A stretch of DNA of 64,000 bases, from positions 1-64,000 of the forward strand of contig JARXPG010000002.1 in the NCBI GenBank assembly GCA_029887785.1. The letters are read 5' to 3'. The stretch's first letter is position 1, and each line of letters begins with the position of its first letter. A model generated the notes under the pieces. It saw nothing but the letters and a program-made list of their open reading frames with translations. It was not told where the DNA came from and searched no databases. Made by a program: the position numbers and the translations under genes. Shown here piece by piece: positions 1 to 64,000 of this stretch. Source of the DNA: Candidatus Nezhaarchaeota archaeon (GTDB lineage: Archaea; Thermoproteota; Methanomethylicia; Nezhaarchaeales; WYZ-LMO8).

Positions 1-156
1 CTCCTTAAACTTCTCAATCAAGAAGTCATAGCCCTCAGCAACCACTATGACGTTATCCCTAAATCCTAACTTAAGTAGTTCCTGCGCTACAGCGAAAGCG
101 TAACCTGAATGCCCACCGTAGCCAGCAACTATCAACAGCTTCTCCTTCTCATTCAT
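1..156 (-). CDS. Alg14-like glycosyltransferase component, partial at window edge
   Basis: The reverse strand is open from an ATG at 156 to the window edge, giving about 52 residues that begin MNEKEKLLIVAGYGGHSGYA. The glycine-rich start followed by a helix and a second strand (VIVVAEGYDF) resembles Alg14-type proteins, the membrane-anchoring partner of the Alg13 GlcNAc-transferase used to build lipid-linked oligosaccharides. A GTG codon directly before the ATG is an equally possible start. A TATA-like AAGATTTAAAG lies about 45 bases upstream. Most of the protein is outside the window, so the family call is tentative. Confidence 0.5.
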   Translation of the reverse strand, partial: MNEKEKLLIVAGYGGHSGYAFAVAQELLKLGFRDNVIVVAEGYDFLIEKFKE

Positions 157-475
157 CACTATCTCCAAGCAACACACTTCTTTAGGCTATTTCAAACTTT
201 AAATCTTCTTGATCGTGCTCAAGACTTCGATAGCTCACTAAATGCTTGTAAGTTTGCTACTAATTAAGTCGCTTCACGCTATGAAAAAGATCGCATGTGA
301 TGTTGACTTTCTACCAACGTGTTCTATGACATGTTACGACTTATTAATGAAATGAAAACCTGAAGATTTTTAGCTAACCTACTAGTTCATGCTCATGCCC
401 TCCATGTAGCTTATGTTCTTCACCCTGTGGCTTTAAGTGCATCCCTAATCTATAATGTTGTGAGGTTACTGTTAG
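157..475. other. Divergent intergenic region
   Basis: This separates the leftward Alg14-like gene from the rightward enoyl-CoA hydratase gene. Apart from a TATA-like stretch for the leftward gene near 195-205, I see no repeat, hairpin, tRNA or convincing short gene. Confidence 0.4.
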
Positions 476-1270
476 GTGATGGTTGTGAATGTGGAGTACT
501 CGATTGAAGGTGAAATTGCGGTAATAAAGTTGTCACCAGCTCCTGGCGAGAAGGTTCCTTTAGTCACGAAGGCTGGGATGGAGGAGCTCTACGAGGCTTT
601 GCTTCGTGCCGACAGAGATGAGAGTGTTCAGGGGGTGATAATAACCTCTGAAGGTGATTTTAGCGGTGGAGCTGACCTAAGAGAGTTGACGAGCCTATCA
701 AGTATCGATAGTGCTATTAGGTGGCTGGAGACCTATTGGAGGGTCCTAAATCTGATAAGGACGACTGGTAAGCCTGTTCTTGCAGCTGTTAAGGGGGCTT
801 GTGTTGCTGGTGGGCACGAGATAGTTATGATGTGCGATTTCGTGTTAGCTGCTAAGTCAGCGAGGTTCGGACAACCTGAAGTTAGAGTTGGCTCAACAGC
901 TATGTACGCTGTCTTAATGCTCCCAATAGTGATTGGTGAGAGGAGGGCTAGAGAGCTCCTATTAACCGGAAGATTGATAAGTGCTGAAGAAGCCCACAAG
1001 CTTGGGCTAGTCAATGAAGTTGTCGAAGACCATCTCCTAATGGAGAGGGCAAAGCAATACTTGAGAGAGGTCTTAGAGAATGTAAGTCCTCAAGCATTCA
1101 AGGCGATTAAGGCTGGATTAAGGTTTTGGACTGATCTAGCTATGCTGAGCATGCAGCTGGGAAGGGATCTGACCGCAATGGTCTGGCTCTCTGAGGAATT
1201 TAGGGAGAGAAGCTTAGCCTTCCTAGAGAAGAGGAAAGCTGCAAGGAGGAAGTTCATTGGGGTAAGGTGA
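476..1270 (+). CDS. Enoyl-CoA hydratase/isomerase (crotonase) family protein
   Basis: This 264-residue protein has the normal crotonase length. The two oxyanion-hole segments are visible (FSGGADL at 62-68 and GACVAGGHE at 107-115). The acid in FGQPEV (Glu135) and the acid in RARELLLTG match the two catalytic glutamates of true hydratases. It probably hydrates or isomerises an acyl-CoA double bond in the cytoplasm, but the substrate cannot be read from the sequence. An unusual His replaces the third Gly of the second oxyanion loop (AGGHE). GTG at 476 and ATG at 479 are both usable starts. It stands alone, and no other beta-oxidation gene is adjacent. Confidence 0.85.
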   Translation: MMVVNVEYSIEGEIAVIKLSPAPGEKVPLVTKAGMEELYEALLRADRDESVQGVIITSEGDFSGGADLRELTSLSSIDSAIRWLETYWRVLNLIRTTGKPVLAAVKGACVAGGHEIVMMCDFVLAAKSARFGQPEVRVGSTAMYAVLMLPIVIGERRARELLLTGRLISAEEAHKLGLVNEVVEDHLLMERAKQYLREVLENVSPQAFKAIKAGLRFWTDLAMLSMQLGRDLTAMVWLSEEFRERSLAFLEKRKAARRKFIGVR

Positions 1271-1477
1271 GCCTTCAATAACCTTCTTTAACCCTATTAT
1301 TCCCTAAGTAACGTGGAACTTAGAGATTAGATGGTAACTTCTACGCGACGCGTTCAACGTAATGGTTGCCTAGCCTTGCTAAAGCCTTTGAGCAGCACGT
1401 TTCGTAAACGTAACCGTTATATCTCTAGGGGCCTTGAAAATAAGGTTCAGTTAGAAGTTGACTAGAGGTAGAGGTCG

Positions 1478-1783
1478 ATGAATAGAGATCAAATCGTAGG
1501 TGGAGGTCTAGTAGCTCTATCGGCCATTGTAATAATCGTCTACTTATGGTTGGTGTTCTTCCCACCATTTAGTGGAGTAGACATATTCGTCTTAAAGCTC
1601 ACAGGAGCTGTTGCAATAGTCGCCGTATTTGCAATACTTGGCTGGATAGGATACACGTTAGCAACAACACCTCCACCAAAGCCGATAGAGGAGATAGAGA
1701 AGGAGATAGAAGCTGAGCTCAAGAAAATTGAGGAGTCGAAGGGTGAAGTTCAGGAGAAGGTTACTTCAACCGAGTCTAAGTAG
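1478..1783 (+). CDS. Small two-helix membrane protein conserved in Thermoproteota
   Basis: This 101-residue protein has two hydrophobic helices (about 7-30 and 38-60) followed by GYTLATTPPPKP and a charged Glu/Lys-rich tail likely to form a coiled coil in the cytoplasm. I recognise the helix-helix-GYT.ATTPPP pattern as a widespread uncharacterised family of Thermoproteota that is sometimes mislabelled a transcriptional regulator. The start is well supported: GAGGT sits six to ten bases before the ATG, and a TATA-like GTTATATCTC lies near 1418-1427. Function is unknown. Confidence 0.75.
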   Translation: MNRDQIVGGGLVALSAIVIIVYLWLVFFPPFSGVDIFVLKLTGAVAIVAVFAILGWIGYTLATTPPPKPIEEIEKEIEAELKKIEESKGEVQEKVTSTESK

Positions 1784-1826
1784 GGAGCATTCAAGTAACG
1801 TTACTAGCCTACGTCCTCCCTCCTTT

Positions 1827-2606
1827 CTAATTTAGACCCAGCAGAGACCTGATCATGTTCTCGCGAGCCCACTCTTTCTCGCTAACGAGCTCCATGAGGA
1901 GGACCTTCTGTGACGGATTTGGAAAGAGCACGTTTACTATCTCCTCTACGCTCTTCCCCTCTCGATACAGCTCTTCAGCCTTCTTCTTTAGCTCTACTAG
2001 GTAATTAAGGTAGGCCTCAACCTCCTCTCTGCTTGAAACTCCAACGCCCGTGAAGGCGTACTTAAAGTCGTACCTCAAAACCTTCTTTAGCGACTCTATG
2101 GTTTGCAAGCACCTCTCCTCCCTCATGGTCACCATCTGCTTAGTGTTTATTACTAGGTCGCTGCAAAAGAGCTTGTCACCGACAAGGTAGCTTGTGTGAT
2201 CGAAGCTATGACCAGGAGTCTCTATAACGTCTAAGTCACCTCTAAACTCGCTTACTGGAATGGCATTGAATGGCATCGGCTGCCCCCAAACTACCTTCCT
2301 ATAGGGCGGTATTTCTGGAGGGCTACGTAGGATTTCTATTGACTTATCAGGCGCATACTTCTCAGCTCTTAGTAGTGGAGCTGCACCTACGTGATCCTCG
2401 TGGTAGTGAGTTATGAAGATCCTCCTCACCCTCCCCACGGCCTCTACTATCTCGTTAGCTACATTAGGACAGCCACAGTCAAAGAGCACATCGTTAAGCT
2501 TGTAGAAGTACGTCCAATATGGGACCTGACCTTGCACCAAAGTTCCACACCTAAACACCTTAACTCCTTGAAACTCGAAGACCTCAACCGGCATGTAGTT
2601 CACCAT
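1827..2606 (-). CDS. Metallo-beta-lactamase fold hydrolase
   Basis: This 259-residue protein carries the metal-binding signature THYHEDHVG (His67, His69, Asp71, His72). Later metal ligands are in ETPGHSFDH and CSDLV. The C-terminal third is helical, as in the glyoxalase II-like branch of the superfamily. It probably hydrolyses a thioester or similar bond in the cytoplasm, but substrate is unknown. ATG at 2606 is taken as the start, and a second in-frame ATG at 2594 would remove four residues. It converges with the small membrane protein to its left. Confidence 0.8.
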   Translation of the reverse strand: MVNYMPVEVFEFQGVKVFRCGTLVQGQVPYWTYFYKLNDVLFDCGCPNVANEIVEAVGRVRRIFITHYHEDHVGAAPLLRAEKYAPDKSIEILRSPPEIPPYRKVVWGQPMPFNAIPVSEFRGDLDVIETPGHSFDHTSYLVGDKLFCSDLVINTKQMVTMREERCLQTIESLKKVLRYDFKYAFTGVGVSSREEVEAYLNYLVELKKKAEELYREGKSVEEIVNVLFPNPSQKVLLMELVSEKEWARENMIRSLLGLN

Positions 2607-2669
2607 AATTAACAGCTACGTGCAGCTAAGCTAAGTTTACTAAGTTGGGTTTAGCATAAATACTGTTAC

Positions 2670-3467
2670 TTATCGAGCATTGAGTACTGGTGAGCTCTGA
2701 GCCTCAACAGGTATTTCATACCAGATTCGACCTCTATGGTACACGACCCTAATCCTCCTAGTAGACCTTAAGGCGGCTATTGTTGCTAACCACCCAACTA
2801 CAAACCCTCCAATGTGAGCCCAAAAGGCCACTCCAGCAAAGAAGTTAGCTACTATTGATAGAAGCCCCATCCACAATTGATAGAGAAACCAGATGATTAT
2901 GAATAGAGAGGCTGGAAGTGTAACAGTTATTGGGAGGAGCAAGAAGAACGTTAGTAATCGAAGTTGGGAGTGAGGAAAGAAGTTTAGATACGCGCCTAGG
3001 AGCCCGGATATGGCTCCACTAGCGCCAATGCACGGTATCTGTAGAGGATCCAGTACATCAGGCTTGCCGTATGGATTGTAGATGATCAGCGGTTCGGCGA
3101 AAAGCGTCTCAACAGTTATGTGAATGATAGAGGCCGACAAGCCGCATGCTAAGTAGAAGACTAAGAACCTCAATCTGCCGAGCCTAACCTCCAATGGGCA
3201 TCCGAAGACGTACAGGTACAACATGTTGCCTATTATGTGCATCCAATCTCCATGCATGAACATGGAGGTTACCAAGGTGTACAACCTCTCGCCCTTAAGT
3301 ATATGACTTGGGATCATGCCGAGCCCTCTGATGGCTTCGTTGAAGACTTGAGGTCCTTGAACGTAGAAGTAGAGGAAGATCACGAAGTTAGCGATTATCA
3401 AGATCCATGCGACTATAGGTCTCCTTGCTCCTCGAGTCTCAAATGGCAGTGGAATCAAAGTGGACAC
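2670..3467 (-). CDS. Rhomboid-family intramembrane serine protease
   Basis: This 265-residue protein has six to seven membrane helices. The catalytic dyad is visible: Ser150 in GASGAISG and His218 in AHIGGFVVG. The structural HxxxN-type motif HIIGNMLYLYVFG occurs at about 77-89. A loop of about 30 residues (AEPLIIYNPYGKPDVLDP) lies between helices just before the serine. Rhomboids cleave transmembrane segments inside the bilayer. No likely substrate is encoded nearby. The basic C-terminal tail should be cytoplasmic. Confidence 0.88.
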   Translation of the reverse strand: MSTLIPLPFETRGARRPIVAWILIIANFVIFLYFYVQGPQVFNEAIRGLGMIPSHILKGERLYTLVTSMFMHGDWMHIIGNMLYLYVFGCPLEVRLGRLRFLVFYLACGLSASIIHITVETLFAEPLIIYNPYGKPDVLDPLQIPCIGASGAISGLLGAYLNFFPHSQLRLLTFFLLLPITVTLPASLFIIIWFLYQLWMGLLSIVANFFAGVAFWAHIGGFVVGWLATIAALRSTRRIRVVYHRGRIWYEIPVEAQSSPVLNAR

Positions 3468-3655
3468 CAGCAGGTTGCTGATTCTAACTTACCACTTTAT
3501 TTTAACCTTAACGTCACCTTCGTGGTAGCGCTAAAGCTAAAAAGCCTACACTACGATTAAGCGTTGCATATTTATGAGGTACTTCTTATTAATGCGCTCA
3601 ACGTGACTTGGCAACCCTTATTAACTGTATGAGAATACTCGTATCATGATGTAAG

Positions 3656-4303
3656 TTGAGCCTCGACTTCATAGCTAAAGTCATTCTGATATCTGCTTCA
3701 GGAGCTCTGACTCCAGGTCCTTTAACAGCTGCTACAGCCACTATTGGGGTTAAGAGGGGATGGACGTCGGGGGTGTTAGCTGCCCTAGGTCATATGATTG
3801 TTGAGCTGCCGCTAGTAGCTCTAATAGGGTTTGGGGTCTTAGTAGCCCTCAAAGAGGGTGTAGTTTCAGGCATTCTAGCATTGGCTGGAGGAGGTTTCCT
3901 CCTATTCTTCGGCTTCTTAACGCTTAAAGATGCGTTAAGACCCTACTCTCTAAGTACGTCTAAGGTGAAAGCGAGCAGGTACTACGAGAACCCTCTAGTG
4001 ATCGGCATCACGTTATCAGCTCTAAACCCCTTCTTCATAATCTGGTGGTTCGGGGTGGGCTCGCCCCTAATTTACGAAGCTTTAAGTCTCTGGAGCTTTC
4101 AAGGAATAGCGTTAATGTACTTGTCTCACGTGTGGCTCGACTTTGCTTGGCTACCGATAATTGCTTACCTAGCCTCCCTTGGAAGGCTCAACATGAAGTT
4201 CTTAAGGTTCCTCCTCATCACTTTAGCACTAGCTGTCCTGTACTTCGGAGTCTCGTTCATGAAGGAGGGAATTAGCTCCTTAATGGCGATGAAGTTAACT
4301 TAA
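3656..4303 (+). CDS. LysE/RhtB-family amino-acid exporter
   Basis: This 215-residue membrane protein has about six helices. Near the N-terminus is the LysE-family pattern SGALTPGPLTAATATIGVKRGW, followed by GALGH-like LAALGHMIVE. Family members export amino acids or related small solutes. The start is TTG at 3656, since no better codon fits the first helix. Upstream, ATGAGAATACTC at 3629-3640 resembles half of the palindrome in front of the geranylgeranyl reductase gene. The YkgJ-type gene follows after 27 bases. Confidence 0.8.
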   Translation: MSLDFIAKVILISASGALTPGPLTAATATIGVKRGWTSGVLAALGHMIVELPLVALIGFGVLVALKEGVVSGILALAGGGFLLFFGFLTLKDALRPYSLSTSKVKASRYYENPLVIGITLSALNPFFIIWWFGVGSPLIYEALSLWSFQGIALMYLSHVWLDFAWLPIIAYLASLGRLNMKFLRFLLITLALAVLYFGVSFMKEGISSLMAMKLT

Positions 4304-4330
4304 AGTAGCGCTCACCGTAACACCAATGTT

Positions 4331-4924
4331 ATGGTGGATGCGGTGAACCTTGTCCCATGGCGCAAGGTTGAGAATTGGTTTTGCATAGCATGTGGAGAGT
4401 GCTGTAGGGAGTTCAAGGTCCCCTTAAAGGTCTACGAGGCCGTGAGGTTAGCAAACATATTCGGCTACAAATTCTTAGAGCTCGGACTTGGAGGCTACGT
4501 CTTAAGGAAGAGGGCTGATGGTCGATGCGTATTCCAATTTCACAGTAACGGTAAGTGGATTTGCGGAATACAGAGAATTAAGCCTCTAGCCTGCAAACTC
4601 TGGCCTTTCTTAATCTCCGAGAGGCCACGAGACGACTCTAAGGAAGAGGCGGAGTATGAGTTCAGAGGCTATACATTCTATGTCTATGTGAACTCCTTCT
4701 GTAAGGGAATCGTTTACGGTAGGCCCTCTTACGTCTTCGCGAACAAAGTAGTACCAGAGTTCATCGAGCTAAGCCTAGGTCTTAGAGAAGAGCAGACTTT
4801 CTCGACTTCACTACTCCTAACTCATAAGGTTGAGAGCCGTAGCATTCGACCCCTCAACATCCTTATGCCACATCAAAGTTTATTAGCTCAAAATCAAAGT
4901 AGGGTGTGGTGTCTCCAGCTGTGA
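4331..4924 (+). CDS. YkgJ-type cysteine-cluster protein
   Basis: This 197-residue protein begins with the cysteine cluster CIACGECCREF (Cys18, Cys21, Cys24, Cys25). Further cysteines at CVFQF, ICGIQ and ACKLWPF complete the zinc/iron-chelating fold of the CxxCxxCC family. Members are small, putative metal-binding proteins without a settled role. It follows the LysE-like exporter closely and may be cotranscribed. The last 50 residues are less conserved in character, and a small zinc-ribbon ORF starts inside its end. Confidence 0.75.
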   Translation: MVDAVNLVPWRKVENWFCIACGECCREFKVPLKVYEAVRLANIFGYKFLELGLGGYVLRKRADGRCVFQFHSNGKWICGIQRIKPLACKLWPFLISERPRDDSKEEAEYEFRGYTFYVYVNSFCKGIVYGRPSYVFANKVVPEFIELSLGLREEQTFSTSLLLTHKVESRSIRPLNILMPHQSLLAQNQSRVWCLQL

Positions 4925-5013
4925 GGGCTATAGAGAGGACGTTAAGCAAGTGTGCTTTGTGCGGCGTCCTCTTCGCTAAGATAAGCTGTAAGAGGTGTAA
5001 AGGTCTTCGCTGA
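4906..5013 (+). CDS. Small zinc-ribbon ORF, probably frameshifted near its end
   Basis: From GTG at 4906 (or 4909) runs a 35-residue frame with two cysteine pairs, KCALCG and SCKRCK, spaced like a zinc ribbon. A TATA-like GTTTATTAG at 4878-4886 lies about 25 bases before the GTG, suggesting a leaderless transcript. The frame stops at 5013. Dropping one G from AAAGGTCTT would continue it as KVFADKGKALYVVAHLI to a TAA at 5051-5053. That looks like a natural end to a zinc-ribbon protein, so either the gene or the assembly carries a one-base insertion. Function is not known. Confidence 0.4.
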   Translation: MVSPAVRAIERTLSKCALCGVLFAKISCKRCKGLR

Positions 5014-5044
5014 CAAGGGCAAGGCACTATACGTCGTGGCTCAC

Positions 5045-6067
5045 TTAATCTAACACTACCATGTAGTCTCCCACAGCTCCAACCACTATACGTTGGTAGC
5101 GTGACCCTCTAAAGTGAACCTCTTCGAGCCTACCCTCCACTTCGATTACCTCTCCTCTAACAGCTTGCTCAGCAAACCTTCCCCTAAATGACGTCACCTC
5201 TCTAAGAATGGCTGGATCAACCCTACCCTCCACTACCTCTAAGCACTTGACCTTATAGGTGCAAGGTGTAAACAGTGATTCTGAGTCATCGATCACGAGA
5301 GCCTTGATCCTTGCTGAGCCCAAACCTTTACATCTCCTCTCACCATACACTTCACCTACTTCGCTGAGGTCCTTGACGAAGCGGATGAAGTACACATAAC
5401 CCTTGTAGAGGCCCTGAATGACCTTCCTCCTCTCCTGCTCTACAAACTTCTCGTAGCTCATTGGCGTCTCAATAGCTCTAAATTCAAATAGCTCTCTCAC
5501 ACGAGCTTGATCAAGTCTCTTGAAGCTCTCGCCCTCACTTAAAAGTCTCCTTAAAGCATCTCTCGCCTTGTAGCTGTTATTTACGCCATAGACTATGAAG
5601 TCTATGTCTGAGGTGCTTGTGTGAAGTGATAGGAGCAGTGAACCAGATATCCCCATATCATTCACATCGACGCTGGATGCTGAGCTTAGTTCCTCAGCAA
5701 AGCTCTTAGCTGCTAAGGATAGCTGATCACTTGTTCCTCCCCTTTTCATCAACTTCGTTAAGCCCTCACTCGGATCATAGGTCCTCCGAATCCTCTCATG
5801 AGGTACTGATTGTACTTCTACGTCCCAGACATAATCGTAGTAGAGGTACTGAGGATACTTCGACTTTATCGTTCTCAACTGCTCCTCAAAACTGTAGATC
5901 CTCTTGTACCTAGCTCCCTCTCGAATCCTGTCACCACTTGGATCTATTACGTACCTCAAGTAGGCTATGACCCTATTGGGGGGATGAATTAGCCCTTTGA
6001 CTGTGAATATCAATTGTTCAATGGTCTCGACGTAACCCCCTTCAAGCCTCCACCTTCCTCCTAACAT
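5045..6067 (-). CDS. Predicted nucleotidyltransferase (COG1665-like)
   Basis: This is a protein of about 340 residues. The middle holds the polymerase-beta-like nucleotidyltransferase signature GISGSLLLSLHTSTSDIDF, where G-S and the D-x-D pair bind nucleotide and metal. The N-terminal block (FTVKGLIHPPNRVIAYLRYV) and a C-terminal OB-like segment are typical of the archaeal COG1665 family, whose substrate is unknown. The frame stays open to 6106, but ATG at 6067 with GAGG upstream is the more plausible start. The gene overlaps the end of the nuclease gene upstream, so the two probably form an operon. Confidence 0.7.
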   Translation of the reverse strand: MLGGRWRLEGGYVETIEQLIFTVKGLIHPPNRVIAYLRYVIDPSGDRIREGARYKRIYSFEEQLRTIKSKYPQYLYYDYVWDVEVQSVPHERIRRTYDPSEGLTKLMKRGGTSDQLSLAAKSFAEELSSASSVDVNDMGISGSLLLSLHTSTSDIDFIVYGVNNSYKARDALRRLLSEGESFKRLDQARVRELFEFRAIETPMSYEKFVEQERRKVIQGLYKGYVYFIRFVKDLSEVGEVYGERRCKGLGSARIKALVIDDSESLFTPCTYKVKCLEVVEGRVDPAILREVTSFRGRFAEQAVRGEVIEVEGRLEEVHFRGSRYQRIVVGAVGDYMVVLD

Positions 6068-6755
6068 CTTCGAGCATCCTCTCAACTCTATCGAGCCTCT
6101 TCTCAATTCTCTTTAGCCTATCATTAAGCTCCTTGCAGGCTAAGATCCTCTTTGCTTGGACCTTCAATTTATCAAAGCTCCAAGAGGCTCTAATGATACC
6201 TCGAGACCTTAAATCACTCACTTTACGCCACACATCCTGAATTGTCAGCTTTAACTTAGAGGCAGCTTCCTCTAAGCTGTTCGAGGAGGTTATGGTCTTC
6301 AATAGCTTGATTTCCTCTCTGGTAAGCTTCTCCCCGTAAGGTAGGAGGACTGGGTAGCTTAGCTCATCTGCAAAGTCTTGTAGAGCTGCTTTGACTGCAA
6401 GCTCAAGCTCCTCTACTTCGAGTAGAATGTAGTACTCTGGTATTGTCAGGACCTTCACGTTAAGCTCCCTAGCCACGGTTTCGGCTGCAACATCGGCAAA
6501 CCCCTTGCATATGACCATAGGCCTCATTCCCAAGAGGAGTGCTCCAGTGTAAGCTTGCCTAATGTCGCTTACGCTAGCCTTGCCAGCCTTAACCTCAACA
6601 GCGTAGACCTCTCCTTCAGGGTTTGAAGCTACTATATCGACTTCCCCCACTTCAACCCCATCCTTCACTATCTTCTTCCTGGTGTCCAAGACCTTGAAGC
6701 CCATTCTCTCCAGTATCCCTATAGCAACTCGCTCGCTACTCAATCCTCTCTTCAA
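6042..6755 (-). CDS. RecB-like (PD-D/ExK) nuclease with helix-turn-helix and coiled coil
   Basis: This 237-residue protein has three parts. Residues 1-130 are a restriction-endonuclease-like fold with the catalytic set E38-x-D40 and E54-V-K56 (VGEVDIVAS, YAVEVKAG). A winged helix-like segment follows at roughly 146-190 (REEIKLLKTI, SLEEAASKL). The charged C-terminal helix (about 205-237) is likely a coiled coil. The layout suggests a DNA-binding nuclease of archaeal type. It lies between geranylgeranyl reductase and the COG1665 gene with short or overlapping junctions. Confidence 0.75.
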   Translation of the reverse strand: MKRGLSSERVAIGILERMGFKVLDTRKKIVKDGVEVGEVDIVASNPEGEVYAVEVKAGKASVSDIRQAYTGALLLGMRPMVICKGFADVAAETVARELNVKVLTIPEYYILLEVEELELAVKAALQDFADELSYPVLLPYGEKLTREEIKLLKTITSSNSLEEAASKLKLTIQDVWRKVSDLRSRGIIRASWSFDKLKVQAKRILACKELNDRLKRIEKRLDRVERMLEDVRRKVEA

Positions 6756-6766
6756 CCTTCATCTAC

Positions 6767-7981
6767 CTAGAATAAGCTTCTAGCAACCTTTAATGCTAGC
6801 GTTGGGTGCCTCATTAACTTCATGGCCACCTTCAGTAAATCCCATCCATTCGCTAGGTTAACAACGTCCTCTCCCGTGAGCACGTCGGCCAGCATGTTCA
6901 GCTCCTCATCCTTAAGCTTCTCTATTGCTCTTAAAGCTTTGAGGCTCCTCCTTATCCTAGAGCCCCAAGGCTCCTCATACCTGGATGGGTACTCTGAGAG
7001 AGCTTGAAGTGAGGTATCGCCTTCAATCACTGCTTTGCCAGCCACCTCACCACCTATCTTTCCAGCAGCTATCGATGAGTGTATGCCTCCACCAGTTAGC
7101 GGTATTACTTGACCAGCTGAGTCGCCGCATAGCATTAGCTTATCAGCCACAATGCTCTTGAGCATACCTCCGACTGGAACCGCTGCTGCTCCAAACTCTA
7201 TGATTTCAGCCTTCTCGAATAGATCTTGATGTTTCTTAACGAATGCATTCAAGTAGTTTATTGCCGGTCCTCTCCATCTAACACCTAAGCCCACGTTAGC
7301 CACTTTATCGCCTCTCGGGAAGACCCAAGCATATCCTCCCGGTGCAACGTTGTTGCCAACGTAGAACATGAGCACGTCGTTGTAGGGTAGGTTGACGTTC
7401 TTCATTCTGTACTGAACGCACGGTATGAGCTCGTAGTTGCTTCTATCGAAGAACTTCCTAGCTACTATCGACGTGTAGCCATCACACCCAATGACTATCT
7501 TAGCTTTAACTGTCAGCTTCCCGCTTTCTCCACGAGCTTTAGCGATAACTCCATCAGTTACAGGCACAACGTCCTCCACCATAGTCTTCATGAGCATCTC
7601 GGCTCCACAATCTGCAGCCACCTCAGCCATCTTCTTGAGGAATGCCTTCTTGTCTATAATGTAGCCTTGGACCTCTCCTTCACTCACAAGCCTAACCTTC
7701 TTGGTCTCATCAGGTGCGTAGACCTCAAACCCTCTTATCTTCTCTAAAACGACGTCGCTTGATGGTTGGAGCCCAGCGGTGTCAAAGCACGACGATGAGA
7801 CGCCCTCCCCGCAAGGCTTCAAACCGAGGACGTCCTTAGCTTCAAGAAGTAGGACTCTAGCTCCTTGCTTGGCCGCGTATCTAGCAGCCATTAATCCAGC
7901 AGGTCCGCCACCTATCACTAGGACGTCACATAGAACTTCGCTCATACCCTCCCAGAGAAATACTCTGACGTTGTGGGACAT
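6767..7981 (-). CDS. Geranylgeranyl reductase family FAD-dependent oxidoreductase
   Basis: This 404-residue flavoprotein has a Rossmann nucleotide-binding motif VLVIGGGPAGLMAARYAA, the family motif KPCGEGVS that follows it, a second FAD contact CGDSAGQVIPLTGGGI, and YRMKNVNL-like substrate-domain strands. Such enzymes saturate the isoprenoid chains of archaeal membrane lipids. Family members usually start near the second methionine (residue 13, 7945). The long start at 7981 is kept because a TATA-like palindrome centre sits about 28 bases upstream, which suits a leaderless mRNA beginning there. Confidence 0.88.
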   Translation of the reverse strand: MSHNVRVFLWEGMSEVLCDVLVIGGGPAGLMAARYAAKQGARVLLLEAKDVLGLKPCGEGVSSSCFDTAGLQPSSDVVLEKIRGFEVYAPDETKKVRLVSEGEVQGYIIDKKAFLKKMAEVAADCGAEMLMKTMVEDVVPVTDGVIAKARGESGKLTVKAKIVIGCDGYTSIVARKFFDRSNYELIPCVQYRMKNVNLPYNDVLMFYVGNNVAPGGYAWVFPRGDKVANVGLGVRWRGPAINYLNAFVKKHQDLFEKAEIIEFGAAAVPVGGMLKSIVADKLMLCGDSAGQVIPLTGGGIHSSIAAGKIGGEVAGKAVIEGDTSLQALSEYPSRYEEPWGSRIRRSLKALRAIEKLKDEELNMLADVLTGEDVVNLANGWDLLKVAMKLMRHPTLALKVARSLF

Positions 7982-8480
7982 TTAACAATTTGTCTAAGAA
8001 AATGAGAATATTCTCATGGTTTGAGTGAAGAACATGTAGAGAGGAGGCCATAGCGTGTGCACGACCAAGAGAGGCCATTGCATCCTTTCTTTAACATAGT
8101 TCTACCTATTCAGCTGGAACTCTACTAAGGTCAACAATCCCATCAAGAACTCCTCTCAATTGAATTCTAGGCAATCATTCTCTTAGCATTGCTAAATCCG
8201 CTAATGTGGTGTTCCTATGCACACTCAACTAAGGCGTTAACCTTCTCTAAGCATGAGTTCTAAATGGTGATCAACTATCCAAGACGAAGGAACAAACCTT
8301 AAACCTTGATGAATAGGCTTCAGTAGCAGCATTGCTCTAGCATAACCTTTAAAATGCCATTATAACCATGCTGATAAACCTACACGTACCGTTAAGGCCA
8401 GTCATGACTTGAGAAGGTCATAGCTTTTGTCTACTATGGTTGAACTTTGGATGCTTCATTTAAGGAAAGAATTGTTAAGT
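7982..8480. other. Intergenic region left of the small basic ORF
   Basis: About 500 bases lie between the geranylgeranyl reductase start and the 43-residue ORF. It contains the 16-base palindrome at 8002-8017. Otherwise I see no tRNA, repeat array or convincing coding frame. Confidence 0.4.
8002..8017. promoter_or_regulatory. Perfect 16-base palindrome in the reductase promoter
   Basis: ATGAGAATATTCTCAT is identical to its reverse complement and lies 20-35 bases upstream of the leftward reductase gene start. The AT-rich centre could be the TATA element itself, so a dimeric regulator bound here would compete with TBP. A 13/16 match occurs upstream of the LysE-type gene at 3629-3644. Confidence 0.4.
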
Positions 8481-8612
8481 TTAGCCCATCATTCTCTCTC
8501 GCTTCTTAGCCTCCTTCATTATCTTCTTTGCCCACTCCTTTAGTACGGTCTGGTCATCCTCTTTGGTCTCCTTAGAAGTAGTCTCATTCGAGTACCTCTT
8601 AAGCTCTGACAA
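8481..8612 (-). CDS. Small charged protein, 43 residues, strong ribosome-binding site
   Basis: A short frame on the reverse strand starts at TTG 8612, preceded at eight bases by AAAGGAGG, one of the best Shine-Dalgarno sequences in the window. It encodes 43 residues beginning MSELKRYSNET and ending WAKKIMKEAKKRERMMG. The first half is acidic and polar and the second half is a basic amphipathic helix. It is isolated in a 1 kb gap. I do not recognise the family, and the ribosome-binding site and codon pattern are the reasons to call it real. Confidence 0.6.
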   Translation of the reverse strand: MSELKRYSNETTSKETKEDDQTVLKEWAKKIMKEAKKRERMMG

Positions 8613-9024
8613 CGTGACCACCTCCTTTCAATTGGAAGTCCTCATATTAAAGTGTAGCGCCTAAGTCCTCGCGAAATTGAAGCACGATCTTCATCTTCAT
8701 GCTTAACGATATTTTTTACTCTCGATTTTACATCAATCTTGATTTTACATTAATGATGGATTTTCACTCATACTACCTGACCATGTTTAGTAGCTTCATG
8801 CATCACACAACTTTTAGATTAGAGGTCGTTCAAGGTCTCCTCTGATCTCCTTGTTGAGCTTCATAGCCAAGCTTCTTTCAAAGACTCATTGATGTCGTCG
8901 AATGACGATCAAAAAGGAGAAAGCTTAACACGTCACAACTCTTAAGTGGTTGTAGCTAAATCGTGAACCGTCTTGGTGGTTAGTAGACCGCCTCATGAGA
9001 GGTTCATGAGTTTAGGTGTTGTAG
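8613..9024. other. Divergent intergenic region with AT-rich stretch
   Basis: The strip between the small ORF and the rightward gene at 9025 has an AT-rich section near 8700-8775. I looked for origin-recognition boxes because Orc1/Cdc6 lies 1.2 kb to the right, but found none convincing. No RNA gene is seen. Confidence 0.35.
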
Positions 9025-10167
9025 ATGCTTGAGGTTGTCGAGAAGCTCATGCTTCAGTATGCTTACGAAACTGGCTTATCCTCTAACTTAAAGCCTAAAC
9101 GATACCTTTGGACTGATGCCTTTGCTGTATGTAATTTCTTGGAGTTATGGCGTAGGACCTCTAATGCCACGTACCTCGAATTAGCCATTAAACTTGTCGA
9201 TCAAGTGCACTACGTTCTTGGTAGGCATAGAGAGGATGACGTTAGGAGAGGCTGGATAAGCGGCCTGAGCGATGAGGATGGCTTTAAGCATCCAACGATT
9301 GGCGGCTTGAGGATCGGTAAGCCACTGCCTGAGCGTAGACCAGACGAGCCCTATGACGATGAGCTAGAATGGGAGAGAGATGGCCAGTACTACCACTACC
9401 TCACTAAGTGGATGCATGCCCTCAATAGAGTGTACAGAGCTACTAGTAACCCGACGTACATTGTCTGGGCCATCGAGCTCGCTAAGACGGCTCATAGAGC
9501 CTTCGTCTATACAGATTCTAAGGGTCGTAAGCGCATGTACTGGAAGATGAGCATAGATCTATCGAGACCTCTCGTGCCATCAATGGGGCTTCACGATCCA
9601 CTCGATGGGCTGATAACTTACATGGAACTTGCATTTAATGCCCCTGATAATCTTAACTTAAGCCTTCAAAACGAAATTGAGGAGATGAGGGAGATGTGTC
9701 GAGGGATGGATTGGGTAACTAACGATCCACTAGGTGCTGGTGAGCTTTTACGATGTGCTCACTCTTTAGCCAAGCTCATAGCTATGAAGGGGCTCGACGA
9801 AGTGGGGTTGCTAGTAGACATTTTAAGCTCAGCTCTTACAAGCCTAGAGCTTTCACTATCCACTGGTTTCCTCGAATTACCAGCTAGTGTTAGGCTAGCA
9901 TTTAGGGAGCTTGGGCTATCGATAGGACTTAAAGCTGTGGAGAGAATGCTCAACTTAATTGAAGTGTGCGATGCCCTCAAATCCAACAGCGACGTGCGCT
10001 CGACCCTAAGAGTACTAGCGAGCTACAAGTGGATTGCAAGCGAAATTGAGAGGTATTGGCTCAAACCACTAAACATGGAGAGCGAGTCTTGGATCAAGCA
10101 TAAGGAGATAAATACCGTCATGCTGGCAACTAGCTTAATGCCTGATGAGTTTTTAGGAACTTACTAA
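9025..10167 (+). CDS. Uncharacterised alpha-helical (barrel-like) protein
   Basis: This 380-residue soluble protein contains strongly patterned motifs: YLWTDAFAVCNFLEL (about 27-41), VLGRHREDDVRRGWISGL, GGLRIGKPLPERRPDEP, DGQYYHYLTKWMHAL, RMYWKMSIDLSRPLV and MGLHDPLDGL. Repeated helix pairs with aromatic and acidic residues suggest an alpha/alpha toroid like those of six-hairpin glycosidases or lyases. I recognise it as a conserved but unnamed family. The N-terminal half is rich in Asp/Glu/His/Arg and would line an active site. The C-terminal third is more ordinary. Function should be left open. Confidence 0.6.
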   Translation: MLEVVEKLMLQYAYETGLSSNLKPKRYLWTDAFAVCNFLELWRRTSNATYLELAIKLVDQVHYVLGRHREDDVRRGWISGLSDEDGFKHPTIGGLRIGKPLPERRPDEPYDDELEWERDGQYYHYLTKWMHALNRVYRATSNPTYIVWAIELAKTAHRAFVYTDSKGRKRMYWKMSIDLSRPLVPSMGLHDPLDGLITYMELAFNAPDNLNLSLQNEIEEMREMCRGMDWVTNDPLGAGELLRCAHSLAKLIAMKGLDEVGLLVDILSSALTSLELSLSTGFLELPASVRLAFRELGLSIGLKAVERMLNLIEVCDALKSNSDVRSTLRVLASYKWIASEIERYWLKPLNMESESWIKHKEINTVMLATSLMPDEFLGTY

Positions 10168-10245
10168 AGATCTATGGCTCTTAAACGTCATGCTCTTATA
10201 TCACTTCAGCACAGCTCTAATTAAGTCGCGCTGAGGTAATGATAG

Positions 10246-11418
10246 TTGCCTAAGATATTCATTGACAAGGACAAGCTCTCTCCATCCTATATACCTGATA
10301 GACTGCCACATAGGGAAGCTCAGTTAAGGACTTTGCTTGACCTCTTTGACGTGGAGAGCGTAAGGGACATCGTTTACCCCAAGTGTGTTCAAGTTATTGG
10401 TCCAACAGGTTCGGGAAAGACCTCTTCATGCATTAAGCTTGGAAAGCTCTTAGAGCAGAGAGCTTTAAGAAGAGGTTTGAACTTCAAATCTATATACGTG
10501 AACTTAAGGCTTGAAGGCTCTTCTAGGTTCATGGCCTTTAAGTCCATGGTCGAGAAGGTCGCCTTCGAGGCTGTATCTCGAAGTTTAAGCCCTGATGAGG
10601 TCTTAAAGCAGTTCATTGAGACCTTAAAGGCTAGGAAGCTCGTGGCCCTGATAGTAATGGACGAGGTGGATTTCCACGTTAGGAGGTGCAAGGAAACTGT
10701 GGTTTACGACCTAACTAGACTCCATGAACTTACATTCGGTGAGAGCACTAATGTACTGGGTGTAGTCTTCATAGCCAGGGACCTTAATTGGATCAAGCTC
10801 CTTGATCCTGCTGAGAGGTCAACGCTAGGAAACATTAGAGTCCTCTTTCCTCCATACTCGAAAAGCCAAGTTCTCGACATTCTCGAGTACAGGTCCTCTG
10901 AAGCTTTAGTTCCTGGAGCTGTGTCTCACGAAGTTCTCGACTTCATATCTGATATAGCGGTTAAACCGCCGAGGAATGGTGATGTGCGCTTTGCTCTAGA
11001 TCTCCTCCTATATAGTGGAGTTTTAGCTGAAGAGCAGGGCTTCGATCACATCACTATAGACCATGTGAGGAGCGTTTATGGCAAGACTATAGAGTCGATG
11101 TCTCTGAGCGACTTCGAGGAGCTGTCATTAGAGGAGAAGCTAGTGTTGTTATTAATAGCTAAGACCCTCTCTTCAACAACGGCTCCTTATGTTGACCTGA
11201 GTAAGGTCGAAGAATCATCTACAATGCTTAAGGATCTTAAAGCCAAGGTAGATCTTCAAGTAAACAGGGCGGTAAGGAAGCTCCATGATAAGGGCTTCAT
11301 CGAGTTAAGCGGTGAGAAGGTTGGGATCCTGGTAGGTCCTATAAACAAGTTGATAGCTGTGTTAGAGGACGTCATTTCGAGGGAAGCATCAAAGTGGACG
11401 AGCATCCACTCGAAGTAG
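10246..11418 (+). CDS. Orc1/Cdc6-family replication initiator AAA+ ATPase
   Basis: This 390-residue protein has Walker A GPTGSGKTS (52-60), Walker B ALIVMDEVD (134-142), a sensor-1 region GVVFIARDLNW, and a C-terminal winged helix (about 300-390). Orc1/Cdc6 binds origin repeats and loads MCM. The TTG start at 10246 is backed by GAGGT eight bases upstream. Sensor-2-like residues PPRNGDVRFALDLL are present. The gene overlaps the start of a small winged-helix gene. Divergence from canonical sequences (VMDEVDFH) suggests a paralogue rather than the main initiator. Confidence 0.82.
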   Translation: MPKIFIDKDKLSPSYIPDRLPHREAQLRTLLDLFDVESVRDIVYPKCVQVIGPTGSGKTSSCIKLGKLLEQRALRRGLNFKSIYVNLRLEGSSRFMAFKSMVEKVAFEAVSRSLSPDEVLKQFIETLKARKLVALIVMDEVDFHVRRCKETVVYDLTRLHELTFGESTNVLGVVFIARDLNWIKLLDPAERSTLGNIRVLFPPYSKSQVLDILEYRSSEALVPGAVSHEVLDFISDIAVKPPRNGDVRFALDLLLYSGVLAEEQGFDHITIDHVRSVYGKTIESMSLSDFEELSLEEKLVLLLIAKTLSSTTAPYVDLSKVEESSTMLKDLKAKVDLQVNRAVRKLHDKGFIELSGEKVGILVGPINKLIAVLEDVISREASKWTSIHSK

Positions 11419-11672
11419 CGTTAGGAAGCGTTGGTAGACTTAGGATATTGAAGTGTCTCCTTTCGACCTCCAAACCATTGACTAAGTACGCTATCCAGAA
11501 AGCAACTGGATTGAAGTCGATTGATGTGAAGAAGGACTTAGAGAAGCTTACTTCAATAGGTTGGCTAAAAGTAATTAAGAACCCTAGAGCTCCCGATAAA
11601 TACTTCGTCAACCGAGACTTGGAAGAGATCAAGGCGCTAGAGGCCCTCTTTAGGGTAGCGGGCTACATGTAG
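11394..11672 (+). CDS. Small winged-helix DNA-binding protein
   Basis: This 92-residue protein starts at GTG 11394, inside the last 25 bases of orc1, so the two genes are translationally coupled. Residues 10-70 (GSVGRLRILKCLL, PLTKYAIQKATGL, VKKDLEKLTSIGWLKV) form a textbook helix-turn-helix with a wing, similar to ArsR/MarR-like archaeal regulators. No effector domain is present. It may regulate its own operon or act with Orc1, but neither is shown by the sequence. Confidence 0.7.
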   Translation: MDEHPLEVALGSVGRLRILKCLLSTSKPLTKYAIQKATGLKSIDVKKDLEKLTSIGWLKVIKNPRAPDKYFVNRDLEEIKALEALFRVAGYM

Positions 11673-11753
11673 CTACCTTCAGCACCCCCTCCCCTACCCT
11701 GGGTACTTCACGACTTATAAGATTGAAACCCCACCTCACTTTCGGGGATTAAA

Positions 11754-12704
11754 ATGGCTTACGATTATGATTTAACCGATGTGAAAGGAATAGGTCCCGC
11801 AACAGCCGAGAAGCTCAGGAATGCAGGTATAACTAGCGTTGAGATGTTAGCTATAACGCCAGTGAGGACCTTAGTTGAGCTTGCTGGTTTAAGCGAAGAT
11901 AAAGCTCTAGAGCTAGTTAAGGCGGCAAGAGAGCTTATCCAAATAAGGTTCATGAAGGCCTCTGAGTACTTAGAGAAGCGAAAGCAAGTAGGTTTCCTAA
12001 CAACCGGTTGCAAAGCGCTCGACGATCTCCTCATGGGGGGGATAGAGACTCAAGCTATGACTGAGCTGGTGGGCGAATATGGTGTTGGTAAGACCCAGCT
12101 CTGCCATCAACTCTGTGTAACCGTGCAGCTACCGAAGGATAAGGGGGGTCTTGCTGGATCAGCCCTCTACGTTGATACTGAGGGAACTTTCAGGCCAGAA
12201 AGGATACTTCAAATAGCTGAGAGGTTCCGCTTAGATGGCAAGCGCGTATTGGACAACGTGATATACGCTAGAGCTTACAATAGCGATCATCAAATGCTAA
12301 TAATCGAAGAAGCTGCTGACGTGATTAAGGAGAACAACGTGAAGCTAATAATCGTGGACTCCCTGATAGGCCACTTTAGAGGAGAGTACTTGGGGAGAGA
12401 GACGCTAGCCATCAGGCAGCAGAGGTTAAACAAACACATCCATCAGCTCTTGAGGCTCGCAGACATATACAACTTAGCAGTTGTTGTGACCAACCAAGTC
12501 CTAGCCAATCCAGAAGCCTTCTTCGGGAACCCTCAAAAGCCCGCTGGAGGAAACATCTTAGCTCACGGATCAACATATAGGATATGGTTGAGGAGGGGGA
12601 AGGAAAATAAAAGGATAGCTAGGATCTTCGACTCACCCAGACATCCAGAGGCTGAAGCTGTCTTCACGATAACTGACAAGGGCGTAGTCGATGTTGAGGA
12701 CTAA
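11754..12704 (+). CDS. radA: DNA repair and recombination protein RadA
   Basis: This 316-residue RecA/Rad51-type recombinase has an N-terminal helix-hairpin-helix domain ([16 protein letters not shown], about 9-24), the polymerisation motif region near 65-80, Walker [10 protein letters not shown] (107-115), and Walker [13 protein letters not shown]. The ssDNA-binding loop region follows ([26 protein letters not shown]). It forms filaments on single-stranded DNA for homologous recombination. Length and order match archaeal RadA. A TATA-like CTTATAAG is centred near 11716. The 3' end overlaps the convergent gene by 41 bases. Confidence 0.97.
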
Positions 12705-13584
12705 GATCGAAGAGCTCTACTAGAGTCTTTAAATCGTACGGACGGTAGTGAGGGCCGTCCTCCATAACTATCACGTGAATGGCTTGTGGAGGGGTTATGT
12801 CAAAGTATATGTTGAACGGCTCAAAACCCTCAGCTCCACTTAAAAGCTCTTCAGCCTCCTTAACCTCAATCTCCACTTCATTCGCGGGAGTCTCAGCATC
12901 GACCTTGATTGACTCGCATAAAGCCACGTTTTTAACGCCTAGCTCATTGATGGCTGTGGCAATTTGAGCCGTTCCAACTTTATTGATAACATGGCCATCT
13001 CTTAGGGCTGTGTCGACGCCAAAAACGAAGATCTCAACACCGAAGATCTTTGATGCTTGATAAGCTGATGCATCAGCTATCAGCTTAACCTTGTGGCCCA
13101 TGTAGGCAAGCTGCCTAGCCATAACAGCTCCTTCTCGACGAGGTCTCGACTCGGTCACTATCACTAGCTTCTCGTTCATGTTTCTGAAGAACTCTAGAAC
13201 TGTTGAGCTCAAGCTATGAGTTAGGAACACATTATACTCCTTTAAGAGCTCGGTAGCCTTCCTAGCGACTTCCATCTTTGATTTCTCTAAATAATCTTTG
13301 AGGTCCTGTAGGGCTTTCAAGACCTCGCTTAACGACCTTGACTCTTTAAGTGATCTCTTCACGACACTAGATGAAATAATAGCCGTATTCTTCAATGAAG
13401 CCATGCTAGGTCTTACCCGTTTAAAGGCTTCTACCAGTAGCTCCAGCTCCTTCTCGAGATCGGCTGAACCCCACAAGCTTTCTACCAAACACTTAAACGC
13501 ATCTATAGACCTAGAAGCCAACCACAATGCTCCGTGCTCCCTATCGTTCCTGACCTCGTTTAATATTGATAGCCACTCCTTCAC
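12664..13584 (-). CDS. eIF2B-related (alpha/beta/delta family) protein
   Basis: This 306-residue protein has a helical N-terminal half followed by a Rossmann-like half with [48 protein letters not shown] and CESIKVDAE. These are characteristic of the eIF2B-alpha/ribose-1,5-bisphosphate isomerase/MtnA superfamily. The archaeal branch is annotated as translation initiation factor 2B-like, though several members are sugar isomerases. The motif spelling here fits the initiation-factor-like group better than MtnA. It converges on and overlaps the radA 3' end. Confidence 0.75.
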
Positions 13585-13709
13585 AGCAGTAAATTAACAG
13601 ACGCCCTCACTTAATTCTACTAGCTTCAGACTTGTACTATGCGCCTTTCAAAAACTATATGGAGGTTTTGTCGCAAAAGTTCCTGACTTGCCACTTGGGG
13701 TGAACAACT

Positions 13710-14369
13710 TTGCTTCCATCCATCTACAAGTGCAATGTGTGTGGTGAATACATCGAGGAAGAGGAGCATTGCTCGTTGCCAGCAAAGCGCTTACTGGATT
13801 CTGAGAGGAGGATTAAGTTGAGCAAGCTGCTAACGGCGATTCTAAGGCATGCACCCGACTCTGTGGGGTTAAAGCTAAGTGAAGATGGTTGGGCAGTGCT
13901 TAGCGAGCTAGTAACGAAAATTAAGCATCACAAACCCCATTATAGCTGGTTGTCTGAGGACCTCATAAAAGCTGTTGCCACCCTAGATCCTAAAGGAAGA
14001 TTCGAGCTGCGAGGGAATTTCATAAGAGCTAGGTATGGGCACTCAAAGAAGCTTAAAGTTAAGGTGGAGTACCAAGAAGATCAAGAGATAAAAACCTTGT
14101 ATCACGGTACAAGCGTCTCGAAGTTAGATGCCATACTTAGAGAGGGCATTAAACCCATGAGCAGGGCAATGGTTCACTTAACGCCATCAGTTCAAGATGC
14201 CATCGAGGTAGCTTTGAGGAAAGGTAAGAAGATTGTGGTATTTGAGATAGATGCAGATAGGCTTAGGCGAGAGGGCTTCAAGGTGTATAAGGCTAGCAGC
14301 AAGGTGTATGTAACGAGCTACGTACCTCCTTCAGCGATTAGAAGGTATGAGTTAATAACCTTTAACTAA
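13710..14369 (+). CDS. kptA: RNA 2'-phosphotransferase KptA/Tpt1
   Basis: This 219-residue enzyme transfers an internal 2'-phosphate from RNA to NAD, releasing ADP-ribose-1,2-cyclic phosphate. The family motifs are all present: LSKLLTAILRHAP with GLKLSEDGW (N-terminal lobe), RARYGHS, LYHGTSVSKLD, VHLTPSVQDAIEVA and VYVTSYVPPSAI. A short N-terminal zinc-finger-like segment (CNVCGE...EHC) precedes the core, as in several archaeal members. The start is TTG at 13710. Its presence fits splicing or repair of RNAs with 2'-phosphate ends. Confidence 0.92.
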   Translation: MLPSIYKCNVCGEYIEEEEHCSLPAKRLLDSERRIKLSKLLTAILRHAPDSVGLKLSEDGWAVLSELVTKIKHHKPHYSWLSEDLIKAVATLDPKGRFELRGNFIRARYGHSKKLKVKVEYQEDQEIKTLYHGTSVSKLDAILREGIKPMSRAMVHLTPSVQDAIEVALRKGKKIVVFEIDADRLRREGFKVYKASSKVYVTSYVPPSAIRRYELITFN

Positions 14370-14460
14370 TTTTCACTCAGTTTTACAACTTCTTGAGTGA
14401 ATGGGTAACATTATTATAGGGCTCTGTAGAACTTAGGGTACCGAGTAAGAGGTTTTTATC

Positions 14461-15216
14461 GTGCCATTGCTCGAAATTATTGACCTGCATGCAGAGGTTG
14501 GTGGAAAACAGATACTTAGAGGAATAAACCTCAGCATAAATGCCGGAGAAGTTCACGTGCTTTTTGGACCCAATGGATCTGGTAAGACAACCCTCATAAA
14601 CGCCATAATTGGGAACCCTGCCGTCAAGATCGTCAAGGGGAAAGTAATGTTCAAGGGCGTCGACATAACTCAGTTGCCAACACCAGAAAGAATCAAGATG
14701 GGCATGGGCGTAGCCTTCCAACATCCACCCAAGATTAGAGGTGTAAGGCTACGAGACCTCTTAGATGGGATGGCTAGCAAGATTGGAAGCAAGGTGGACG
14801 TGGAGAGGGCTGCTGCTCTTGTTAAGATGAAGGAGTACTTGGATAGAGAGGTTAACGTTGGCTTTTCAGGTGGTGAACTCAAGAGATCCGAGATACTTCA
14901 GCTTCTAGTTCAATCGCCAGAGCTTCTTCTGCTAGATGAACCAGACTCCGGGGTTGACGTTGAGAACCTAACGGTCATAGCCAACGCGATAAACGAGCTC
15001 TGCGAGCTCAACTTAAAGCCGAGCATGAGGACTAGAGCTGCTCTAATAATCACCCACTTAGGGTACATCTTGAATTACGTTAAGGCTGATAGAGCCCACG
15101 TGCTCTTCAATGGCAAGATAGCTTGCTCTGGAAAGCCTAACGAGATACTGAAGCAGATAATGGAGCACGGATTTGAGAGGTGCCATGAATGCCTTCAGGA
15201 GCAAGGAGTCAAATAG
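14461..15216 (+). CDS. sufC: SufC Fe-S cluster assembly ATPase
   Basis: This 251-residue ABC-type ATPase has Walker A FGPNGSGKTT, the SufC-specific Q-loop context GVAFQHPPKIRGV, signature FSGGELKRSEI and Walker B LLLLDEPDSGVD. SufC drives conformational change in the SufB scaffold during Fe-S cluster assembly. The start is GTG at 14461. Its last 28 bases overlap sufB, so the pair is one operon. No sufD, sufS, sufE or sufU is adjacent, giving the minimal two-gene form typical of methanogens and relatives. Confidence 0.92.
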   Translation: MPLLEIIDLHAEVGGKQILRGINLSINAGEVHVLFGPNGSGKTTLINAIIGNPAVKIVKGKVMFKGVDITQLPTPERIKMGMGVAFQHPPKIRGVRLRDLLDGMASKIGSKVDVERAAALVKMKEYLDREVNVGFSGGELKRSEILQLLVQSPELLLLDEPDSGVDVENLTVIANAINELCELNLKPSMRTRAALIITHLGYILNYVKADRAHVLFNGKIACSGKPNEILKQIMEHGFERCHECLQEQGVK

Positions 15217-16409
15217 AGCAATTAAAGAAGAAGGCTGAAGAAGCTTTAACCAAACCCCCTGCTTTCGGACCAGACTTAGACCTCTCCAAGTACAGGTATG
15301 AAGTCGAGAAGCCGAAAGACTGGCTCACAGAAGATCTTATAGAGAGAGCTGAGACCGTTGGAATCGACTTAAGCGAGAAGGAGAGATCAGGAACCTACCT
15401 ACAGCTTGACCACTACTCAATAATCGAGAAGGCTACAGCAGGCGGCGTGGAGGTCATGAGCATAAGCAAGGCACTTGAAAGTTACGACTGGCTCCTCGAC
15501 TACTACTGGAAGGCGCTAAGCGTCGACATGGACAAGTTCACAGCACTAGCAGAAGTTAAGAGAACTGAGGGTTACTTCATAAGGGCTAAAAAGGGGGTTA
15601 AGATAGACCTCCCAATACAAGCATGCTTATACTTGAAGACTCCAAGGATAGCTCAGAACGTTCACAACATAATAATCGTAGAAGAAGGAGCTGAGCTTCA
15701 CGTAATAACTGGCTGCGTTACACCAAAGAAGGCTGAAGGGCTCCACATAGGAGTTTCAGAGTTCTACGTTAAGAAGGGTGGTAAGCTGACCTTCACTATG
15801 ATCCACGGTTGGACCGAAGGAGTTGACGTAAGGCCGAGAACAGGTGTGATACTTGAAGATGATGCCTCTTACACCTCAATTTACGTAAACTTAAACCCTG
15901 TAAGGACGTTTCAGATGATGCCTAAAGTGTACTTGGAGGGCAGGAATGCGAGGTGCTACTTAGCCTCAATAATAGCAGCCTCAAAGAGCTCCTATTTTGA
16001 TGTGGGTGGAGCTACTTATTTAAGAGCCGAGAACACGAAGGCGGAGATAGTCTCAAAGGCTGTGGCCAAAGATGAAGCTTACGTTGCTACTCGAGGCATC
16101 ATCGTCGGCGAGAGGGATGGAGTTAAAGGACATTTAGAGTGTAGAGGGATGCTCCTTTCACCTAAATCAGTGATACTAGCTATTCCAGAACTTGAAGCTA
16201 GAGCTAGGGATGTAGAGTTATCACACGAAGCTGCTGTTGGAAAGATAGCGGAGGAGGAAATATACTACCTTATGGCTAGGGGCTTCAGTGAGGAGGAGGC
16301 AACCTCAATAATAATAAGAGGCTTCATGAACGTGGACGTGAAAGGCCTACCACCAGCACTTGCACTACAGATTAAGAAGGCCTTGGACATTAGCGCAAAG
16401 AGCCTCTAG
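15189..16409 (+). CDS. sufB: SufB-type Fe-S scaffold protein
   Basis: This 406-residue protein of the SufB/SufD family has a right-handed beta-helix core (VHNIIIVEEGAELHVITGC, KLTFTMIHGW) and the C-terminal SufB block (LSHEAAVGKIAEEEIYYLMARGFSEEEA). Cysteines such as GCVTP and LECRGM are candidate cluster ligands. As the only scaffold gene next to sufC, it probably forms the homodimeric scaffold of the minimal system. It overlaps sufC at its start and the convergent acyl-CoA synthetase gene at its end by about 20 bases. Confidence 0.92.
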   Translation: MPSGARSQIEQLKKKAEEALTKPPAFGPDLDLSKYRYEVEKPKDWLTEDLIERAETVGIDLSEKERSGTYLQLDHYSIIEKATAGGVEVMSISKALESYDWLLDYYWKALSVDMDKFTALAEVKRTEGYFIRAKKGVKIDLPIQACLYLKTPRIAQNVHNIIIVEEGAELHVITGCVTPKKAEGLHIGVSEFYVKKGGKLTFTMIHGWTEGVDVRPRTGVILEDDASYTSIYVNLNPVRTFQMMPKVYLEGRNARCYLASIIAASKSSYFDVGGATYLRAENTKAEIVSKAVAKDEAYVATRGIIVGERDGVKGHLECRGMLLSPKSVILAIPELEARARDVELSHEAAVGKIAEEEIYYLMARGFSEEEATSIIIRGFMNVDVKGLPPALALQIKKALDISAKSL

Positions 16410-17859
16410 ACCCCTTCCTCCTCTCTATCATGGCCTGTGCGAGAAGAGTGTACGCCATCTTGGCAGCTCTCTCAGGCATATAGCAATTGGGGACAAGCCC
16501 CTTGCTTAGTATTTCAAGTGCTTGCTCAAACTCTTGCATTCTAACGCCCAAAGGAAGAGCCCAAGCCACAATTATCGGCTTCCCATACTGCCTGCTAGAT
16601 TCAACGATTGCCTTCGAAATGTTGATGAGCGAGGGTGCGTGGATTATTGGTGGTAGTGAGATTATCATGTCTATATTAGGGTCTCGGCACATTATTTCAA
16701 GAGCCTCTCTATACATGTCTATATTTTCAAGAATAGAACCCGTAGTATCTACAGGGTTCGTAACTGAAGCTATTGGTGGTAGAATTGCTTTTAACTTTTC
16801 AATGCTCTCCTTAGTCAGTGAGGGGACTTTAAGGCCATATCTTTCACAAGCATCACAAGCTATGACAGCAGGTCCTCCTAGAACCGATATTATTCCAACC
16901 CTATTGCCCCTTGGTCTTAGAGGGCAAGCAAGAGTCATGGAGAGCTCGTAGAGCTCCTCGAAGCTTTCAGCTTGAATTATGCCAGCCTGCTTACAAACAG
17001 CATTCCAAACCTCAACGGATCCAGCTATGGCAGCGGTATGAGACTTTGCGGCACTCTTACCAGATTCGCTTCTACCAGCCTTTAGAGCCACGAGAGGCTT
17101 AGTGGTGGACTTGCAAAGCTCTATGAACCTCCTACCATTCCTAATGGATTCTATGTACATCGCTATAACACTCGTATCCGGATCCTCGATGAAGTACTCT
17201 AAGATGTCCGTTAAGGTGGTTACAGCCTCATTTCCGGTGCTTACTATCTTGCTTGGGTAGAACTTTCTCACTGTTGATAGGGTGAGGAAGCTTACTGTAA
17301 GAGTTCCGCTATGAGATATCAACGAAATTTTGCCTGGCTCTGGCGGCTTTAAGAGAGAGACTCCAAGCCCCAATGTGTTCAGATTGACATAAAGGTTTGC
17401 GACGCCAAGGCAGTTAGGACCTAATACTACCATCCCAGACTTTCTAGCTATAGCTCGAATCTCCTCCTCCATCATCCTCCCTTCATCGCCTATTTCAGCG
17501 AAGCCTCCTGCAAAGATTATGGCTGCCTTTACTCCCTTCTTAACGCAATCGTTTAAAACGTCTACGACGTTGCGTGCATTAACAGCTATGTAGACTAAGT
17601 CAACGTCATCCGGTATGTCTGAAACCTTTGCATAGCATTTAAGACCCAGAACCTCCTTACCAGCTAATCTAGGGTTAACTGGGTAGACAGCCCCTTCATA
17701 GCCGAACTCTATGATGCCCCTTAAGTGCAAGTATCCGAGCTTCATAGGGTTATCGGAAGCCCCAATTACAGCTATAGATTTAGGGTAGAAGAGGGGTCTT
17801 AACCTCTCGATTACACTTCTTCCCTCCATGGTCATTGCGATCAAGCCCTCGTAGATCAA
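16390..17859 (-). CDS. Acyl-CoA synthetase (ADP-forming), alpha-type subunit
   Basis: This 489-residue protein begins with the CoA-binding domain (FYPKSIAVIGASDNPMKLG). Succinyl-CoA synthetase-like domains follow, with LGPNCLGVAN, ISHSGTLT and the phosphohistidine motif KSHTAAIAG (His274). ADP-forming synthetases make ATP from acyl-CoA, ADP and phosphate, or run in reverse. The ATP-grasp beta subunit is encoded divergently 106 bases away, so together they form the heteromer. The specific acid is unknown. Methionines at residues 9 and 11 are alternative starts. Confidence 0.88.
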   Translation of the reverse strand: MIYEGLIAMTMEGRSVIERLRPLFYPKSIAVIGASDNPMKLGYLHLRGIIEFGYEGAVYPVNPRLAGKEVLGLKCYAKVSDIPDDVDLVYIAVNARNVVDVLNDCVKKGVKAAIIFAGGFAEIGDEGRMMEEEIRAIARKSGMVVLGPNCLGVANLYVNLNTLGLGVSLLKPPEPGKISLISHSGTLTVSFLTLSTVRKFYPSKIVSTGNEAVTTLTDILEYFIEDPDTSVIAMYIESIRNGRRFIELCKSTTKPLVALKAGRSESGKSAAKSHTAAIAGSVEVWNAVCKQAGIIQAESFEELYELSMTLACPLRPRGNRVGIISVLGGPAVIACDACERYGLKVPSLTKESIEKLKAILPPIASVTNPVDTTGSILENIDMYREALEIMCRDPNIDMIISLPPIIHAPSLINISKAIVESSRQYGKPIIVAWALPLGVRMQEFEQALEILSKGLVPNCYMPERAAKMAYTLLAQAMIERRKGSRGSLR

Positions 17860-17965
17860 TAACTGCAGTAGGTACGATAGTTGGAAGTTATAAGCATTGC
17901 TTTAACCACAAAGGCTTCAAGCGAAAATTTGATATGAGACACGACATATTAACTTCTGATGCTTC

Positions 17966-18664
17966 ATGAACCCCATAATAAGTAAGGCGTTAAGCGAAGG
18001 TAGGACGATATTGTTGGAGCCGGAGGCAAAGGAGCTTTGCTCTCAATACGGTATACCGGTACCAAGCTCAAAGGTTGTCAAAAACGTAAGCGAAGCGGTT
18101 CAAGCAGCTATGGAGATAGGCTTCCCAGTGGTTGTTAAGATAGTTTCAGAGGACATAATCCACAAGACGGACGTAGGTTGCGTCGTTATTGGAGTGAACA
18201 ACGTAGAGGATCTGAAGAAAGCTTACGAGAAGGTTATAGAGAACGCTCTAAAGCATAATCCGAGAGCTACGATTAGAGGGGTGCTAATCGAAGAGATGGT
18301 CCCTAAAGGAGTCGAAGTAGCTGTAGGAGGATTAAGAGATCCGGAGTTCGGACCAGCAGTAATGTTCGGTCTTGGAGGGGTGTTCATTGAAGTTATGAGG
18401 GATGTAAGCTTTAGAGTTGCACCAGTATCAGAGGAAGACGCTGAAGAGATGATAAGGGAGATAAAGGGCTTCAAGTTGCTTCAAGGATATAGGGGGATGG
18501 AGCCAGTAGACCTTAAAGCCCTAATTAATATCGTAGTCAATGCATCGAGACTGCTAATTGAAAACGAAGAGATACATCAACTAGACCTAAACCCAATAAT
18601 AGCTTCTAGGTCTGGAGCAAAAGCTGTTGATGCAAGAGTGATACTAACCTCGATTAGGAGATGA
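17966..18664 (+). CDS. Acyl-CoA synthetase (ADP-forming), ATP-grasp beta subunit
   Basis: This 232-residue ATP-grasp protein has LLEPEAKELCSQYGIPVP at its start, followed by GFPVVVKIVSEDIIHKTDVG and the nucleotide-binding VLIEEMVPKGVEVAVGG. The metal-binding end is QLDLNPIIA. This matches the free beta subunit of archaeal ADP-forming acetyl/acyl-CoA synthetases. It pairs with the divergent alpha-type gene. The 106-base gap between them should hold both promoters. Confidence 0.88.
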   Translation: MNPIISKALSEGRTILLEPEAKELCSQYGIPVPSSKVVKNVSEAVQAAMEIGFPVVVKIVSEDIIHKTDVGCVVIGVNNVEDLKKAYEKVIENALKHNPRATIRGVLIEEMVPKGVEVAVGGLRDPEFGPAVMFGLGGVFIEVMRDVSFRVAPVSEEDAEEMIREIKGFKLLQGYRGMEPVDLKALINIVVNASRLLIENEEIHQLDLNPIIASRSGAKAVDARVILTSIRR

Positions 18665-18688
18665 AGTCCATCGAATCGTGTTGAGCCA

Positions 18689-19963
18689 TTACAAGTCGTC
18701 ATGCTCTATGTAATCTCTTACACCCTCAGCTTCTTTCACAAAGAAGGCTACTAATAGTGCTGCCGATAAGCCTATGAGAGCCGCTAAGTAAAATGGTAGC
18801 CTAGGTGATAAGCGCTCGTAGAGAATGCCTCCTACAAGGTTTCCAAGCGCCATGAACGAGAGGCTAGAGAAGTTTAAGAATGCATTCACTTTCCCTCTAT
18901 CTCTCATAGGCACTAAGTCGGCAATGAGGGAACCAAGCCCTGTATGTATCGTCACACTTCCTGCTCCCATAAGCACGAGCGAGGCAACCACTAGAGATGC
19001 ACCTCCATCAGCAAAAAGCCACATCGAGGCAGCAAGTAACACACAAGCTATTGCTAGAGGCATCTTTTTACCAACCTTATCCATTAGCCTCCCAACAGGT
19101 ATTGAAAGGGCAACAGTTGTAGCTGGCACAGCCGCTAACATCAACCCCCAAAGAGCTTCCTCTATCAGTAGCTCCCTTACAGCGTAAACTGGTAGATACG
19201 GGAAAACAGCAGAAGAACCGAACCCACACATTACAGCAGCTAAGATCAAGAAGATAAGAGACCTCGAAGACCTCTTAAATACCGTTAGAGACTCTCTAAC
19301 GGCAGTTGGATAGCTTCTCCAAAGATCGGCTAGACTTGGCTTTTCAGAGACCTTAACAGTTTCCTTCAAGTAAAGCGCTCTTAGAGTAGCTGCCAGTAAG
19401 AAGAGGGCTACCACCAACCCATAGCTTATCCTCATTCCAGACATTAAGCCAAAGGTGCTACAAAGATAAGCAGCGACGATAGGAGCTGGCGTTGTTGAGA
19501 CGTTGCTTATAAGTGAGACTATGCCGAAGCCCGTCCCTCTTCTCTCGGGAGGTAGGGAGTCCGCTATCATTGCCATGAGGGCTGGTTGATAAGTTGAGTT
19601 AAAGATTGCTGCTAGCATAGCTCCAATCAAGATGAAGTGCCAAGAGGGTGCCAAGGCGTAGAAGAGGTAGCTTAAAGCTACCCCAAAAGTCATCGTGCAT
19701 ATAATCCACTTCCTCCCAAACCTATCAGCGATGTAGCCTCCAGGAAACTGCATTGAGGCTAGTGCGAGGAAGTAGCACAGCCCTATAACCCCCACAATGG
19801 TCTCGGTGGCCCCTAAACCTATGACGTATAAAGCGTAGTACGTAGCGGGCACCTCAATAGCGAAGTCCATGATAAGCCAACTTAAAACTAGAACTGCGTA
19901 GTTCCCTTTGATGAAGGCCAGCTCCTCCTTAATGCGCGTGCTCAGAGACTTCATGACAAACAC
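18689..19963 (-). CDS. Major facilitator superfamily transporter
   Basis: This 424-residue membrane protein has about twelve helices. The MFS signature between helices 2 and 3 reads GGYIADRFGRKWI, and its repeat in the second half is VGRLMDKVGKKMP. The substrate cannot be inferred. It ends 25 bases from the convergent acyl-CoA synthetase beta gene. The opening (MKSLSTRIKEELAFIKGNYAVLV) is basic and then enters helix 1. It might start at the second Met (residue 4). Confidence 0.85.
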   Translation of the reverse strand: MFVMKSLSTRIKEELAFIKGNYAVLVLSWLIMDFAIEVPATYYALYVIGLGATETIVGVIGLCYFLALASMQFPGGYIADRFGRKWIICTMTFGVALSYLFYALAPSWHFILIGAMLAAIFNSTYQPALMAMIADSLPPERRGTGFGIVSLISNVSTTPAPIVAAYLCSTFGLMSGMRISYGLVVALFLLAATLRALYLKETVKVSEKPSLADLWRSYPTAVRESLTVFKRSSRSLIFLILAAVMCGFGSSAVFPYLPVYAVRELLIEEALWGLMLAAVPATTVALSIPVGRLMDKVGKKMPLAIACVLLAASMWLFADGGASLVVASLVLMGAGSVTIHTGLGSLIADLVPMRDRGKVNAFLNFSSLSFMALGNLVGGILYERLSPRLPFYLAALIGLSAALLVAFFVKEAEGVRDYIEHDDL

Positions 19964-20213
19964 ATCTTCTTCAACCCTTCAAAGATCTCTTCTTCACATA
20001 GTCAACATTGCAGCACGATCCATCTTCTATGGACAGCATAGTTATGGTCTTCCTACTCACAACTGAACCCAAGCTCAGAATTTTCTATTTTAACCTATTA
20101 TAAGCGTTCCTAGAGCCTCACTTTAGTGACTTTAGTTGTCTCATACTCATTGTGTTTGATAAAAAATTAAAATATGACAAGTCTATGTTCTATTGAGACG
20201 TAAGTGCCTCCCT

Positions 20214-20612
20214 TTATACTTTACATTGATACTTTATGCTTCCATCCACTACGTAGAAAACTTGCTTTTCATCTTCTATCGCTTTTAAGATAGGCTTTGC
20301 AAGTATCTCTGCTACCTTTACAAGGTCCTCGAGACTCCTCACCTCTATGGTAACATGTACTTCGGGCGAGGACGTCAGTGCTTCCACCATAACATCTCTA
20401 TGTTCTCTCATTACTCTGCTAAGTTTTACGTCAACCAATTCCTTCTTTTCATGCCGTTTAACTCTATAATGGATAAGCATTGAAGTTGCTAATCCCACCG
20501 TTGCTAGTGTTGTTGCTACATACGATAGGATCCTTTGATTTTCCACTTCCGGGTGAGATACCTCTATAACGTCTTTGATTTCTCTACTTTGAGCTTGCTC
20601 TAAACCCTCCAA
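20214..20612 (-). pseudogene. C-terminal part of a DUF5305-like membrane protein, probably a remnant
   Basis: The 132-residue frame has one helix (about 28-47), a basic stop-transfer (HYRVKRHEKKE) and a C-terminal domain with VRSLEDLVKVAEILAKPILKAIEDEKQVFYVVDG. This resembles the end of archaeal DUF5305 proteins, which normally carry a signal helix and a long extracellular domain in front. That front part is missing here. Upstream the same frame continues without a good start (CIPQLTVTFKASADRGG), and neighbouring frames have short protein-like pieces, suggesting decay. It could alternatively be a small intact gene from TTG 20612. Confidence 0.45.
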
Positions 20613-21029
20613 TGATATGTAGCCACCCCTATCTGCACTAGCTTTGAACGTAACTGTTAACTGGGGTATGCACCCTCACTTTCACTTCTCCCAACAATCC
20701 TTGCATTTACGAGTACTCCCGGGCATACAACTTACAGCTTGTTGTATAACGGAATTGAAAACTAGGGCCTACTAGTAGCCCTAGTTTGAGGAGGGGAAAA
20801 GGCTAGTGAGACTATATAACTTCTTTCAAAAATTCCTTGATAAACAGAACAAAATAGCATCTTGATCTGATGTACTATGATTTCTAATGATATTGAAAAA
20901 CATTGCAATTTAACAAAAAATTCATTGAATGACGTTACAAAGCTGTAAATAAAGGAGAGTTTAAGGTCATAGCAGGGCATCGGCGATTCTTCCGCAATTC
21001 TCATTTATCCTTCCGCCAAGCATAGAGTT
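20613..21029. other. Intergenic region with two hairpins
   Basis: The gap holds the two adjacent inverted repeats listed separately and fragments that may be the decayed 5' part of the DUF5305-like gene. The right part (20800-21000) is AT-rich without a credible gene. Confidence 0.4.
20725..20787. repeat. Two adjacent inverted repeats (hairpins)
   Basis: The first has arms ATACAAC and GTTGTAT around nine bases (20725-20747). The second has arms AAACTAGGG and CCCTAGTTT (20759-20787). An inner CTAC-TA-GTAG stem gives a nearly complete 29-base hairpin with a single bulged C. The pair could be a transcription terminator, a small structured RNA, or the scar of a mobile element. I see no second copy of either in the window. 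Confidence 0.55.
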
Positions 21030-21776
21030 ATGGAAGAAGCACGCTTTGAAGCTTTGAGGTCTACGTCGATGCTCAAGTTTGAGGTCTACGTCGGTACTTC
21101 TGGTTGGCTTTACGATTGGAATGTTGATGGTAGTCTCAATTGGTATGTGAATGAATCTGGACTTAATGCCGTTGAGCTAAATGCTTCCTTCTATAGATTT
21201 CCATTTCCAAGCCAGGTGGCTTCTTGGGCTAAGAGAGGTGAGAGGATTAGGTGGGCTATCAAGGTTACCAGGCTTATAACCCACGTTAAGAGGTTGAAGA
21301 AGGACTCGCTCCCTACTTGGAGTAAGTTTAGGAGACTCTTTAGCTCGATGGATCACATAATCGACTTCTACTTATTTCAGCTTCCACCAAACTTTAAGAA
21401 GACCAGTGAGAACATTGAGAGGTTAAAGATTTACGCTGAAGAGACCAATCTAGGCCCTAGGTTTGCAGTAGAATTTAGAGATGATTCCTGGTTCAACGAC
21501 GAGGTTGTGAGGCTTTGCGAAGAATTGGGGATAACAATCGTATCTATAGATTCCCCGATAGGCACATGGATAGCTAGAAGTAGCGATGCCATCTATCTTA
21601 GGATGCATGGACGTGATGCTTGGTATGCCTATGACTACGATGAGCTTGAGCTTGAGGAAGTGGCTACCAAGCTTGTATCTTTAAAGCCAAGGAGAGTATA
21701 CGTCTTCTTTAACAATGATCACTGGATGCTTGATAACGCCAGAACCATGCTCAACATTCTTAGAAGGTTGCAGTAA
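21030..21776 (+). CDS. DUF72 (YecE-like) protein
   Basis: This 248-residue protein is recognised by its first strand VYVGTSGWLYDWN. Other markers are LNAVELNASFYRFPF, FLFQLPPNFKKT (here YLFQLPPNFKKT), FAVEFRDDSWF, YLRMHGRD and VYVFFNNDH. The family folds as a TIM barrel and is widespread in archaea, with no agreed function. Its conserved acidic and histidine residues suggest a hydrolase. ATG at 21030 begins an extra 15 residues before the conserved strand. The second Met (residue 14) is another possible start. Confidence 0.88.
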   Translation: MEEARFEALRSTSMLKFEVYVGTSGWLYDWNVDGSLNWYVNESGLNAVELNASFYRFPFPSQVASWAKRGERIRWAIKVTRLITHVKRLKKDSLPTWSKFRRLFSSMDHIIDFYLFQLPPNFKKTSENIERLKIYAEETNLGPRFAVEFRDDSWFNDEVVRLCEELGITIVSIDSPIGTWIARSSDAIYLRMHGRDAWYAYDYDELELEEVATKLVSLKPRRVYVFFNNDHWMLDNARTMLNILRRLQ

Positions 21777-21859
21777 ATCCATGACCTTCAACCTTGCTAA
21801 TGCGAAATCTCAGTTAAGTAGTGACCCTAGGAAGTTTTTTATGATTTTTCAAGTAAATT

Positions 21860-22663
21860 GTGCATGGGGTGTTCTGCGTGGGGCTTGATGTGATAATATT
21901 AGCAGGAGGCTTTGCAAAGAGACTGAGACCTATATCAGACGTTATGCCCAAGCCCCTACTACACATAGATGGAGTACCCCTGCTAAACCATGTTTTAGAG
22001 AAGATTCTGGAGATAGATTACAATAGGATAATAATTTCAACTAATAAGAAGTTTGAGGGGTCATTTAGGTACTGGATGAAAACTCTTGAGGCGGTCTACG
22101 AGAAAATCAAGATATTCTTGTCGGTTGAACCATCGCAATCGGAAGAGGAGAAGTTCGGTGCCATAGGAGGTCTCTCCTACACCATAAAGTTGTTTAACGT
22201 CGACAACTCTGGACATGACCTCTTAGTCATCTTGGGAGATAACCTCTTCGACTTCGACTTGAAGGGGTTTGTGAGCTACGGAGCAAGGTTGAATAGGATT
22301 GTTATAGGGGCTTACAACGTAAAAGACCCCGAGGTAGCGAGAAGGTATGGCGTTATAGAAGTTGATGAGAACTATAGAGTTACATCCTTCCTTGAGAAGC
22401 CCGAAAAACCCCCCTCAACACTGATATCGGTGGGGATATATTACGTACCCAACAGGTTCATACAGAAGATCGATGAGTTCCTAAAATTACAGAAGTATAG
22501 AGATGCGGTGGGCAAGTTCTTTGAGTGGCTTTCTAAGAACACTGAGGTGTACGCATACGAGTTCACTGGCTACTGGACTGACATAGGGACTCCAGAATCC
22601 TATTTAGAGGCGAATAGGTGGGCTAGTGAGAGGAATTTGGGGAGAAGATGGCAATGGCCTTAA
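21860..22663 (+). CDS. Sugar-phosphate nucleotidyltransferase
   Basis: This 267-residue protein has the nucleotidyltransferase signature ILAGGFAKRLRPISDVMPKP (about 13-32), the metal/nucleotide loop VILGDNLFDFD and SVGIYYVPNRF. The ending KNTEVYAYEFTGYWTDIGTP is typical of glucose-1-phosphate thymidylyl- or mannose-1-phosphate guanylyltransferases. It activates a sugar for glycan synthesis. No left-handed beta-helix acyltransferase domain is attached. GTG at 21884 (VGLDVIILAGG) may be the true start. Runs of T6 and T5 at 21835-21849 lie just upstream, after the DUF72 gene. Confidence 0.85.
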   Translation: MHGVFCVGLDVIILAGGFAKRLRPISDVMPKPLLHIDGVPLLNHVLEKILEIDYNRIIISTNKKFEGSFRYWMKTLEAVYEKIKIFLSVEPSQSEEEKFGAIGGLSYTIKLFNVDNSGHDLLVILGDNLFDFDLKGFVSYGARLNRIVIGAYNVKDPEVARRYGVIEVDENYRVTSFLEKPEKPPSTLISVGIYYVPNRFIQKIDEFLKLQKYRDAVGKFFEWLSKNTEVYAYEFTGYWTDIGTPESYLEANRWASERNLGRRWQWP

Positions 22664-22701
22664 CTTAAGCCTAATGCTTTCTAAACCTACTACGGCAGTG
22701 A

Positions 22702-23475
22702 TCACAGAGTGAGCCTGAGCTTACTGAGCTCGGGAAGCTCGTAGACCCCAGCTTTAGGCTCGATTATTATAGACTTGAAAGAGTCTACTTCCACTTGGTC
22801 TCTTAATATTGGAGAGAGGAGGAGGCTTTGAGGGGTCTCATTAATTGTGGAACCACTAGCCAATGGCGAGAGAGCTGGCAGTACTATTATCGTGACGTTG
22901 TTTAAGACGCCTTTTAAGAAGCACTTGAACTTCCTTTTAACTCCAAGGTTGTCCTTGATTGCTATTGCTGGATGCTCGTGTCCCATCAAGAGAACCTCAA
23001 CGCTTCTAGGTACTTCTTCTAAAGGCTTGTGCCCGTGAACCATCGCATAACGGTCTTCAATCATTATGGGATCGTGAAGCTCAGCTCTATACTTCTTCAA
23101 TATTGCTATTATGTAGTTGTCGTGGTTTCCTCTAACGACGTGAATCTTGAGATTGTTGCTTGAGAGCCACGTAAGCAAGTCCTTGACCTCGATCCACTCT
23201 TGACTTGATGGCACTCCAAATTCATGCTTAACGTCACCCAACACGATTATGCCCTCTGGTCTAACTTCTTCAATCATCTCATATATCGTCTGCTTTGTCT
23301 TGACGTAAGTGGACCTCGGTATGTAAACCCCCTGCTTCTGGAGGGCCTGCTCGTAGCCTATGTGTAGGTCCGTAATCACCAATATTCCTCTATCTCTTAA
23401 GTAAAGGCCTGGTAGATCACTCACCACTTCAATGTTCTTTGACACCACGAAGCCCACGATGAAGCACCCACGCAA
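22702..23475 (-). CDS. Metallophosphoesterase (PdeM-like)
   Basis: This 257-residue calcineurin-fold phosphoesterase has metal ligands in VITDLHIGYE, IVLGDVKHEFG, VVRGNHDNYI and MVHGHKP/LMGHEHP. The spacing and the KHEFG variant match the archaeal group related to PdeM, an endonuclease associated with DNA-damage response and ligase. It is convergent with the nucleotidyltransferase gene and has no DNA-repair neighbour, so its substrate is open. Confidence 0.82.
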   Translation of the reverse strand: MRGCFIVGFVVSKNIEVVSDLPGLYLRDRGILVITDLHIGYEQALQKQGVYIPRSTYVKTKQTIYEMIEEVRPEGIIVLGDVKHEFGVPSSQEWIEVKDLLTWLSSNNLKIHVVRGNHDNYIIAILKKYRAELHDPIMIEDRYAMVHGHKPLEEVPRSVEVLLMGHEHPAIAIKDNLGVKRKFKCFLKGVLNNVTIIVLPALSPLASGSTINETPQSLLLSPILRDQVEVDSFKSIIIEPKAGVYELPELSKLRLTL

Positions 23476-23967
23476 CTAGCCGTAAAAGTAGGCGTGCTCA
23501 ATACTATTATGCATTAATGAACTTATATCGAAGCTGTCATGAAGCTCGAGCAGATGAGATGGTAGATCAAGCATTTAGTGCTTGGAAATGCTAGTGAACG
23601 ATGCTCTTAGAGAACTATCATGCTTTCGCAATAATTTGCTTATTATGCTCACACTTTTAGATCCTTCAAGTCCCCTTTGGTGCATACCTATTTACGTACT
23701 ACCGGTCAACTTCATTTACAATTGCTAGCTGGCGTCGATGTTATATTCGTTGGTTTAGATTGTTAAGAAAGCTAATGAGGTTGTAAGGGATGAATGGCAT
23801 TACTAGGAACGCTACACTTAAATGCTTGTTTTAATCACTTCAAACTCCATGAAAGACCGATGCTTTACGTTACCGCACGTTCACGTCGGCTTGCTCGTCG
23901 ATACCTGTACTCCTATAAAAAGCGTTAAAGGTTCCCTAAAAGGGGGCATCCTTTAGGAGGCGCGTAA
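23476..23967. other. Divergent intergenic region
   Basis: Nearly 490 bases lie between the phosphoesterase and DUF401 genes. A clear promoter for the right gene sits at its end: CTATAAAAAG at 23913-23922, then GGAGG at 23956-23960. A weak hairpin (GCATTT/AAATGC) lies near 23570-23590. No RNA gene or short coding frame stands out. Confidence 0.4.
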
Positions 23968-25212
23968 GTGCCGCTAGACCCTATTTTATCCTTAGTTCTA
24001 ACGTTTTGTCTTTTAGGGTTCCTTCTTTACAAGAAGGTTAGCGTAGGCTTAGTGCTGGTGATAACACCAATTCTCCTGGCTTTGCTAACCCTCAAGCCAG
24101 CAGATGCCCTAATGGTACTTTATGATGTTATTGACCCATATAGTCAAAGCGGCTTATTCGCCTTACTAATCATGACGTCAACGTTCTTCATAGCGTGGCT
24201 AAGTTACTTATATGATGATTGTGGAGAAGTAAGGAATCTTAGTGATAGCTTAAAGAGGTTCACTGAAAGAACAGGTCTCCTCCTAGCACTATCTCCAGCA
24301 ATCATGAGCCTCCTTCCAATAGCTGGTGGTGCCTTGCTTTCAGCTCCCATAGTGAGCTCACTGATTAAGGACTCCAATTTGTGCCCCGCAAGAGGAAGCT
24401 ACATAAACCTCTGGTTTAGACATGTTCCAGTTCTAGTCTATCCATTAGCTCAATCAATTATCCTCGCTTCAGCTCTAACCGGTATGCCACTCTTCATTGT
24501 AATATTGTTTCAGACACCGGTTGTAGTAGTAATGACTGTTGTGGGCTACTTCTTAGGCTTGAGGGGAGGCACATATAGGAAAGTTGAAGAGTTAACGTGG
24601 AATCGCGGGGATGTAAAGATTTTCGTTAAGTCCATCTTACCGATAGCATCAGCTACAGCATTAGCTATAACTTTAAGCATTATGTGGAAGGGCCTGGTGC
24701 AGCAGGGCTTAAGCCTTCTTGTAGCGTCGGTCACTGGCATAATTGTGTTAGTCACTATATCTCGTACGGCTCGCAAGATCATTGGAAAGTCTTTATTAAG
24801 GTGGGGCATATATGATGTGACGCTAGCGACTTATGGAGCCTTTCTCTTCCAAAACGTCATGACAATTGCTGGTATACCTAGCGTGCTCAAATCATTAGCG
24901 TTGAGTAGCACAAGTGAATTACCACTGCTAGCTTCAATGCCCTTTCTCCTCAGCTTCTTGATGGGTTCTGTCATCGGCTCACTAACAATATCGACGTCAA
25001 TGCTTGCCGGTACCATAGAGTTTACGCCAAAGATGGTAATGCTCCTCTACACATCCTCCTTCTTAGGATATGTAATTTCACCGCTACACCTATGCTTAGT
25101 TTTCACATTAAAGTACTTCAATACATCGCTATACGAATTCTATAAATATGCAATCCCATCAACGATGGTGACGTACTTAGCGACCCTCCTATTCTACTTC
25201 ATCCTACCATAA
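23968..25212 (+). CDS. DUF401 family membrane transporter-like protein
   Basis: This 414-residue protein has about ten membrane helices. The family pattern LLPIAGGALLSAPIV (about 112-126) is followed by NLWFRHVPVLVYPLAQSIILAS, both typical of DUF401, which belongs to the ion-transporter superfamily of DctM/ArsB-like permeases. Substrate is unknown. The GTG start at 23968 is supported by GGAGG seven bases upstream and a TATA box about 50 bases upstream. Confidence 0.85.
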   Translation: MPLDPILSLVLTFCLLGFLLYKKVSVGLVLVITPILLALLTLKPADALMVLYDVIDPYSQSGLFALLIMTSTFFIAWLSYLYDDCGEVRNLSDSLKRFTERTGLLLALSPAIMSLLPIAGGALLSAPIVSSLIKDSNLCPARGSYINLWFRHVPVLVYPLAQSIILASALTGMPLFIVILFQTPVVVVMTVVGYFLGLRGGTYRKVEELTWNRGDVKIFVKSILPIASATALAITLSIMWKGLVQQGLSLLVASVTGIIVLVTISRTARKIIGKSLLRWGIYDVTLATYGAFLFQNVMTIAGIPSVLKSLALSSTSELPLLASMPFLLSFLMGSVIGSLTISTSMLAGTIEFTPKMVMLLYTSSFLGYVISPLHLCLVFTLKYFNTSLYEFYKYAIPSTMVTYLATLLFYFILP

Positions 25213-25277
25213 TCTATCAAGATTTATGCTTGATGCGAACTTGACTTAAAACCTAGAACTAGATGTTTAATGAGGCT

Positions 25278-27905
25278 CTACATGATGTTTGCCTTCTGAA
25301 TCCTCTCCATAACCTGATCGTATAGCCTCTGCATTAACGCCCTCCTATCATCCATTAGGACCACGTCACTCAATCCTTGAAGCACCAAGCCGTGAGCGAA
25401 TGGTGACGGTAGGTCGTAGGTTGGCATCACATAGAATCTTCTAAGACCCAACTCAACTTCCCTAAGAACTTCCTCGGCCGTCTTGACGTCCATTAGGTCT
25501 TCAAGAACCTCTCTATAAGTCTCTTCTAGTACTGGGAAGTTCTCTATGTCCTCTACAACGTCCATGAGCACCTGCGCGTTAAAGATTTGCCTGCTTACTT
25601 TAACCTCTTTACCCTTATAGTTCCTAAGTATCATGAAGGCTCTCGTAGCACAATGCCTAAACCTCCTTCTAACCATCTCAGTGTACTTGACTGCTTTTCG
25701 AAGGGTCTCTCTTAAATTGCTGGAATTCACGGCGCTAAGTAGAAGCTCCACGTTGCGTAGCATTCTTCTAGGCAGCGTTAAGATGAAGCCTGTATCCCCA
25801 ACCGTTACTGCAACGTTGACTCCAAGCATCTTCATGAGGGCGTAGGCGTAGGCCCTTGAGAGGGCGTCGTTAACTCTCCTACCAAAGACGCAGTGAAATA
25901 TTATGTTCTGCCTGCCCTCAGGGTCTATATAGTCCTCGATTAGTATCACGTTGTTACTCGGCCTAACCTCCACCCTAAGCATCTTTAAGAACGATAGCAT
26001 TGAAGTGAAGTACATGTAAATCGAGTTCGCAGCTCTCTTATCGCACTTGTACTCCTCCATTAAATACTTCAAGATCTTAGTCTTAGGCTCTTTCTCCACT
26101 AGCTGAAACATCTCCTCCCTAAACTTCCCTATGGCCTCTCCAAGATCGAAGCTTAATGGTAGCATTTCTGAGAACCACGATGGAACCGTGGGTTTAACGC
26201 CTTCCTTAGGAGTAACGTACGCTTTAAGACCGATGGAGTACCTGAACTCGTACGGCTTACCTCCTAATATGAAGACGTCACCTGGGCTAAGCCTCTCAAG
26301 GAACTCCTCCTCTATCAGCCCCACCCACCTGCCATCGAGCGTGAAGACCTTAACTGCCACTTCATCGGGTATTGTTCCAACGTTGGTGGAGTAGATGAGC
26401 CTTAGGAGGGGCCCTCTCCTCCCGAAAACTCCCTTCTCCTCGTCGTACCATATCTTTCCATAGACCTTGTAGACCTCGAGTGTCGAGTACCATCCGCTTA
26501 AGTACTTCAAGACTGACTCAAAGCTCTCATAGGGCAGGTTTCGATAGCAATAGCTCCTCTTAACTAGCTTATAGGCTTCTTTAACTGACCACTTCCTTTC
26601 TAGAGCCATTCCGACTATGTGTTGAGCTAAGACGTCTAAGCAGTTCTCCGGTATGTAAACTCTATCGAGCCTTCCTTTATAGGCCTCAGAAACCATGACT
26701 GCATCTTCGACTAGATCGTCCATCTCCATGCCTATCAAAACGCCCTTCGACACCTTATCGAGGGCATGACCAGATCTACCTACCCTTTGAAGGCACCGCG
26801 AGATGGATTTTGGAGATCCTATTTGAGCCACGAGGTCTATGTAGCCTATATCTATACCCAGTTCAAGCGATGTACTGCATACTACGGCCTTCATCTTGCC
26901 TTCTTTAAGCCTATCCTCAACACTCCTCCTAATTTCTCTCGAGAGACTGCTATGGTGGGCTGCAAGCTCATCGCCATCCACCACCTTCAACTTTGAGAGG
27001 TGGTAGACGACTCTCTCAGTTCCACTTCGAGTGTTGGTGAATACCAGAGTTGTTGTGTGGGACCTTATGAGCTTCTTAAGGAGGTTGTACATTTTACTTG
27101 TCGTGATAGATGCTGGGGTGTGTATCAGATCGTCTACTGGACAAACGACTTTAAGGTCTATAGCCTTGACGAACCTGGTATCAACTATCACGCAATCTCT
27201 AGGTGTCCCATCATCGTTGTAGCCTACTAGAAACTGGGCCACGGTTTCAAGTGGATGTATTGTTGCTGAGAGACCTATTCTCACGAATGGTCTTCCAACA
27301 AGCTCTTGAAGCCTCTCAAGGCTTAAAGTTAAGTGAACGCCTCTCTTTGAGCTACAGAGCTCGTGTATCTCATCTACTATTACCCACTTAACGGTCTTGA
27401 GCTTCTGCCTAAACTTTGGAGCACAGAGTATTATCGCTAGACTTTCAGGGGTTGTGATTAATATGTGAGGAGGTCTTCGAAGCATTGAAGCTCTCTCGGA
27501 TTGAGTGGTGTCTCCAGTCCTCACAGCAACTCTTATCTCGCCTACATTCACTCCCTTAGCCTTAGCAAGCTCCTGTATCTCCTCTAAAGGCTTCTTGAGG
27601 TTCTTGTATATGTCGTAGTTTAGAGACCTTAAGGGAGAGACGTACACGCAGTAGACGCTATCTTGAAGCTCCCCACTCCTCGCCATCTTGAAGAGCTCGC
27701 TTATGATGCTTATGAAGGCTGCCAGCGTTTTACCACTGCCAGTCGGTGAGGCTATGAGTACGTTCTTGCCCTCGTATATGTGGACGATTGCATACCTCTG
27801 AGGAGGGGTTATGTCAGGAAAGCGAGAAAACCACTCAGCAACTACAGGGTCAAGTAGCTTAAGAACCTCCTCCTTAGTGTAGCCCTTAGTGGCTTTGATT
27901 ATCAA
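25278..27905 (-). CDS. lhr: Lhr-type superfamily 2 DNA/RNA helicase
   Basis: This 875-residue helicase has motif I ASPTGSGKTLAAF, motif Ib TTPESLAIIL, motif II VDEIHEL, motif III LSATIHP, motif V TSLELGIDIG and motif VI QRVGRSGH. The winged-helix and Lhr C-terminal domains follow (KMLRVEVRPSNNVILIEDY, HCVFGRRVNDALSRAYAY). Lhr helicases unwind replication-fork-like structures and act in DNA repair. Length and domain order match the archaeal Lhr-core group. The gene is monocistronic by position, with convergent DUF401 on its left. Confidence 0.93.
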   Translation of the reverse strand: MIIKATKGYTKEEVLKLLDPVVAEWFSRFPDITPPQRYAIVHIYEGKNVLIASPTGSGKTLAAFISIISELFKMARSGELQDSVYCVYVSPLRSLNYDIYKNLKKPLEEIQELAKAKGVNVGEIRVAVRTGDTTQSERASMLRRPPHILITTPESLAIILCAPKFRQKLKTVKWVIVDEIHELCSSKRGVHLTLSLERLQELVGRPFVRIGLSATIHPLETVAQFLVGYNDDGTPRDCVIVDTRFVKAIDLKVVCPVDDLIHTPASITTSKMYNLLKKLIRSHTTTLVFTNTRSGTERVVYHLSKLKVVDGDELAAHHSSLSREIRRSVEDRLKEGKMKAVVCSTSLELGIDIGYIDLVAQIGSPKSISRCLQRVGRSGHALDKVSKGVLIGMEMDDLVEDAVMVSEAYKGRLDRVYIPENCLDVLAQHIVGMALERKWSVKEAYKLVKRSYCYRNLPYESFESVLKYLSGWYSTLEVYKVYGKIWYDEEKGVFGRRGPLLRLIYSTNVGTIPDEVAVKVFTLDGRWVGLIEEEFLERLSPGDVFILGGKPYEFRYSIGLKAYVTPKEGVKPTVPSWFSEMLPLSFDLGEAIGKFREEMFQLVEKEPKTKILKYLMEEYKCDKRAANSIYMYFTSMLSFLKMLRVEVRPSNNVILIEDYIDPEGRQNIIFHCVFGRRVNDALSRAYAYALMKMLGVNVAVTVGDTGFILTLPRRMLRNVELLLSAVNSSNLRETLRKAVKYTEMVRRRFRHCATRAFMILRNYKGKEVKVSRQIFNAQVLMDVVEDIENFPVLEETYREVLEDLMDVKTAEEVLREVELGLRRFYVMPTYDLPSPFAHGLVLQGLSDVVLMDDRRALMQRLYDQVMERIQKANIM

Positions 27906-28199
27906 CTTCGAGCCCCAAGTCCACGGTAGGTTAGCAATAGGTCCCTCTTAACCTTGCCGTACATGCCCGAAGGACCTAGTTAAGTATTGGAGCATTGGGA
28001 CCTCCATTTCTATTGGACTATGGGGGCAGATCAGCGCCTAGCTCTTAAGTCATCGCCAAGAAGCTCTTTAACGGGCTTCTTCATCATCCTATGAATGCAA
28101 AGCCCTACTACCTACTCTTCTTCCGCTTTCTTCGTACATTTAGCACTTATTTAGAGACTTCTAAAGGATCCTTTAAATCAAATATTAGAAATTGGCACG

Positions 28200-28523
28200 T
28201 CACTTCTTCATGAGTCCTATTATCGCGCCAACTATGAAGCCTATGCTCACCGGTCCTATACTCATTAATCCTAGCACCAGCGCGAGGTCCTTGGCTGTCT
28301 GAAATATGGTGCCAATGGTTTGTAGGGCCTGCGCAGGAGTTAGTCCGAGACTCCATACCGATAAGAAAGTCCCTAGAATGAGTATTGCTATAAAGGCTAG
28401 TACGTACTTCAAGGCTTTAACTGATACATATCCTAGCGCTAGACCTAAGAGGAACTGTATTGCCACGGCTGCTAGCATTTGTGGTTGCGAAAACAATGTT
28501 GGTAAATCCTCAAGAATGGACAA
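28200..28523 (-). CDS. Small multi-helix membrane protein
   Basis: The frame is open to 28622, but the true start is almost certainly TTG at 28523. AGGAGGTG lies eight to nine bases upstream, and a TATA box CTTATAAG is at 28559-28566. That gives 107 residues with three to four helices (LAAVAIQFLLGLALGYVSV, YVLAFIAILILGTFLSVW, DLALVLGLMSIGPVSIGF) and a short KK end. Gly-rich helices suggest oligomerisation. I do not recognise a named family, though FUN14-like or similar small archaeal membrane proteins have a comparable layout. No operon partner. Confidence 0.7.
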   Translation of the reverse strand: MSILEDLPTLFSQPQMLAAVAIQFLLGLALGYVSVKALKYVLAFIAILILGTFLSVWSLGLTPAQALQTIGTIFQTAKDLALVLGLMSIGPVSIGFIVGAIIGLMKK

Positions 28524-28728
28524 AAGCTTACACCTCCTAAGAGTGTCAACGATGTGGATCTTATAAGCCTTGTTGAGAATACAGTTGGTAAACTTCGTAA
28601 AACTTCTCAGTAAGAACTTCACGCCATTTTAGAGGAAGCCTAGCCAAACATTTAGATAAACAACAACCTCTTACCCTCGCATGCCTTGATCCTTAGGATG
28701 GCTCATAGAAAACCTTTTAAGACGACAT

Positions 28729-29013
28729 ATGGCTGGAATCCCATATTCTCAAGCGGTGAAGGTTATGAACATTGACAAGAAGTATGCTTTAAAGACGGTT
28801 AGAGAAGTGGTAAAGTGCTTAAGCGAGAACGTAAATAATGGTCTAAGTGAAAATTGCAAGAGATGTAATGAAAAAGAGCTATGCGACTCGCTCTATGACC
28901 TCATTGTATGCGGTTATCGCATGTGTAGTGATCTGATGCACGGAGCAGTAATGCACACAATACTTGAGATCGAGAGGACTGAGAGAGACTTAAGGGAGCG
29001 GACATCCTTATAA
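28729..29013 (+). CDS. Small cysteine-containing helical protein, unknown
   Basis: This 94-residue protein is largely helical. Its centre carries six cysteines in CKRCNEKELCDSLYDLIVCG and YRMCSDL, preceded by VVKCLSEN. That arrangement could bind a metal or an Fe-S cluster. A second Met at residue 13 (28765) is an alternative start. It ends two bases before the convergent M42 peptidase gene. I do not recognise the family. Confidence 0.55.
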   Translation: MAGIPYSQAVKVMNIDKKYALKTVREVVKCLSENVNNGLSENCKRCNEKELCDSLYDLIVCGYRMCSDLMHGAVMHTILEIERTERDLRERTSL

Positions 29014-29015
29014 GC

Positions 29016-30092
29016 TCACTTTTTAAGTGCTTTCTCAATCCCATAAGCAATGATTTTAGATGCTGACTCTACATCCCTTAGATCCACAAGCTCAACGGTT
29101 GTATGCATATACCTTAATGGTATCGATATAAGCATGGACTTCAAGCCTGTCCTCGCTAATTGCAGGACATCTAAATCCGTCCTCGTTTTTCCAGCTTCAG
29201 GGCCTACTTGGTACGGCACATCCCTATTCTTAGCTTCATTCTCGAAGAGGGCGGAGAGAGTCCAAGGTATTGGAGGACCCCTGGATATCACGGGACCGTG
29301 TCCAAGCTTTATTGGACACTCTTTCTCCTCAAGCCCAGGGTAACCACCAGCATGCGTCACATCAACTGCCACAGCTAGTCCAACACCTTCTTGGTGAAGC
29401 TTGTACCCGGCGACCGTAGCGCCTCGAGCTCCAACCTCTTCTTGAACCGTGAATACCGCGTAGTGGTCAATACCCAACTCGGTTAAAATCTTGGATGCTA
29501 GGATTACCGCTACACAGCCGGCTCTATCGTCGAAGCCTCTCGATGCCATGATCGTTGAATTCCCTCTAGGTATCAACACGAAGTCCTTGCGCAAGTGGGC
29601 TGGATCTCCTACCTTAACCAATTTCTCCACTTCATCTCTACTGCTCAAACCTACATCTACGAACATGTCCTGTATTTTAGGTGCTTTATCCCTCTCTTCA
29701 GGTCTAAGATAGTGAATAGGCTTCGAGCCTATGACCCCCAAGATAACTCTATCCCTCCAGTCCAATCCCTCGAGATCCCTCCCACTACCATAGATAACCA
29801 CTATCTCGCCAAGCAGTACTCTATCATCCCACCATCCGATGGGCTCTATGTATACCAAACCATTTTCTGCGATGCTCTTGACTGTGAAGCCTAGCTCATC
29901 CATGTGAGCTATCAGCGCTGCCCTGGGCTTATCGCCGACTTTAACATAAAGATTCCCAAGTTCATCGACATCAAACGATGCTTGAGGGACCATTGTTTTA
30001 AAGAATCCTTCTATCTCGCTCTTGACTGGGTCCTCCCAACCAGAGACTCCAGGAGCTAAGGTTAAGGTTCGCAACATGCTTAAAGAGTCCAT
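29016..30092 (-). CDS. M42-family metallo-aminopeptidase
   Basis: This 358-residue dinuclear zinc peptidase has AALIAHMDELGFTVKSI (first metal His and Asp), the second-metal region ASRGFDDRAGC, the catalytic base in TVQEEVGARGATVAG, and DVTHAGGYPG. The C-terminal ligand is YMHTTVELVDLRD. M42 enzymes form tetrahedral dodecamers that trim peptides released by the proteasome. All key residues are present. It lies directly downstream of the broken aldehyde dehydrogenase gene, separated by about 220 bases. Confidence 0.92.
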   Translation of the reverse strand: MDSLSMLRTLTLAPGVSGWEDPVKSEIEGFFKTMVPQASFDVDELGNLYVKVGDKPRAALIAHMDELGFTVKSIAENGLVYIEPIGWWDDRVLLGEIVVIYGSGRDLEGLDWRDRVILGVIGSKPIHYLRPEERDKAPKIQDMFVDVGLSSRDEVEKLVKVGDPAHLRKDFVLIPRGNSTIMASRGFDDRAGCVAVILASKILTELGIDHYAVFTVQEEVGARGATVAGYKLHQEGVGLAVAVDVTHAGGYPGLEEKECPIKLGHGPVISRGPPIPWTLSALFENEAKNRDVPYQVGPEAGKTRTDLDVLQLARTGLKSMLISIPLRYMHTTVELVDLRDVESASKIIAYGIEKALKK

Positions 30093-30312
30093 GCACGACC
30101 ACCAACGAGCTCAAATCAATACCCAAGGCTATGTCTCTAACCGCCTAGATATTTTCAATGAGGATAACTATTAAGCCTAATTCAAATTGCCTAAAGAACT
30201 CAAATAAATCCCGGCTTAGCCCTACATGAATAACCGAGCAAGAACGATCGTAATTCTTCTAACAAGACATGTAAATGATAAGTGATGTTAAATGTCGCCG
30301 TAAATCATCCTC

Positions 30313-31825
30313 TCACCACCACCTGTACATTATGACCTTCATGTCGGTGAAGAAGTCAATGGAACCCACTTGCCCGGTTAGAGGACCGTAATGGCTCTTC
30401 TTACGCGCTGGAAACGGGAAGAACTGATGCGGTTGTGCTACAGCCATGTTAACAGCTACGTTCCCGGCCTTTATTCGCTTTGCAAATTCTCTAGCCCACT
30501 TACCGCTTGACGTATATATCGTCCCTGTATTGCCATACTTACGGTTGTTAGCTACCTCTATAGCTTCATCAAAGTCTCTCACCTTAACTATGGGCATGAC
30601 GGGGCCAAAAATCTCTTCTTGCTCCACCTCCATTCCTGGAACAACGTCATCGAGAATTGTTGGACCAAGGTAAAAGCCTTTAGAATACTCCTCTTCTTCA
30701 ACTTTGTACTCGCGTCCGTCTAGTAATGGCCTAGCGCCTTGCTCTATTGCCCTCTCAATAACCTTAATGATCCTCTCCTTGGCCCTGGCTGAAACCACTG
30801 GACACATATCTGTAGTCTCCAAGAGCTGGTAGCCCACCTTTATCTTCCTAGTCCTCTCGACTATCTTGTTTACAAACTTATCATAAGCATCTCCTACAGT
30901 AATTAGCAGTCCTGGAGCCAAACATCGTTGACCAGCCATGTCGAAGAAGCCTCCAACTATATTCTCGATAGAGGGTTCTGGAACTGCATCTGGCATTAAG
31001 ACCACAGGGTTCTTAGCGCTCGTTTGACATATAGCTCTCTTCCCATGAGAACACGCTAGAGCGTAGATCTTCTCGCCCACAGCCGTAGAGCCGACAAAGC
31101 ACGTACCTACAACTTCTGGGTGAGTTACTAATCTCTCACCTGCTGAGCCAGGTAGTCCATTCAGGAGGTTCACAACGCCTGGAGGATAGCCTGCTTCTCT
31201 AAATAGACTCACCATGGCTGTTGCTGCAATAGGCGTAAGCTCGCTTGGTTTTATGACGACTGTATTGCCTAAGGTTATGGCCATGGGCACGAACCATAAA
31301 GGTATCATCACTGGGAAGTTGAATGGGGATATGATGACGAAGACCCCAAGGGGTTCTCTGACACACTCCATGTCTATTTCCGGCTCTGTCCTGACCAAAT
31401 TCATAACCTTCCTTGTGGTCATGAACAGAACAAGTGAGGAGCACCTAGTGCAGCGTCAACAGCTTCTATGGCTCTACGCATTTCCGCACGAGCTTCTCTT
31501 ATAGTCTTCCCAACATTCTGCGAGATTAACCTTGCCAAGTCCTCTAATCTTTGTTCCAAGAGCAATTTAAACCTCACGAGGTATTGAAGGCGATTAAATA
31601 TTGGAATGTGTTAGACCAGGTATCAAAAGCTCTAGCAGCTGAGCGTACAGCTTCGTCTACATCATTTGTAGACAAGGTAGGGACTTCAGCTATTTCTTTG
31701 CCCAATCCTGGGTCGTAAATTGGGATGTATTTATCCGAATCGGCTTCCACGTACTTATTATCGATAAAGTGCCCTAAGCGTCCATAATATGAGGAAAATC
31801 TAACTTCAAAGTCCACCTTAGCCAC
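30313..31825 (-). pseudogene. Aldehyde dehydrogenase (methylmalonate-semialdehyde type), two frameshifts
   Basis: Three frames on the reverse strand rebuild one ALDH of about 500 residues. The N-terminus runs from 31825 to about 31605 (DFEVRFSSYYGRLGHFIDNKYVEA is split over its start). A middle piece covers about 31607-31430 (PIFNRLQYLVRFK ... EQRLEDLARLISQNVGKTI). The C-terminus runs from 31422 with EPLGVFVIISPFNFPVMIP, GSTAVGEKIY, the catalytic Cys in GGFFDMAGQRCLAPG and EEIFGPVMPIV. Frames change near 31605 and near 31430. Intact family members make acyl-CoA from semialdehydes. The breaks mean decay or two assembly indels. Confidence 0.8.
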
Positions 31826-32175
31826 TTACATCCCCCAGCCAGTAGTTTCCTTGATTGCTTTATTAAAAATTTTAGAAGTTCTGGAAGTTTGGCGCCATTT
31901 ATCAAATCGTAGCTCGTTCAGGTGATTACAAAAACATTTAATATGGTTATTTTAGCGTTTAGAGTTTTAACAGCCCATACCAGCGGCTATATTAAGATGG
32001 GCTCGCAAGCTAGTTTATGCTAATCACGTCGCCCTTAAACTCACTAATTGTAACGATTATAGCGACGACATTTTGAGGGGGCTTACAAATGGTCACTAAT
32101 AGGTTCAATTAATGTTTAGATCCTTCCAAGCGCTTAGATGTTTGAGGGGGACGTTTATTGAGTCTCAAAGGCCAA
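31826..32175. other. Intergenic region
   Basis: The 350 bases between the broken dehydrogenase and the Clp1-like gene contain two copies of TTTGAGGGGG (near 32073 and 32142), about 70 bases apart. There are only very short frames, and no RNA gene is recognisable. Confidence 0.35.
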
Positions 32176-33459
32176 TTAAATGAAGCCAGGTTCTAACTTT
32201 TCCACCTCTCGATACTCTTCTAACCTAACACATCCCAGCTTTATGACCTTGACTTGTTCGATGTTCCTCAATGGCGTTGAAATCGCTGCTCTCATGGCTT
32301 TAAAGTCTATGCTCTTCAATATCCCTATATCAAGAAAACTGCTCTTCTCACCCAACAACCCTGCCACAAGCCCACGCTCGAAGCCCTTTATCGCGAACCT
32401 GACTGTCCTGTCACTAAACGCGCTTCTAACGTTTGTGTAGAAGTCCTTACTTCTCGGCTTCTCTTCTAACACCAACACTACTGAGTCTTGCGAGAGCTCA
32501 CAGTATTCAACTCTACAACCAGCAATAGACTCTATTACCTGAACTGTTTCAGGAGGAGCCCTACACCCACTACCTATGAATGAACCCACTATCGCCACTT
32601 TATCTAAGCTCACGATGTGGTCCACCAAGCCCTTTTTCGTGAAGTAGTTGTAGAAGGCCCTTTCACGCAATGCTCTACGATCATCGCGATTGCGTTGTCT
32701 AACCCAAGGAGAGGCTGGTAGCTCAAACACGTCGTATCCTAGAGCTTTAAATTGCTTCGTCAAGTGGCTAAGTTCATTGCTCCTCTGAAGAGCTACTATT
32801 ATGTCAGGACTTATAGACTCGACAGCGTAAAGCTGATATGCTCTCGCTGGCCCTCCGTAAACCATGCCCGGAGTGTCTATCAGTATCGTGCCCCCAAATT
32901 TCTTTGCATCGCTCACGAGCTTCAGTGTCCCTGTGATCATCGGCAATAGATGGCCTGCAGGAGAGGTTGAGCCCACGAAGTAGGCAGAGGTTAAGGGTGC
33001 CCCCTCGAGAAAAGCTACTTGCCTATCTAGAATGCTCAATCCTATCGTTGTTGGAGGACCTATATCCGATTGACCTACATCACAATCCACTACTGAGACC
33101 TTGTAACCTTTAGCTAAAAGCTTGTTTGCCGTGTAAGTAACGAAAAACGTCTTCCCAGTGTCTATGCAACCTAGAGTGAACACGACGGAGTCCTTGGGTA
33201 GAGAATCTATTAAACTCAGCCACTCCCTTGGTATGGTGGAAGCTTCTAGCTTAGTCACAATACCGCTACCTCTAAGCTCCACCTTAGCTCCACGAGGTGC
33301 TTCTATGAGCGTCGCCTTTGCCATCGGTACGATCACTTCTTCGTTTACATCAAGATCCTTACCCGTAACCTCCACGAACCCCTCAATTAGCCTGATCTTT
33401 AGGGGACCTTCCACAACGTAGTATCCATGGAGATTCTCGACCTTCACTAAGCGTTCCAT
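32176..33459 (-). CDS. Clp1/Grc3-type polynucleotide 5'-hydroxyl kinase
   Basis: This 427-residue protein has an N-terminal beta domain and then a P-loop VFTLGCIDTGKTFFVTY. Other marks are VSVVDCDVGQSDIGPPTTIGL, FVGSTSPAGHLLP and TILIDTPGMVYG. These are hallmarks of archaeal Clp1-like kinases, which phosphorylate the 5'-OH ends of RNA or DNA. The Clp1 clasp/lid region follows. The P-loop has an Asp in place of the more common Gly/Ser (CIDTGKT), as seen in other archaeal members. It is monocistronic. Confidence 0.88.
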   Translation of the reverse strand: MERLVKVENLHGYYVVEGPLKIRLIEGFVEVTGKDLDVNEEVIVPMAKATLIEAPRGAKVELRGSGIVTKLEASTIPREWLSLIDSLPKDSVVFTLGCIDTGKTFFVTYTANKLLAKGYKVSVVDCDVGQSDIGPPTTIGLSILDRQVAFLEGAPLTSAYFVGSTSPAGHLLPMITGTLKLVSDAKKFGGTILIDTPGMVYGGPARAYQLYAVESISPDIIVALQRSNELSHLTKQFKALGYDVFELPASPWVRQRNRDDRRALRERAFYNYFTKKGLVDHIVSLDKVAIVGSFIGSGCRAPPETVQVIESIAGCRVEYCELSQDSVVLVLEEKPRSKDFYTNVRSAFSDRTVRFAIKGFERGLVAGLLGEKSSFLDIGILKSIDFKAMRAAISTPLRNIEQVKVIKLGCVRLEEYREVEKLEPGFI

Positions 33460-33779
33460 CGATGTACCCTCTAATGTAATTATTGAGCCTTATATTAAAA
33501 GATAGCAAAACGACCTTGAAAAATTAACTTGATAACGGGGAGCGTTGTGGAGCCATGTACAATTATTTTCTTCTTCCAATATATTGTGCTGTCTGAGTTC
33601 TGATAACTCACGTTACCTGGCTCGTTAACTTAATTAATGACGACTCATGGAATACGTAGTCGGATGAATGTAATGCGATGTTTTGATGCTTAAAGAAAGG
33701 ATTTAAAGCTTTGGGTAAGGAATACATAAAGCCCCATCTAGAGGAAGTTTTTAAACTTCCTTTTAATTAGCCGCCCATT
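33460..33779. other. Divergent intergenic region
   Basis: The 320 bases between the Clp1-like kinase and the MFS gene hold the 20-base inverted repeat at 33742-33761. Nothing else is recognisable. Confidence 0.4.
33742..33761. promoter_or_regulatory. Inverted repeat overlapping the MFS gene TATA element
   Basis: Perfect 9-base arms AGGAAGTTT and AAACTTCCT flank TT. The AT-rich centre (TTTTTAAAC) sits about 27 bases before the GTG start at 33780, where a TATA box is expected for a leaderless mRNA. A regulator bound here would block TBP. A terminator reading is unlikely because no rightward gene lies upstream. Confidence 0.5.
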
Positions 33780-34970
33780 GTGTGGTGGCTGGGCTTCGTT
33801 CTCCACGAAGCAGGATTTAGCTTATTGCTGATATTGTTACCGCTTTACGTAGTCTCCATCGGCGGATCACTCATCGATATAGGCATCATGTGTATGATGG
33901 GACAGCTCGTAACCATTCCAGCTTCGATGTTTTGGGGCTATGCATGTGATAGAGCGAGGAGTTACAAGCTCTTCATCCTCTTGTCTTTCCTATCCCTTTC
34001 GATAGCTACGTACTTCTTAATAATGGTAACTAAAGTAAGTCACTTAATCGCCCTTTACGTCTTACTATCCATCTTCCATTCAGCTCATGGTCCTCCACGA
34101 AATGCGCTGATAGCAGAGCTCTATACCTACGAAGAGTGGAAGCGGAGCTTCGCAGTATTTGAGGAGTTTGCGGAAGTTGGACGGCTTATAGGGCTGCTCG
34201 CTGGCGCCTACATATCATTTAGTGGAGCAAGTACCACATCCCTAATAATTTTATGCAGTAGCTTGCACATAGCTGCCTTCCTTATGTCTATCGTTCTTAT
34301 TAGAGATCCTATCTTGATTCTGGAACGCCGTTTAATAGCCATGAAAAGAGCAGTAGACTTGGTAGACAGAGGGACGTATGCTTTTTGTAGGGCTCTCAAC
34401 GGATTCCCCAGTGCTTACAGTCTTAAAGAAGTGGATGCGAAGGCTTTTTGCGTTGGACTAACCCTCTTCCAAGCAGCATCATCCATGCTATTCACTCCAA
34501 TGCCTGTATTTCTTTTGCGCGAGCTAGCCCTCGAACAAGGCTTAGTCTTCACGATATACACATTAAACTCATTGGGTGTTGTTCTAGGTTACTTGTACCT
34601 AATTTATCGATCCGACGAAAATGCCGAGAAAGCCTCTTTGCTTAAAAAAGTCGTGTTGCTAAGAAGTGCGACGGTCTTCTTAATGCTCATTGCATTATCA
34701 TCGACCTTTAATGTAGCGATAATTACAGCATTGCTAACTCTGCTAGGCTATCTCTACGCATTATTCTACGCCTGCGTGCTGACGATCTCTATGGAGCTTT
34801 TACCTCCCAAGAAGGTAGGATTGACCGACGCCATAATGAATCTAGGCTCAGTTTGTGGAGCTTTTATTGGACCGCTTATAGCCGATAAGGTGGGCTTTAA
34901 CTACATGTTCCTATTGAGTGGGCTAACATTCTTTGCCTCTTTCATAGCATTTAAAGTCTTCAATAGATAG
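33780..34970 (+). CDS. Major facilitator superfamily transporter
   Basis: This 396-residue membrane protein has about twelve helices, with an MFS motif A-like loop FWGYACDRARSYKLF after helix 2 and GFVLHEAGFSLLLILLPLYV as helix 1. It starts at GTG 33780. The substrate is unknown. Its closeness to the tungstate importer may be chance, since the two converge. A T6 run begins at the base after the stop codon. Confidence 0.75.
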   Translation: MWWLGFVLHEAGFSLLLILLPLYVVSIGGSLIDIGIMCMMGQLVTIPASMFWGYACDRARSYKLFILLSFLSLSIATYFLIMVTKVSHLIALYVLLSIFHSAHGPPRNALIAELYTYEEWKRSFAVFEEFAEVGRLIGLLAGAYISFSGASTTSLIILCSSLHIAAFLMSIVLIRDPILILERRLIAMKRAVDLVDRGTYAFCRALNGFPSAYSLKEVDAKAFCVGLTLFQAASSMLFTPMPVFLLRELALEQGLVFTIYTLNSLGVVLGYLYLIYRSDENAEKASLLKKVVLLRSATVFLMLIALSSTFNVAIITALLTLLGYLYALFYACVLTISMELLPPKKVGLTDAIMNLGSVCGAFIGPLIADKVGFNYMFLLSGLTFFASFIAFKVFNR

Positions 34971-34976
34971 TTTTTT
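34971..34976 (+). terminator. T-run terminator candidate
   Basis: TTTTTT follows directly after the MFS stop codon. Archaeal intrinsic termination needs little more than a T-rich stretch, and the neighbouring gene is convergent. Confidence 0.3.
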
Positions 34977-35092
34977 GACCATAAAGCTACAAGCTAAAAT
35001 ATAGCACTTGACGTAAACCTGCTTTAAGATAAAACCTAAACAGCTCTAATTCCTCACATAGCAGTAAACAACATTAATTGATGTGTGCTTCC

Positions 35093-36193
35093 TCAGGTCT
35101 CAAAATGCTTTGTAAGCACTTTAACTCTTGATGCTTTAATTTGCACGAAGACCGTGGCTCCCGGTTTGACATCGAAATCGTCAAGATAATCCGGGCTAAT
35201 CTCAGCCTTTAGATTAATATCGCCCAGGTCAACGTCAACCTTAACGACTGACCCCTCAATATACATGCCTTTTACTCTTCCTGTGAGGATGTTGCATTGG
35301 CAACCTTTCCATTTCGGCTTGACAATCTCCTTTGTAGGCGATAGAATAATGTCTTGAGGTTTTATGACGACTATAACGTCCTTAACTTTTTCTGGAAAGT
35401 TCCCATGACATTCAGCACTCAAAATTGTGCCTCCAACATCGATGGAGGCGTGCCCATCCTCGATCGAAATGATGCGTCCATTGAGGACATTATAGCCTAA
35501 GAATTCTGCGATGAATTTCGAGCTCGGGTTTTCGAATATAGTCTCAATAGAGCCTATCTGCTCAATCCTTCCATTACTCATTATGGCTATCTTATCACTG
35601 ATTGCTCTTGCTTCTAACAAGTCGTGAGTTGTATGTATGACGGAAGTGCCAAATTGGCGGAAGGTCTCCTTAAGCATGCTGCAAATTTCTCTCCTAAAAA
35701 CTTCCCTCGTAGGTGGGTCCAGCGCAGAGCACGGTTCATCTAGCAATAAAACATCAGGTTTAGCTGCTAAGGCCCTTGCAATAGCCACCCTCTGTTTCTG
35801 TCCAGAACTTAGAGACTCGACACTTCTATTCATCAAATTCTCTATTTGAAGTAGGCGTATGATCCTTCGAAGATCACTTAACTCCATGCCCTTTGATTTC
35901 TTGAATGCAAGCTGAATATTCCGCTCAACGGTCATATTTGGAAACAACGCGTAATCAGCTGGTACATACCCGACTCTCCTCTTTTCTGGCGGAAGATCTG
36001 TAACGTCAACTCCGTTAATTATTATCTTACCGGAATTAATCCTCTGTAAACCAGCTATGCATTCAAGCAGCGTCGTCTTTCCACATCCATTGGGGCCCAT
36101 TAGCGTGAGAATTGAGCCGCACTGAACTTCAAAGCTTATATCGGTCAAGAAGAAGGAGCCTCGTTGTGCATGCAAATTTAAAACGGTTATCAT
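35093..36193 (-). CDS. wtpC: Tungstate/molybdate ABC transporter ATPase
   Basis: This 366-residue ATPase has Walker A MGPNGCGKTT, signature LSSGQKQRVAIARAL and Walker B VLLLDEPCSALDP. The C-terminal region is longer than a basic ATPase and has MOP-like strands (VIVVIKPQDIIL, VQIKASRVKVL), the oxyanion-sensing domain of ModC/WtpC. It overlaps the permease gene by four bases. Together with the binding protein it completes a W/Mo importer. Tungsten or molybdenum is needed by formylmethanofuran dehydrogenase and aldehyde oxidoreductases. Confidence 0.85.
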   Translation of the reverse strand: MITVLNLHAQRGSFFLTDISFEVQCGSILTLMGPNGCGKTTLLECIAGLQRINSGKIIINGVDVTDLPPEKRRVGYVPADYALFPNMTVERNIQLAFKKSKGMELSDLRRIIRLLQIENLMNRSVESLSSGQKQRVAIARALAAKPDVLLLDEPCSALDPPTREVFRREICSMLKETFRQFGTSVIHTTHDLLEARAISDKIAIMSNGRIEQIGSIETIFENPSSKFIAEFLGYNVLNGRIISIEDGHASIDVGGTILSAECHGNFPEKVKDVIVVIKPQDIILSPTKEIVKPKWKGCQCNILTGRVKGMYIEGSVVKVDVDLGDINLKAEISPDYLDDFDVKPGATVFVQIKASRVKVLTKHFET

Positions 36194-36996
36194 ATAGCGA
36201 GCCCCCTGTACAAGAGCTTTCTAGTTGCTATTAGTGTCAAGCAAGCTGTGAAAAGGAGAATAAATGAAAGAGCAGCCACATTTCCTAAGTCTGCTGCAAC
36301 GAGGTTAAGATAAAGTGCGATAGGTAAGGTTTCAGTCTTGAACCTGGTGGCACCAGCAAGCATGAGCGTTGCACCAAATTCTCCCAGTGCTTTAGCCCAA
36401 GATATGAGAGCAGCTCCAAGAATACCTCGCTTAGCAGCTGGCAACGTTATGTACAGGAAAGTCTCTAACTCCGTGTATCCAAATGTCCGAGCAACTCTTT
36501 CATAGCGAGCAGGTACTCCATCAAAGGTCTCTTTTAAGAGCTTTATCGTTAAGGCACTTATTACAGCCAGTTGAGCTACAATGATTCCTGGGACCTCAAA
36601 GACTATCGTCACGATCCTTTCATTTATGAACATACCTATAGGATTCCTCGCGAAGAAGATAAGTAACATGACTCCTAATGTGACTGGAGGAACTGCTATG
36701 GGTACATCCAGAAAACCTTCAATCACGGTTTTCCCTCGAAACTCAAGACGAGATAGAGCATAGGCTACTGGAATTCCAATAACTAAGGAGATTAAAGTTG
36801 AACACGTAGCTGTAAAGATTGAGAGGGAGAGAGCAAACCTCACTTCATCGGAGAGAAAGGCGTGTGCAAGCTGCCAAGGCTCAACAAAGATCGCTGGTGA
36901 TGTAAAGACACATAAGAAGAATACCAGTACGAGAGTTAAAAAGGAAAATACTATAACCCTGAACATATTGGGCCTCATGTTATCCAAGCTCTTCAA
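36190..36996 (-). CDS. wtpB: Tungstate/molybdate ABC transporter permease
   Basis: This 268-residue permease has six helices and the ABC coupling motif EAARTFG-like ERVARTFGYTELETFLYITLP. It is followed by GALISWAKALGEFGATLMLAGATRFKTETLP split across its course, which is the diagnostic ModB/WtpB end (LGEFGAT). It overlaps both neighbours, so translation of the three genes is coupled. Confidence 0.9.
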   Translation of the reverse strand: MKSLDNMRPNMFRVIVFSFLTLVLVFFLCVFTSPAIFVEPWQLAHAFLSDEVRFALSLSIFTATCSTLISLVIGIPVAYALSRLEFRGKTVIEGFLDVPIAVPPVTLGVMLLIFFARNPIGMFINERIVTIVFEVPGIIVAQLAVISALTIKLLKETFDGVPARYERVARTFGYTELETFLYITLPAAKRGILGAALISWAKALGEFGATLMLAGATRFKTETLPIALYLNLVAADLGNVAALSFILLFTACLTLIATRKLLYRGLAI

Positions 36997-37858
36997 TTAC
37001 TGCGTTTGGAGCATAGACTCTAGCTTCCTCTAATGTCGAGAAGTATCCATACTTTGCCCAGACGTCACGCATATCCTGCGAAGCTAGGAAGTCTAGAAAC
37101 TTCTCGGCGAGAGCTTTATTCTTACTGTATGTTGTCACAGCTCCAGCTATATAGCCTATCTTCGGGATTATACTTGGTTCAATCCACACAATGTCGGCCC
37201 TCTCTGGGTTCCAATGATAGAAAACGTGCCACCCGATTACAGCATCTACAGCGCCGATGTATATTAATTGAGCCGTCGCCTCGCAACTGGCCGCATAAAC
37301 AACAATATTCCTGCTAACGGCTTCCCAGAGCCCGCTTCTTTCTAAGATCTCCTTGGCGTAAAGACCGACACAAACAGATTTAGGATCACCTATTCCAACA
37401 CGGATTCCAGGTTTTGCAAGATCCTCAATCGACGTGATGTTCTTCGGATTTCCCTTCTGGACAATGATTGCTGGAACTAGGTAAGCAAGTATTTTTGCTG
37501 GATGCTCAGTGAGGTTAACAACATTCTTCTCATTTGCCAAAGCAAGATATTCTGGCGAGCCCGGAATATAGATGTCGCCTTTTCTTGTAATCTCCATAGA
37601 CGATAGTAAACTCCCTGAACCGCCAAGGTTTATCTCAACTTTAATGCCATACTTCGATTCGAAAATGCTAGCAGCTTCTCTATAAACGGGGGCAGCTGCC
37701 GCACCAGCAAATACTACGATCGATTGATGTGATGAGTTGCTACCATAGAACGTGTAAATGACCATTCCGAGTGCAATCAATACGAGGCTGATAAAAGGAA
37801 GTATTCTCAGAGGCCTTAAATGAGGGCTGCTTGGCTTCATCAATAATCGCCCCCTCAT
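36980..37858 (-). CDS. wtpA: Tungstate/molybdate-binding protein (ModA/WtpA-like)
   Basis: This 292-residue extracellular binding protein has an N-terminal membrane anchor (about 18-37). The ModA-type core opens with IVVFAGAAAAPVYREAA and continues with INLGGSGSLLSSMEI, GDIYIPGSPEYLALA, VPAIIVQKGNP and VRVGIGDPKSVCVG. There is no lipobox cysteine, so it is held by the uncleaved helix. Residues in the two Ser/Ala loops contact the oxyanion. It is the first gene of the operon, with CTTATAAG near 37886-37893 about 30 bases before the ATG. Confidence 0.87.
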   Translation of the reverse strand: MRGRLLMKPSSPHLRPLRILPFISLVLIALGMVIYTFYGSNSSHQSIVVFAGAAAAPVYREAASIFESKYGIKVEINLGGSGSLLSSMEITRKGDIYIPGSPEYLALANEKNVVNLTEHPAKILAYLVPAIIVQKGNPKNITSIEDLAKPGIRVGIGDPKSVCVGLYAKEILERSGLWEAVSRNIVVYAASCEATAQLIYIGAVDAVIGWHVFYHWNPERADIVWIEPSIIPKIGYIAGAVTTYSKNKALAEKFLDFLASQDMRDVWAKYGYFSTLEEARVYAPNAVIEELG

Positions 37859-38397
37859 CGTTGAGAAAGGATGGTTATATCTTCAACCTTATAAGATTTT
37901 CTGAAAGCTAGTTTTAACTTTCTATAGTTAATAATTTTTTATAGTTAAGTTAAATAATTAATTGTATAACTTCATGTCATGAAAATCCATTCATTAGGTT
38001 AACAAGAGGGTCCAAGTCGTAGTAAGCTTTGAGCTTTAAGATGCTAAAGCATGAGTATAACATGAAATCTTATGAGGGTTGCACGGAGACGATTAAGCGG
38101 AGTGAGTTGCCTTAACGCAAGCTAAATGATGGTCAATGGCTCCATAAATGAAGTGATTGAATCGCGTAGAGGGAAGAGATCAATTTTCTATGACATAACT
38201 ATGACATCAGCTTCTTACGAATTAAGTCTTGAGAATGCCCCTTCAATACAGCTTAGTCCATAGCCTGAGAAAACTTTAGCACAAGACCTTGACGTTCAAT
38301 CTCGAATCCAATTTATGTCGAGAATATACTCTTAAATGCTTCTCTTCAAATGACTACAATCTTTGCTTCGCTAGTCTTCATGAGAGAGTATATCTTC
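37859..38397. other. Intergenic region between tungstate operon and F430 genes
   Basis: The left end is the wtpA promoter. Just upstream of its TATA box lie two direct copies of TATAGTTAA (37922-37930 and 37938-37946) in a very AT-rich strip, a possible regulator site. The remaining 400 bases show no RNA gene, repeat or solid short frame. Confidence 0.4.
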
Positions 38398-39801
38398 CTA
38401 GCGTCTCGAATAGTGTAAGCAATTATTGACGAACCTCTTAAGTAAATGCTCCTGACCTGAAGCTAATATGTGAGTATATGACGCGAGTGCATTGTGGATT
38501 ACAATACCATCGTGCTTTCCATCAATTCCGAATCCTCTTAAAACTTCGTAAGCGTACTTCACATCTCCATTAACAGTGATTGTTGAGTAGTGAAACTCGT
38601 GGCCTCTCACTTCGGCTCCAGAAGTTGATAACACGTTATCATGAATCACCTTATGATGAGTGTAACTTAGAAACCTGCTATGCCTGTTCATTCTACATTT
38701 AGCTGGTATAATGGACAGACCCTCAGCGCGTCTCCCTTCAAAGTCCTCTATCTCTTCGCATAAGTATACTAGCCCACCGCATTCAGCGTATGTCGGGCAT
38801 TCGTCTTCTATAAGCCTCTTCAACTCAAGCATTATCGACGCATTGCCCTGTAACTCTGCTAAAAATAATTGAGGATACCCCCCACCAATAATTAAGCCTG
38901 AAGAGCCTTTCAACGAGCTGTCTCTTAGAGGACTGAAGAACACGATTTCTGCTCCAAAACGTCTCAATACATCTAAGTTCTGTTTATAGTAGAAATTGAA
39001 AGCTTCATCGAATGCTACGGCTACCTTGACTTTCAAGTTACTCTGCTCAGTAAGTTGAGGAAGAGGCTTCTCTAAAACCAGTGTAGGAGCTTCTCTAGCT
39101 ATTTCAATTACTTTGTCGACATCTACGCTTTCTTCAATTAAGTGACACCATTTCTCAATAATATCATTGGCTATCAATTTCTTCTCAATTGCTGGCACTA
39201 ATCCTAAGTGTCTCATCTCGACCTTCAAATCTTCAAGTTTAGGAATGGCTCCTACAACCTTTAACTTAGCCATGCCCTCCACAGCAGCTCTAGCCTTAAT
39301 GGTGTGCGCTTTTCCTCGAACCTTATTCAGTATCACGCCCATTATTTTGGTATCGTTAATCAACGTCGAGAAGCCCTTAGCTATGGCTGCAGCGCCAATA
39401 TTTATGCCGCTCACGTCGATCACAAGTATTATTGGGGCCTTGATTATATTAGCTATGGACCAAGTGCTACCTCTAAGACTTAATGGCTCAGCTGAATCGT
39501 ATAGGCTTCTCACTCCTTCAATTAACACCAAGTCGACATCTTGAGAATACTCTATGAAGTCCTTAAGAACGTCCTCCTCGGTCATGAGCCAAGAATCCAG
39601 GTTAACGCATGGTCGCCCAGAGGCTAATGTAAGGTACTGAGGATCTATGAAGTCTGGACCAACCTTAAAGGTTTGAACTTTCAGCCCCCTCTTAGCCAAG
39701 CACCTTGCTAAGCCAGTTGTTATCATAGTCTTTCCAGAGCTACTGCCAGAGCCTGCTATTACCACTCTTGGTATAGCGATCCTCTCAACCATGACTTTCA
39801 A
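38398..39801 (-). CDS. cfbB: Ni-sirohydrochlorin a,c-diamide synthase CfbB
   Basis: This 467-residue amidotransferase of the CobB/CbiA family amidates the a and c side chains of Ni-sirohydrochlorin with glutamine and ATP. The N-terminal P-loop AGSGSSSGKTMITTGLA starts the dethiobiotin-synthetase-like domain. The C-terminal class I glutaminase half carries the nucleophile in PTYAECGGLVYL and a His in EFHYS. It overlaps cfbD by 17 bases in the same orientation, which is why it is called CfbB rather than cobalamin CbiA. It might serve both pathways, as no separate CbiA is in the window. Confidence 0.88.
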   Translation of the reverse strand: MKVMVERIAIPRVVIAGSGSSSGKTMITTGLARCLAKRGLKVQTFKVGPDFIDPQYLTLASGRPCVNLDSWLMTEEDVLKDFIEYSQDVDLVLIEGVRSLYDSAEPLSLRGSTWSIANIIKAPIILVIDVSGINIGAAAIAKGFSTLINDTKIMGVILNKVRGKAHTIKARAAVEGMAKLKVVGAIPKLEDLKVEMRHLGLVPAIEKKLIANDIIEKWCHLIEESVDVDKVIEIAREAPTLVLEKPLPQLTEQSNLKVKVAVAFDEAFNFYYKQNLDVLRRFGAEIVFFSPLRDSSLKGSSGLIIGGGYPQLFLAELQGNASIMLELKRLIEDECPTYAECGGLVYLCEEIEDFEGRRAEGLSIIPAKCRMNRHSRFLSYTHHKVIHDNVLSTSGAEVRGHEFHYSTITVNGDVKYAYEVLRGFGIDGKHDGIVIHNALASYTHILASGQEHLLKRFVNNCLHYSRR

Positions 39802-40909
39802 TCCTCAATTTCAACTGTCTCCTTATTGCCTTACCTAACTTGGATCTGACAATTCTTCTAGAGCCTAACACGCTTACGTGTGCATCACTTTCATTGACCA
39901 CCTTGCAATACCCTAAAGCTCTGAGCCTAGTCATGGTTCTATTTCCTGATGAGACTCCTATTGCTTTCCCAAGGCCTTCAACGTTAATTGCTTGAGGTAC
40001 CCCTAAGACGATTGACATATCGAAGCCTCCAACATCTCTTACTACCTCTTGAACTGCCTCGTTTGTCAATGCGTACTCGTCAAGACCGCCGATGAAGTGG
40101 TCTACTTTAACGCCCTTCTCCTCAAGCTCTTGAAGTATCCTTCTTGCATCCAATCTAACTTTTGGAAGGCCTCTATCGGTCATTAAGTTCGCCATGAAAA
40201 CTACGTCACAGTTAACATTTAGATTACTTACAGCTTCGTTGATTGCTAGTACGATGTCTGAGTAGAGATATGCTGTCTCCTTCTTTGCGTTTAAGATTAC
40301 AGCAGTTCTGCAGCCTCTCTCAAGCTCACTAAGTATTAACTTAGCGACATCATTTACATCGTCCCCCTCAGATGGCTCTATGAAGCCTGGAAGGGCCACT
40401 CCGCGCGTCCTTTCAACTTCAGCAGCCTTCTTTAATATCATCTTCTGCCTCTCATACTCTCTCTGATCTATCACCCCGACCTTAACAGCCCTCTCCAAGA
40501 CCCTTAAAGCGCCTTCAACGTTGTCCCCCATGCATGCTGAGACGTTAGCAGCTATGACCTTGACCGGCAACTTAACCTCTTCAACCTCTGCTTCAATGTC
40601 CTCACCTATAATTGTAGTACAGCAGGTCCCTACAACACCTAGAAGCTTTGGATTATATGCGTTATAGACAACTCTTAAAACTTCGATGAGCTTGTTCTTG
40701 CCGCCCATTATTACGTCTAAGTCGCTTAGAGCCGTTGTGAACACCTTAACTCCATCCCTTTCTAAGAGCCTCAATGCTCTAAAGTTACAGCCAGATGGAC
40801 CGTGAAGGACCACCACATCACAACCTAGATCTCTAAGCACGTAGAGAGCTGCAGCTATAGGGTTCGGCCTTGGATGTATTGGGTACTTAAGTTCAAGCTT
40901 CATTTCCAC
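39785..40909 (-). CDS. cfbD: Ni-sirohydrochlorin a,c-diamide reductive cyclase, NifD-like subunit CfbD
   Basis: This 374-residue nitrogenase-like protein is recognised by HPRPNPIAAALYVLRDLGC and LHGPSGCNFRALRLL (Cys41), with GVVGTCCTTIIGED (Cys96-97) after it. CfbD with its reductase CfbC performs the six-electron reduction and gamma-lactam closure that makes 15,17-seco-F430 acid. It is much shorter than NifD, as expected for Cfb homodimers. Its end overlaps cfbB and its start overlaps the end of cfbE, so cfbE-cfbD-cfbB is one transcript. Confidence 0.92.
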   Translation of the reverse strand: MEMKLELKYPIHPRPNPIAAALYVLRDLGCDVVVLHGPSGCNFRALRLLERDGVKVFTTALSDLDVIMGGKNKLIEVLRVVYNAYNPKLLGVVGTCCTTIIGEDIEAEVEEVKLPVKVIAANVSACMGDNVEGALRVLERAVKVGVIDQREYERQKMILKKAAEVERTRGVALPGFIEPSEGDDVNDVAKLILSELERGCRTAVILNAKKETAYLYSDIVLAINEAVSNLNVNCDVVFMANLMTDRGLPKVRLDARRILQELEEKGVKVDHFIGGLDEYALTNEAVQEVVRDVGGFDMSIVLGVPQAINVEGLGKAIGVSSGNRTMTRLRALGYCKVVNESDAHVSVLGSRRIVRSKLGKAIRRQLKLRIESHG

Positions 40910-42314
40910 ACACCACGACGATCGTTTTTAAGGTCTTCGAAGCCTCTCTTTTAGCTAGTAAGAGAGCTTCTTGAAGAGAGCTGGTAATGTAACCTTTAAC
41001 GTTAAGTTCGCTTAGCCTAGCACCTAAGGGGCCGTAGAGAATGTACAAGTCGATGTCATCTATTTCTCGAAGCCATGTAGCAAGCCTAGCAGCATCTACT
41101 ATTTCGCATGCAGCTCTTTCAGTTCCTCCTATCACCGCTATTACTTTCTCAATTTTCCTCGACTTCTTTAAGCCTAATGCTTCGTTCAATGCTGAAGTTA
41201 TAGCTGGAATGTTAACTCCACGATTTCTACACTCGACTATTAAACCCCATTCCTCAAAAATGGCTTTAGACCTCCCACTAACACCTTCAAACTCAGAAAT
41301 CGACTTGCAAACATCATCGAGCTTTAAGCCTAAGCTTAGTGAAGCAGTTAATGCTGCAAGAGCATTCGAGGCTTGATACCTACCGAACAATTGTGGTTTA
41401 AGCTTAAAATTGAAGGAACAGCTAATTTTACCACCATCAACTACGTTAAGCTCGTAGACCTCTCCCTCAACCACCATACCGCGATTAAACTCGTAGTCTC
41501 GTAGTCTACCCTTAACCTGATGACCTCCATCAAATCCGTACATGTTTGTACGACCTCTAAAGACATGGATGAATCTGCGCGTAGGCTTGTTATCGCCATT
41601 CAATACTAGGATCTTGTCGGAATCCATGTTGAGAGCCATTTGAAGCTTGCTGTTGAAGGCATTGATCATGAAGGAAACCTTGTAATTCTCGTAGATCCCG
41701 GTCACAACACCAATGTCAGCAGCTCCCGTACCGCCAAGTGAAACCTCGAAAATGCAGACATCAGGCTTGATCTTCTCCTCTTCAGCTAATCTCCATGCTC
41801 TCATGATGTTAGCTGGTGTTATGCTCAAACCTTCTGCTATAACCCTGCTATCGCCATTTACGATCCTGGTGTTGATGCTGTCGTGAACCAACACTCTAAG
41901 ACCTTGATCGGAAGCGGCCTTAGCGATGATGTTGCATACAGTCGTCTTACCATTAGTTCCTGTCACCTCAATTATCTTAGTCGACCCTTTCTCTTCACTT
42001 AGAATTATGCCGACAGCTCTCGCGTGAGTCATTATTGGGACGCAGCTTTCAATGGCGTTAGAAAATATCTTAAGTCTTGGATCAGCGTGTTGAACTATCA
42101 CCACGTCAAAGAGCTCTACATCAGGAATTTCAGCTTCATCTCTATGCACTTCAACGCCAATCGACTTTAACCTTTTAATGCTGTCCTCCGACAAAGTCCT
42201 ATGATTATCGAAACAATGCACAACACAACCTCTTCTTAGAAGTTCTTCACAAAGTACCTGGCCGCCATGGGTCATGTCGACTACTAAGACTCGACATCGC
42301 TTTAATCCATCCAT
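40893..42314 (-). CDS. cfbE: Coenzyme F430 synthetase CfbE (Mur ligase family)
   Basis: This 473-residue Mur-ligase-type protein closes the final carbocyclic ring of F430 with ATP. The P-loop is EVTGTNGKTTVCNIIA (about 112-127), with FEVSLGGTGAADIGVVTGI as the central metal site and GRYQASNALAALTAS as the ligase hinge. The N-terminal Rossmann-like domain (RVLVVDMTHGGQVLCEELL) is typical of CfbE. It is the first gene of the leftward F430 operon and diverges from cfbC 112 bases away. Confidence 0.92.
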   Translation of the reverse strand: MDGLKRCRVLVVDMTHGGQVLCEELLRRGCVVHCFDNHRTLSEDSIKRLKSIGVEVHRDEAEIPDVELFDVVIVQHADPRLKIFSNAIESCVPIMTHARAVGIILSEEKGSTKIIEVTGTNGKTTVCNIIAKAASDQGLRVLVHDSINTRIVNGDSRVIAEGLSITPANIMRAWRLAEEEKIKPDVCIFEVSLGGTGAADIGVVTGIYENYKVSFMINAFNSKLQMALNMDSDKILVLNGDNKPTRRFIHVFRGRTNMYGFDGGHQVKGRLRDYEFNRGMVVEGEVYELNVVDGGKISCSFNFKLKPQLFGRYQASNALAALTASLSLGLKLDDVCKSISEFEGVSGRSKAIFEEWGLIVECRNRGVNIPAITSALNEALGLKKSRKIEKVIAVIGGTERAACEIVDAARLATWLREIDDIDLYILYGPLGARLSELNVKGYITSSLQEALLLAKREASKTLKTIVVVCGNEA

Positions 42315-42426
42315 CCTCTTGAAACCTCTTAAAGCCGTTGACTGGAAACTGAACGGTTAAATTAGTGTTGTGGAGATTAAAAGGTTAAATGATAATGATC
42401 CTAGTAACTGCTTGTGGTGAGCTTGC
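42315..42426. promoter_or_regulatory. Divergent cfbE/cfbC promoter with nickel-motif candidates
   Basis: ATTAGTGTT at 42361-42369 and AGTAAC at 42403-42408 match sequence words found in front of the nickel importer. A TATA-like TTAAATGATAA near 42385-42395 serves cfbC and the reverse of GGTTAAATTAG near 42354-42364 serves cfbE. The cobalamin operator core TGGATAATCCA is not present. Confidence 0.4.
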
Positions 42427-43218
42427 TTGAAGAACATAGCGATTTACGGCAAAGGCGGTATAGGTAAGTCGACGATAGCGTGTCACTTAGCAGCTGCTTG
42501 GGGACTCAAAGGACTGAAGGTAGCGTTGATAGGCTGTGATCCTAAGAAGGATACCTGCATGCTTTTAACGAGAAACAATCCCCCAAAGCCTCTACTCGAA
42601 GCCTTAATGCACGGAGAGTCGATAGAACGATGCATTGTGAGGGGCTATGCAAACGTGCTATGCATGGAGATTGGAGGGCCCGAGCCCGGTGTTGGCTGTG
42701 CTGGTCGAGGACTATTATTAGCATTTGAACACCTAGACCGCCTTGGAGTGCTTGAAGGTCTGGACGTCATAGTTTATGACGTTCCAGGTGATGTGGTTTG
42801 TGGCGGCTTCGCGGTTCCCATGAAGAGAACTGGCAGCGAAGTTTACATAGTTACATCGGGGGAGTACTTATCACTCTACGCAGCAAACGGAATAAGCAAA
42901 GCAGTAAGGAGGATGAGAGCCAAGCTTGGAGGCATAATATTAAACTCTAAGGGCTCAATGAGTGAGGAGATTAAGGTTGTAGAGACGTTTGCTGCAGCAT
43001 TAAACTCGAAGATTATAGGGGTGATCCCTAGATTGCCAATACTCAAGAAGTGCAGCTTAGAGGGTAAGACTATCTTCCAAGTGAGGCCAAAGTCGAGAGG
43101 CTCTATGATATTCAAGGAGCTAGCTGAGAAAATTATTGCTAACGCACCTAGAGAGGATGTAAATGAATTAAGCGATGTAGAGCTATTATCTCTAGTGAGG
43201 AAGACTCAAGCAGTCTAG
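42427..43218 (+). CDS. cfbC: Ni-sirohydrochlorin a,c-diamide reductive cyclase, NifH-like reductase CfbC
   Basis: This 263-residue NifH homologue has the ATP-binding loop GKGGIGKST (8-16), switch I KKDT region, and the two cysteines that bridge the subunit [4Fe-4S] cluster (Cys91 in PGVGCAGRG, Cys125 in GDVVCGGFA). As a homodimer it passes electrons to CfbD with ATP hydrolysis. It starts with TTG/GTG-like context at 42427 and diverges from cfbE. NifH itself is excluded by the neighbours. Confidence 0.92.
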   Translation: MKNIAIYGKGGIGKSTIACHLAAAWGLKGLKVALIGCDPKKDTCMLLTRNNPPKPLLEALMHGESIERCIVRGYANVLCMEIGGPEPGVGCAGRGLLLAFEHLDRLGVLEGLDVIVYDVPGDVVCGGFAVPMKRTGSEVYIVTSGEYLSLYAANGISKAVRRMRAKLGGIILNSKGSMSEEIKVVETFAAALNSKIIGVIPRLPILKKCSLEGKTIFQVRPKSRGSMIFKELAEKIIANAPREDVNELSDVELLSLVRKTQAV

Positions 43219-43260
43219 CTTCAGCTCATAGTAATGACGTACAGCCTGTGGCTTTCCGAA

Positions 43261-43320
43261 GTAACATTTATAAGCTAAATTTGTATCATTAGTGTTACGA
43301 GCTAATAATTAAGGTGTTAC
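43261..43320 (+). promoter_or_regulatory. Nickel importer promoter with repeated GTGTTAC
   Basis: TGTTAC occurs at 43293-43298 and 43315-43320, within direct copies of GTGTTAC 22 bases apart. The inverse GTAACA lies at 43261-43266, 32 bases before the first, so all sites fall on roughly the same helix face. The TATA element TTTATAAG is at 43267-43274. The pattern could be bound by a nickel-responsive regulator. It is different from the cobalamin operator. Confidence 0.45.
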
Positions 43321-43321
43321 T

Positions 43322-43975
43322 ATGCATATACCAGATGGCTTCCTAGATGTTACTACAGCTACTCTAACATATCTCGTAACCATCGGTTATGGCTATGTAG
43401 CATGGAGGAAGTTCAAGGCCTTCTTCACCCCTGAAGGAGTATCACTCCTAGTTGTCCTCTCAGCAGCAATATTTGTGGCTCAAATGTTGAATTGGCCCTT
43501 ACCTGGAGGCACTAGCCTTCACTTTGTTGGTGGAGCATTAGCTGGAATATTGCTTGGCCCTCTGCTTGGCTTCATATCATTAGCGCTAGTTGTTGGCGTT
43601 CAATGCATCATATTTCATGACGGTGGAGTAACTACGCTTGGAGCCAACCTCTTAAACATGGCGATAATCGCAGTACTAGTGGGTTATGCAACATTCAAGT
43701 TTACCATCAAGCTCATAGGAAATAAGCGAAGCTCAAGAGCTATAGGTGCATTTATAGGTGGATGGCTGAGTATCGTGCTAGCTGGTCTTGCGTGTGGTCT
43801 TGAGATAGGTTTGTCGCCGGCATTTGGCTTTTACATTGACGTCACAGTCCCAGTAATGGTTGGGTGGCATGCGATATTAGGTGTAGTAGAGGGTGTGATA
43901 ACTTCCCTCGTGGTTGACTTCATCTACACGAGATTACCTATGGTGATCTATAAGGGTGAGGGGGTAAAAGCATGA
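43322..43975 (+). CDS. cbiM: ECF metal transporter substrate-binding subunit CbiM/NikM
   Basis: This 217-residue membrane protein begins MHIPDGFLD, whose free N-terminus, His2 and nearby residues form the metal site of CbiM/NikM. Further signature loops are GGTSLHFVGGALAGILLGP and FHDGGVTTLGANLLNMAI. The PDGLE-domain gene downstream and the F430 cluster upstream argue for nickel rather than cobalt. It overlaps the next gene by four bases. Confidence 0.92.
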   Translation: MHIPDGFLDVTTATLTYLVTIGYGYVAWRKFKAFFTPEGVSLLVVLSAAIFVAQMLNWPLPGGTSLHFVGGALAGILLGPLLGFISLALVVGVQCIIFHDGGVTTLGANLLNMAIIAVLVGYATFKFTIKLIGNKRSSRAIGAFIGGWLSIVLAGLACGLEIGLSPAFGFYIDVTVPVMVGWHAILGVVEGVITSLVVDFIYTRLPMVIYKGEGVKA

Positions 43976-44283
43976 GCAACCTCATCAAGAGCAAGAAGGC
44001 TTGGGCAACAATAATAGTACTACTAATTCTAAGCCCAATATTTGGTGTAGTACTAGCTGATATCGTCGGCTATCATGAGCCTCTCGATCTAGCAGCTGAA
44101 GCTATAGGTCTTCGTGATGTGAGCGAGGAAATAACTTGGACTCCATTCTTCGACTACAACGTTCCTGGTTTGCCAGCTGAGATCGGCTACATCATTAGTG
44201 GAGCTATAGGGGTCATTGCTATCACGATGATAGGTTATGGAATCTTAAAATTGGCTGAGAAGAGAGTGAGAAGAAAGGTGTAA
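43972..44283 (+). CDS. PDGLE-domain accessory subunit of the nickel importer (NikN-like)
   Basis: This 103-residue protein has an N-terminal helix, an extracytoplasmic segment and a second helix. The core FFDYNVPGLPAEIGYIISGAIG with preceding GYHEPLDLAAEAIGL corresponds to the PDGLE domain, which in nickel transporters is either fused to NikM or a separate NikN. Cobalt systems instead carry CbiN. It is the main sequence argument that this cluster is for nickel. Confidence 0.85.
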   Translation: MSNLIKSKKAWATIIVLLILSPIFGVVLADIVGYHEPLDLAAEAIGLRDVSEEITWTPFFDYNVPGLPAEIGYIISGAIGVIAITMIGYGILKLAEKRVRRKV

Positions 44284-44286
44284 TCT

Positions 44287-45078
44287 TTGTCTAAGAGCCT
44301 CTTATCATCGTTTTTAAACGGCATAGCCGATGTGTTGGAGGTCTTCTCGTTTGAGAGGAAAGAAGATGTAAAGCTCTTTGACGACAGATCTATTTCTATT
44401 TCACTCTTAACGCTAGCTATCGCTGTCTCTTTCTCTAAGACCGTATACTCACCTCTAATAGTGCTCTTACTAGTAGCCATACTAGCAAGGCTATTCAAAG
44501 TAGATGTTAGATACACGCTGAAAGTAGCAAGTGTAGTGGCTATCTTTGTTATGGGAGTAACGCTCCCAATGGCTTTGTACCAAGCATACATCAGCTACGA
44601 TGTTAAAGGAGGCTTGCTCGCAAGCTTAATGCCAATAGCGAGCAGCGTCACCATCCCACTAATTTTAAGAGCTGTCGCAGCAGCTACTGCCGTAACGCTT
44701 ATGGTTCAATGCTTGGGGTTAACAAGATTAATGAAGGTGCTTAGAAGTCTAAGGTTTCCTCCAAAGCTCCTCTTCGTGTTAACGCTATACATTAGGTACA
44801 TACCCATAATGCTAAGACGGCTAGTAAGATTATTTTCAGCTCGTGAAGCGCGTTTACTGAACAAAAGTAAATTGAGGAATTCTTGGTTTATGCTGTCAAC
44901 GGTAGCAGGGAGCTTACTTATAATTGGGTTTGAAAAAGCTCTTAGATTGCAAATGGCTCTTAAAGCCAGGGGACTCCACTATGATTTGATCCCAACATAT
45001 TCAGGAAAAATTAGCTTACAGGATTCAATATTCATGGCATCAATGCTTGGATTAGCTTTCATGTTGGTGTTGATGTGA
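44287..45078 (+). CDS. cbiQ: ECF transporter transmembrane subunit CbiQ/NikQ
   Basis: This 263-residue T-component has about five helices. The two coupling helices contain Ala-Arg-Gly-type signatures: SAREARLLNKSK and LQMALKARGLHYD. FPPKLLFVLTLYIRYIPIML is the usual preceding region. It connects CbiM/N to the ATPase. It is intact, in contrast to the second copy at 60691-61483, and may be able to serve both. Confidence 0.88.
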   Translation: MSKSLLSSFLNGIADVLEVFSFERKEDVKLFDDRSISISLLTLAIAVSFSKTVYSPLIVLLLVAILARLFKVDVRYTLKVASVVAIFVMGVTLPMALYQAYISYDVKGGLLASLMPIASSVTIPLILRAVAAATAVTLMVQCLGLTRLMKVLRSLRFPPKLLFVLTLYIRYIPIMLRRLVRLFSAREARLLNKSKLRNSWFMLSTVAGSLLIIGFEKALRLQMALKARGLHYDLIPTYSGKISLQDSIFMASMLGLAFMLVLM

Positions 45079-45079
45079 A

Positions 45080-45961
45080 ATGAGTGAAAATGAGCCCCTA
45101 AAGCCACTAATAGAGCTCGAGAATGTGTCATACACATATCCTGATGGAACTTGCGCGCTTAAGAAGGTTAGCGTTAAAATACCAGAGAAGAGCATTGTTG
45201 CGATAACGGGGGCTAATGGATCCGGTAAGAGCACCTTGCTTCTGATAATGGCCGGCTTATTAGATCCTCAAGAGGGCTGCGTTAGGTTTAGAGGCATAGA
45301 CGTGAAGAAGCTCGGACACAAAGTAAGGCGCGAAATAGGAGTGGTCTTTCAAGACCCCGATGATCAGCTCTTCGCACCAACAGTCTACGACGACATAGCC
45401 TTTGGCTTAAGGCTTCTGAAGTTAAGCGAGAAAGAAGTTAGAGCGCGCGTCTATGAGATAGCGCGCGAGCTGGGCATCGAGAACTTGCTGAATAGACCTC
45501 CACATAGGCTTAGTGGTGGCGAGAAGCGTAGAGTAGCTCTCGCCACAACTCTGATCTTAAATCCATCAGTACTACTCCTAGACGAACCCTTCTCAGACTT
45601 AACTCCTTACGCAGTCGAGTACTTAATGGACCTTATCATGAAGCTTAGAGACTCTGGGAGGACCATAGTGTTCACGAGTCACGATGTAGACATCGTCGCT
45701 GAGTTATCCGATTACGTCTACGTCTTAGCCAAAGGTCAGTTAGTAGCTCAAGGAGAGCCTAACGAGGTTCTGTGCAACGATGAGCTGTTAGGCAAAGCCG
45801 AGATGAGACCTCCAACAGTGACGATCATATATAGAGAGCTTATGGGCTATAGTGACAGATGTCCCATTAAGATGTCAGAACTTTTATCAATACTAAGAAG
45901 TAGAATCGTAGCCCCTCATTCGCATAATGGTGTGGCATGCAATAAGTTTGCCTTTAAGTAA
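45080..45961 (+). CDS. cbiO: ECF transporter ATPase CbiO/NikO
   Basis: This 293-residue ATPase has Walker A TGANGSGKST (43-52), a Q-loop GVVFQDPDDQLFAPTVYDDI diagnostic of ECF A-components, signature LSGGEKRRVALA and Walker B LLLDEPFSDLTP. The usual LDP after Walker B is replaced by SDLTP. It is the only CbiO in the window, so it may energise the second importer as well. Confidence 0.93.
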   Translation: MSENEPLKPLIELENVSYTYPDGTCALKKVSVKIPEKSIVAITGANGSGKSTLLLIMAGLLDPQEGCVRFRGIDVKKLGHKVRREIGVVFQDPDDQLFAPTVYDDIAFGLRLLKLSEKEVRARVYEIARELGIENLLNRPPHRLSGGEKRRVALATTLILNPSVLLLDEPFSDLTPYAVEYLMDLIMKLRDSGRTIVFTSHDVDIVAELSDYVYVLAKGQLVAQGEPNEVLCNDELLGKAEMRPPTVTIIYRELMGYSDRCPIKMSELLSILRSRIVAPHSHNGVACNKFAFK

Positions 45962-46164
45962 GGAGAAAATCAGCTATTTAACAAAATCACCACAATATGA
46001 TAGGAGTTTCTGACGGTAATGGCGATCACCATGACATAATGACATCAACGTGCGATGGAGGGAGCTGTAGATTATTAACGTCATAACCTAAATGATGAGA
46101 TTTATCTCGTATTACCACCACGTGACTAAAGCCAACAGCTATGATAGGATAGGAGAAAGGCTAC

Positions 46165-46181
46165 GGATGGATTATTCATCC
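46165..46181. promoter_or_regulatory. Cobalamin-operator candidate upstream of apgM-cobD
   Basis: GGATGGATTATTCATCC has 8-base arms with one mismatch around a central T. Its reverse reading shares ATAATCCATCC with the cobN site. A TATA-like CTTTATAG at 46187-46194 follows it, so here the site lies just upstream of the rightward TATA box, where it might block TBP or activate. Confidence 0.6.
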
Positions 46182-46239
46182 AGAGTCTTTATAGCTCTGA
46201 ATTTAAGAGACAGCGAGGGGTGTCGGTGGTTTTGAGGAG

Positions 46240-47445
46240 ATGAAGGCTATCATTATAATCGGTGATGGAATGGCTGATCGACCGTTAGAGGAGCTCAACT
46301 TCATGACTCCATTGGAAGCTACTAAAGTAAACAACATGAACTGGCTTGCCTCAAATGGCATTTCAGGGCTTCTCTGTTCAACAGTTCCTGAAAGCGATGT
46401 AGCGAACTTAGCCGTCTTCGGCTATGATCCCTCTAGCGTTTACACTGGTAGAGGGGGGTTCGAAGCTGTTGGAGCTGGAGTCCAACTTTCGGATGAAGAT
46501 TTAGCTTTTAGATGCGACTTCGCCACTATAAACGAGGACTTCGTTGTAATCGATGAGAGAGCTGGTAGAGTAAGAGAAGAAGCTGCTGAGTTAGCGGAGT
46601 TTCTTCAAGATATGCGCTTAAAGAGCTTCCCGGACGTTGAGCTCCTTTTCAAGCAATCGCTGGGATTTAAGGGTGTCCTCATTCTTAGAGGGGAAGGGCT
46701 GTCAGCTAATGTGCATACATCACCGCCTAGGTTAAACCATCCAGCTGACTTGATATGGCCCTTAGACGGATCTCTTGAAGCAAAGAAGACTTGTGAAGTA
46801 TTGAGAGAGCTTATAAGAACATCTTACATCCTCTTAAAGGATCATCCAATCAATAAGAAACGAAGGCTCTTAGGCAAACCTATGGCTAACGTCGTAATTC
46901 CATGGGGGGTCGGTAAGAGACCGTATCTTCAACCTTTCAGTAAAAAGTACAAGTTGAGAGCAGCTTGCATAGCTGCAGCAAGGCTTATTAGAGGTATAGC
47001 GAAGCTAGCCGACATGACCGTGATCGACGTTCCCGGAGCAACTGGAGAAGTAGACACAAACACTAGGGGGAAGGCTGAAGCTGCTCTAAGAGCTCTAAAG
47101 AACCATGACGTAGTCTTCGTACACGTAGGAGGACCTGACGAAGCATCCCATGACGGCGACATTAATGGTAAAATTCTTATCATAAAGAAGATCGATGAGA
47201 TGGTAGGCTTAATCCTGGAGAATGTGATGCTTGAAGACACATGCCTAGTGCTCCTCGCAGACCACGTAACGTCAACGAAGCTCCGAAGACACACCAATGA
47301 TCCAGCTCCAATAACAATAGCAGGCGCGAAGGTGCTTCACGACGGCGTTTTGTACTTTAATGAGAAGGCTGCTGCGAAAGGGTCTCTAGGAAAGATTAGG
47401 CACTTAGACGTCATCCCTATACTACTCAAAATAATGGAATCATGA
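46240..47445 (+). CDS. apgM: ApgM-like phosphoglycerate mutase family protein in a cobalamin operon
   Basis: This 401-residue alkaline-phosphatase-superfamily protein is of archaeal ApgM length. Metal and catalytic elements are present: IGDGMADRP (Asp9), VPESDVANLAVFGYDP (putative nucleophile Ser52), HVGGPDEASHDGD and LLADHVTS. The nucleophile loop reads PESDVAN rather than the PGSDxAH-type spelling I associate with glycolytic ApgM. It shares an operon with cobD and has a cobalamin operator. It may therefore phosphorylate threonine or homoserine-like substrates, or act as a phosphatase, rather than serve glycolysis. That is inference. Confidence 0.8.
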   Translation: MKAIIIIGDGMADRPLEELNFMTPLEATKVNNMNWLASNGISGLLCSTVPESDVANLAVFGYDPSSVYTGRGGFEAVGAGVQLSDEDLAFRCDFATINEDFVVIDERAGRVREEAAELAEFLQDMRLKSFPDVELLFKQSLGFKGVLILRGEGLSANVHTSPPRLNHPADLIWPLDGSLEAKKTCEVLRELIRTSYILLKDHPINKKRRLLGKPMANVVIPWGVGKRPYLQPFSKKYKLRAACIAAARLIRGIAKLADMTVIDVPGATGEVDTNTRGKAEAALRALKNHDVVFVHVGGPDEASHDGDINGKILIIKKIDEMVGLILENVMLEDTCLVLLADHVTSTKLRRHTNDPAPITIAGAKVLHDGVLYFNEKAAAKGSLGKIRHLDVIPILLKIMES

Positions 47446-47472
47446 AGACATAAGGTTAAGGTAGGCTTAGCT

Positions 47473-48621
47473 ATGAGTTGGAAGTGGATTGTAGAGTTAG
47501 TTAAGGAGGAGATTAAAGACCTCAAGCCCTGCGTACATGGTGGAGATGTTTGGAGAATCGCTGAAGAGCAGCGCTTAGAGGTCAGAGAGATAATAGACTT
47601 CAGCGCAAACATCAACCCTCTAGGTCCATCTAAGAGGGTCTTGGATAAGATACGTGAGAACTTATGGAAGATAGTCTACTACCCAGATCCAGAGTGCATG
47701 GAGTTGAGAAAAGCGATATCGCGCTACATAAGCGGAATCAAAGTCGATAACGTAATTATCGGTAACGGCTCAACTGAGCTAATTTACCTATTTTGTGAAG
47801 TATTCGTGAATAAAGGAGATTCGGTCTTAATTCCAATACCTACGTTTGGAGAGTACGAGAGAGCAGTAAGGAAGGTTGGTGGAGTACCGATATACGTGGA
47901 CTTAAGACCTGACTTTAAGGTGACGTCTCGTAGACTTTTAGAAAAGCTGACTAAGCGGGTGAAAGTGATATTTCTATGCAACCCCAACAACCCAACGGGT
48001 ATCTTGGCCTCCTTCGAGGACGTCCTCGAGATAGTTAAGAGGGCAGCTGAGAATAAGGTGCTAGTGGTCGTCGACGAAGCCTTCATAGAGTTTGTAGACG
48101 ATGAAAAGCGTTATTCGCTAGCTACCGAGGTGGAGAGGTATGAGAACTTATTTGTTTTGAGGTCGCTTACAAAAGCCTTTGGTCTTGCAGGTCTCAGAAT
48201 TGGTTATGGAGTTGCCTGCAAAGATATGATAGACATGTTGTCCAAAGCGAAGCTTCCTTGGAACGTCAATACTCTTGCGCAGGTAGCAGCAATAAGTGCT
48301 CTAGAGGATCACGAGCACTTAACGAATACTCGAAGATTCATCAGCGAAGAGAGGAAATTCCTCTTAAGCGAGCTCGAGAAAATTAGTGGCCTTAAAGTCT
48401 TTCCAAGCGATGCGAACTTCATACTAATGGATGTGAGGAGCTTCAAGTTAACGGCCATGCAATTAAAGGAGAAGATGCTATTGCAAGGCATATTGATCCG
48501 AGATTGTAGCTCATTTAGAGGCCTTGACGAGTACTACGTCAGGGTATCTATTAGAAGACGAGAGGAAAATGAAAAGCTCCTAAAATGCCTAAAGAAGTCC
48601 CTGAGCGCTTCAAGTACTTAG
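47473..48621 (+). CDS. cobD: CobD-like threonine-phosphate decarboxylase
   Basis: This 382-residue PLP enzyme of the aminotransferase I/HisC fold has IDFSANINPLGPS at the N-terminus, GNGSTELIYLF, FLCNPNNPTG, VVDEAFIEFV and the PLP lysine in RSLTKAFGLAGLRIGY. The IDFSANINPLGPS opening preceded by HGGDVWRIA is characteristic of CobD/CobC-type proteins, which make (R)-1-amino-2-propanol phosphate from L-threonine phosphate. The location among cobalamin genes supports this over histidinol-phosphate aminotransferase. It follows apgM by 27 bases. Confidence 0.88.
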   Translation: MSWKWIVELVKEEIKDLKPCVHGGDVWRIAEEQRLEVREIIDFSANINPLGPSKRVLDKIRENLWKIVYYPDPECMELRKAISRYISGIKVDNVIIGNGSTELIYLFCEVFVNKGDSVLIPIPTFGEYERAVRKVGGVPIYVDLRPDFKVTSRRLLEKLTKRVKVIFLCNPNNPTGILASFEDVLEIVKRAAENKVLVVVDEAFIEFVDDEKRYSLATEVERYENLFVLRSLTKAFGLAGLRIGYGVACKDMIDMLSKAKLPWNVNTLAQVAAISALEDHEHLTNTRRFISEERKFLLSELEKISGLKVFPSDANFILMDVRSFKLTAMQLKEKMLLQGILIRDCSSFRGLDEYYVRVSIRRREENEKLLKCLKKSLSASST

Positions 48622-48689
48622 AGTTCCCGCAAACAAGGTTTTAAAGCGATTTCCCTAATTCATGATATAAATAAGTGCAATTCCTTTGA

Positions 48690-49340
48690 CTACTTAATCT
48701 TAGAATTCGTTGTAGAGCATCGAACTCTCAGCAATTCTTCAGCTTTCTTAGCTTCATTGATCGTATTGACATTGACCAGCGATTCCACCTCAGTGCTTAA
48801 GTGCTTAACCTCATCGAGAAGGTCCTTACACATAGCTAAATCGGCTCTCAACACATTTAAGCCTACAGGAACCACGAGAATGCCATTAAGCTCAAAGTGA
48901 TAATCAGATTTAAAGCCTAGCTTCTCATAGTCATCTTTCTTCACAACAACTGTTAAAGCTTCTTTACCACTAGCTAAGTACCTCTCCACGACCTCGTCTA
49001 CTATACGACCATTGAGTAGGGGGAGATCAGAGCCAACGACTACGACATCTCTAAGCCCTTGCTCAAGCCATATGATTGAAAGAGCCTCCTTCAAGTCATT
49101 AACATAACCTAACCCTCTAGTTTCAATAATAGCTACCCCTAAATCCCTTACAACACTTCTGGTGTTCGGTGTCCACCTTGATACTGTTACGAAGATCTTT
49201 GATACGTATTTAGATTCTTGAAGAGCCCTTATGACCCTCTTTATCATGGGTCTCCCTAGGATAGGTAAAAGGGGTTTCTCCACGTTTATCCCAAGTCTTG
49301 ACCCTCTACCTCCGGCCATTACCAAACCGGCAATCTCCAA
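48690..49340 (-). CDS. cobY: Adenosylcobinamide-phosphate guanylyltransferase CobY
   Basis: This 216-residue nucleotidyltransferase starts with GLVMAGGRGSRLG and has EKPLLPILGRPMI and VVVGSDLPLLNGRI. CobY is the archaeal replacement for the nucleotidyltransferase function of bacterial CobU and makes adenosylcobinamide-GDP. It overlaps the end of cobS by 22 bases and is the last gene of the cbiB-cbiS-cobS-cobY operon. MobA-like function is excluded by the context. Confidence 0.88.
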   Translation of the reverse strand: MEIAGLVMAGGRGSRLGINVEKPLLPILGRPMIKRVIRALQESKYVSKIFVTVSRWTPNTRSVVRDLGVAIIETRGLGYVNDLKEALSIIWLEQGLRDVVVVGSDLPLLNGRIVDEVVERYLASGKEALTVVVKKDDYEKLGFKSDYHFELNGILVVPVGLNVLRADLAMCKDLLDEVKHLSTEVESLVNVNTINEAKKAEELLRVRCSTTNSKIK

Positions 49341-50089
49341 CTCAAACTCACCGCAATCGCTAACAATGCAATTCCACGTGTAATTTCGTTAATGGCGCCA
49401 AGTACGTCTCCAGTTAGTCCTCCAAACCTTCCTCTAGACACTATGACTATTACGATGCTTGATAGAGCTCCGATAATGCAAGCAATTAATCCAACGATTC
49501 CTAGCACTAGGGAAATAGCGAGAGACATAAGTATGCTGAGCGTCAACTTCATGAATCCATCACCCTCTCTAAACCTCGTAATGAAGAGCTCTCCAAGACC
49601 ACTTCTCGCTGGAGGGCCCATGAAAACTGCGATAACCATTCCAAGCTTAGCTATAGTCTCACCAACTATGATTGATGAAAGGATAAGCCCTTCGGGTATG
49701 GAGCTTAACGACGATATCGTTATCAACGCTACAGCTAAGCCGATAGCTACTGCTGCAGCTCCCGTATATTGATCCTTCATTATTTGAAGTCTCCTTTCCT
49801 TCGATGTTGGAGCTACAACGGCATCGGCGAAGTCCAGTAATCCATCCATGTGGTTAAAGCCCGTAAGCACAAGCAATGTCGTGTACGTTACTGTAGCCCA
49901 CACTAAGCTAGGAGCTTTAAGAAGGCTTAGAGCTAAACCTACAAGCCCAGACAACAGACCTATAATTGAGCCGTAGAGTGGGAAGAGCCACATAAGGCGA
50001 GCAACATCGTTCAAAGTATCACTATCCATACCTACAGGTATTATCGTTAAGAAGGCAAGAACGTTCCTAAGTCTCTTAAGCAAAGACAA
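49319..50089 (-). CDS. cobS: Adenosylcobinamide-GDP ribazoletransferase CobS
   Basis: This 256-residue integral membrane enzyme joins alpha-ribazole phosphate to adenosylcobinamide-GDP. The start LRNVLAFLTIIPVG, the motif TGFNHMDGLLDFADAV with acidic catalytic residues, KDQYTGAAAVAIGL and the C-terminal RGRFGGLTGDVLGAINEI are all diagnostic. Normal length, six to seven helices. It lies one base from cbiS and overlaps cobY. Confidence 0.93.
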   Translation of the reverse strand: MSLLKRLRNVLAFLTIIPVGMDSDTLNDVARLMWLFPLYGSIIGLLSGLVGLALSLLKAPSLVWATVTYTTLLVLTGFNHMDGLLDFADAVVAPTSKERRLQIMKDQYTGAAAVAIGLAVALITISSLSSIPEGLILSSIIVGETIAKLGMVIAVFMGPPARSGLGELFITRFREGDGFMKLTLSILMSLAISLVLGIVGLIACIIGALSSIVIVIVSRGRFGGLTGDVLGAINEITRGIALLAIAVSLSWRLPVW

Positions 50090-50090
50090 C

Positions 50091-51275
50091 TTAACTCCTC
50101 CTAGCCTCTCTTAGGGCTCTGCTGTACATCCTTGATGATGCGCTTGCGATTAGGGCTCCGATCACGTCATCCATGAATGGACCCAATTTACCTATTATCC
50201 CCGGCTTAACCCTATCAAATCTCATGTACTCGAACTGCCCCAAGGTCCCTGCAGCGTAGTTGGCTATAGCCATGCCCAAAATCTCGTCGGCTACGAGGAA
50301 CACCGGATCTTTGGAGTAGCTTGAAGGGGTTAAGCCTGGTATTAGGGCTCTCTTAGCATCTTCCTCAAGTCTTAGCCCAGCAATAACTAGAGAACACACG
50401 TTAACATCGTTCATTAACTCAATAAGCTCCTCTCTGAGAAGCTTAGCCGCCTCGTCTTTCGTCTCAACTCCCGGATGCGGAACGAACATCTCCAAACCGG
50501 TTTCTACCATATCATCGAGGGTTATCCCCCTCTCCTTAAGTCTCTCAACCAAGCTCCTATTAGCCCTCAAACCCTCGTTCAGCTCCAGGGCTCGAACGAG
50601 GGCCTCAAAGACCGACTTACCTATAAGCTCTCCAAGCTTAGTCCCCGGACCTGCATACCTAAGCTTCAAAGCCCCTCCTAATTCAACTACAGCTATCGAG
50701 TCTGTCGTAGTTCCAGTAGCTAGCTCGCCACTATAAGTGCTCCTAACATCTAAGTGAGCTAAAGCCTTGCATTTCGCTTCAGTAGCGGTCTTCACAGCCT
50801 CTATTAGGCATGCATCGGACATGTAGGCTCGAACTAACACGATTATGTTTATAGTTCCCAGGACGTTGCTACATGCCGATTCTCCACAAGAAGAGGCGTT
50901 CGATAGCCCAGCTGTAACTATGGCTGTCACAGCCAAATCACCGTAACTGTATGATGACATACCGTACTTCTCAACGTCGGCAGCCGTCATAAGTCCAACG
51001 ACTTCACCATCGATTCCTAGCTTGTCAATAACCTTCTTAAGATAGCCTTCTGGATCCTTGTGGTCAAAGTCCTTACCGACTTGATGGTTTAAAATGGCCT
51101 TTGCGTATTTAATTCCTCCATTGACTACGGCTGAGCTCACAACTCTCAGAGGCTTCTCGAATGCTATTAGCAACCCCCTCTCTACGACCCTCAAATTAAA
51201 GCCGTTATTGAGCAAGCTCAAGCATATCACCACGAACTTATAATCATGCATCTTAAGGTCAGCAGAGGTAGGCAT
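50091..51275 (-). CDS. cbiS: CbiS: adenosylcobinamide amidohydrolase fused to alpha-ribazole phosphatase
   Basis: This 394-residue protein is a fusion. Residues 1 to about 225 form a CbiZ domain (RVVSSAVVNGGIKYAKAILN, VGLMTAADVEKYG, VTAGLSNASSCGE, HLDVRSTYSGELATGTTTDS). Residues about 235-394 form a PgpA-like CobZ domain (GITLDDMVETGLEMF, VADEILGMAIANYA, LGPFMDDVIGALIASA). The same pair is fused as CbiS in Methanopyrus. The first half salvages cobinamides and the second removes phosphate from alpha-ribazole phosphate. It overlaps the cbiB 3' end, and Met8 (51254) is another start. Confidence 0.88.
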   Translation of the reverse strand: MPTSADLKMHDYKFVVICLSLLNNGFNLRVVERGLLIAFEKPLRVVSSAVVNGGIKYAKAILNHQVGKDFDHKDPEGYLKKVIDKLGIDGEVVGLMTAADVEKYGMSSYSYGDLAVTAIVTAGLSNASSCGESACSNVLGTINIIVLVRAYMSDACLIEAVKTATEAKCKALAHLDVRSTYSGELATGTTTDSIAVVELGGALKLRYAGPGTKLGELIGKSVFEALVRALELNEGLRANRSLVERLKERGITLDDMVETGLEMFVPHPGVETKDEAAKLLREELIELMNDVNVCSLVIAGLRLEEDAKRALIPGLTPSSYSKDPVFLVADEILGMAIANYAAGTLGQFEYMRFDRVKPGIIGKLGPFMDDVIGALIASASSRMYSRALREARRS

Positions 51276-52192
51276 ATAATAATTACATAAAGGAGGACTG
51301 TCATCCTCATCACCTTAATAGCTTTAAGAATGTGATCTGGCTGTAGCGGGTTTAATGGGTCTCCGAGCTCATAGAACCCCTGTTTAACTAATCGTACTCC
51401 CAATATGCCGGCCATGGTCGACATGGGCCAACCGGCGTTGAGACTTTCGGTCTTGGAGTGATCTCTCAAAGCTATCTTCAAGCCATTACGAGCATCTAGA
51501 CCAAGCAACTTAGCTGTTAGCACCATAATTAAAGCAGTAATCCTAGAAGTTAGGAAGTTGAGGGCTGTGTCAAGTCTAGCAGAAAACCAGCCAAAGTCCT
51601 TTAGCTCGCTTGTCTTGTATCCTAGCATGGAGTCCAAGGTGTTCACAGCTCTAAATGCACAAGCTCCTGGAACGCCGAAGAGTGAGAAGTATAGGAGGGG
51701 CGAGGTTATGCCATCAACAGTGCTCTCAGCTATTGACTCTACAGCTGCTGATGCTATGAGTTCCGAGCTAAGCTTTGATGGGTCCCTCCTCGCTATAAAG
51801 GGGATAAACCTCCTAGCTTCCTCCAGGTTCCCTTTCTTCAAAGCTTCAGCAATAGGTCTAGTGTAGTCTGACAGAGACCTGAAGGCAAAGGTGAACTTAA
51901 AGATTAAACCCCCGATGAGTATGTAAGCTAATAAGTGGATAGTCATTAAGCAGTTGAGTAAAAGAAATACAGGTAAGGAGAACGCAGCCACCACTGTTAA
52001 AGCCACTAAAACGCCGAGAAACCTACGTCTCCTTGAAGAGCCCTTGTTGAGGAACTTCAGCTTCCCTATGAGCCATCCAATCCAAACAACCGGATGGTAC
52101 TTACTTGGAGGATCACCTAAGAGCTTATCGAAAGCAAAAGAAGTACAGAGTAAAGCAACCTCTGCTACAAGGCAAATCGTGGTCCTCTCCAA
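51227..52192 (-). CDS. cbiB: Adenosylcobinamide-phosphate synthase CbiB
   Basis: This 321-residue membrane protein attaches aminopropanol phosphate to adenosylcobyric acid. The N-terminal block FDKLLGDPPSKYHPVVWIG is diagnostic. IARRDPSKLSSELIASAAVESIAESTVDGI carries the catalytic motifs (split here only for reading), and NAGWPMSTMAGILGVRL closes the active site. The start is TTG 52192. It heads the leftward operon with cbiS, cobS and cobY. The operator lies 183 bases upstream, and hidden coding sequence may fill that gap. Confidence 0.92.
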   Translation of the reverse strand: MERTTICLVAEVALLCTSFAFDKLLGDPPSKYHPVVWIGWLIGKLKFLNKGSSRRRRFLGVLVALTVVAAFSLPVFLLLNCLMTIHLLAYILIGGLIFKFTFAFRSLSDYTRPIAEALKKGNLEEARRFIPFIARRDPSKLSSELIASAAVESIAESTVDGITSPLLYFSLFGVPGACAFRAVNTLDSMLGYKTSELKDFGWFSARLDTALNFLTSRITALIMVLTAKLLGLDARNGLKIALRDHSKTESLNAGWPMSTMAGILGVRLVKQGFYELGDPLNPLQPDHILKAIKVMRMTVLLYVIIICLPLLTLRCMIISSW

Positions 52193-52320
52193 GTACTATC
52201 CCTCAACACTAACCTTAAAGCCTTAAGCAATAAATTAGAATAGTCAAGACCTACAGAACGTCCGCTCTCAACACTTACCCTCCCAATAAGCCGTTGATCA
52301 GAGCTCCACAGCAATCTCAA
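52165..52320 (-). CDS. Possible short ORF overlapping the cbiB start
   Basis: From TTG 52320 a 51-residue frame runs into the start of cbiB (stop 52167-52165). It contains GRVSVESGRSVGLDYSNLLL and RDSTWRGPRFAL. A second short frame, from ATG 52393 inside the operator region to 52298, ends DVEIAVEL. The two join into one 75-residue product with a single indel near 52300. They fill the otherwise long leader between promoter and cbiB. I do not recognise the family, and this may be non-coding. Confidence 0.35.
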   Translation of the reverse strand: MRLLWSSDQRLIGRVSVESGRSVGLDYSNLLLKALRLVLRDSTWRGPRFAL

Positions 52321-52531
52321 CGTCTCGCTCTCCAGCAGAGCTATGCTCTAACTCGCTGACAGGGTTAAAAAAGTGGTTGGATAAACCATCCATTATCCTT
52401 CGAACCTTATAGTCCATAATCTTGCTTCATACGAGTAAACTCGAAATAGAAGGGTTGCCATTAGCTTTTCATCATTTAATTAGAAAATTCTTAAGTGATG
52501 TAAAACTTCAATTGTCTCTCCGTGATGCGAA
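52193..52531. other. Divergent cbiB/cobT intergenic region
   Basis: It holds the operator at 52375-52391, a reverse-strand TATA candidate (CTATAA at 52407-52412) that would start transcription inside the operator, and the possible short ORFs described separately. The cobT side has AT-rich TTTAATTAG near 52476 but no operator copy of its own. Confidence 0.5.
52375..52391. promoter_or_regulatory. Cobalamin-operator candidate, cbiB operon (and cobT)
   Basis: GGTTGGATAAACCATCC differs from the cobN site by one base over 16 and from the cbiC site by one base over 17. A reverse-strand TATA element about 25 bases to the right places the leftward transcription start inside it. CATTATCC directly follows and could extend the site. 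Confidence 0.7.
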
Positions 52532-53635
52532 GTGAAGAACTTCTCAATTATTGGCAATACTAATGTAGTTCAAGAAGTTGTTGAGAGGATTAGGAAGGGC
52601 AAAGTGATGGTCCTCTACTTCATAGGTTCAACTAAGACGTCAACGATACCTGGGCTTAGTATTGCAGGGGCTACTCCAGAATTGACGTTGTATACGCCTG
52701 CATGCGACGTTGAATACGTGGTTTATGGTAAGCCCAAGAGCTTCGACGTCATACCGGTAACTCCTGAAGGAATACCTACACCAGCCATCATAACTAGGTC
52801 TAGCTTGAAGTTATGTAAAGTACCTTGTGCGATCGTTGACGCTGGCTCAGCTATAGAGCCAAAGGTACCGCACATAGCCCTACCAAGTCGGAGAGTTGGC
52901 GAGACAATAAACACCGGCTCGGCATTACCGTATGAGGTAGCTAGGGCGCTCTACACCGAATCTCAGGTCTTAGCTCGCATGCTTCGTGGAGTTGACGTCT
53001 ACTTAATTGGTGAAAGCATACCTGGAGGCACAACAACTACGTTGGGGATTCTAGTAGCACTAGGCTACGATGCGTGGGGTAAAGTTAGCAGCGCATCTCC
53101 ACTAAATCCTCATGAACTTAAAGAGAGAGTTGTGAAAGAAGGCCTTGAAAGGTCAAGGCTATCGATGGACGAGGCTGAGCGTGATCCGATGAAGGCCGTT
53201 GCAGCACTAGGAGACCCAGTACACGTCTCAATGGCAGGCTTCTTGAAAGGGGCCTTAGAAGAGGGGGCTAGCGTGATATTGGCAGGTGGGACCCAAATGG
53301 CCTCCGTTGTGGCTTTGGCAAAACATGCTGGCGTGAAGCTTCAAAGAACCATAATTGCTACGACTAGGTGGATAGTCTCTGACCAATCATCAAACATAGC
53401 AGCTCTATTCAAAGCGATAGATCCATCAATACCAATAGTATCAATAAACTTAGACTTCTCCGACGCTCCCTACGAAGGACTACGTTATTACGAGAAGGGG
53501 TACGTCAAAGAAGGGGTAGGGGCTGGAGGGACAGCGTTCTTAGCTCATGTACTAACAGGTAAGAACGTCGATGAACTAAAGGAGGTAATATATGAGGAGT
53601 ACGGTGCCCTAATTAAGAGTAAAACCATCAAATAA
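52532..53635 (+). CDS. cobT: Nicotinate-nucleotide:base phosphoribosyltransferase CobT (archaeal type)
   Basis: This 367-residue protein makes the alpha-ribazole phosphate lower ligand precursor. Archaeal CobT features are ATPELTLYTPACDVEYV, GESIPGGTTTTLGILVALGY, ALGDPVHVSMAGFL and VILAGGTQMASVVAL, with the glutamate-containing YYEKGYVKEGVGAGGT near the end. The start is GTG 52532. It diverges from cbiB. There is nothing to show which lower base is used. Confidence 0.9.
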   Translation: MKNFSIIGNTNVVQEVVERIRKGKVMVLYFIGSTKTSTIPGLSIAGATPELTLYTPACDVEYVVYGKPKSFDVIPVTPEGIPTPAIITRSSLKLCKVPCAIVDAGSAIEPKVPHIALPSRRVGETINTGSALPYEVARALYTESQVLARMLRGVDVYLIGESIPGGTTTTLGILVALGYDAWGKVSSASPLNPHELKERVVKEGLERSRLSMDEAERDPMKAVAALGDPVHVSMAGFLKGALEEGASVILAGGTQMASVVALAKHAGVKLQRTIIATTRWIVSDQSSNIAALFKAIDPSIPIVSINLDFSDAPYEGLRYYEKGYVKEGVGAGGTAFLAHVLTGKNVDELKEVIYEEYGALIKSKTIK

Positions 53636-53919
53636 ATAAGCTAATGATTGTGTCAAGCTCTCGGGTGCGATTATGAGGTTTATGTCTTCACGTTCATAGA
53701 TCCTTAACGCTAGGACCTTTGCCTCATCGAACTAAAACCTTCTTGCAATCTCACTAAGAAACAGATGGTCACGTCATATAATTGCTTATAGCGCTGTTTG
53801 ATGCTTGATCTGTTAACTGTAGCGAGACCTCATCGCGTATATCATTTTTAAAGAGCTTGGTCTCTTATTCGCGCGACGGCATAGTAACCTCCGCATAGTC
53901 TAAGAAGGTGAATAAGCCC

Positions 53920-54630
53920 TTATGAAGTCTTATCCTCAAGCTCGTAGCTAGTTATCTCGAGGATCCAATTTCTCCAATAGCCCTCTCTAAGGACCCTCTT
54001 AGCTTCCAAGATCTTTATCCTCATTTTGAAGGTCGGCCCATCAATCACGAAGGTGTGATACTCTCCTCTTTCACCGCATAAGTCGAAGTCTTTGAACTTT
54101 CGAAGTTCCATTAAGTCCTTTATGAAGTTCCCATCGACTCTCCTTCCAACCCACTCCTCTCCAAATATTTCGGTCTTGGCCTTCACGACAATAGCATCGA
54201 AGCCAGCGCCCACAAAGCCCTTGAGCACCTCCTCCCCACTCAATCCCCATAGAGGCTCTATAGCCTCAAGTCCGACTTCGCTACAAACCTTGTTAACCCA
54301 GTCCAGGTGCTCTTGGACGTTAATGTCGCCGAAGACGACCCCCTTAATCTCAAGCTTATTCTTGAGCTCCACTAAGACTTTCTTGAAGTTCTCTTCGTAA
54401 CCATCCCATGATGTTTCTCTCTGAATTAGTGGGATTCCAAGTGCTTTAGATTGAGCTGCTATTAGCTTCGGATCAAGTCCATGAGCTGTAACTCTGCCAG
54501 TATTTGAAACCATGTTTATTAGACATACAACCTCAAACCCTTCTAGGAGTGCTTTGTAGTATGCGTAGCAACAATCCTTACCTCCACTCCAAGACACAGC
54601 CACCCTCATAGTGGACCCCACGACAGGCAT
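53920..54630 (-). CDS. Diphthine-ammonia ligase (Dph6-type ATP pyrophosphatase)
   Basis: This 236-residue PP-loop enzyme has VSWSGGKDCCYAYYKAL at the N-terminus, then VTAHGLDPKLIAAQSKALGIPL and VVFGDINVQEHLDWV. IEPLWGLSGEEVL and GERGEYHTFV complete the family signature. It performs the last amidation of diphthamide on elongation factor 2. Met8 (54609) may be the real start. It is a housekeeping insertion among the cobalamin genes, with no operator at its promoter. Confidence 0.9.
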   Translation of the reverse strand: MPVVGSTMRVAVSWSGGKDCCYAYYKALLEGFEVVCLINMVSNTGRVTAHGLDPKLIAAQSKALGIPLIQRETSWDGYEENFKKVLVELKNKLEIKGVVFGDINVQEHLDWVNKVCSEVGLEAIEPLWGLSGEEVLKGFVGAGFDAIVVKAKTEIFGEEWVGRRVDGNFIKDLMELRKFKDFDLCGERGEYHTFVIDGPTFKMRIKILEAKRVLREGYWRNWILEITSYELEDKTS

Positions 54631-54757
54631 GCACTATATGCATGACGACATCAACCTCATAGATTACGCCAATAACTAACGAATTTTAGAGATTTAAGAG
54701 TTAGCATGGCGTTTCATACATTAATCCCGATGGTCTCCAACACTTCGCCCATAGCCC

Positions 54758-56710
54758 CTAATTCTTATTGAAAATCGGGTAATTGGGGTGATCGTGGAGG
54801 AGTAATCTCGAGATTGCCTCATGGAGGTCAGTGCTCGTCAAATTCTCCAATTTAATATGCACGGCCTTCGCAGCTTTAACTAAGTCAACGATGTACCCTG
54901 GCGTAAATGGATCCTCAGAAACGTCTATCACCGCTACACGTGCGCCTAAATCCCTTAATTTCGTGGATAGATCTACGATCTCTTGCTTAATGTCCCCACC
55001 GAGGGGGACGTTAGCCTTACCATCGGTTATTAATACCACAAGAGGGCTTAGTAAAGAGGGACTTTGAGACCTTCTGACTTCAGATTTCACCAGGTTCAAT
55101 GTTGTAAGGAGGGCATGAGGAAGAGGGGTTCTTCCACCTGTTGGCAGGTTGCTTAGAGCTTCTTGTGCAAGATCAATACTGTTTGTGGGTGGGAGCAAGA
55201 CCTCAGCCGTCGTGCCGCGAAAAGCTATGAAGGCAACTTTATCTCTACGCGTATAGGCATCCAGCAACAACTTTAAAGCAGCACCTTTCGCTACTTCCAT
55301 CCTCCTCTTAGCAGCCATGGATCCACTGGCATCAACAACCAAGATTACCAGTGATCCGACTCTGACTCTACGAACTCTCTCACGTAAGTCCTCATCGGTT
55401 ACCTCTAAAGGTCCTCTTTCCTTGGAACTTGCTATTCGTGCTGCTGCAGCTCTTATCGTTGCGTCAATGGCGATGTCAGATGGCTTGCCTTTGGGAACAC
55501 TGCTGTAAATGTACACCCCTCTACCACCACCTATAATCTTCGTTGACATGGACTTGCCACTTCTCTTAGTCGTAACCCTCTGCTCTCCTTCACTTCTAAC
55601 ATCAATGTCGACGTTGAGATCGGCATTAAAGATGAACTCCTTCGTAGGACTATAGGTTTTCTCTAAACTCGAGCTCTCAGAACCCCCTGAAAGAAGCTCC
55701 TCTAGCTTCTGGCGTGGCATGTGAGGGCGTTCGAAGGGCTTCTTTCTCATTCTATGTGGTAGAGCTAGCTCCATAGCCTCTATCACATCATCTTTATTAA
55801 CGTACTCTCGTCCATTAAAGGCGGCAATGGTCTTAGCAGTTCGCGTCACAACTATAGGAGCTCTATTGCTTACTGCAAGCGTTGAACAAACTCTCGCTAC
55901 ATCGTATAAAAGGTCTTCAGGTATTTGAACTCGAGGAAGTATTTTCTGTGCCATCTCTATTCTACTTCTAAGCTTTCTTTGTTCATCTTCGTACTTGGCT
56001 ATAAAGCCTTGAGGATCGGACTCAAACTCTTCCACTCTCTTCACTATTTCAACTTGAAGCGCTGGATCTGTTATGGGCTCAACCTCAACTTGTAGACCAA
56101 ATCTATCCAGCAATTGTGGTCTAAGCTCTCCTTCCTCAGGATTCATTGTTCCTATCAATATAAAACGACTTGGATGCGAAACTGAAACCCCCTCTCTTTC
56201 AACTATGTTCACACCGCTGGCAGCAACATCCAGTAGCACATCTATGAGGTAGTCATCGAGTAAGTTTACCTCATCTATGTAGAGTATTCCCCTGTTCGCT
56301 TCAGCTAAGAGTCCAGGTTCGAGGGCTCTTATCCCCTCTTTCAATGCTCTTCGAATGTCTAGTGTCCCCACGACTCTATCAACGGTAGCGCTTAGCGGTA
56401 AGTTTACTATCTTGACCTTCCGCTTAATCCACTTAAGCTCCTCTCCCCTGACGCGCCGCTCGTAACAGGAATCACACATCTCGAGGACGTCATCAGGATT
56501 ACAGTTAAACGGACATCCCTCAACAACCTTTATCTCCGGAAGGAGATCTGCTAAGGCTCTGACGGCTGTGGACTTTCCAGTTCCCTTTTGTCCACGTATT
56601 AAGACTCCTCCTATTCTTGGATTTATGGCGTTTAGCAAAAGCGCTTTCTTCATCTTATCTTGACCGACTATCGCACTAAAGGGGAAGACTCGCTTTACAT
56701 GGCGGGTCAC
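54758..56710 (-). CDS. ChlI/ChlD-type AAA+ and von Willebrand A fusion, chelatase motor
   Basis: This 650-residue protein joins a ChlI-like AAA+ ATPase (Walker [11 protein letters not shown] about 39-48, Walker [14 protein letters not shown] about 141-153, [20 protein letters not shown]) to a C-terminal vWA domain with the MIDAS motif [13 protein letters not shown] (460-464). Four cysteines in CPFNC and CDSC (66, 70, 79, 82) may bind a metal. It lies 14 bases after cobN and should provide ATP-driven force for cobalt insertion. Similar fusions occur beside cobN in other archaea. Confidence 0.92.
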
Positions 56711-56723
56711 GATCTCACGACCA

Positions 56724-59700
56724 TTAACACGTCTCTTCTTCTAAGATCTCTTCGGTCTCCAGGTATTCCCTCTCAAGTCTCTTAATGGTCTCCGCATCGG
56801 CCCTCCAGTATCCGCGCTTTGCAGCTTCAAGTAAGCTCTTAACCACTTTGCGATAAGCAAATATATTCACTTTCTTAACTCTTTGCGACCTCTCCCTATC
56901 GAACACCACATTATTTGCGACCCCTTCCCACATCCAATCTTCTATGCCTCTAAGCGTTGCAGCAAGACCAAGCATGTATTCAACACGATCAGCTATCTTA
57001 GTTGCACCATTATATCCATGCTCCAGCATAGCATCAAGCCACTTAGGATTCATAGTTCTCGTTACAATTCCTCTCTTAATGGCCTCTGAAACATCTTCAA
57101 CTTTAACCACCTCCCTAGTGGAATCAGCAACAAGCACTACTGGTCTCCTTCCACTTCTATCCTCAACGGTCTTTGCTAGACCTCCGAGGAACTCGTAGTA
57201 GTGGTCTAGATCTGTTATTTCATAGTCGATGGCGTCCCTCACCTGGGTTACGAGCTCGATATTTGATGACAAGAAGTTTAAGAGGTCCTTCAACTCTACA
57301 CTTCTCTCCCTCTCTCCGTAAGCGAACTTCATGCTCTCAACGTAAGCATTGACTAAGTCGATCTCACTCTTCCACCTTGAGGTCTCTATTAACGTCGTCA
57401 AACTAGTGGCATACTGACCTTCTGGAGGACCAAATATCCTGAAGTAAGCGCTCTCTCCATAAGTTTCTTTAGCCTTGTTGACGTTAGCCTTCACGTAGTT
57501 CATGTCCTCTGGCTCATCGAGATTCGCCACTATTCTTACAGCTCTATCAAGGAGCTCTACGAGGTTGTAGAATGTGTCCCTAAATATCCCGCATATCGTG
57601 ACCACTACATCTATTCTAGGTCTACCGAGCTCTGAGAGAGGTATTACTTCGAGCTCCCTAATGTACAGGCCTCTCCAAACAGGTTTTACACCTAGAAGGT
57701 GGAATATTGCTGCTAGCGTTTCTCCACCGGTCTTCATGGTCTCAAAGGCCCATAAAACAACGCCAACGGCCTTCGGGTACCTCCCATTCTTCTGGTAGAA
57801 CCTCTTAAGGTATTCTTCAGCTATCTTCTTACCTCTCTCCGCGGCTATTTCAGTTGGCAAGTTCGTAGGATCGAGTTGATACATGTTCCTCCCGGTCGGG
57901 TAAACATCTGGGTTCCTAACAAAGTCCCCACCGGGACCCGGCTCGATGAACTTCCCCTCAAGAGCGTTTAAGATGGCTTCAATTTCGTCGGACACCATCA
58001 CCTTCTCGTAAACTTGCTTAAGGAACTCTAGTGACTTTACAATCTTCTCCTCACTTACTCCGCTTATCTTCGGTATTGATTGGTTTAGGAGGTAGTTCTT
58101 TATGATGTTCTTGACTTCTTCCTCGACTTCGCTTAGGATCTTTCCATAGGTCCTTCCATCCGGAGACACCATATGCGGCTTCTCTAAGACCTCTAAGTAG
58201 TTTAGACCTTGAGACTCTACGATGAGCCTATGTAGGCTGCTAATCTCTCCTCTATCATATCTTGAGACACACGCTAAGTACGCTATAATATCGTCGAAGG
58301 ATGGTTTGTCTCCAAGTACGTGGAGTCCTCTAGGAACTTTTGAGCGCTTAAACTCCCACAACTTATCGTATATCTCCTCAACGCTTTCACCAAGCTCATA
58401 CTTCCTTGCTTTCTCAAGAATCCTCTTAGCTACTTCAGCTGCCTCCTCTTCGCTGTACTGTAAGCGATCGAAGTACTCGGACAATAACTTCTCGATCTCC
58501 TGAAAATCGCCATAAAGGCCACTGTCCATTAGCGGGGGGCTTGCATGATTAATTATGAGGGCATAGCTCCTCCTTTTAGCTATTGAGGACTCTGAGTTGT
58601 TAAGTGCATGGTAAACGTATACGTTTGGAAGATCAGCTATCAACATGTCTGGAAAGCACTCAGACGTTAGGCCAACTTCCTTTCCCGGCAAGAACTCAAG
58701 TGTGCCGTGAGTTCCCAGGTGGATTATGACATCTGCTTTAAACTCCTCTCTAATCCACTTGTAAAAAGCTATGTATTGATGATGAGGAGGAAGGCTCTTG
58801 TCGTGATACACTTTCGTGAGATCCTCGTGGCAACCACGTGATGGTTGAAGCCCTATGAACACGTTTCCAAGAGTTATGCCTGGAACCATTATTAAGTCTC
58901 CATAAGCCATTATGTTACCCGGTGGTGGGCCCCATTCGTCAACCACTTGATGTATAGCGCTTCCTGGCAACTCTTTAAGCCACTCGTTATACTTCTTCAA
59001 GGGAACGTGAGTCACTTCGCCTAGCTTTGGTTGAACCCAGTTTCCAGAGTTGATTATCCCCTTAGATATGAATATGTTCCTTATTTCTTCACCTGAAGGA
59101 GTCATTGTAACGTTGTAGCCCCTATCCTTCAAAGCCTTGATCAATCTGGATAGGCTCTCGAAGACGTTGAGGTAGCTTGCTTTACCTAAATTTTCCTCTC
59201 CAGGTGGATAGTTATATATGACTATGGCTACCCTCTTCTGATTATTCTCCTTTCTCCTCAAGTTAACCCATCTTATCGCTCTCTTCACTAGCTTCTCGAC
59301 ACGATCATCAATTGCTACGTATTCATCAAGCTTTACGTCCCCGACGACCTTCCTCCTAATTGCGTGCGTAACTATTGGTTCAATCCTACCATCAAGTTCC
59401 GGTAAGATGACAGTGGTGACAACCTCTACTGGAGGGAGACCATGCTTTGATTTAAGCCACTCATCATAGGTCTTCGTGAACAAGTATACTCCATGTAGCA
59501 CGGGGACGTTAAGTTTCCGTAGTACCTCCTTAGTCTTACTGTGATCGCCACCTATTGGACCTCCTGCAAACCTAAACCATAAAAGGTCTATCAATAAGTC
59601 GATAATTGGTTTGCCGTTCAAGAACATGAACTTCTCTATTGCTAAGTAGTACCTCAAGTCTGAAGAGAAGACTGGTATAACCCCTAGACCCTTCTCCTCT

Positions 59701-60467
59701 AACTTCCTTACTATCAATTCGACTGCAGGATAGAATTGATCATAATAGTAACCACTGTAAGATAGTAGACCGATTAATGGGCGATCTTTGAAGTTGTAAG
59801 ATTGAAGGTATTGTTGGACATCGATGAAGATCTCGTTAGTTTCGAATTTCTTGATGTACATAGAGGGCATGGCCACTGGTTCGGGTATGGCTACATTAAC
59901 TTTCACTCCACAGTACTCCTTCAATAACAAGAGAAGCATGGCATAGTAACTTTGAAACGTTGGATGTTCACGATATCTCAATAGTAAGCAATAGTTCCTA
60001 GCATCCTTGAACACGCCGAAAGGCAAGATCTTGCCTAACCTCTCAAATCTATCCCGCATCTTCAGTATAGCTCCGTAATCCAGTTTCCTACCCTTGAAAA
60101 ACCGCTTCATTAGAGGCATATTCCTTAAACTCATGAACCTACCAAGGGAGAAGCTTCCAAGTCGTGTGAGACTATTGATTTCTGGAGATCCTCCAACAAG
60201 GACGATAACATTGTTCTTAAGATCCTTAAGAGTCTCACATACCAACTTGCTAACGTGATCTCCCCCCATGACGGTGAGCAAAACAATGTGAGAAGACCTT
60301 AGATCATCAACAAACTTCTGAAGATCAACCTTCCCTTCATTGACTTCAAGGGTGTTATAAAAACGGAAGTCAAGAGCCCCACCAATAACCTCGTTAACCT
60401 TCTTCACAGCTTCTAAGAGACATGGCCTGAGAGAGTAATCGACCATTGTTATCCTGCATACAACCAC
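56724..60467 (-). CDS. cobN: Cobaltochelatase large subunit CobN
   Basis: This 1247-residue protein is normal length for CobN/BchH. Conserved segments are [38 protein letters not shown] (read across its course), [40 protein letters not shown] and [14 protein letters not shown]. It inserts cobalt into the corrin ring together with the ChlID protein. The GTG start is preceded by GAGGTG at five bases. The operator and a TATA box lie just upstream. It may also handle another tetrapyrrole metal step, but cobalt fits the neighbours best. Confidence 0.95.
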
Positions 60468-60481
60468 AGTAACACCTCGCT

Positions 60482-60497
60482 GGATGGATTATCCAAC
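60482..60497. promoter_or_regulatory. Cobalamin-operator candidate, cobN-chlID operon
   Basis: Read on the transcribed strand the site is GTTGGATAATCCATCC, with the 11-base palindrome TGGATAATCCA as its core. The reverse-strand TATA element CTTTATAT (60507-60514) lies 25 bases from the site's promoter-distal end, so transcription would start inside it. The ribosome-binding GAGGTG follows three bases later. Confidence 0.7.
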
Positions 60498-60690
60498 TGA
60501 TTCCCCATATAAAGCTTGCCTACGCCTTTCCCCAAGAGGTTAAGTACCCTTCACATCAATCCTAAGATGAGGTGTCTTCCTCTTTGCTTTACGTCAAGTA
60601 AACTGAACATCATCAATGTCAGCGATTTCGATGTATTCTCCAAAGTCCAGCACCCATGAGCATCACGTTATGAATTAATGGCCTATAATT

Positions 60691-61483
60691 TTATAGAAGT
60701 AGCTTGTCAATTAGCGCTAATAGCACTATCATAATCAATGTTACCACTCCGATTGAAATGTGGCTTCTCGGAATAGATTCGAGCTTAAGGTTAAACAGAT
60801 TGCCTCCCTCGTACCCCCTAGCCATCATAGCTATTCCAACTCTCACAGCTCGATGGTAGGATCTTACAATTAGCATGCCAAAGAGCTCTCCATAAGCTCT
60901 GAGTCTCGTAATGTATCCAACATCTTTTGAATGGCTTCCTCTAGCTTTTTGGGCTCTATACATTCTACTTGCTTCTCTAGAAATTACGAAAAAGAATCGA
61001 AGCGTGAGAAGAGTAGTGTCTAGTAGAGCCGAGGGTACGCGAAACCAAGCTAAAGCTCCTAGCACACTAATTATCGAGGTTGTTGAAATTAGAAGATTTA
61101 GAATAGTAACTGTTGCTAGGCAGCGCGTGAATATTAAGATGGAGAGGAGTAATCCTTCTGAGTAAACTGGAAAGACGATGCTAAAAACTACTGTTGAACC
61201 GTAAGTAAATGAATGAATGATGGTGACTATTGATATTATGTACAGAGGGTAAAGAAGCCGCTTGAAAAAACTGCTTAATTGGGACTTTGAATATTACGGC
61301 AATTAATAGGCATGAGACGAAAACTAAGAGGATTGTTTGCCAATGAGCCATTAGTGAAGTGGCTATTATGGTTGCTATCGTACAAATCAGCTTCACTCTA
61401 GCATCTAGCTTATAGAGCAGACTCTTCGCATTATCATCTCTAAGCTCCAGGCTATGATCCATGAAGTCATATTCTAACTTCAT
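60691..61483 (-). pseudogene. cbiQ: Second CbiQ, split by a frameshift at an A6/T6 run
   Basis: Frame one (61483 to about 61270) gives the N-terminus, LLYKLDARVKLICTIATIIATSLMAHWQ, and ends in nonsense after KQFFQ. Removing one T from the T6 run (A6 on the plus strand at 61265-61270) continues as QFFKRLLYPLYIISIVTII and runs without interruption into LRFFFVISREASRMYRAQKARG and GIAMMARGYEGG, both CbiQ coupling signatures, ending at 60691. The joined protein has the full T-component length. It is either an assembly indel, a true inactivation, or ribosomal frameshifting at the run. No CbiO gene follows. Confidence 0.85.
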
Positions 61484-61589
61484 TCCTCATCCGTCTTAAC
61501 CTAAATTCCCTACCGATGATTAGGAAGGTGAAGAAGCTTATTGTCGTCAATATGCCCACAAGTGGATCTCCACTAAGCCACTCAAACAT
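61467..61589 (-). CDS. 40-residue single-helix membrane protein in the cobalt importer operon
   Basis: ATG 61589 opens a 40-residue frame ending at TGA 61469-61467, overlapping the cbiQ start by 17 bases and three bases after the cbiN stop. The product begins MFEWLSGDPLVGIL, has one helix (TTISFFTFLIIG) and ends with basic REFRLRRMRNEVRI. That is the layout of a small bitopic protein with a cytoplasmic positive tail. GAGGG lies just before the ATG. Its packed position between cbiN and cbiQ suggests a small subunit of the transporter. I do not recognise the family. Confidence 0.65.
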   Translation of the reverse strand: MFEWLSGDPLVGILTTISFFTFLIIGREFRLRRMRNEVRI

Positions 61590-61592
61590 CCC

Positions 61593-61877
61593 TCATCCCT
61601 CACTCTTAGACTTTCCAAAAACCGTGGGCGTTAAGTAGCCAATTATGAAGCCGCTCAGAGCCCCGACAATCGTAAAGGCAATGTACTCACCAACCTCATC
61701 TAGCTCTATTAAGTGTCCATAGCTAAGCCCAAGCCTCTTCGCCTCTTCCTCCATGATGGATATGTAAGCAGTTTCCATGTCTCCACCTACGATGAACAAG
61801 CCAATGTACGTTGAAATCATCATGGTGATTACTATAATTATCATTAGGAAGAGGGAGCATTTAGTGAAGTTATCCAA
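61593..61877 (-). CDS. cbiN: CbiN-like subunit of the cobalt ECF importer
   Basis: This 94-residue protein has two helices with an extracytoplasmic loop. GGDMETAYISIMEE resembles the GADGxA region of CbiN and EYIAFTIVGALSGFIIGYLTPTVFG the second helix (E-x-x-F...GA...GY). It differs from the PDGLE protein of the nickel cluster and is the argument for cobalt here. It overlaps the end of cbiM by eight bases. Confidence 0.75.
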   Translation of the reverse strand: MDNFTKCSLFLMIIIVITMMISTYIGLFIVGGDMETAYISIMEEEAKRLGLSYGHLIELDEVGEYIAFTIVGALSGFIIGYLTPTVFGKSKSEG

Positions 61878-62523
61878 GTCTCTTCACCCCTCTAAGAACT
61901 TCAGGGCGGCTTACTACAATGTATTTAACCATTATCGCTGTGATTATGGACTCCACGATTGCTAGGGGGAGCTGGGTGGGCATGAAGCCTAGCGAAAGCA
62001 GACCCCAATGGTACACGAAGTTCTCTGAATACAGCGAGAGAGCTAGCTGCCCAGCTGTTGTAAGGTAAGTAGCTATATCCCCCATGAACCCCGCAGCTCC
62101 AGCCGAAAGCCAAATCGGAGCCTTAAATCTTCTGAGGGCAACATACACTCCATATCCTATAAAGCCTCCTACAACTCCTAGAGACACGGTGTTAGCACCC
62201 AACGTTGTCAACCCACCGTGGGCCAAGAACATTTGAAAGAACAAAGCTATGAAAGCTAACACCACGCTCTCAAAAGGACCAACAATTATGGCTGAGAGGG
62301 CTACCCCACAAGGATGTGAGCATGATCCTGTAACTGGTACTGGAATGTGCCATACAGATAAGATAAATATCACAACCCCCATGAAGGCCAGCATAGACAT
62401 GTAAGTTGGATCCTCTCTCCTCCTTCTTGCAATCTTCGCTACGCCTACTATCAAAAATGGTATCGCAATGGCAAACCAAACTACTACCCATAATGGAGAA
62501 AGAAGACCATCCATTATATGCAT
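61870..62523 (-). CDS. cbiM: ECF cobalt transporter substrate-binding subunit CbiM
   Basis: This 217-residue membrane protein starts MHIMDGLLSPLW when ATG 62523 is used, which restores the exposed Met-His metal site that CbiM needs. The frame is open to a GTG at 62532, but that would bury the site. Loops VTGSCSHPCGVALSAIIVGP and LAHGGLTTLGANTVSLGVVG correspond to the two other signature regions, with cysteines (SCSHPCG) in place of the more usual residues. It heads the operon cbiM-cbiN-small protein-cbiQ under an operator at 62534-62554. Confidence 0.92.
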   Translation of the reverse strand: MHIMDGLLSPLWVVVWFAIAIPFLIVGVAKIARRRREDPTYMSMLAFMGVVIFILSVWHIPVPVTGSCSHPCGVALSAIIVGPFESVVLAFIALFFQMFLAHGGLTTLGANTVSLGVVGGFIGYGVYVALRRFKAPIWLSAGAAGFMGDIATYLTTAGQLALSLYSENFVYHWGLLSLGFMPTQLPLAIVESIITAIMVKYIVVSRPEVLRGVKRLG

Positions 62524-62533
62524 AGGAATCACT

Positions 62534-62554
62534 GGCTGGATATATTATCCAGCC
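62534..62554. promoter_or_regulatory. Cobalamin-operator candidate, cbiM2 operon
   Basis: This is the most perfect site: arms GGCTGGATA and TATCCAGCC are exactly complementary around TAT. The reverse-strand TATA element (plus strand CATATAAAAC, centred near 62563) puts the transcription start near 62537, inside the site. The cbiM ATG at 62523 follows 11 bases later. Confidence 0.72.
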
Positions 62555-62752
62555 AACTCATATAAAACTTACTATCAACGTAATTACTGTTGGAAAGAGA
62601 TGTCTTAAAGCAAGATGTTGGCTTCTCTGTTTATGAGGTCGTGACCGCACTTAGCCTACGATATTAAGGTTAGATGGTCAACTTACTCAGCCATTTTAAA
62701 GACGAGGTCTAGAGTGAAGTTTAAATTGTTGGTTAGCTTCACTTATCCTTAA

Positions 62753-62773
62753 GGCTGGATGGGTTATCCAACC
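62753..62773. promoter_or_regulatory. Cobalamin-operator candidate, cbiC-cbiD operon
   Basis: GGCTGGAT on the left and TTATCCAACC on the right frame three Gs. The site matches the cbiM site at 17 of 21 positions. TATA-like TTTAAATT at 62720-62727 places transcription start just before it. The cbiC ATG chosen here (62774) directly follows the last operator base. Confidence 0.7.
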
Positions 62774-63442
62774 ATGGATCAACATCACGATCCTGATGAC
62801 ATTCAAGCTTCGAGGGCACTTCTATCCATGAGCATCAATAAGGTTAGAGAACTTATTGGAGATTACTTAAGAAGTTTGCCAGCAAGCCATGCGAGAATCG
62901 TTGAGCGAGTCGTGCATGCTACTGCGGATCCAGAGTTTGCTAAACTAGTAGTTATAAGTAATGGAGCTGTCGAAAGTGGGATCAAAGCCATAAGGGCTGG
63001 TGCAAAGGTCGTGACCGACGTTAAGATGGTTAAAGCCGGGTTGAGAGAAGTGAGGCTTAGAAGGTTTGGAGGAAGAGTTGAGTGCTACGTGGATGATGAA
63101 AGAGCCATTAAGGTAGCTCGAGAAGAAGGAATAACTAGAACTGCAGCAGCAATGCGAGTCGCCGTCGAGATGGGGTTAAACGGAGCGATAGTCCTGATCG
63201 GGATATCTCCCAGTGCAACACTTGAGCTGGTTTCAGCTATTAAGAGAGGAAAAGCAAAGCCAGCTCTGATAGTTGCAACACCAGTTGGTTTCATAGGGGC
63301 TAGAGAGTCTAAAGAGGAGGTCATGAAGCTACCAATCCCCTACATAGTCGTAACAGGTTCAAAGGGTGGTAGCCCCGTAGCTGTAGCAATATTCAATGCG
63401 CTATTAACGTTAGCAGAAGAGGGTATGGAGGGCTTCACTTGA
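62774..63442 (+). CDS. cbiC: Cobalt-precorrin-8 methylmutase CbiC
   Basis: This 222-residue enzyme moves the C11 methyl group to C12 in corrin synthesis. Diagnostic are IVERVVHATADPEFAKLVVIS (with the catalytic His), GAKVVTDVKMVKAGL, TRTAAAMRVAVEM, IVLIGISPSATLEL, ATPVGFIGARESKEEV and VTGSKGGSPVAVAI. ATG 62759 would add five residues but lies inside the operator, so ATG 62774 is preferred. The stop codon overlaps the cbiD start (TTGA). Confidence 0.93.
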   Translation: MDQHHDPDDIQASRALLSMSINKVRELIGDYLRSLPASHARIVERVVHATADPEFAKLVVISNGAVESGIKAIRAGAKVVTDVKMVKAGLREVRLRRFGGRVECYVDDERAIKVAREEGITRTAAAMRVAVEMGLNGAIVLIGISPSATLELVSAIKRGKAKPALIVATPVGFIGARESKEEVMKLPIPYIVVTGSKGGSPVAVAIFNALLTLAEEGMEGFT

Positions 63443-64000
63443 AGTTTCTAAAGTACGGGATTTCGACAGGTGCATGTGCAGCTGCTGCAGCTAAAGCTGC
63501 TGCTCTAGCCTTAATGGGGGTCAAGACTGATAAGGTCAGCATTCCAACACCTATTGGACTACGACTTGAAGTACCTGTTGAAGGATGTCGAAGAATCGAC
63601 GATGAGAGGGCAGTGGCTTGGGTGGTAAAGGATCCTGGAGATGACGTTGACGTAACTAGGGGGCTTAAAATACATGCTACTGTTAGGCTTACGAGAGATG
63701 GAGAGATCGTCATAAAAGGTGGAGAAGGCATCGGAGTAGTCACCAAGCCTGGATTACCAGTCCCCGTAGGAGAGGCGGCTATAAACCCCGTGCCCAGAAT
63801 GATGATCAAGCAAGCTCTTCAAGAAGTACTGCCTCCAGGCATTGGCGCCGAGGTCTTGATAGAGGCCCCCGGCGGCGATGAGGTAGCAAAGAGGACCCTC
63901 AACCCAAAGCTTGGCATCATTGGAGGAATATCGATTCTAGGCACCACCGGAATCGTGAAACCACACTCTACTTCAGCATATAAGCGTTCGCTCTCAGTTC
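63439..64000 (+). CDS. cbiD: Cobalt-precorrin-5B C1-methyltransferase CbiD, 3' end cut by window
   Basis: TTG 63439 starts a frame that stays open to the window edge (about 187 codons). GISTGACAAAAAKAAALAL near the N-terminus, VKDPGDDVDVTRG, GGEGIGVVTKPGLPVPVGEAAINPVP (broken up here) and LGIIGGISILGTTGIVKP are CbiD signatures. CbiD methylates C1 in the anaerobic corrin route. Translation is coupled to cbiC by the overlapping TTGA. More cobalamin genes are likely beyond the edge. Confidence 0.93.
   Translation, partial: MKFLKYGISTGACAAAAAKAAALALMGVKTDKVSIPTPIGLRLEVPVEGCRRIDDERAVAWVVKDPGDDVDVTRGLKIHATVRLTRDGEIVIKGGEGIGVVTKPGLPVPVGEAAINPVPRMMIKQALQEVLPPGIGAEVLIEAPGGDEVAKRTLNPKLGIIGGISILGTTGIVKPHSTSAYKRSLSV

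Follow-up and report, generated by a model that had tools for sequence, protein, structure and literature searches.

Introduction

In bacteria, the same kinds of genes as those considered here are controlled by the cobalamin riboswitch (RF00174), which differs from the sites described below in being an RNA element. In the B12-binding repressors of the CarH/LitR type, a B12-binding domain is fused to a helix-turn-helix (HTH); the protein proposed here is likewise a DNA-binding protein that would answer to B12, but members of its family, DUF4443, carry no Pfam-detectable B12-binding domain. A short spacing sets the archaeal B12 operator apart from the widely spaced palindromic site of NikR, a ribbon-helix-helix nickel regulator. 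Rodionov et al. are said to have described, in 2003, a 'CBL-box' in some archaea.

The closest described system is the predicted cobalamin regulon of Pyrococcus, entered in RegPrecise as 'CblrR (unknown)', the protein behind which was still listed as unknown in 2023 (PMC10746257). An earlier note on the DNA analysed here, made from its sequence alone, knew of no described archaeal B12 operator with this sequence; it has to be corrected in that a predicted cobalamin regulon is cited for P. furiosus. Both systems have a palindromic DNA operator for archaeal cobalamin genes, and the same 15-mer was found here in Thermococci; the difference is that a regulator candidate can now be named. We conclude that the regulon itself is of a kind already predicted, and that what is new is a strong candidate for its regulator, the DUF4443/PH0730 family, which has been listed merely as a winged HTH type in P. 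furiosus (PMC6316755) and for which no function was found in the literature consulted. The five elements described below are very probably operators of one archaeal regulon of this 'CBL-box/CblR' type, with a DUF4443/PH0730 protein as the candidate repressor.

Results

Operator sites in the window

The window, a 64,000-nucleotide stretch of a Candidatus Nezhaarchaeota genome, contains all five palindromic elements that the earlier note had located (Table 1). The form of the element that discriminates is TGGAT-N5-ATCCA, whose five exact matches in the window are these sites and no others, compared to 0.10 expected from 100 dinucleotide shuffles of the window. The 11-base core by which the elements had been defined, TGGATAATCCA, was dropped as nonspecific: with one mismatch allowed it matched 26 times in the genome, and its reversed control also matched 26 times. 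In the 1.49 Mb genome, TGGAT-N5-ATCCA had 10 exact matches versus two for the reversed control, and the five matches outside the regulon fell within unrelated open reading frames (ORFs). The reversed pattern is biased as a sole control, since TAGGT seldom occurs in coding frames, and gene position and shuffles were added as controls.

Table 1. Operators and associated genes in the window.
Feature	Position	Strand	Context	Evidence
Operator 1	46165..46185	.	before apgM-cobD, just upstream of TATA box	exact TGGATN5ATCCA 46168-46182
ApgM-family metalloenzyme	46240..47445	+	first gene behind operator 1	PF10143 8e-41
cobD-like PLP enzyme (threonine-phosphate decarboxylase, by inspection)	47473..48621	+		ORF
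cobY-like nucleotidyltransferase (by inspection)	48690..49340	-		ORF
cobS-like cobalamin synthase (by inspection)	49319..50089	-		ORF
CbiZ fused to PgpA-type (CobZ-like) domain	50091..51275	-		PF01955 8e-61, PF04608 4e-12
cbiB	51227..52192	-	first gene, leftward operon behind operator 2	homologues of CbiB query in 102/200 phylum genomes
Operator 2	52375..52395	.	between divergent cbiB-cbiZ/cobZ-cobS-cobY operon and cobT	exact match 52378-52392
cobT-like phosphoribosyltransferase (by inspection)	52532..53635	+	behind operator 2	ORF
ChlI/ChlD-type chelatase subunit	54758..56710	-		PF01078, VWA, AAA
cobN-like chelatase large subunit	56724..60467	-	behind operator 3	ORF
Operator 3	60478..60498	.	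cobN-chlID (cobalt chelatase) promoter	exact match 60481-60495
Split cbiQ	60691-61483		follows cbiM/cbiN	ORFs
cbiM + cbiN (ECF cobalt transporter)	61593..62532	-	behind operator 4	cbiM homologues; ORFs
Operator 4	62534..62554	.	cbiMNQ cobalt transporter promoter	exact match 62537-62551
Operator 5	62753..62773	.	corrin-ring operon promoter; ATG directly after	exact match 62756-62770
cbiC	62759..63442	+	first gene of cbiC-D-E-T-L-F-G-H-hemB-hemC-cobA-hemD	

All five sites lie in promoters that drive cobalt or cobalamin genes, and together they serve the whole cobalamin pathway, from cobalt uptake and cobalt chelatase to the corrin ring and the nucleotide loop. Operator 4 is a perfect 9+3+9 palindrome, GGCTGGATA-TAT-TATCCAGCC. 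The operon behind operator 5 runs on beyond the window end, and the true start of cbiC is probably the ATG at 62774, immediately past the operator. The claim that four sites lie about 25 bases from a TATA box and cover or abut the transcription start stood in part. The cobN and cbiM sites are located ca. 10 bp past the TATA box and cover the expected start. The apgM site and the cbiB/cobT intergenic site lie just upstream of the TATA box; TATA-like boxes flank the latter on both sides. At the cbiC site, a TATA-like box is present ca. 30 bp upstream.

Conservation of the operator

A scan of ca. 85,000 genomes revealed the near-perfect operator form in at least 80 stretches, and 66 among the matches listed were archaeal. 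Among these listed matches, 65 archaeal sites were in promoters or otherwise 5'-located, one was within a gene and two were at contig ends; the TATA box was usually 6-15 bp upstream of the operator, and the sites often preceded B12 transporters or B12-linked genes. Eight of the 14 bacterial stretches listed were within genes. In relatives, the operator precedes genes for btuF-type binding proteins, ECF S components, chlID, cbiM, MtaB and MtaC, as well as apgM, the first gene behind operator 1. In Thermococci, TGGATAWWWTATCCA recurs at nrdD (B12-independent ribonucleotide reductase) and at the genes for methylmalonyl-CoA mutase (MCM) and its B12-binding subunit, with a related box at meaB. In one set of genomes (f12), exact matches were scattered and none was at cbiB; the single standout was a cbt/DUF4443 site.

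The palindromic operator is conserved across archaeal phyla in, and confined to, cobalamin-gene promoters, and the regulon extends here to Methanomethylicia-class, Bathyarchaeal, Nitrososphaeria-type, Hadesarchaeal, Helarchaeal and Methanomassiliicoccales genomes. To judge by its recurrence at B12-linked genes in Thermococci, the motif may be the same as the published Pyrococcus/CBL-box motif.

A covariance-model search for the cobalamin riboswitch (RF00174) was negative in all 41 genomes searched, including the window's own, while 8 of 14 controls were positive; none was present in window positions 42000-64000, and the riboswitch was rejected as the control of the regulon. Together with the genome-wide confinement and cross-phylum conservation of the operator, this bears out the earlier view that the archaeon has a cobalamin regulon whose DNA-binding controller is encoded away from the sites.

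A candidate regulator

A specific winged-helix candidate emerged for the regulator, which the earlier note had lacked. It matches the DUF4443/PH0730 family (PF14544 and PF22167; PDB 2p8t) in full-length sequence and in fold. The window's genome has one copy (C1:124210, ca. 124.2 kb along contig C1), scoring 70.8 bits with PF14544 (cut-off 27) and 35.1 bits with PF22167 (cut-off 30.2). Its AF2 model has structural matches in PH0730 and in the DNA-binding domain of CggR, and the N-terminal fold also resembles the metal regulators MntR and DtxR. Pfam detected only DUF4443 and HTH domains in the family (DUF2111 in one paralogue) and no B12-binding domain, and in a fold search for a ligand domain the informative matches were PH0730 itself and winged-helix proteins only.

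DUF4443 was the only DNA-binding family recurring beside the sites (5 of 87 neighbouring proteins). In Thermococci, Nitrososphaeria-type archaea, Bathyarchaeota, Hadesarchaea and Helarchaeota, its gene either belongs to a B12 unit under operator control or faces one. It lies inside operator-led operons with btuFCD (locus L434), MCM (L432) and ECF-S-DUF4430 (L353, L354), and is divergent across the operator from cbtBA (L322, L331, L333), from ECF-S or DUF4430 proteins and from AtwA-like genes, facing the MCR-activation gene in Methanomassiliicoccales; at another locus (L435), an HTH-DUF4443 pair is divergent from chlID. Three Thermococcal neighbours taken for mutase genes divergent from DUF4443 were discarded as antisense frames, the true mutase genes being upstream in the same direction. 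The single DUF4443 gene of the window's genome is not linked to the regulon and has no operator.

Among genomes picked by the operator alone, DUF4443 was present in 26 of 27 archaeal and none of six bacterial genomes; it was not found in one operator-containing Bathyarchaeal genome of unknown completeness. Plain co-occurrence with the motif was set aside as a weak argument, since the family is close to universal among the groups covered by the search (68 of 81 relatives; 92 of 101 genomes in the Methanofastidiosia/Thermococci phylum), and some DUF4443 genomes have no exact sites (e.g., G004 and G006). The case is borne by adjacency and by an absence test: in three genomes without DUF4443, 14 of 16 exact matches were within ORFs and none was at a B12 promoter. 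This genomic association strongly suggests that DUF4443 is the binder of the GGNTGGAT inverted repeat.

Discussion

The inverted repeat GGNTGGATN...NATCCANCC is most likely the binding site of a dimeric winged-helix DUF4443/PH0730 protein. With enough cobalamin in the cell, this protein would sit on the promoter, either across the start of transcription or next to the TATA/BRE element, and prevent TBP, TFB and RNA polymerase from being recruited; a drop in cobalamin would free the pathway and cobalt uptake again. Repression as the mode of action is inferred, as is the identity of the signal, which we take to be cobalamin itself and not cobalt or an intermediate. DUF4443 has no recognisable B12-binding domain, which tells against this reading.

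The earlier note had allowed for a metal- or B12-responsive protein, and of the two, cobalamin is the likelier signal. A protein sensing cobalt or another metal, in a regulon of cobalt homeostasis, would be in keeping with targets such as cbiMNQ, cobalt chelatase and the cbtAB genes of other archaea, and with the MntR/DtxR-like N-terminal fold, but we consider it unlikely: btuF, ECF-S and corrinoid methyltransferase targets, as well as the Thermococcal genes for the B12-independent reductase and the B12-dependent mutase, fit cobalamin status, and the second ECF transporter of the window has no operator. It is also rather improbable that the operators and the regulon are real but bound by another regulator, with DUF4443 as a B12-controlled gene or a partner. 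The near-universal, single-copy occurrence of DUF4443, its unlinked position in the window's genome, and a second HTH gene preceding it in Bathyarchaeum tardum would suit such an arrangement; the CggR-like winged helix, the recurrence of DUF4443 (and of no other DNA-binding family) near operators in a wide variety of gene contexts across several phyla, and the lack of B12-promoter operators in the three genomes missing DUF4443 argue against it.

Activation instead of repression has a similarly low probability. The apgM and cbiB/cobT sites do occupy an activator-like position upstream of the TATA box, and co-control of MCM and corrinoid methyltransferase genes with cofactor supply could mean activation, but most sites lie between the TATA box and the start, and the Thermococcal target nrdD encodes a B12-independent isozyme. 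That the sites are a chance or repeat artefact is hardly conceivable: single 15-mer matches are common (ca. 10 per genome, half of them within genes), but the excess over shuffles in the window and the promoter confinement across phyla already refute this explanation.

Repression by DUF4443 in response to cobalamin may not describe the whole family. In Methanomassiliicoccales, where a DUF4443-DUF2111 protein is encoded, the same operator arms are present at atwA and mcrB, and some members of the family may therefore respond to something other than cobalamin. We tentatively suggest, as a possibility, that DUF4443 is an archaeal tetrapyrrole-cofactor regulator family, comprising a cobalamin repressor in most archaeal phyla and a DUF2111-bearing Methanomassiliicoccales paralogue that controls methyl-coenzyme M reductase (mcr) and its activation ATPase via the same arms at 17- and 21-bp spacing. 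If true, corrinoid or F430 status would be tied to methanogenesis through this paralogue.

The regulator question is now immediately testable, because the structure of PH0730 has been solved (2p8t) and the candidate has orthologues in Thermococcus, which is genetically tractable. The operator motif also provides a means to find genes for B12 uptake and other B12-linked genes in uncultured archaea; genes flagged by it include ECF/DUF4430 transporters, a TrpD-like phosphoribosyltransferase and a NifH-like protein.

Operators in the window and their targets

The five palindromic elements described in the earlier note are confirmed, at the positions it gave (Table). When aligned, they share TGGAT-N5-ATCCA, with 10 fixed bases, within arms of type GGNTGGAT. 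Exactly five matches to this 15-mer occur in the 64-kb window, every one of them an operator site, against 0.10 expected from dinucleotide shuffles. The 11-mer core that the note took as the defining motif has no specificity alone. Scanning the genome (1,492,324 bases in two contigs), as the note had proposed, revealed 10 exact 15-mer matches; the five outside the operator set lie inside reading frames of unrelated genes. Together, the operator targets, some named by inspection of translations and others checked by Pfam, comprise nearly the entire anaerobic pathway as well as the insertion and uptake of cobalt.

A second ECF set adjoining the cobalamin genes has no operator, and may serve nickel or another demand. 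At this locus, the cbiMNQ set under operator control lacks a dedicated cbiO, and its cbiQ is split by a sequencing error or a true frameshift.

Operators, DUF4443 loci and associated genes (strand in brackets)
Feature or locus	Genome	Position	Arrangement
Operator 1	window	46165-46185	apgM-cobD
Operator 2	window	52375-52395	between cbiB-cbiZ/cobZ-cobS-cobY and cobT
Operator 3	window	60478-60498	cobN-chlID
Operator 4	window	62534-62554	cbiMNQ
Operator 5	window	62753-62773	cbiC-D-E-T-L-F-G-H-hemB-hemC-cobA-hemD, past window end
Second ECF set	window	43322-45961 (+)	cbiM/nikM-like, PDGLE-like, cbiQ, cbiO
ApgM-family metalloenzyme	window	46240-47445	upstream of cobD
Diphthami_syn_2-type ATP pyrophosphatase	window	53920-54630	among B12 genes
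Split cbiQ	window	60691-61483 (-)	frames 61181-61483 and 60691-61065; break near A-run ~61262-61274
L121; L138	class-level relatives	~3635; ~3288	operator, Glycos_transf_3 gene
L128	same family	3181-5080	operators flank double BtuF-like protein, methyltransferase, NifH/BchL-like ATPase
L434	Helarchaeota		operator-btuF-btuC-btuD-DUF4443
L432	Thermococci		operator-MCM-DUF4443
L353, L354	two Thermoproteota		operator-ECF-S-DUF4430-DUF4443
L435	Bathyarchaeum tardum		operator-linked HTH-DUF4443 pair, divergent from chlID-btuFCD
L322, L331, L333	three genomes		operator between DUF4443 and cbtBA (one mismatch in L331)
L212, L275, L238, L270			operator between DUF4443 and ECF-S or DUF4430 proteins
L265			operator at start of DUF4443 gene
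L381	Hadesarchaea		operator-ECF-S-DUF4430, convergent with DUF4443
L323, L328			DUF4443 adjoins btuD, ~5.4 kb from cbiB and its operator
L369, L372-L374	Methanomassiliicoccales		21-bp operator between DUF4443-DUF2111 protein and divergent AtwA-like ABC ATPase

The note had placed four of the operators over or next to transcription starts. This holds at cobN and cbiM, where the operator lies ~10 bp past a TATA box and spans the expected start. At apgM, and in both directions from the cbiB/cobT intergenic operator, a TATA box comes immediately downstream of the operator. At cbiC, a TATA-like box lies ~30 bp upstream of the operator. Archaeal sites of the collection scan described below, among the matches listed, usually have a TATA box 6-15 bp upstream, a position that would suit a repressor blocking initiation.

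Conservation in other archaea

In 81 relatives, the window's genome included, the exact 15-mer was commoner than its reversed control in most genomes, though this control is biased. Class-level relatives carry promoter copies upstream of genes for btuF-type binding proteins, chlID, cbiM, apgM, ECF S components with DUF4430 proteins, methanol:corrinoid methyltransferase MtaB, and corrinoid protein.

The near-perfect form WGGWTGGATWATCCAWCCW was searched in ~85,000 species, one genome each, and found in at least 80 stretches, with 66 archaeal and 14 bacterial among the matches listed. The archaeal ones come from Bathyarchaeota, Nitrososphaeria, Thaumarchaeota, Aigarchaeota, Methanomethylicota, Hadesarchaea, Helarchaeota, Methanofastidiosia, Methanomassiliicoccales and others. 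Among these matches, 65 of 68 archaeal sites were intergenic or at a gene 5' end (one within a gene, two at contig ends), while 8 of 14 bacterial sites were within genes (Fisher p ~1e-6). The 87 proteins neighbouring the listed archaeal sites included at most 15 ECF S components, 11 periplasmic binding proteins, five DUF4443 proteins, three each of anaerobic ribonucleotide reductase, McrB and ApgM-type proteins, and two each of B12-binding and DUF4430 proteins.

Where ECF S components are paired with DUF4430 behind an operator (L119, L126, L353, L354, L381 and many of L202-L281), they probably represent archaeal cobalamin transporters of the ECF type that include a surface binding protein. The ApgM-family metalloenzyme also follows an operator at L117, L145, L218 and L269; it is a candidate for a step that supplies or removes phosphate on the nucleotide-loop branch, such as one involving threonine phosphate. 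The Glycos_transf_3 (TrpD/thymidine-phosphorylase-like) gene is possibly an alternative base phosphoribosyltransferase.

DUF4443 as candidate regulator

DUF4443 (PF14544), with a PH0730-like winged helix, was the sole recurrent DNA-binding family adjoining operators among the matches listed, and it does so in a range of independent contexts (Table). Five DUF4443 neighbours were seen at the 68 listed sites versus ~0.09 by chance; two of the five are near-identical, and with a count of four the tail probability is ~3e-6. Among genomes picked by operator alone, 26 of 27 archaeal and none of six bacterial ones encode DUF4443, which is supportive only, given that almost all of these archaea have the family.

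Absence is more discriminating. Three genomes of at least 95% completeness lack DUF4443; of their 16 exact 15-mer matches, 14 were inside ORFs, and neither intergenic match was at B12 genes. By contrast, class genomes encoding DUF4443 had 27 of 46 matches in 5' regions (Fisher p 0.0015). Two genomes have cbiB without DUF4443: one (G057) has no exact match, the other (G050) none at a B12 promoter.

An AlphaFold2 model from five DUF4443 sequences (pLDDT 86) matched PDB 2p8t (PH0730) over 185 columns and, next, the CggR DNA-binding domain on its operator. By sequence, the family profile matched PH0730 (E 4.6e-37) and also CggR/SorC-type and DtxR/MntR-type HTH domains. No B12-binding domain was detectable in DUF4443 proteins, nor any invariant histidine in their alignment.

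The signal and the wider regulon

Twelve genomes from the phylum of the Methanofastidiosia match were examined; Thermococci were judged present by PH0730 relatives and gene content. The box TGGATAWWWTATCCA recurred at anaerobic ribonucleotide reductase, both the large and the B12-binding subunit of methylmalonyl-CoA mutase, and ADP-forming acyl-CoA synthetase. Upstream of meaB is a box of related sequence, TGGATGATTAATCCA. These targets agree with the cobalamin regulon predicted in P. furiosus, which is catalogued with an unknown regulator (PMC10746257). Cobalamin would be the likeliest signal for a regulator acting on a B12-independent isozyme along with B12 uptake and synthesis.

The note's reading as an archaeal cobalamin regulon is supported and sharpened: the window's regulon is a member of an archaeal kind already predicted. 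Rodionov et al. (2003) reportedly described a CBL-box, assigned to a hypothetical B12 regulator of archaea. DUF4443/PH0730, which one open paper mentions by family name only, is our candidate for the regulator, an assignment new relative to the sources consulted. Equally new on that basis, the same system likely acts at mcr genes of Methanomassiliicoccales.

In this order, a 17-bp operator lies upstream of mcrB at L210, L230 and L267, and each of these genomes, like those of L369 and L372-L374, also has a short DUF4443 paralogue. The Diphthami_syn_2-type ATP pyrophosphatase also occurs beside or near DUF4443 in distant archaea (L323, L328, L375, L431), and possibly has an unrecognised part in cobalamin metabolism.

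Follow-up and report, generated by a model that had tools for sequence, protein, structure and literature searches.

The closest described counterparts of the locus reported here are the group I cobalt importers, CbiMNQO, for which CbiMQO structures are available (5X3X and 5X41). The action of CbiN in these cobalt ECF importers remains poorly understood, since it binds only transiently (PMC7689651). The part of the nickel and cobalt ECF importer literature that we covered (PMC2667541, PMC7689651) names the components M, N, Q, O, K, and L only. Small subunits with one helix are known from other membrane complexes—KdpF, CydX, and AcrZ have roughly 30-50 residues and a large membrane partner (PMC4325964, PMC7267776).

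Here we describe a small ORF in a cobalt ECF operon of the window, the whole 64,000-nucleotide stretch of Candidatus Nezhaarchaeota DNA that was analysed. The original prediction proposed a hidden membrane protein in this operon; the protein proves to be genuine, conserved, and separately encoded, with one helix. In the reading that we consider probable, this small protein serves a cobalt importer of CbiM-N'-Q-O composition as a one-helix subunit, in effect a first helix (TM0) of CbiQ that can be detached; N' is the divergent protein in the CbiN position.

The Small ORF and Its Product

The small ORF (61467-61589, reverse strand) is a complete frame of 40 codons with an ATG start, and its product, the candidate TM0 subunit of the T component, reads MFEWLSGDPLVGILTTISFFTFLIIGREFRLRRMRNEVRI. 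Between it and the stop of the upstream gene, N', lie only three bases (61590-61592), and a GAGGG abuts its ATG; both features were predicted and both are present, the GAGGG at an unusually short spacing. In relatives, GGAGG lies 5-8 bases upstream of the start. The further description of the frame, as 40 residues with one helix and a basic C-terminal tail, also holds. There is a single hydrophobic stretch, with a Kyte-Doolittle peak of 1.75 (19 residues), flanked in the window by a head of charge -2 and a tail of charge +4.

Ten small proteins, counting the window's and those of the nine Bathyarchaeia genomes introduced below, align nearly gap-free, with W4, L5, G7, D8, P9, G12, L14, T16, F19, F20, F22, L23, G26, and L31 invariant. 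Because the head is negative (-1 or -2) and the tail positive (+4 to +7) in all ten members, the N-terminus is predicted to lie outside and the basic C-terminus in the cytoplasm. The tail would thus be on the same side as the cytoplasmic N-terminus of CbiQ, in agreement with the topology of the fused forms described below. Variability along the helix is periodic, and the conserved side consists of G12, T16, F19, L23, and G26 (p = 0.007, from permuting 20 positions of ten related sequences).

The small protein matches no Pfam or NCBIfam family. Three identities were tried and rejected: it is not CbiN, having one helix and not two (hhalign 3.3%); a relation to N' has no support (hhalign 0.2%); and its best match among solved chains is at chance level (E=0.5).

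Evidence for a Conserved Gene

The same junction in a Bathyarchaeota MAG contig (WUQU01000465.1, here L027) and in a second MAG (L030) holds frames 79% and 76% identical to the window's. We combined these three small-protein sequences into a search profile, which found the small ORF in nine of 257 Bathyarchaeia genomes (E = 2e-28 to 3e-16). In all nine the small protein lies between the same two genes, with 53-79% identity to the window; it is more conserved than the upstream N' (25-66%). Compared with its two nearest relatives, the window's ORF shows identities of about 0.52 at third codon positions and of 0.81-0.94 at first and second positions. The dN/dS ratios (NG86) are about 0.03 against L030 and about 0.07 against L027, rough values with dS near saturation; the ORF is, as judged from these comparisons, under purifying selection. 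The original prediction had looked to conservation of the frame in related archaea and to a low dN/dS for its support, and the two results bear it out.

The identities at the junction, the nine profile matches, and the codon-position pattern place the ORF far beyond chance as a gene, and its sequence marks it as a genuine one encoding a single-span membrane protein; conservation and codon pattern rule out a spurious ORF. Local decay is conceivable, given that the window's cbiQ is frameshifted, and the small frame could then be a chance ORF or a piece broken off a decaying CbiQ. This explanation is extremely improbable: it is already contradicted by the same three lines of evidence, seven genomes (the window's included) carry a stand-alone form with an ATG and its own stop, the forms fused to CbiQ appear to be derived, and dN/dS is well below 1.

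Neighbouring Genes of the Operon

The S component, CbiM, is encoded at 61870-62532 (reverse strand; first ATG 62523, MHIMDG) and matches PF01891 (E=2.3e-52) and NCBIfam PRK08319 (E=3.4e-69). N' follows at 61593-61877 on the same strand; its 94 residues begin at a TTG that overlaps the end of cbiM, and it is conserved in the same loci as the small ORF. This gene had been taken for cbiN; however, PF02553 (CbiN) matches neither the N' of the window nor those of the relatives scanned. TIGR01165 gives E=2.9 in one relative, and hhalign of N' against CbiN gives 45%, limited to 27 columns in the second helix. By its sequence N' has the two-helix layout of CbiN and is not recognisable as CbiN. An AlphaFold model of a CbiM-N' fusion is of low confidence, indicating topology at most. 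At three other loci (L093:2186-2713, L095:2175-2720, and L098 on the reverse strand), a frame of 174-181 aa between CbiM and CbiQ looks like two CbiN-like units in tandem.

The T component, CbiQ, lies downstream (60691-61462, reverse strand). Its frame shifts at a six-base A/T homopolymer (61265-61270); both halves match CbiQ (PF02361), the second frame with E=8.9e-36. The frame change may be a sequencing or assembly error, a recent mutation, or recoding. A 17-base overlap between the small ORF and cbiQ had been claimed, which needs an earlier in-frame ATG at 61483 and is probably not real. The start is likely ATG 61462 (MDHSLELRDD), four bases past the small-ORF stop, because unfused relatives start CbiQ at the equivalent spot; in these six (L027, L030, L064, L065, L066, and L068) the start ranges from a one-base overlap to five bases past the stop. 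Tight translational coupling of the small ORF and cbiQ by adjacency is likely.

No cbiO follows cbiQ in the window (60468-60690); the next gene is cobN-like (56724-60467). The relatives L027, L030, and L064-L070 have cbiO in their operons, and the closest CbiO relative in the window's genome is the ATPase of a second ECF operon, at 40% identity. With a frameshift in cbiQ and no cbiO behind it, the window's copy of the importer may be decaying. A cbiC-like frame from 62759 and a cbiD-like frame from 63439 lie on the other side; these genes and the cobN-like gene were named by reading their translations. With cobalamin-pathway genes flanking the operon on both sides, the gene content makes cobalt the likely substrate. 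The CbiM/NikM-like protein of the second ECF operon (43322-45961, forward strand) falls in another CbiM clade; it is encoded together with a two-helix N protein of 103 aa, Q, and O.

A palindrome, TGGATNNNNNATCCA, lies upstream of cbiM at 62537-62551 (forward strand). The window holds five exact copies (46168, 52378, 60481, 62537, and 62756), against 0.10 expected; they are intergenic and adjoin cobalamin or cobalt genes, and several relatives also have the palindrome upstream of cbiM. It is likely the operator of a cobalt/cobalamin regulator, and the copy upstream of cbiM probably serves this operon. A winged-helix gene stands divergent to cbiM in L027, L067, and L068, with about 310 aa in L027.

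Distribution and Origin

A CbiM profile matched 54 of the same 257 Bathyarchaeia genomes. The nine best CbiM matches (E <= 9e-68) coincide exactly with the nine genomes that carry the small ORF; none of the remaining 45 (E >= 8e-54) has it. In a CbiM tree of 42 sequences, the ten small-ORF members form one clade with support 97/96, and presence of the ORF requires one change of state, versus 9.1 in shuffles. The small ORF is thus a feature of one monophyletic CbiM subclade, where all ten sampled members carry it; the notion of a general part of cobalt importers is not borne out (10/10 vs 0/45).

In the sister group, the twelve loci with measured borders leave only 15-46 bases between the N gene and cbiQ, and therefore have no room for the small ORF. 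The N protein there is canonical CbiN, Pfam-confirmed for L002. This distribution bears on another explanation, which we consider unlikely: the small protein and N' would jointly replace canonical CbiN as a two-piece accessory module, N' contributing the loop that covers the CbiM metal site on the extracytoplasmic side, and the small helix holding N' or CbiM to the T component. The two proteins share the same ten loci, and the sister clade lacks both and has canonical CbiN; there is also a precedent in nickel systems, where NikK and NikL replace NikN (PMC2667541). However, the fusions described below link the small helix to CbiQ and not to N', N' alone has the two-helix layout of CbiN without requiring the small protein to complete it, and the small protein shows no sequence relation to CbiN or N'.

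Within the window's own class, the small ORF occurs in one of 40 genomes. Among 398 genomes of the phylum, searched with the three-row profile and a ten-row profile, the only convincing match is the window's own copy; plasmid and viral collections yielded no relatives of the small protein, and a CbiM peptide-pattern scan of all GTDB species returned two relatives. Because the small ORF is otherwise confined to Bathyarchaeia among the class and phylum genomes searched, the window's operon probably came by transfer from Bathyarchaeia or from a relative. Contamination is argued against by the second ECF operon, which is on the same contig and whose CbiM/NikM falls with copies from the same genus and the same family.

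Fusion to CbiQ and Proposed Role

Three of the nine Bathyarchaeia genomes (L067, L069, and L070) encode the small protein and CbiQ as one in-frame fusion, with the small protein at the N-terminus. In L069, MFEWLYGDPVNGMLMTLAFFTFLILGRNLKLRQINKEK is joined by a linker to SALQRLDARVKFICAI, with which CbiQ proper begins. In L070 a CTG (L070:1501) stands in the fused gene where L067 and L069 have ATG, and the gene may start there. The three genomes are nested inside the small-ORF clade of the CbiM tree, so the stand-alone gene is probably older and the fusion derived.

The original prediction placed the role of the protein at either the CbiMN pair or the T-component interface; we favour the latter, CbiQ side because three genomes fuse the small protein to CbiQ. 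This does not amount to proof of contact—CbiM and N' are likewise fused to each other in L067, L069, and L070, and CbiM, CbiN, and CbiQ are fused in some relatives, so that a fusion in this operon shows membership of one complex but need not mean direct contact. CbiM, a CbiN-like part, and CbiQ follow one another in a single open frame of 607 aa at L094:1471-3294 and of 615 aa at L096:1450-3297; G482, G488, G499, and G507 have frames of similar length. In an AlphaFold model of the fused L067 protein, CbiQ folds well and Foldseek matches this part to EcfT and CbiQ chains; the added helix has a pLDDT of 40-56 and no reliable position. The model speaks neither for nor against contact between the helix and CbiQ.

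The fusions also bear on a looser role for the protein. Its size, single helix, and separate gene recall one-helix transporter partners such as AcrZ (PMC7267776), and it could be a stand-alone, loosely bound modulator, for example of importer turnover or activity under plentiful cobalt; a fixed subunit accords better with the permanent fusion to CbiQ in three genomes and with the constant place of the gene in the co-transcribed operon, and we regard such a modulator as quite improbable.

We favour a transporter subunit because the small protein occupies the same junction in nine genomes, is under purifying selection, is fused to CbiQ in three genomes, and co-occurs with one CbiM clade; its charge pattern and conserved helix face also speak for a place at CbiQ. 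That it belongs to the transporter has good support; its topology, its contact with CbiQ, and a stabilising role are what we infer. The small protein would be a dedicated subunit of a divergent archaeal importer made up of CbiM, N', the small protein, CbiQ, and CbiO. Its helix probably packs beside CbiQ as TM0 via the conserved face of G12, T16, F19, L23, and G26, with the basic tail near the cytoplasmic N-terminus of CbiQ, and it would help the T component to assemble or be stabilised and to dock or hold CbiM. A broader proposal, which we put forward tentatively and regard as possible though doubtful, is that this Bathyarchaeia importer class dropped canonical CbiN and has the divergent N' and a one-helix T-component subunit instead, with metal loading or S-component docking controlled via a CbiQ-attached helix and not via a transiently bound CbiN.

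Comparison with Known Systems

These results add a 40-residue protein family that neither Pfam nor NCBIfam models cover. With its different N protein and its additional helix linked to the T component, the importer provides a second natural design for comparison, and the versions fused in nature could be used directly as single-chain constructs in structural studies.

As in the group I CbiMNQO importers, CbiM is followed by a two-helix protein at the N position, then by CbiQ and, in relatives, by CbiO, and the operon adjoins cobalamin biosynthesis genes. The locus differs in that the N protein is unrecognisable as CbiN and in the extra one-helix protein before or fused to CbiQ, which is without counterpart in the solved chains. 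The NikKMLQO nickel importers resemble it in employing two accessory proteins in place of the single N protein of related systems (PMC2667541); the small protein and N', for their part, match no Pfam or NCBIfam family. Like KdpF, CydX, and AcrZ, the small protein is short and has a single helix; it is conserved and encoded with its presumed partner. There is no detectable relation to these subunits, however, and the locus differs from them in being an archaeal ECF transporter with natural fusions of the small protein to that presumed partner.
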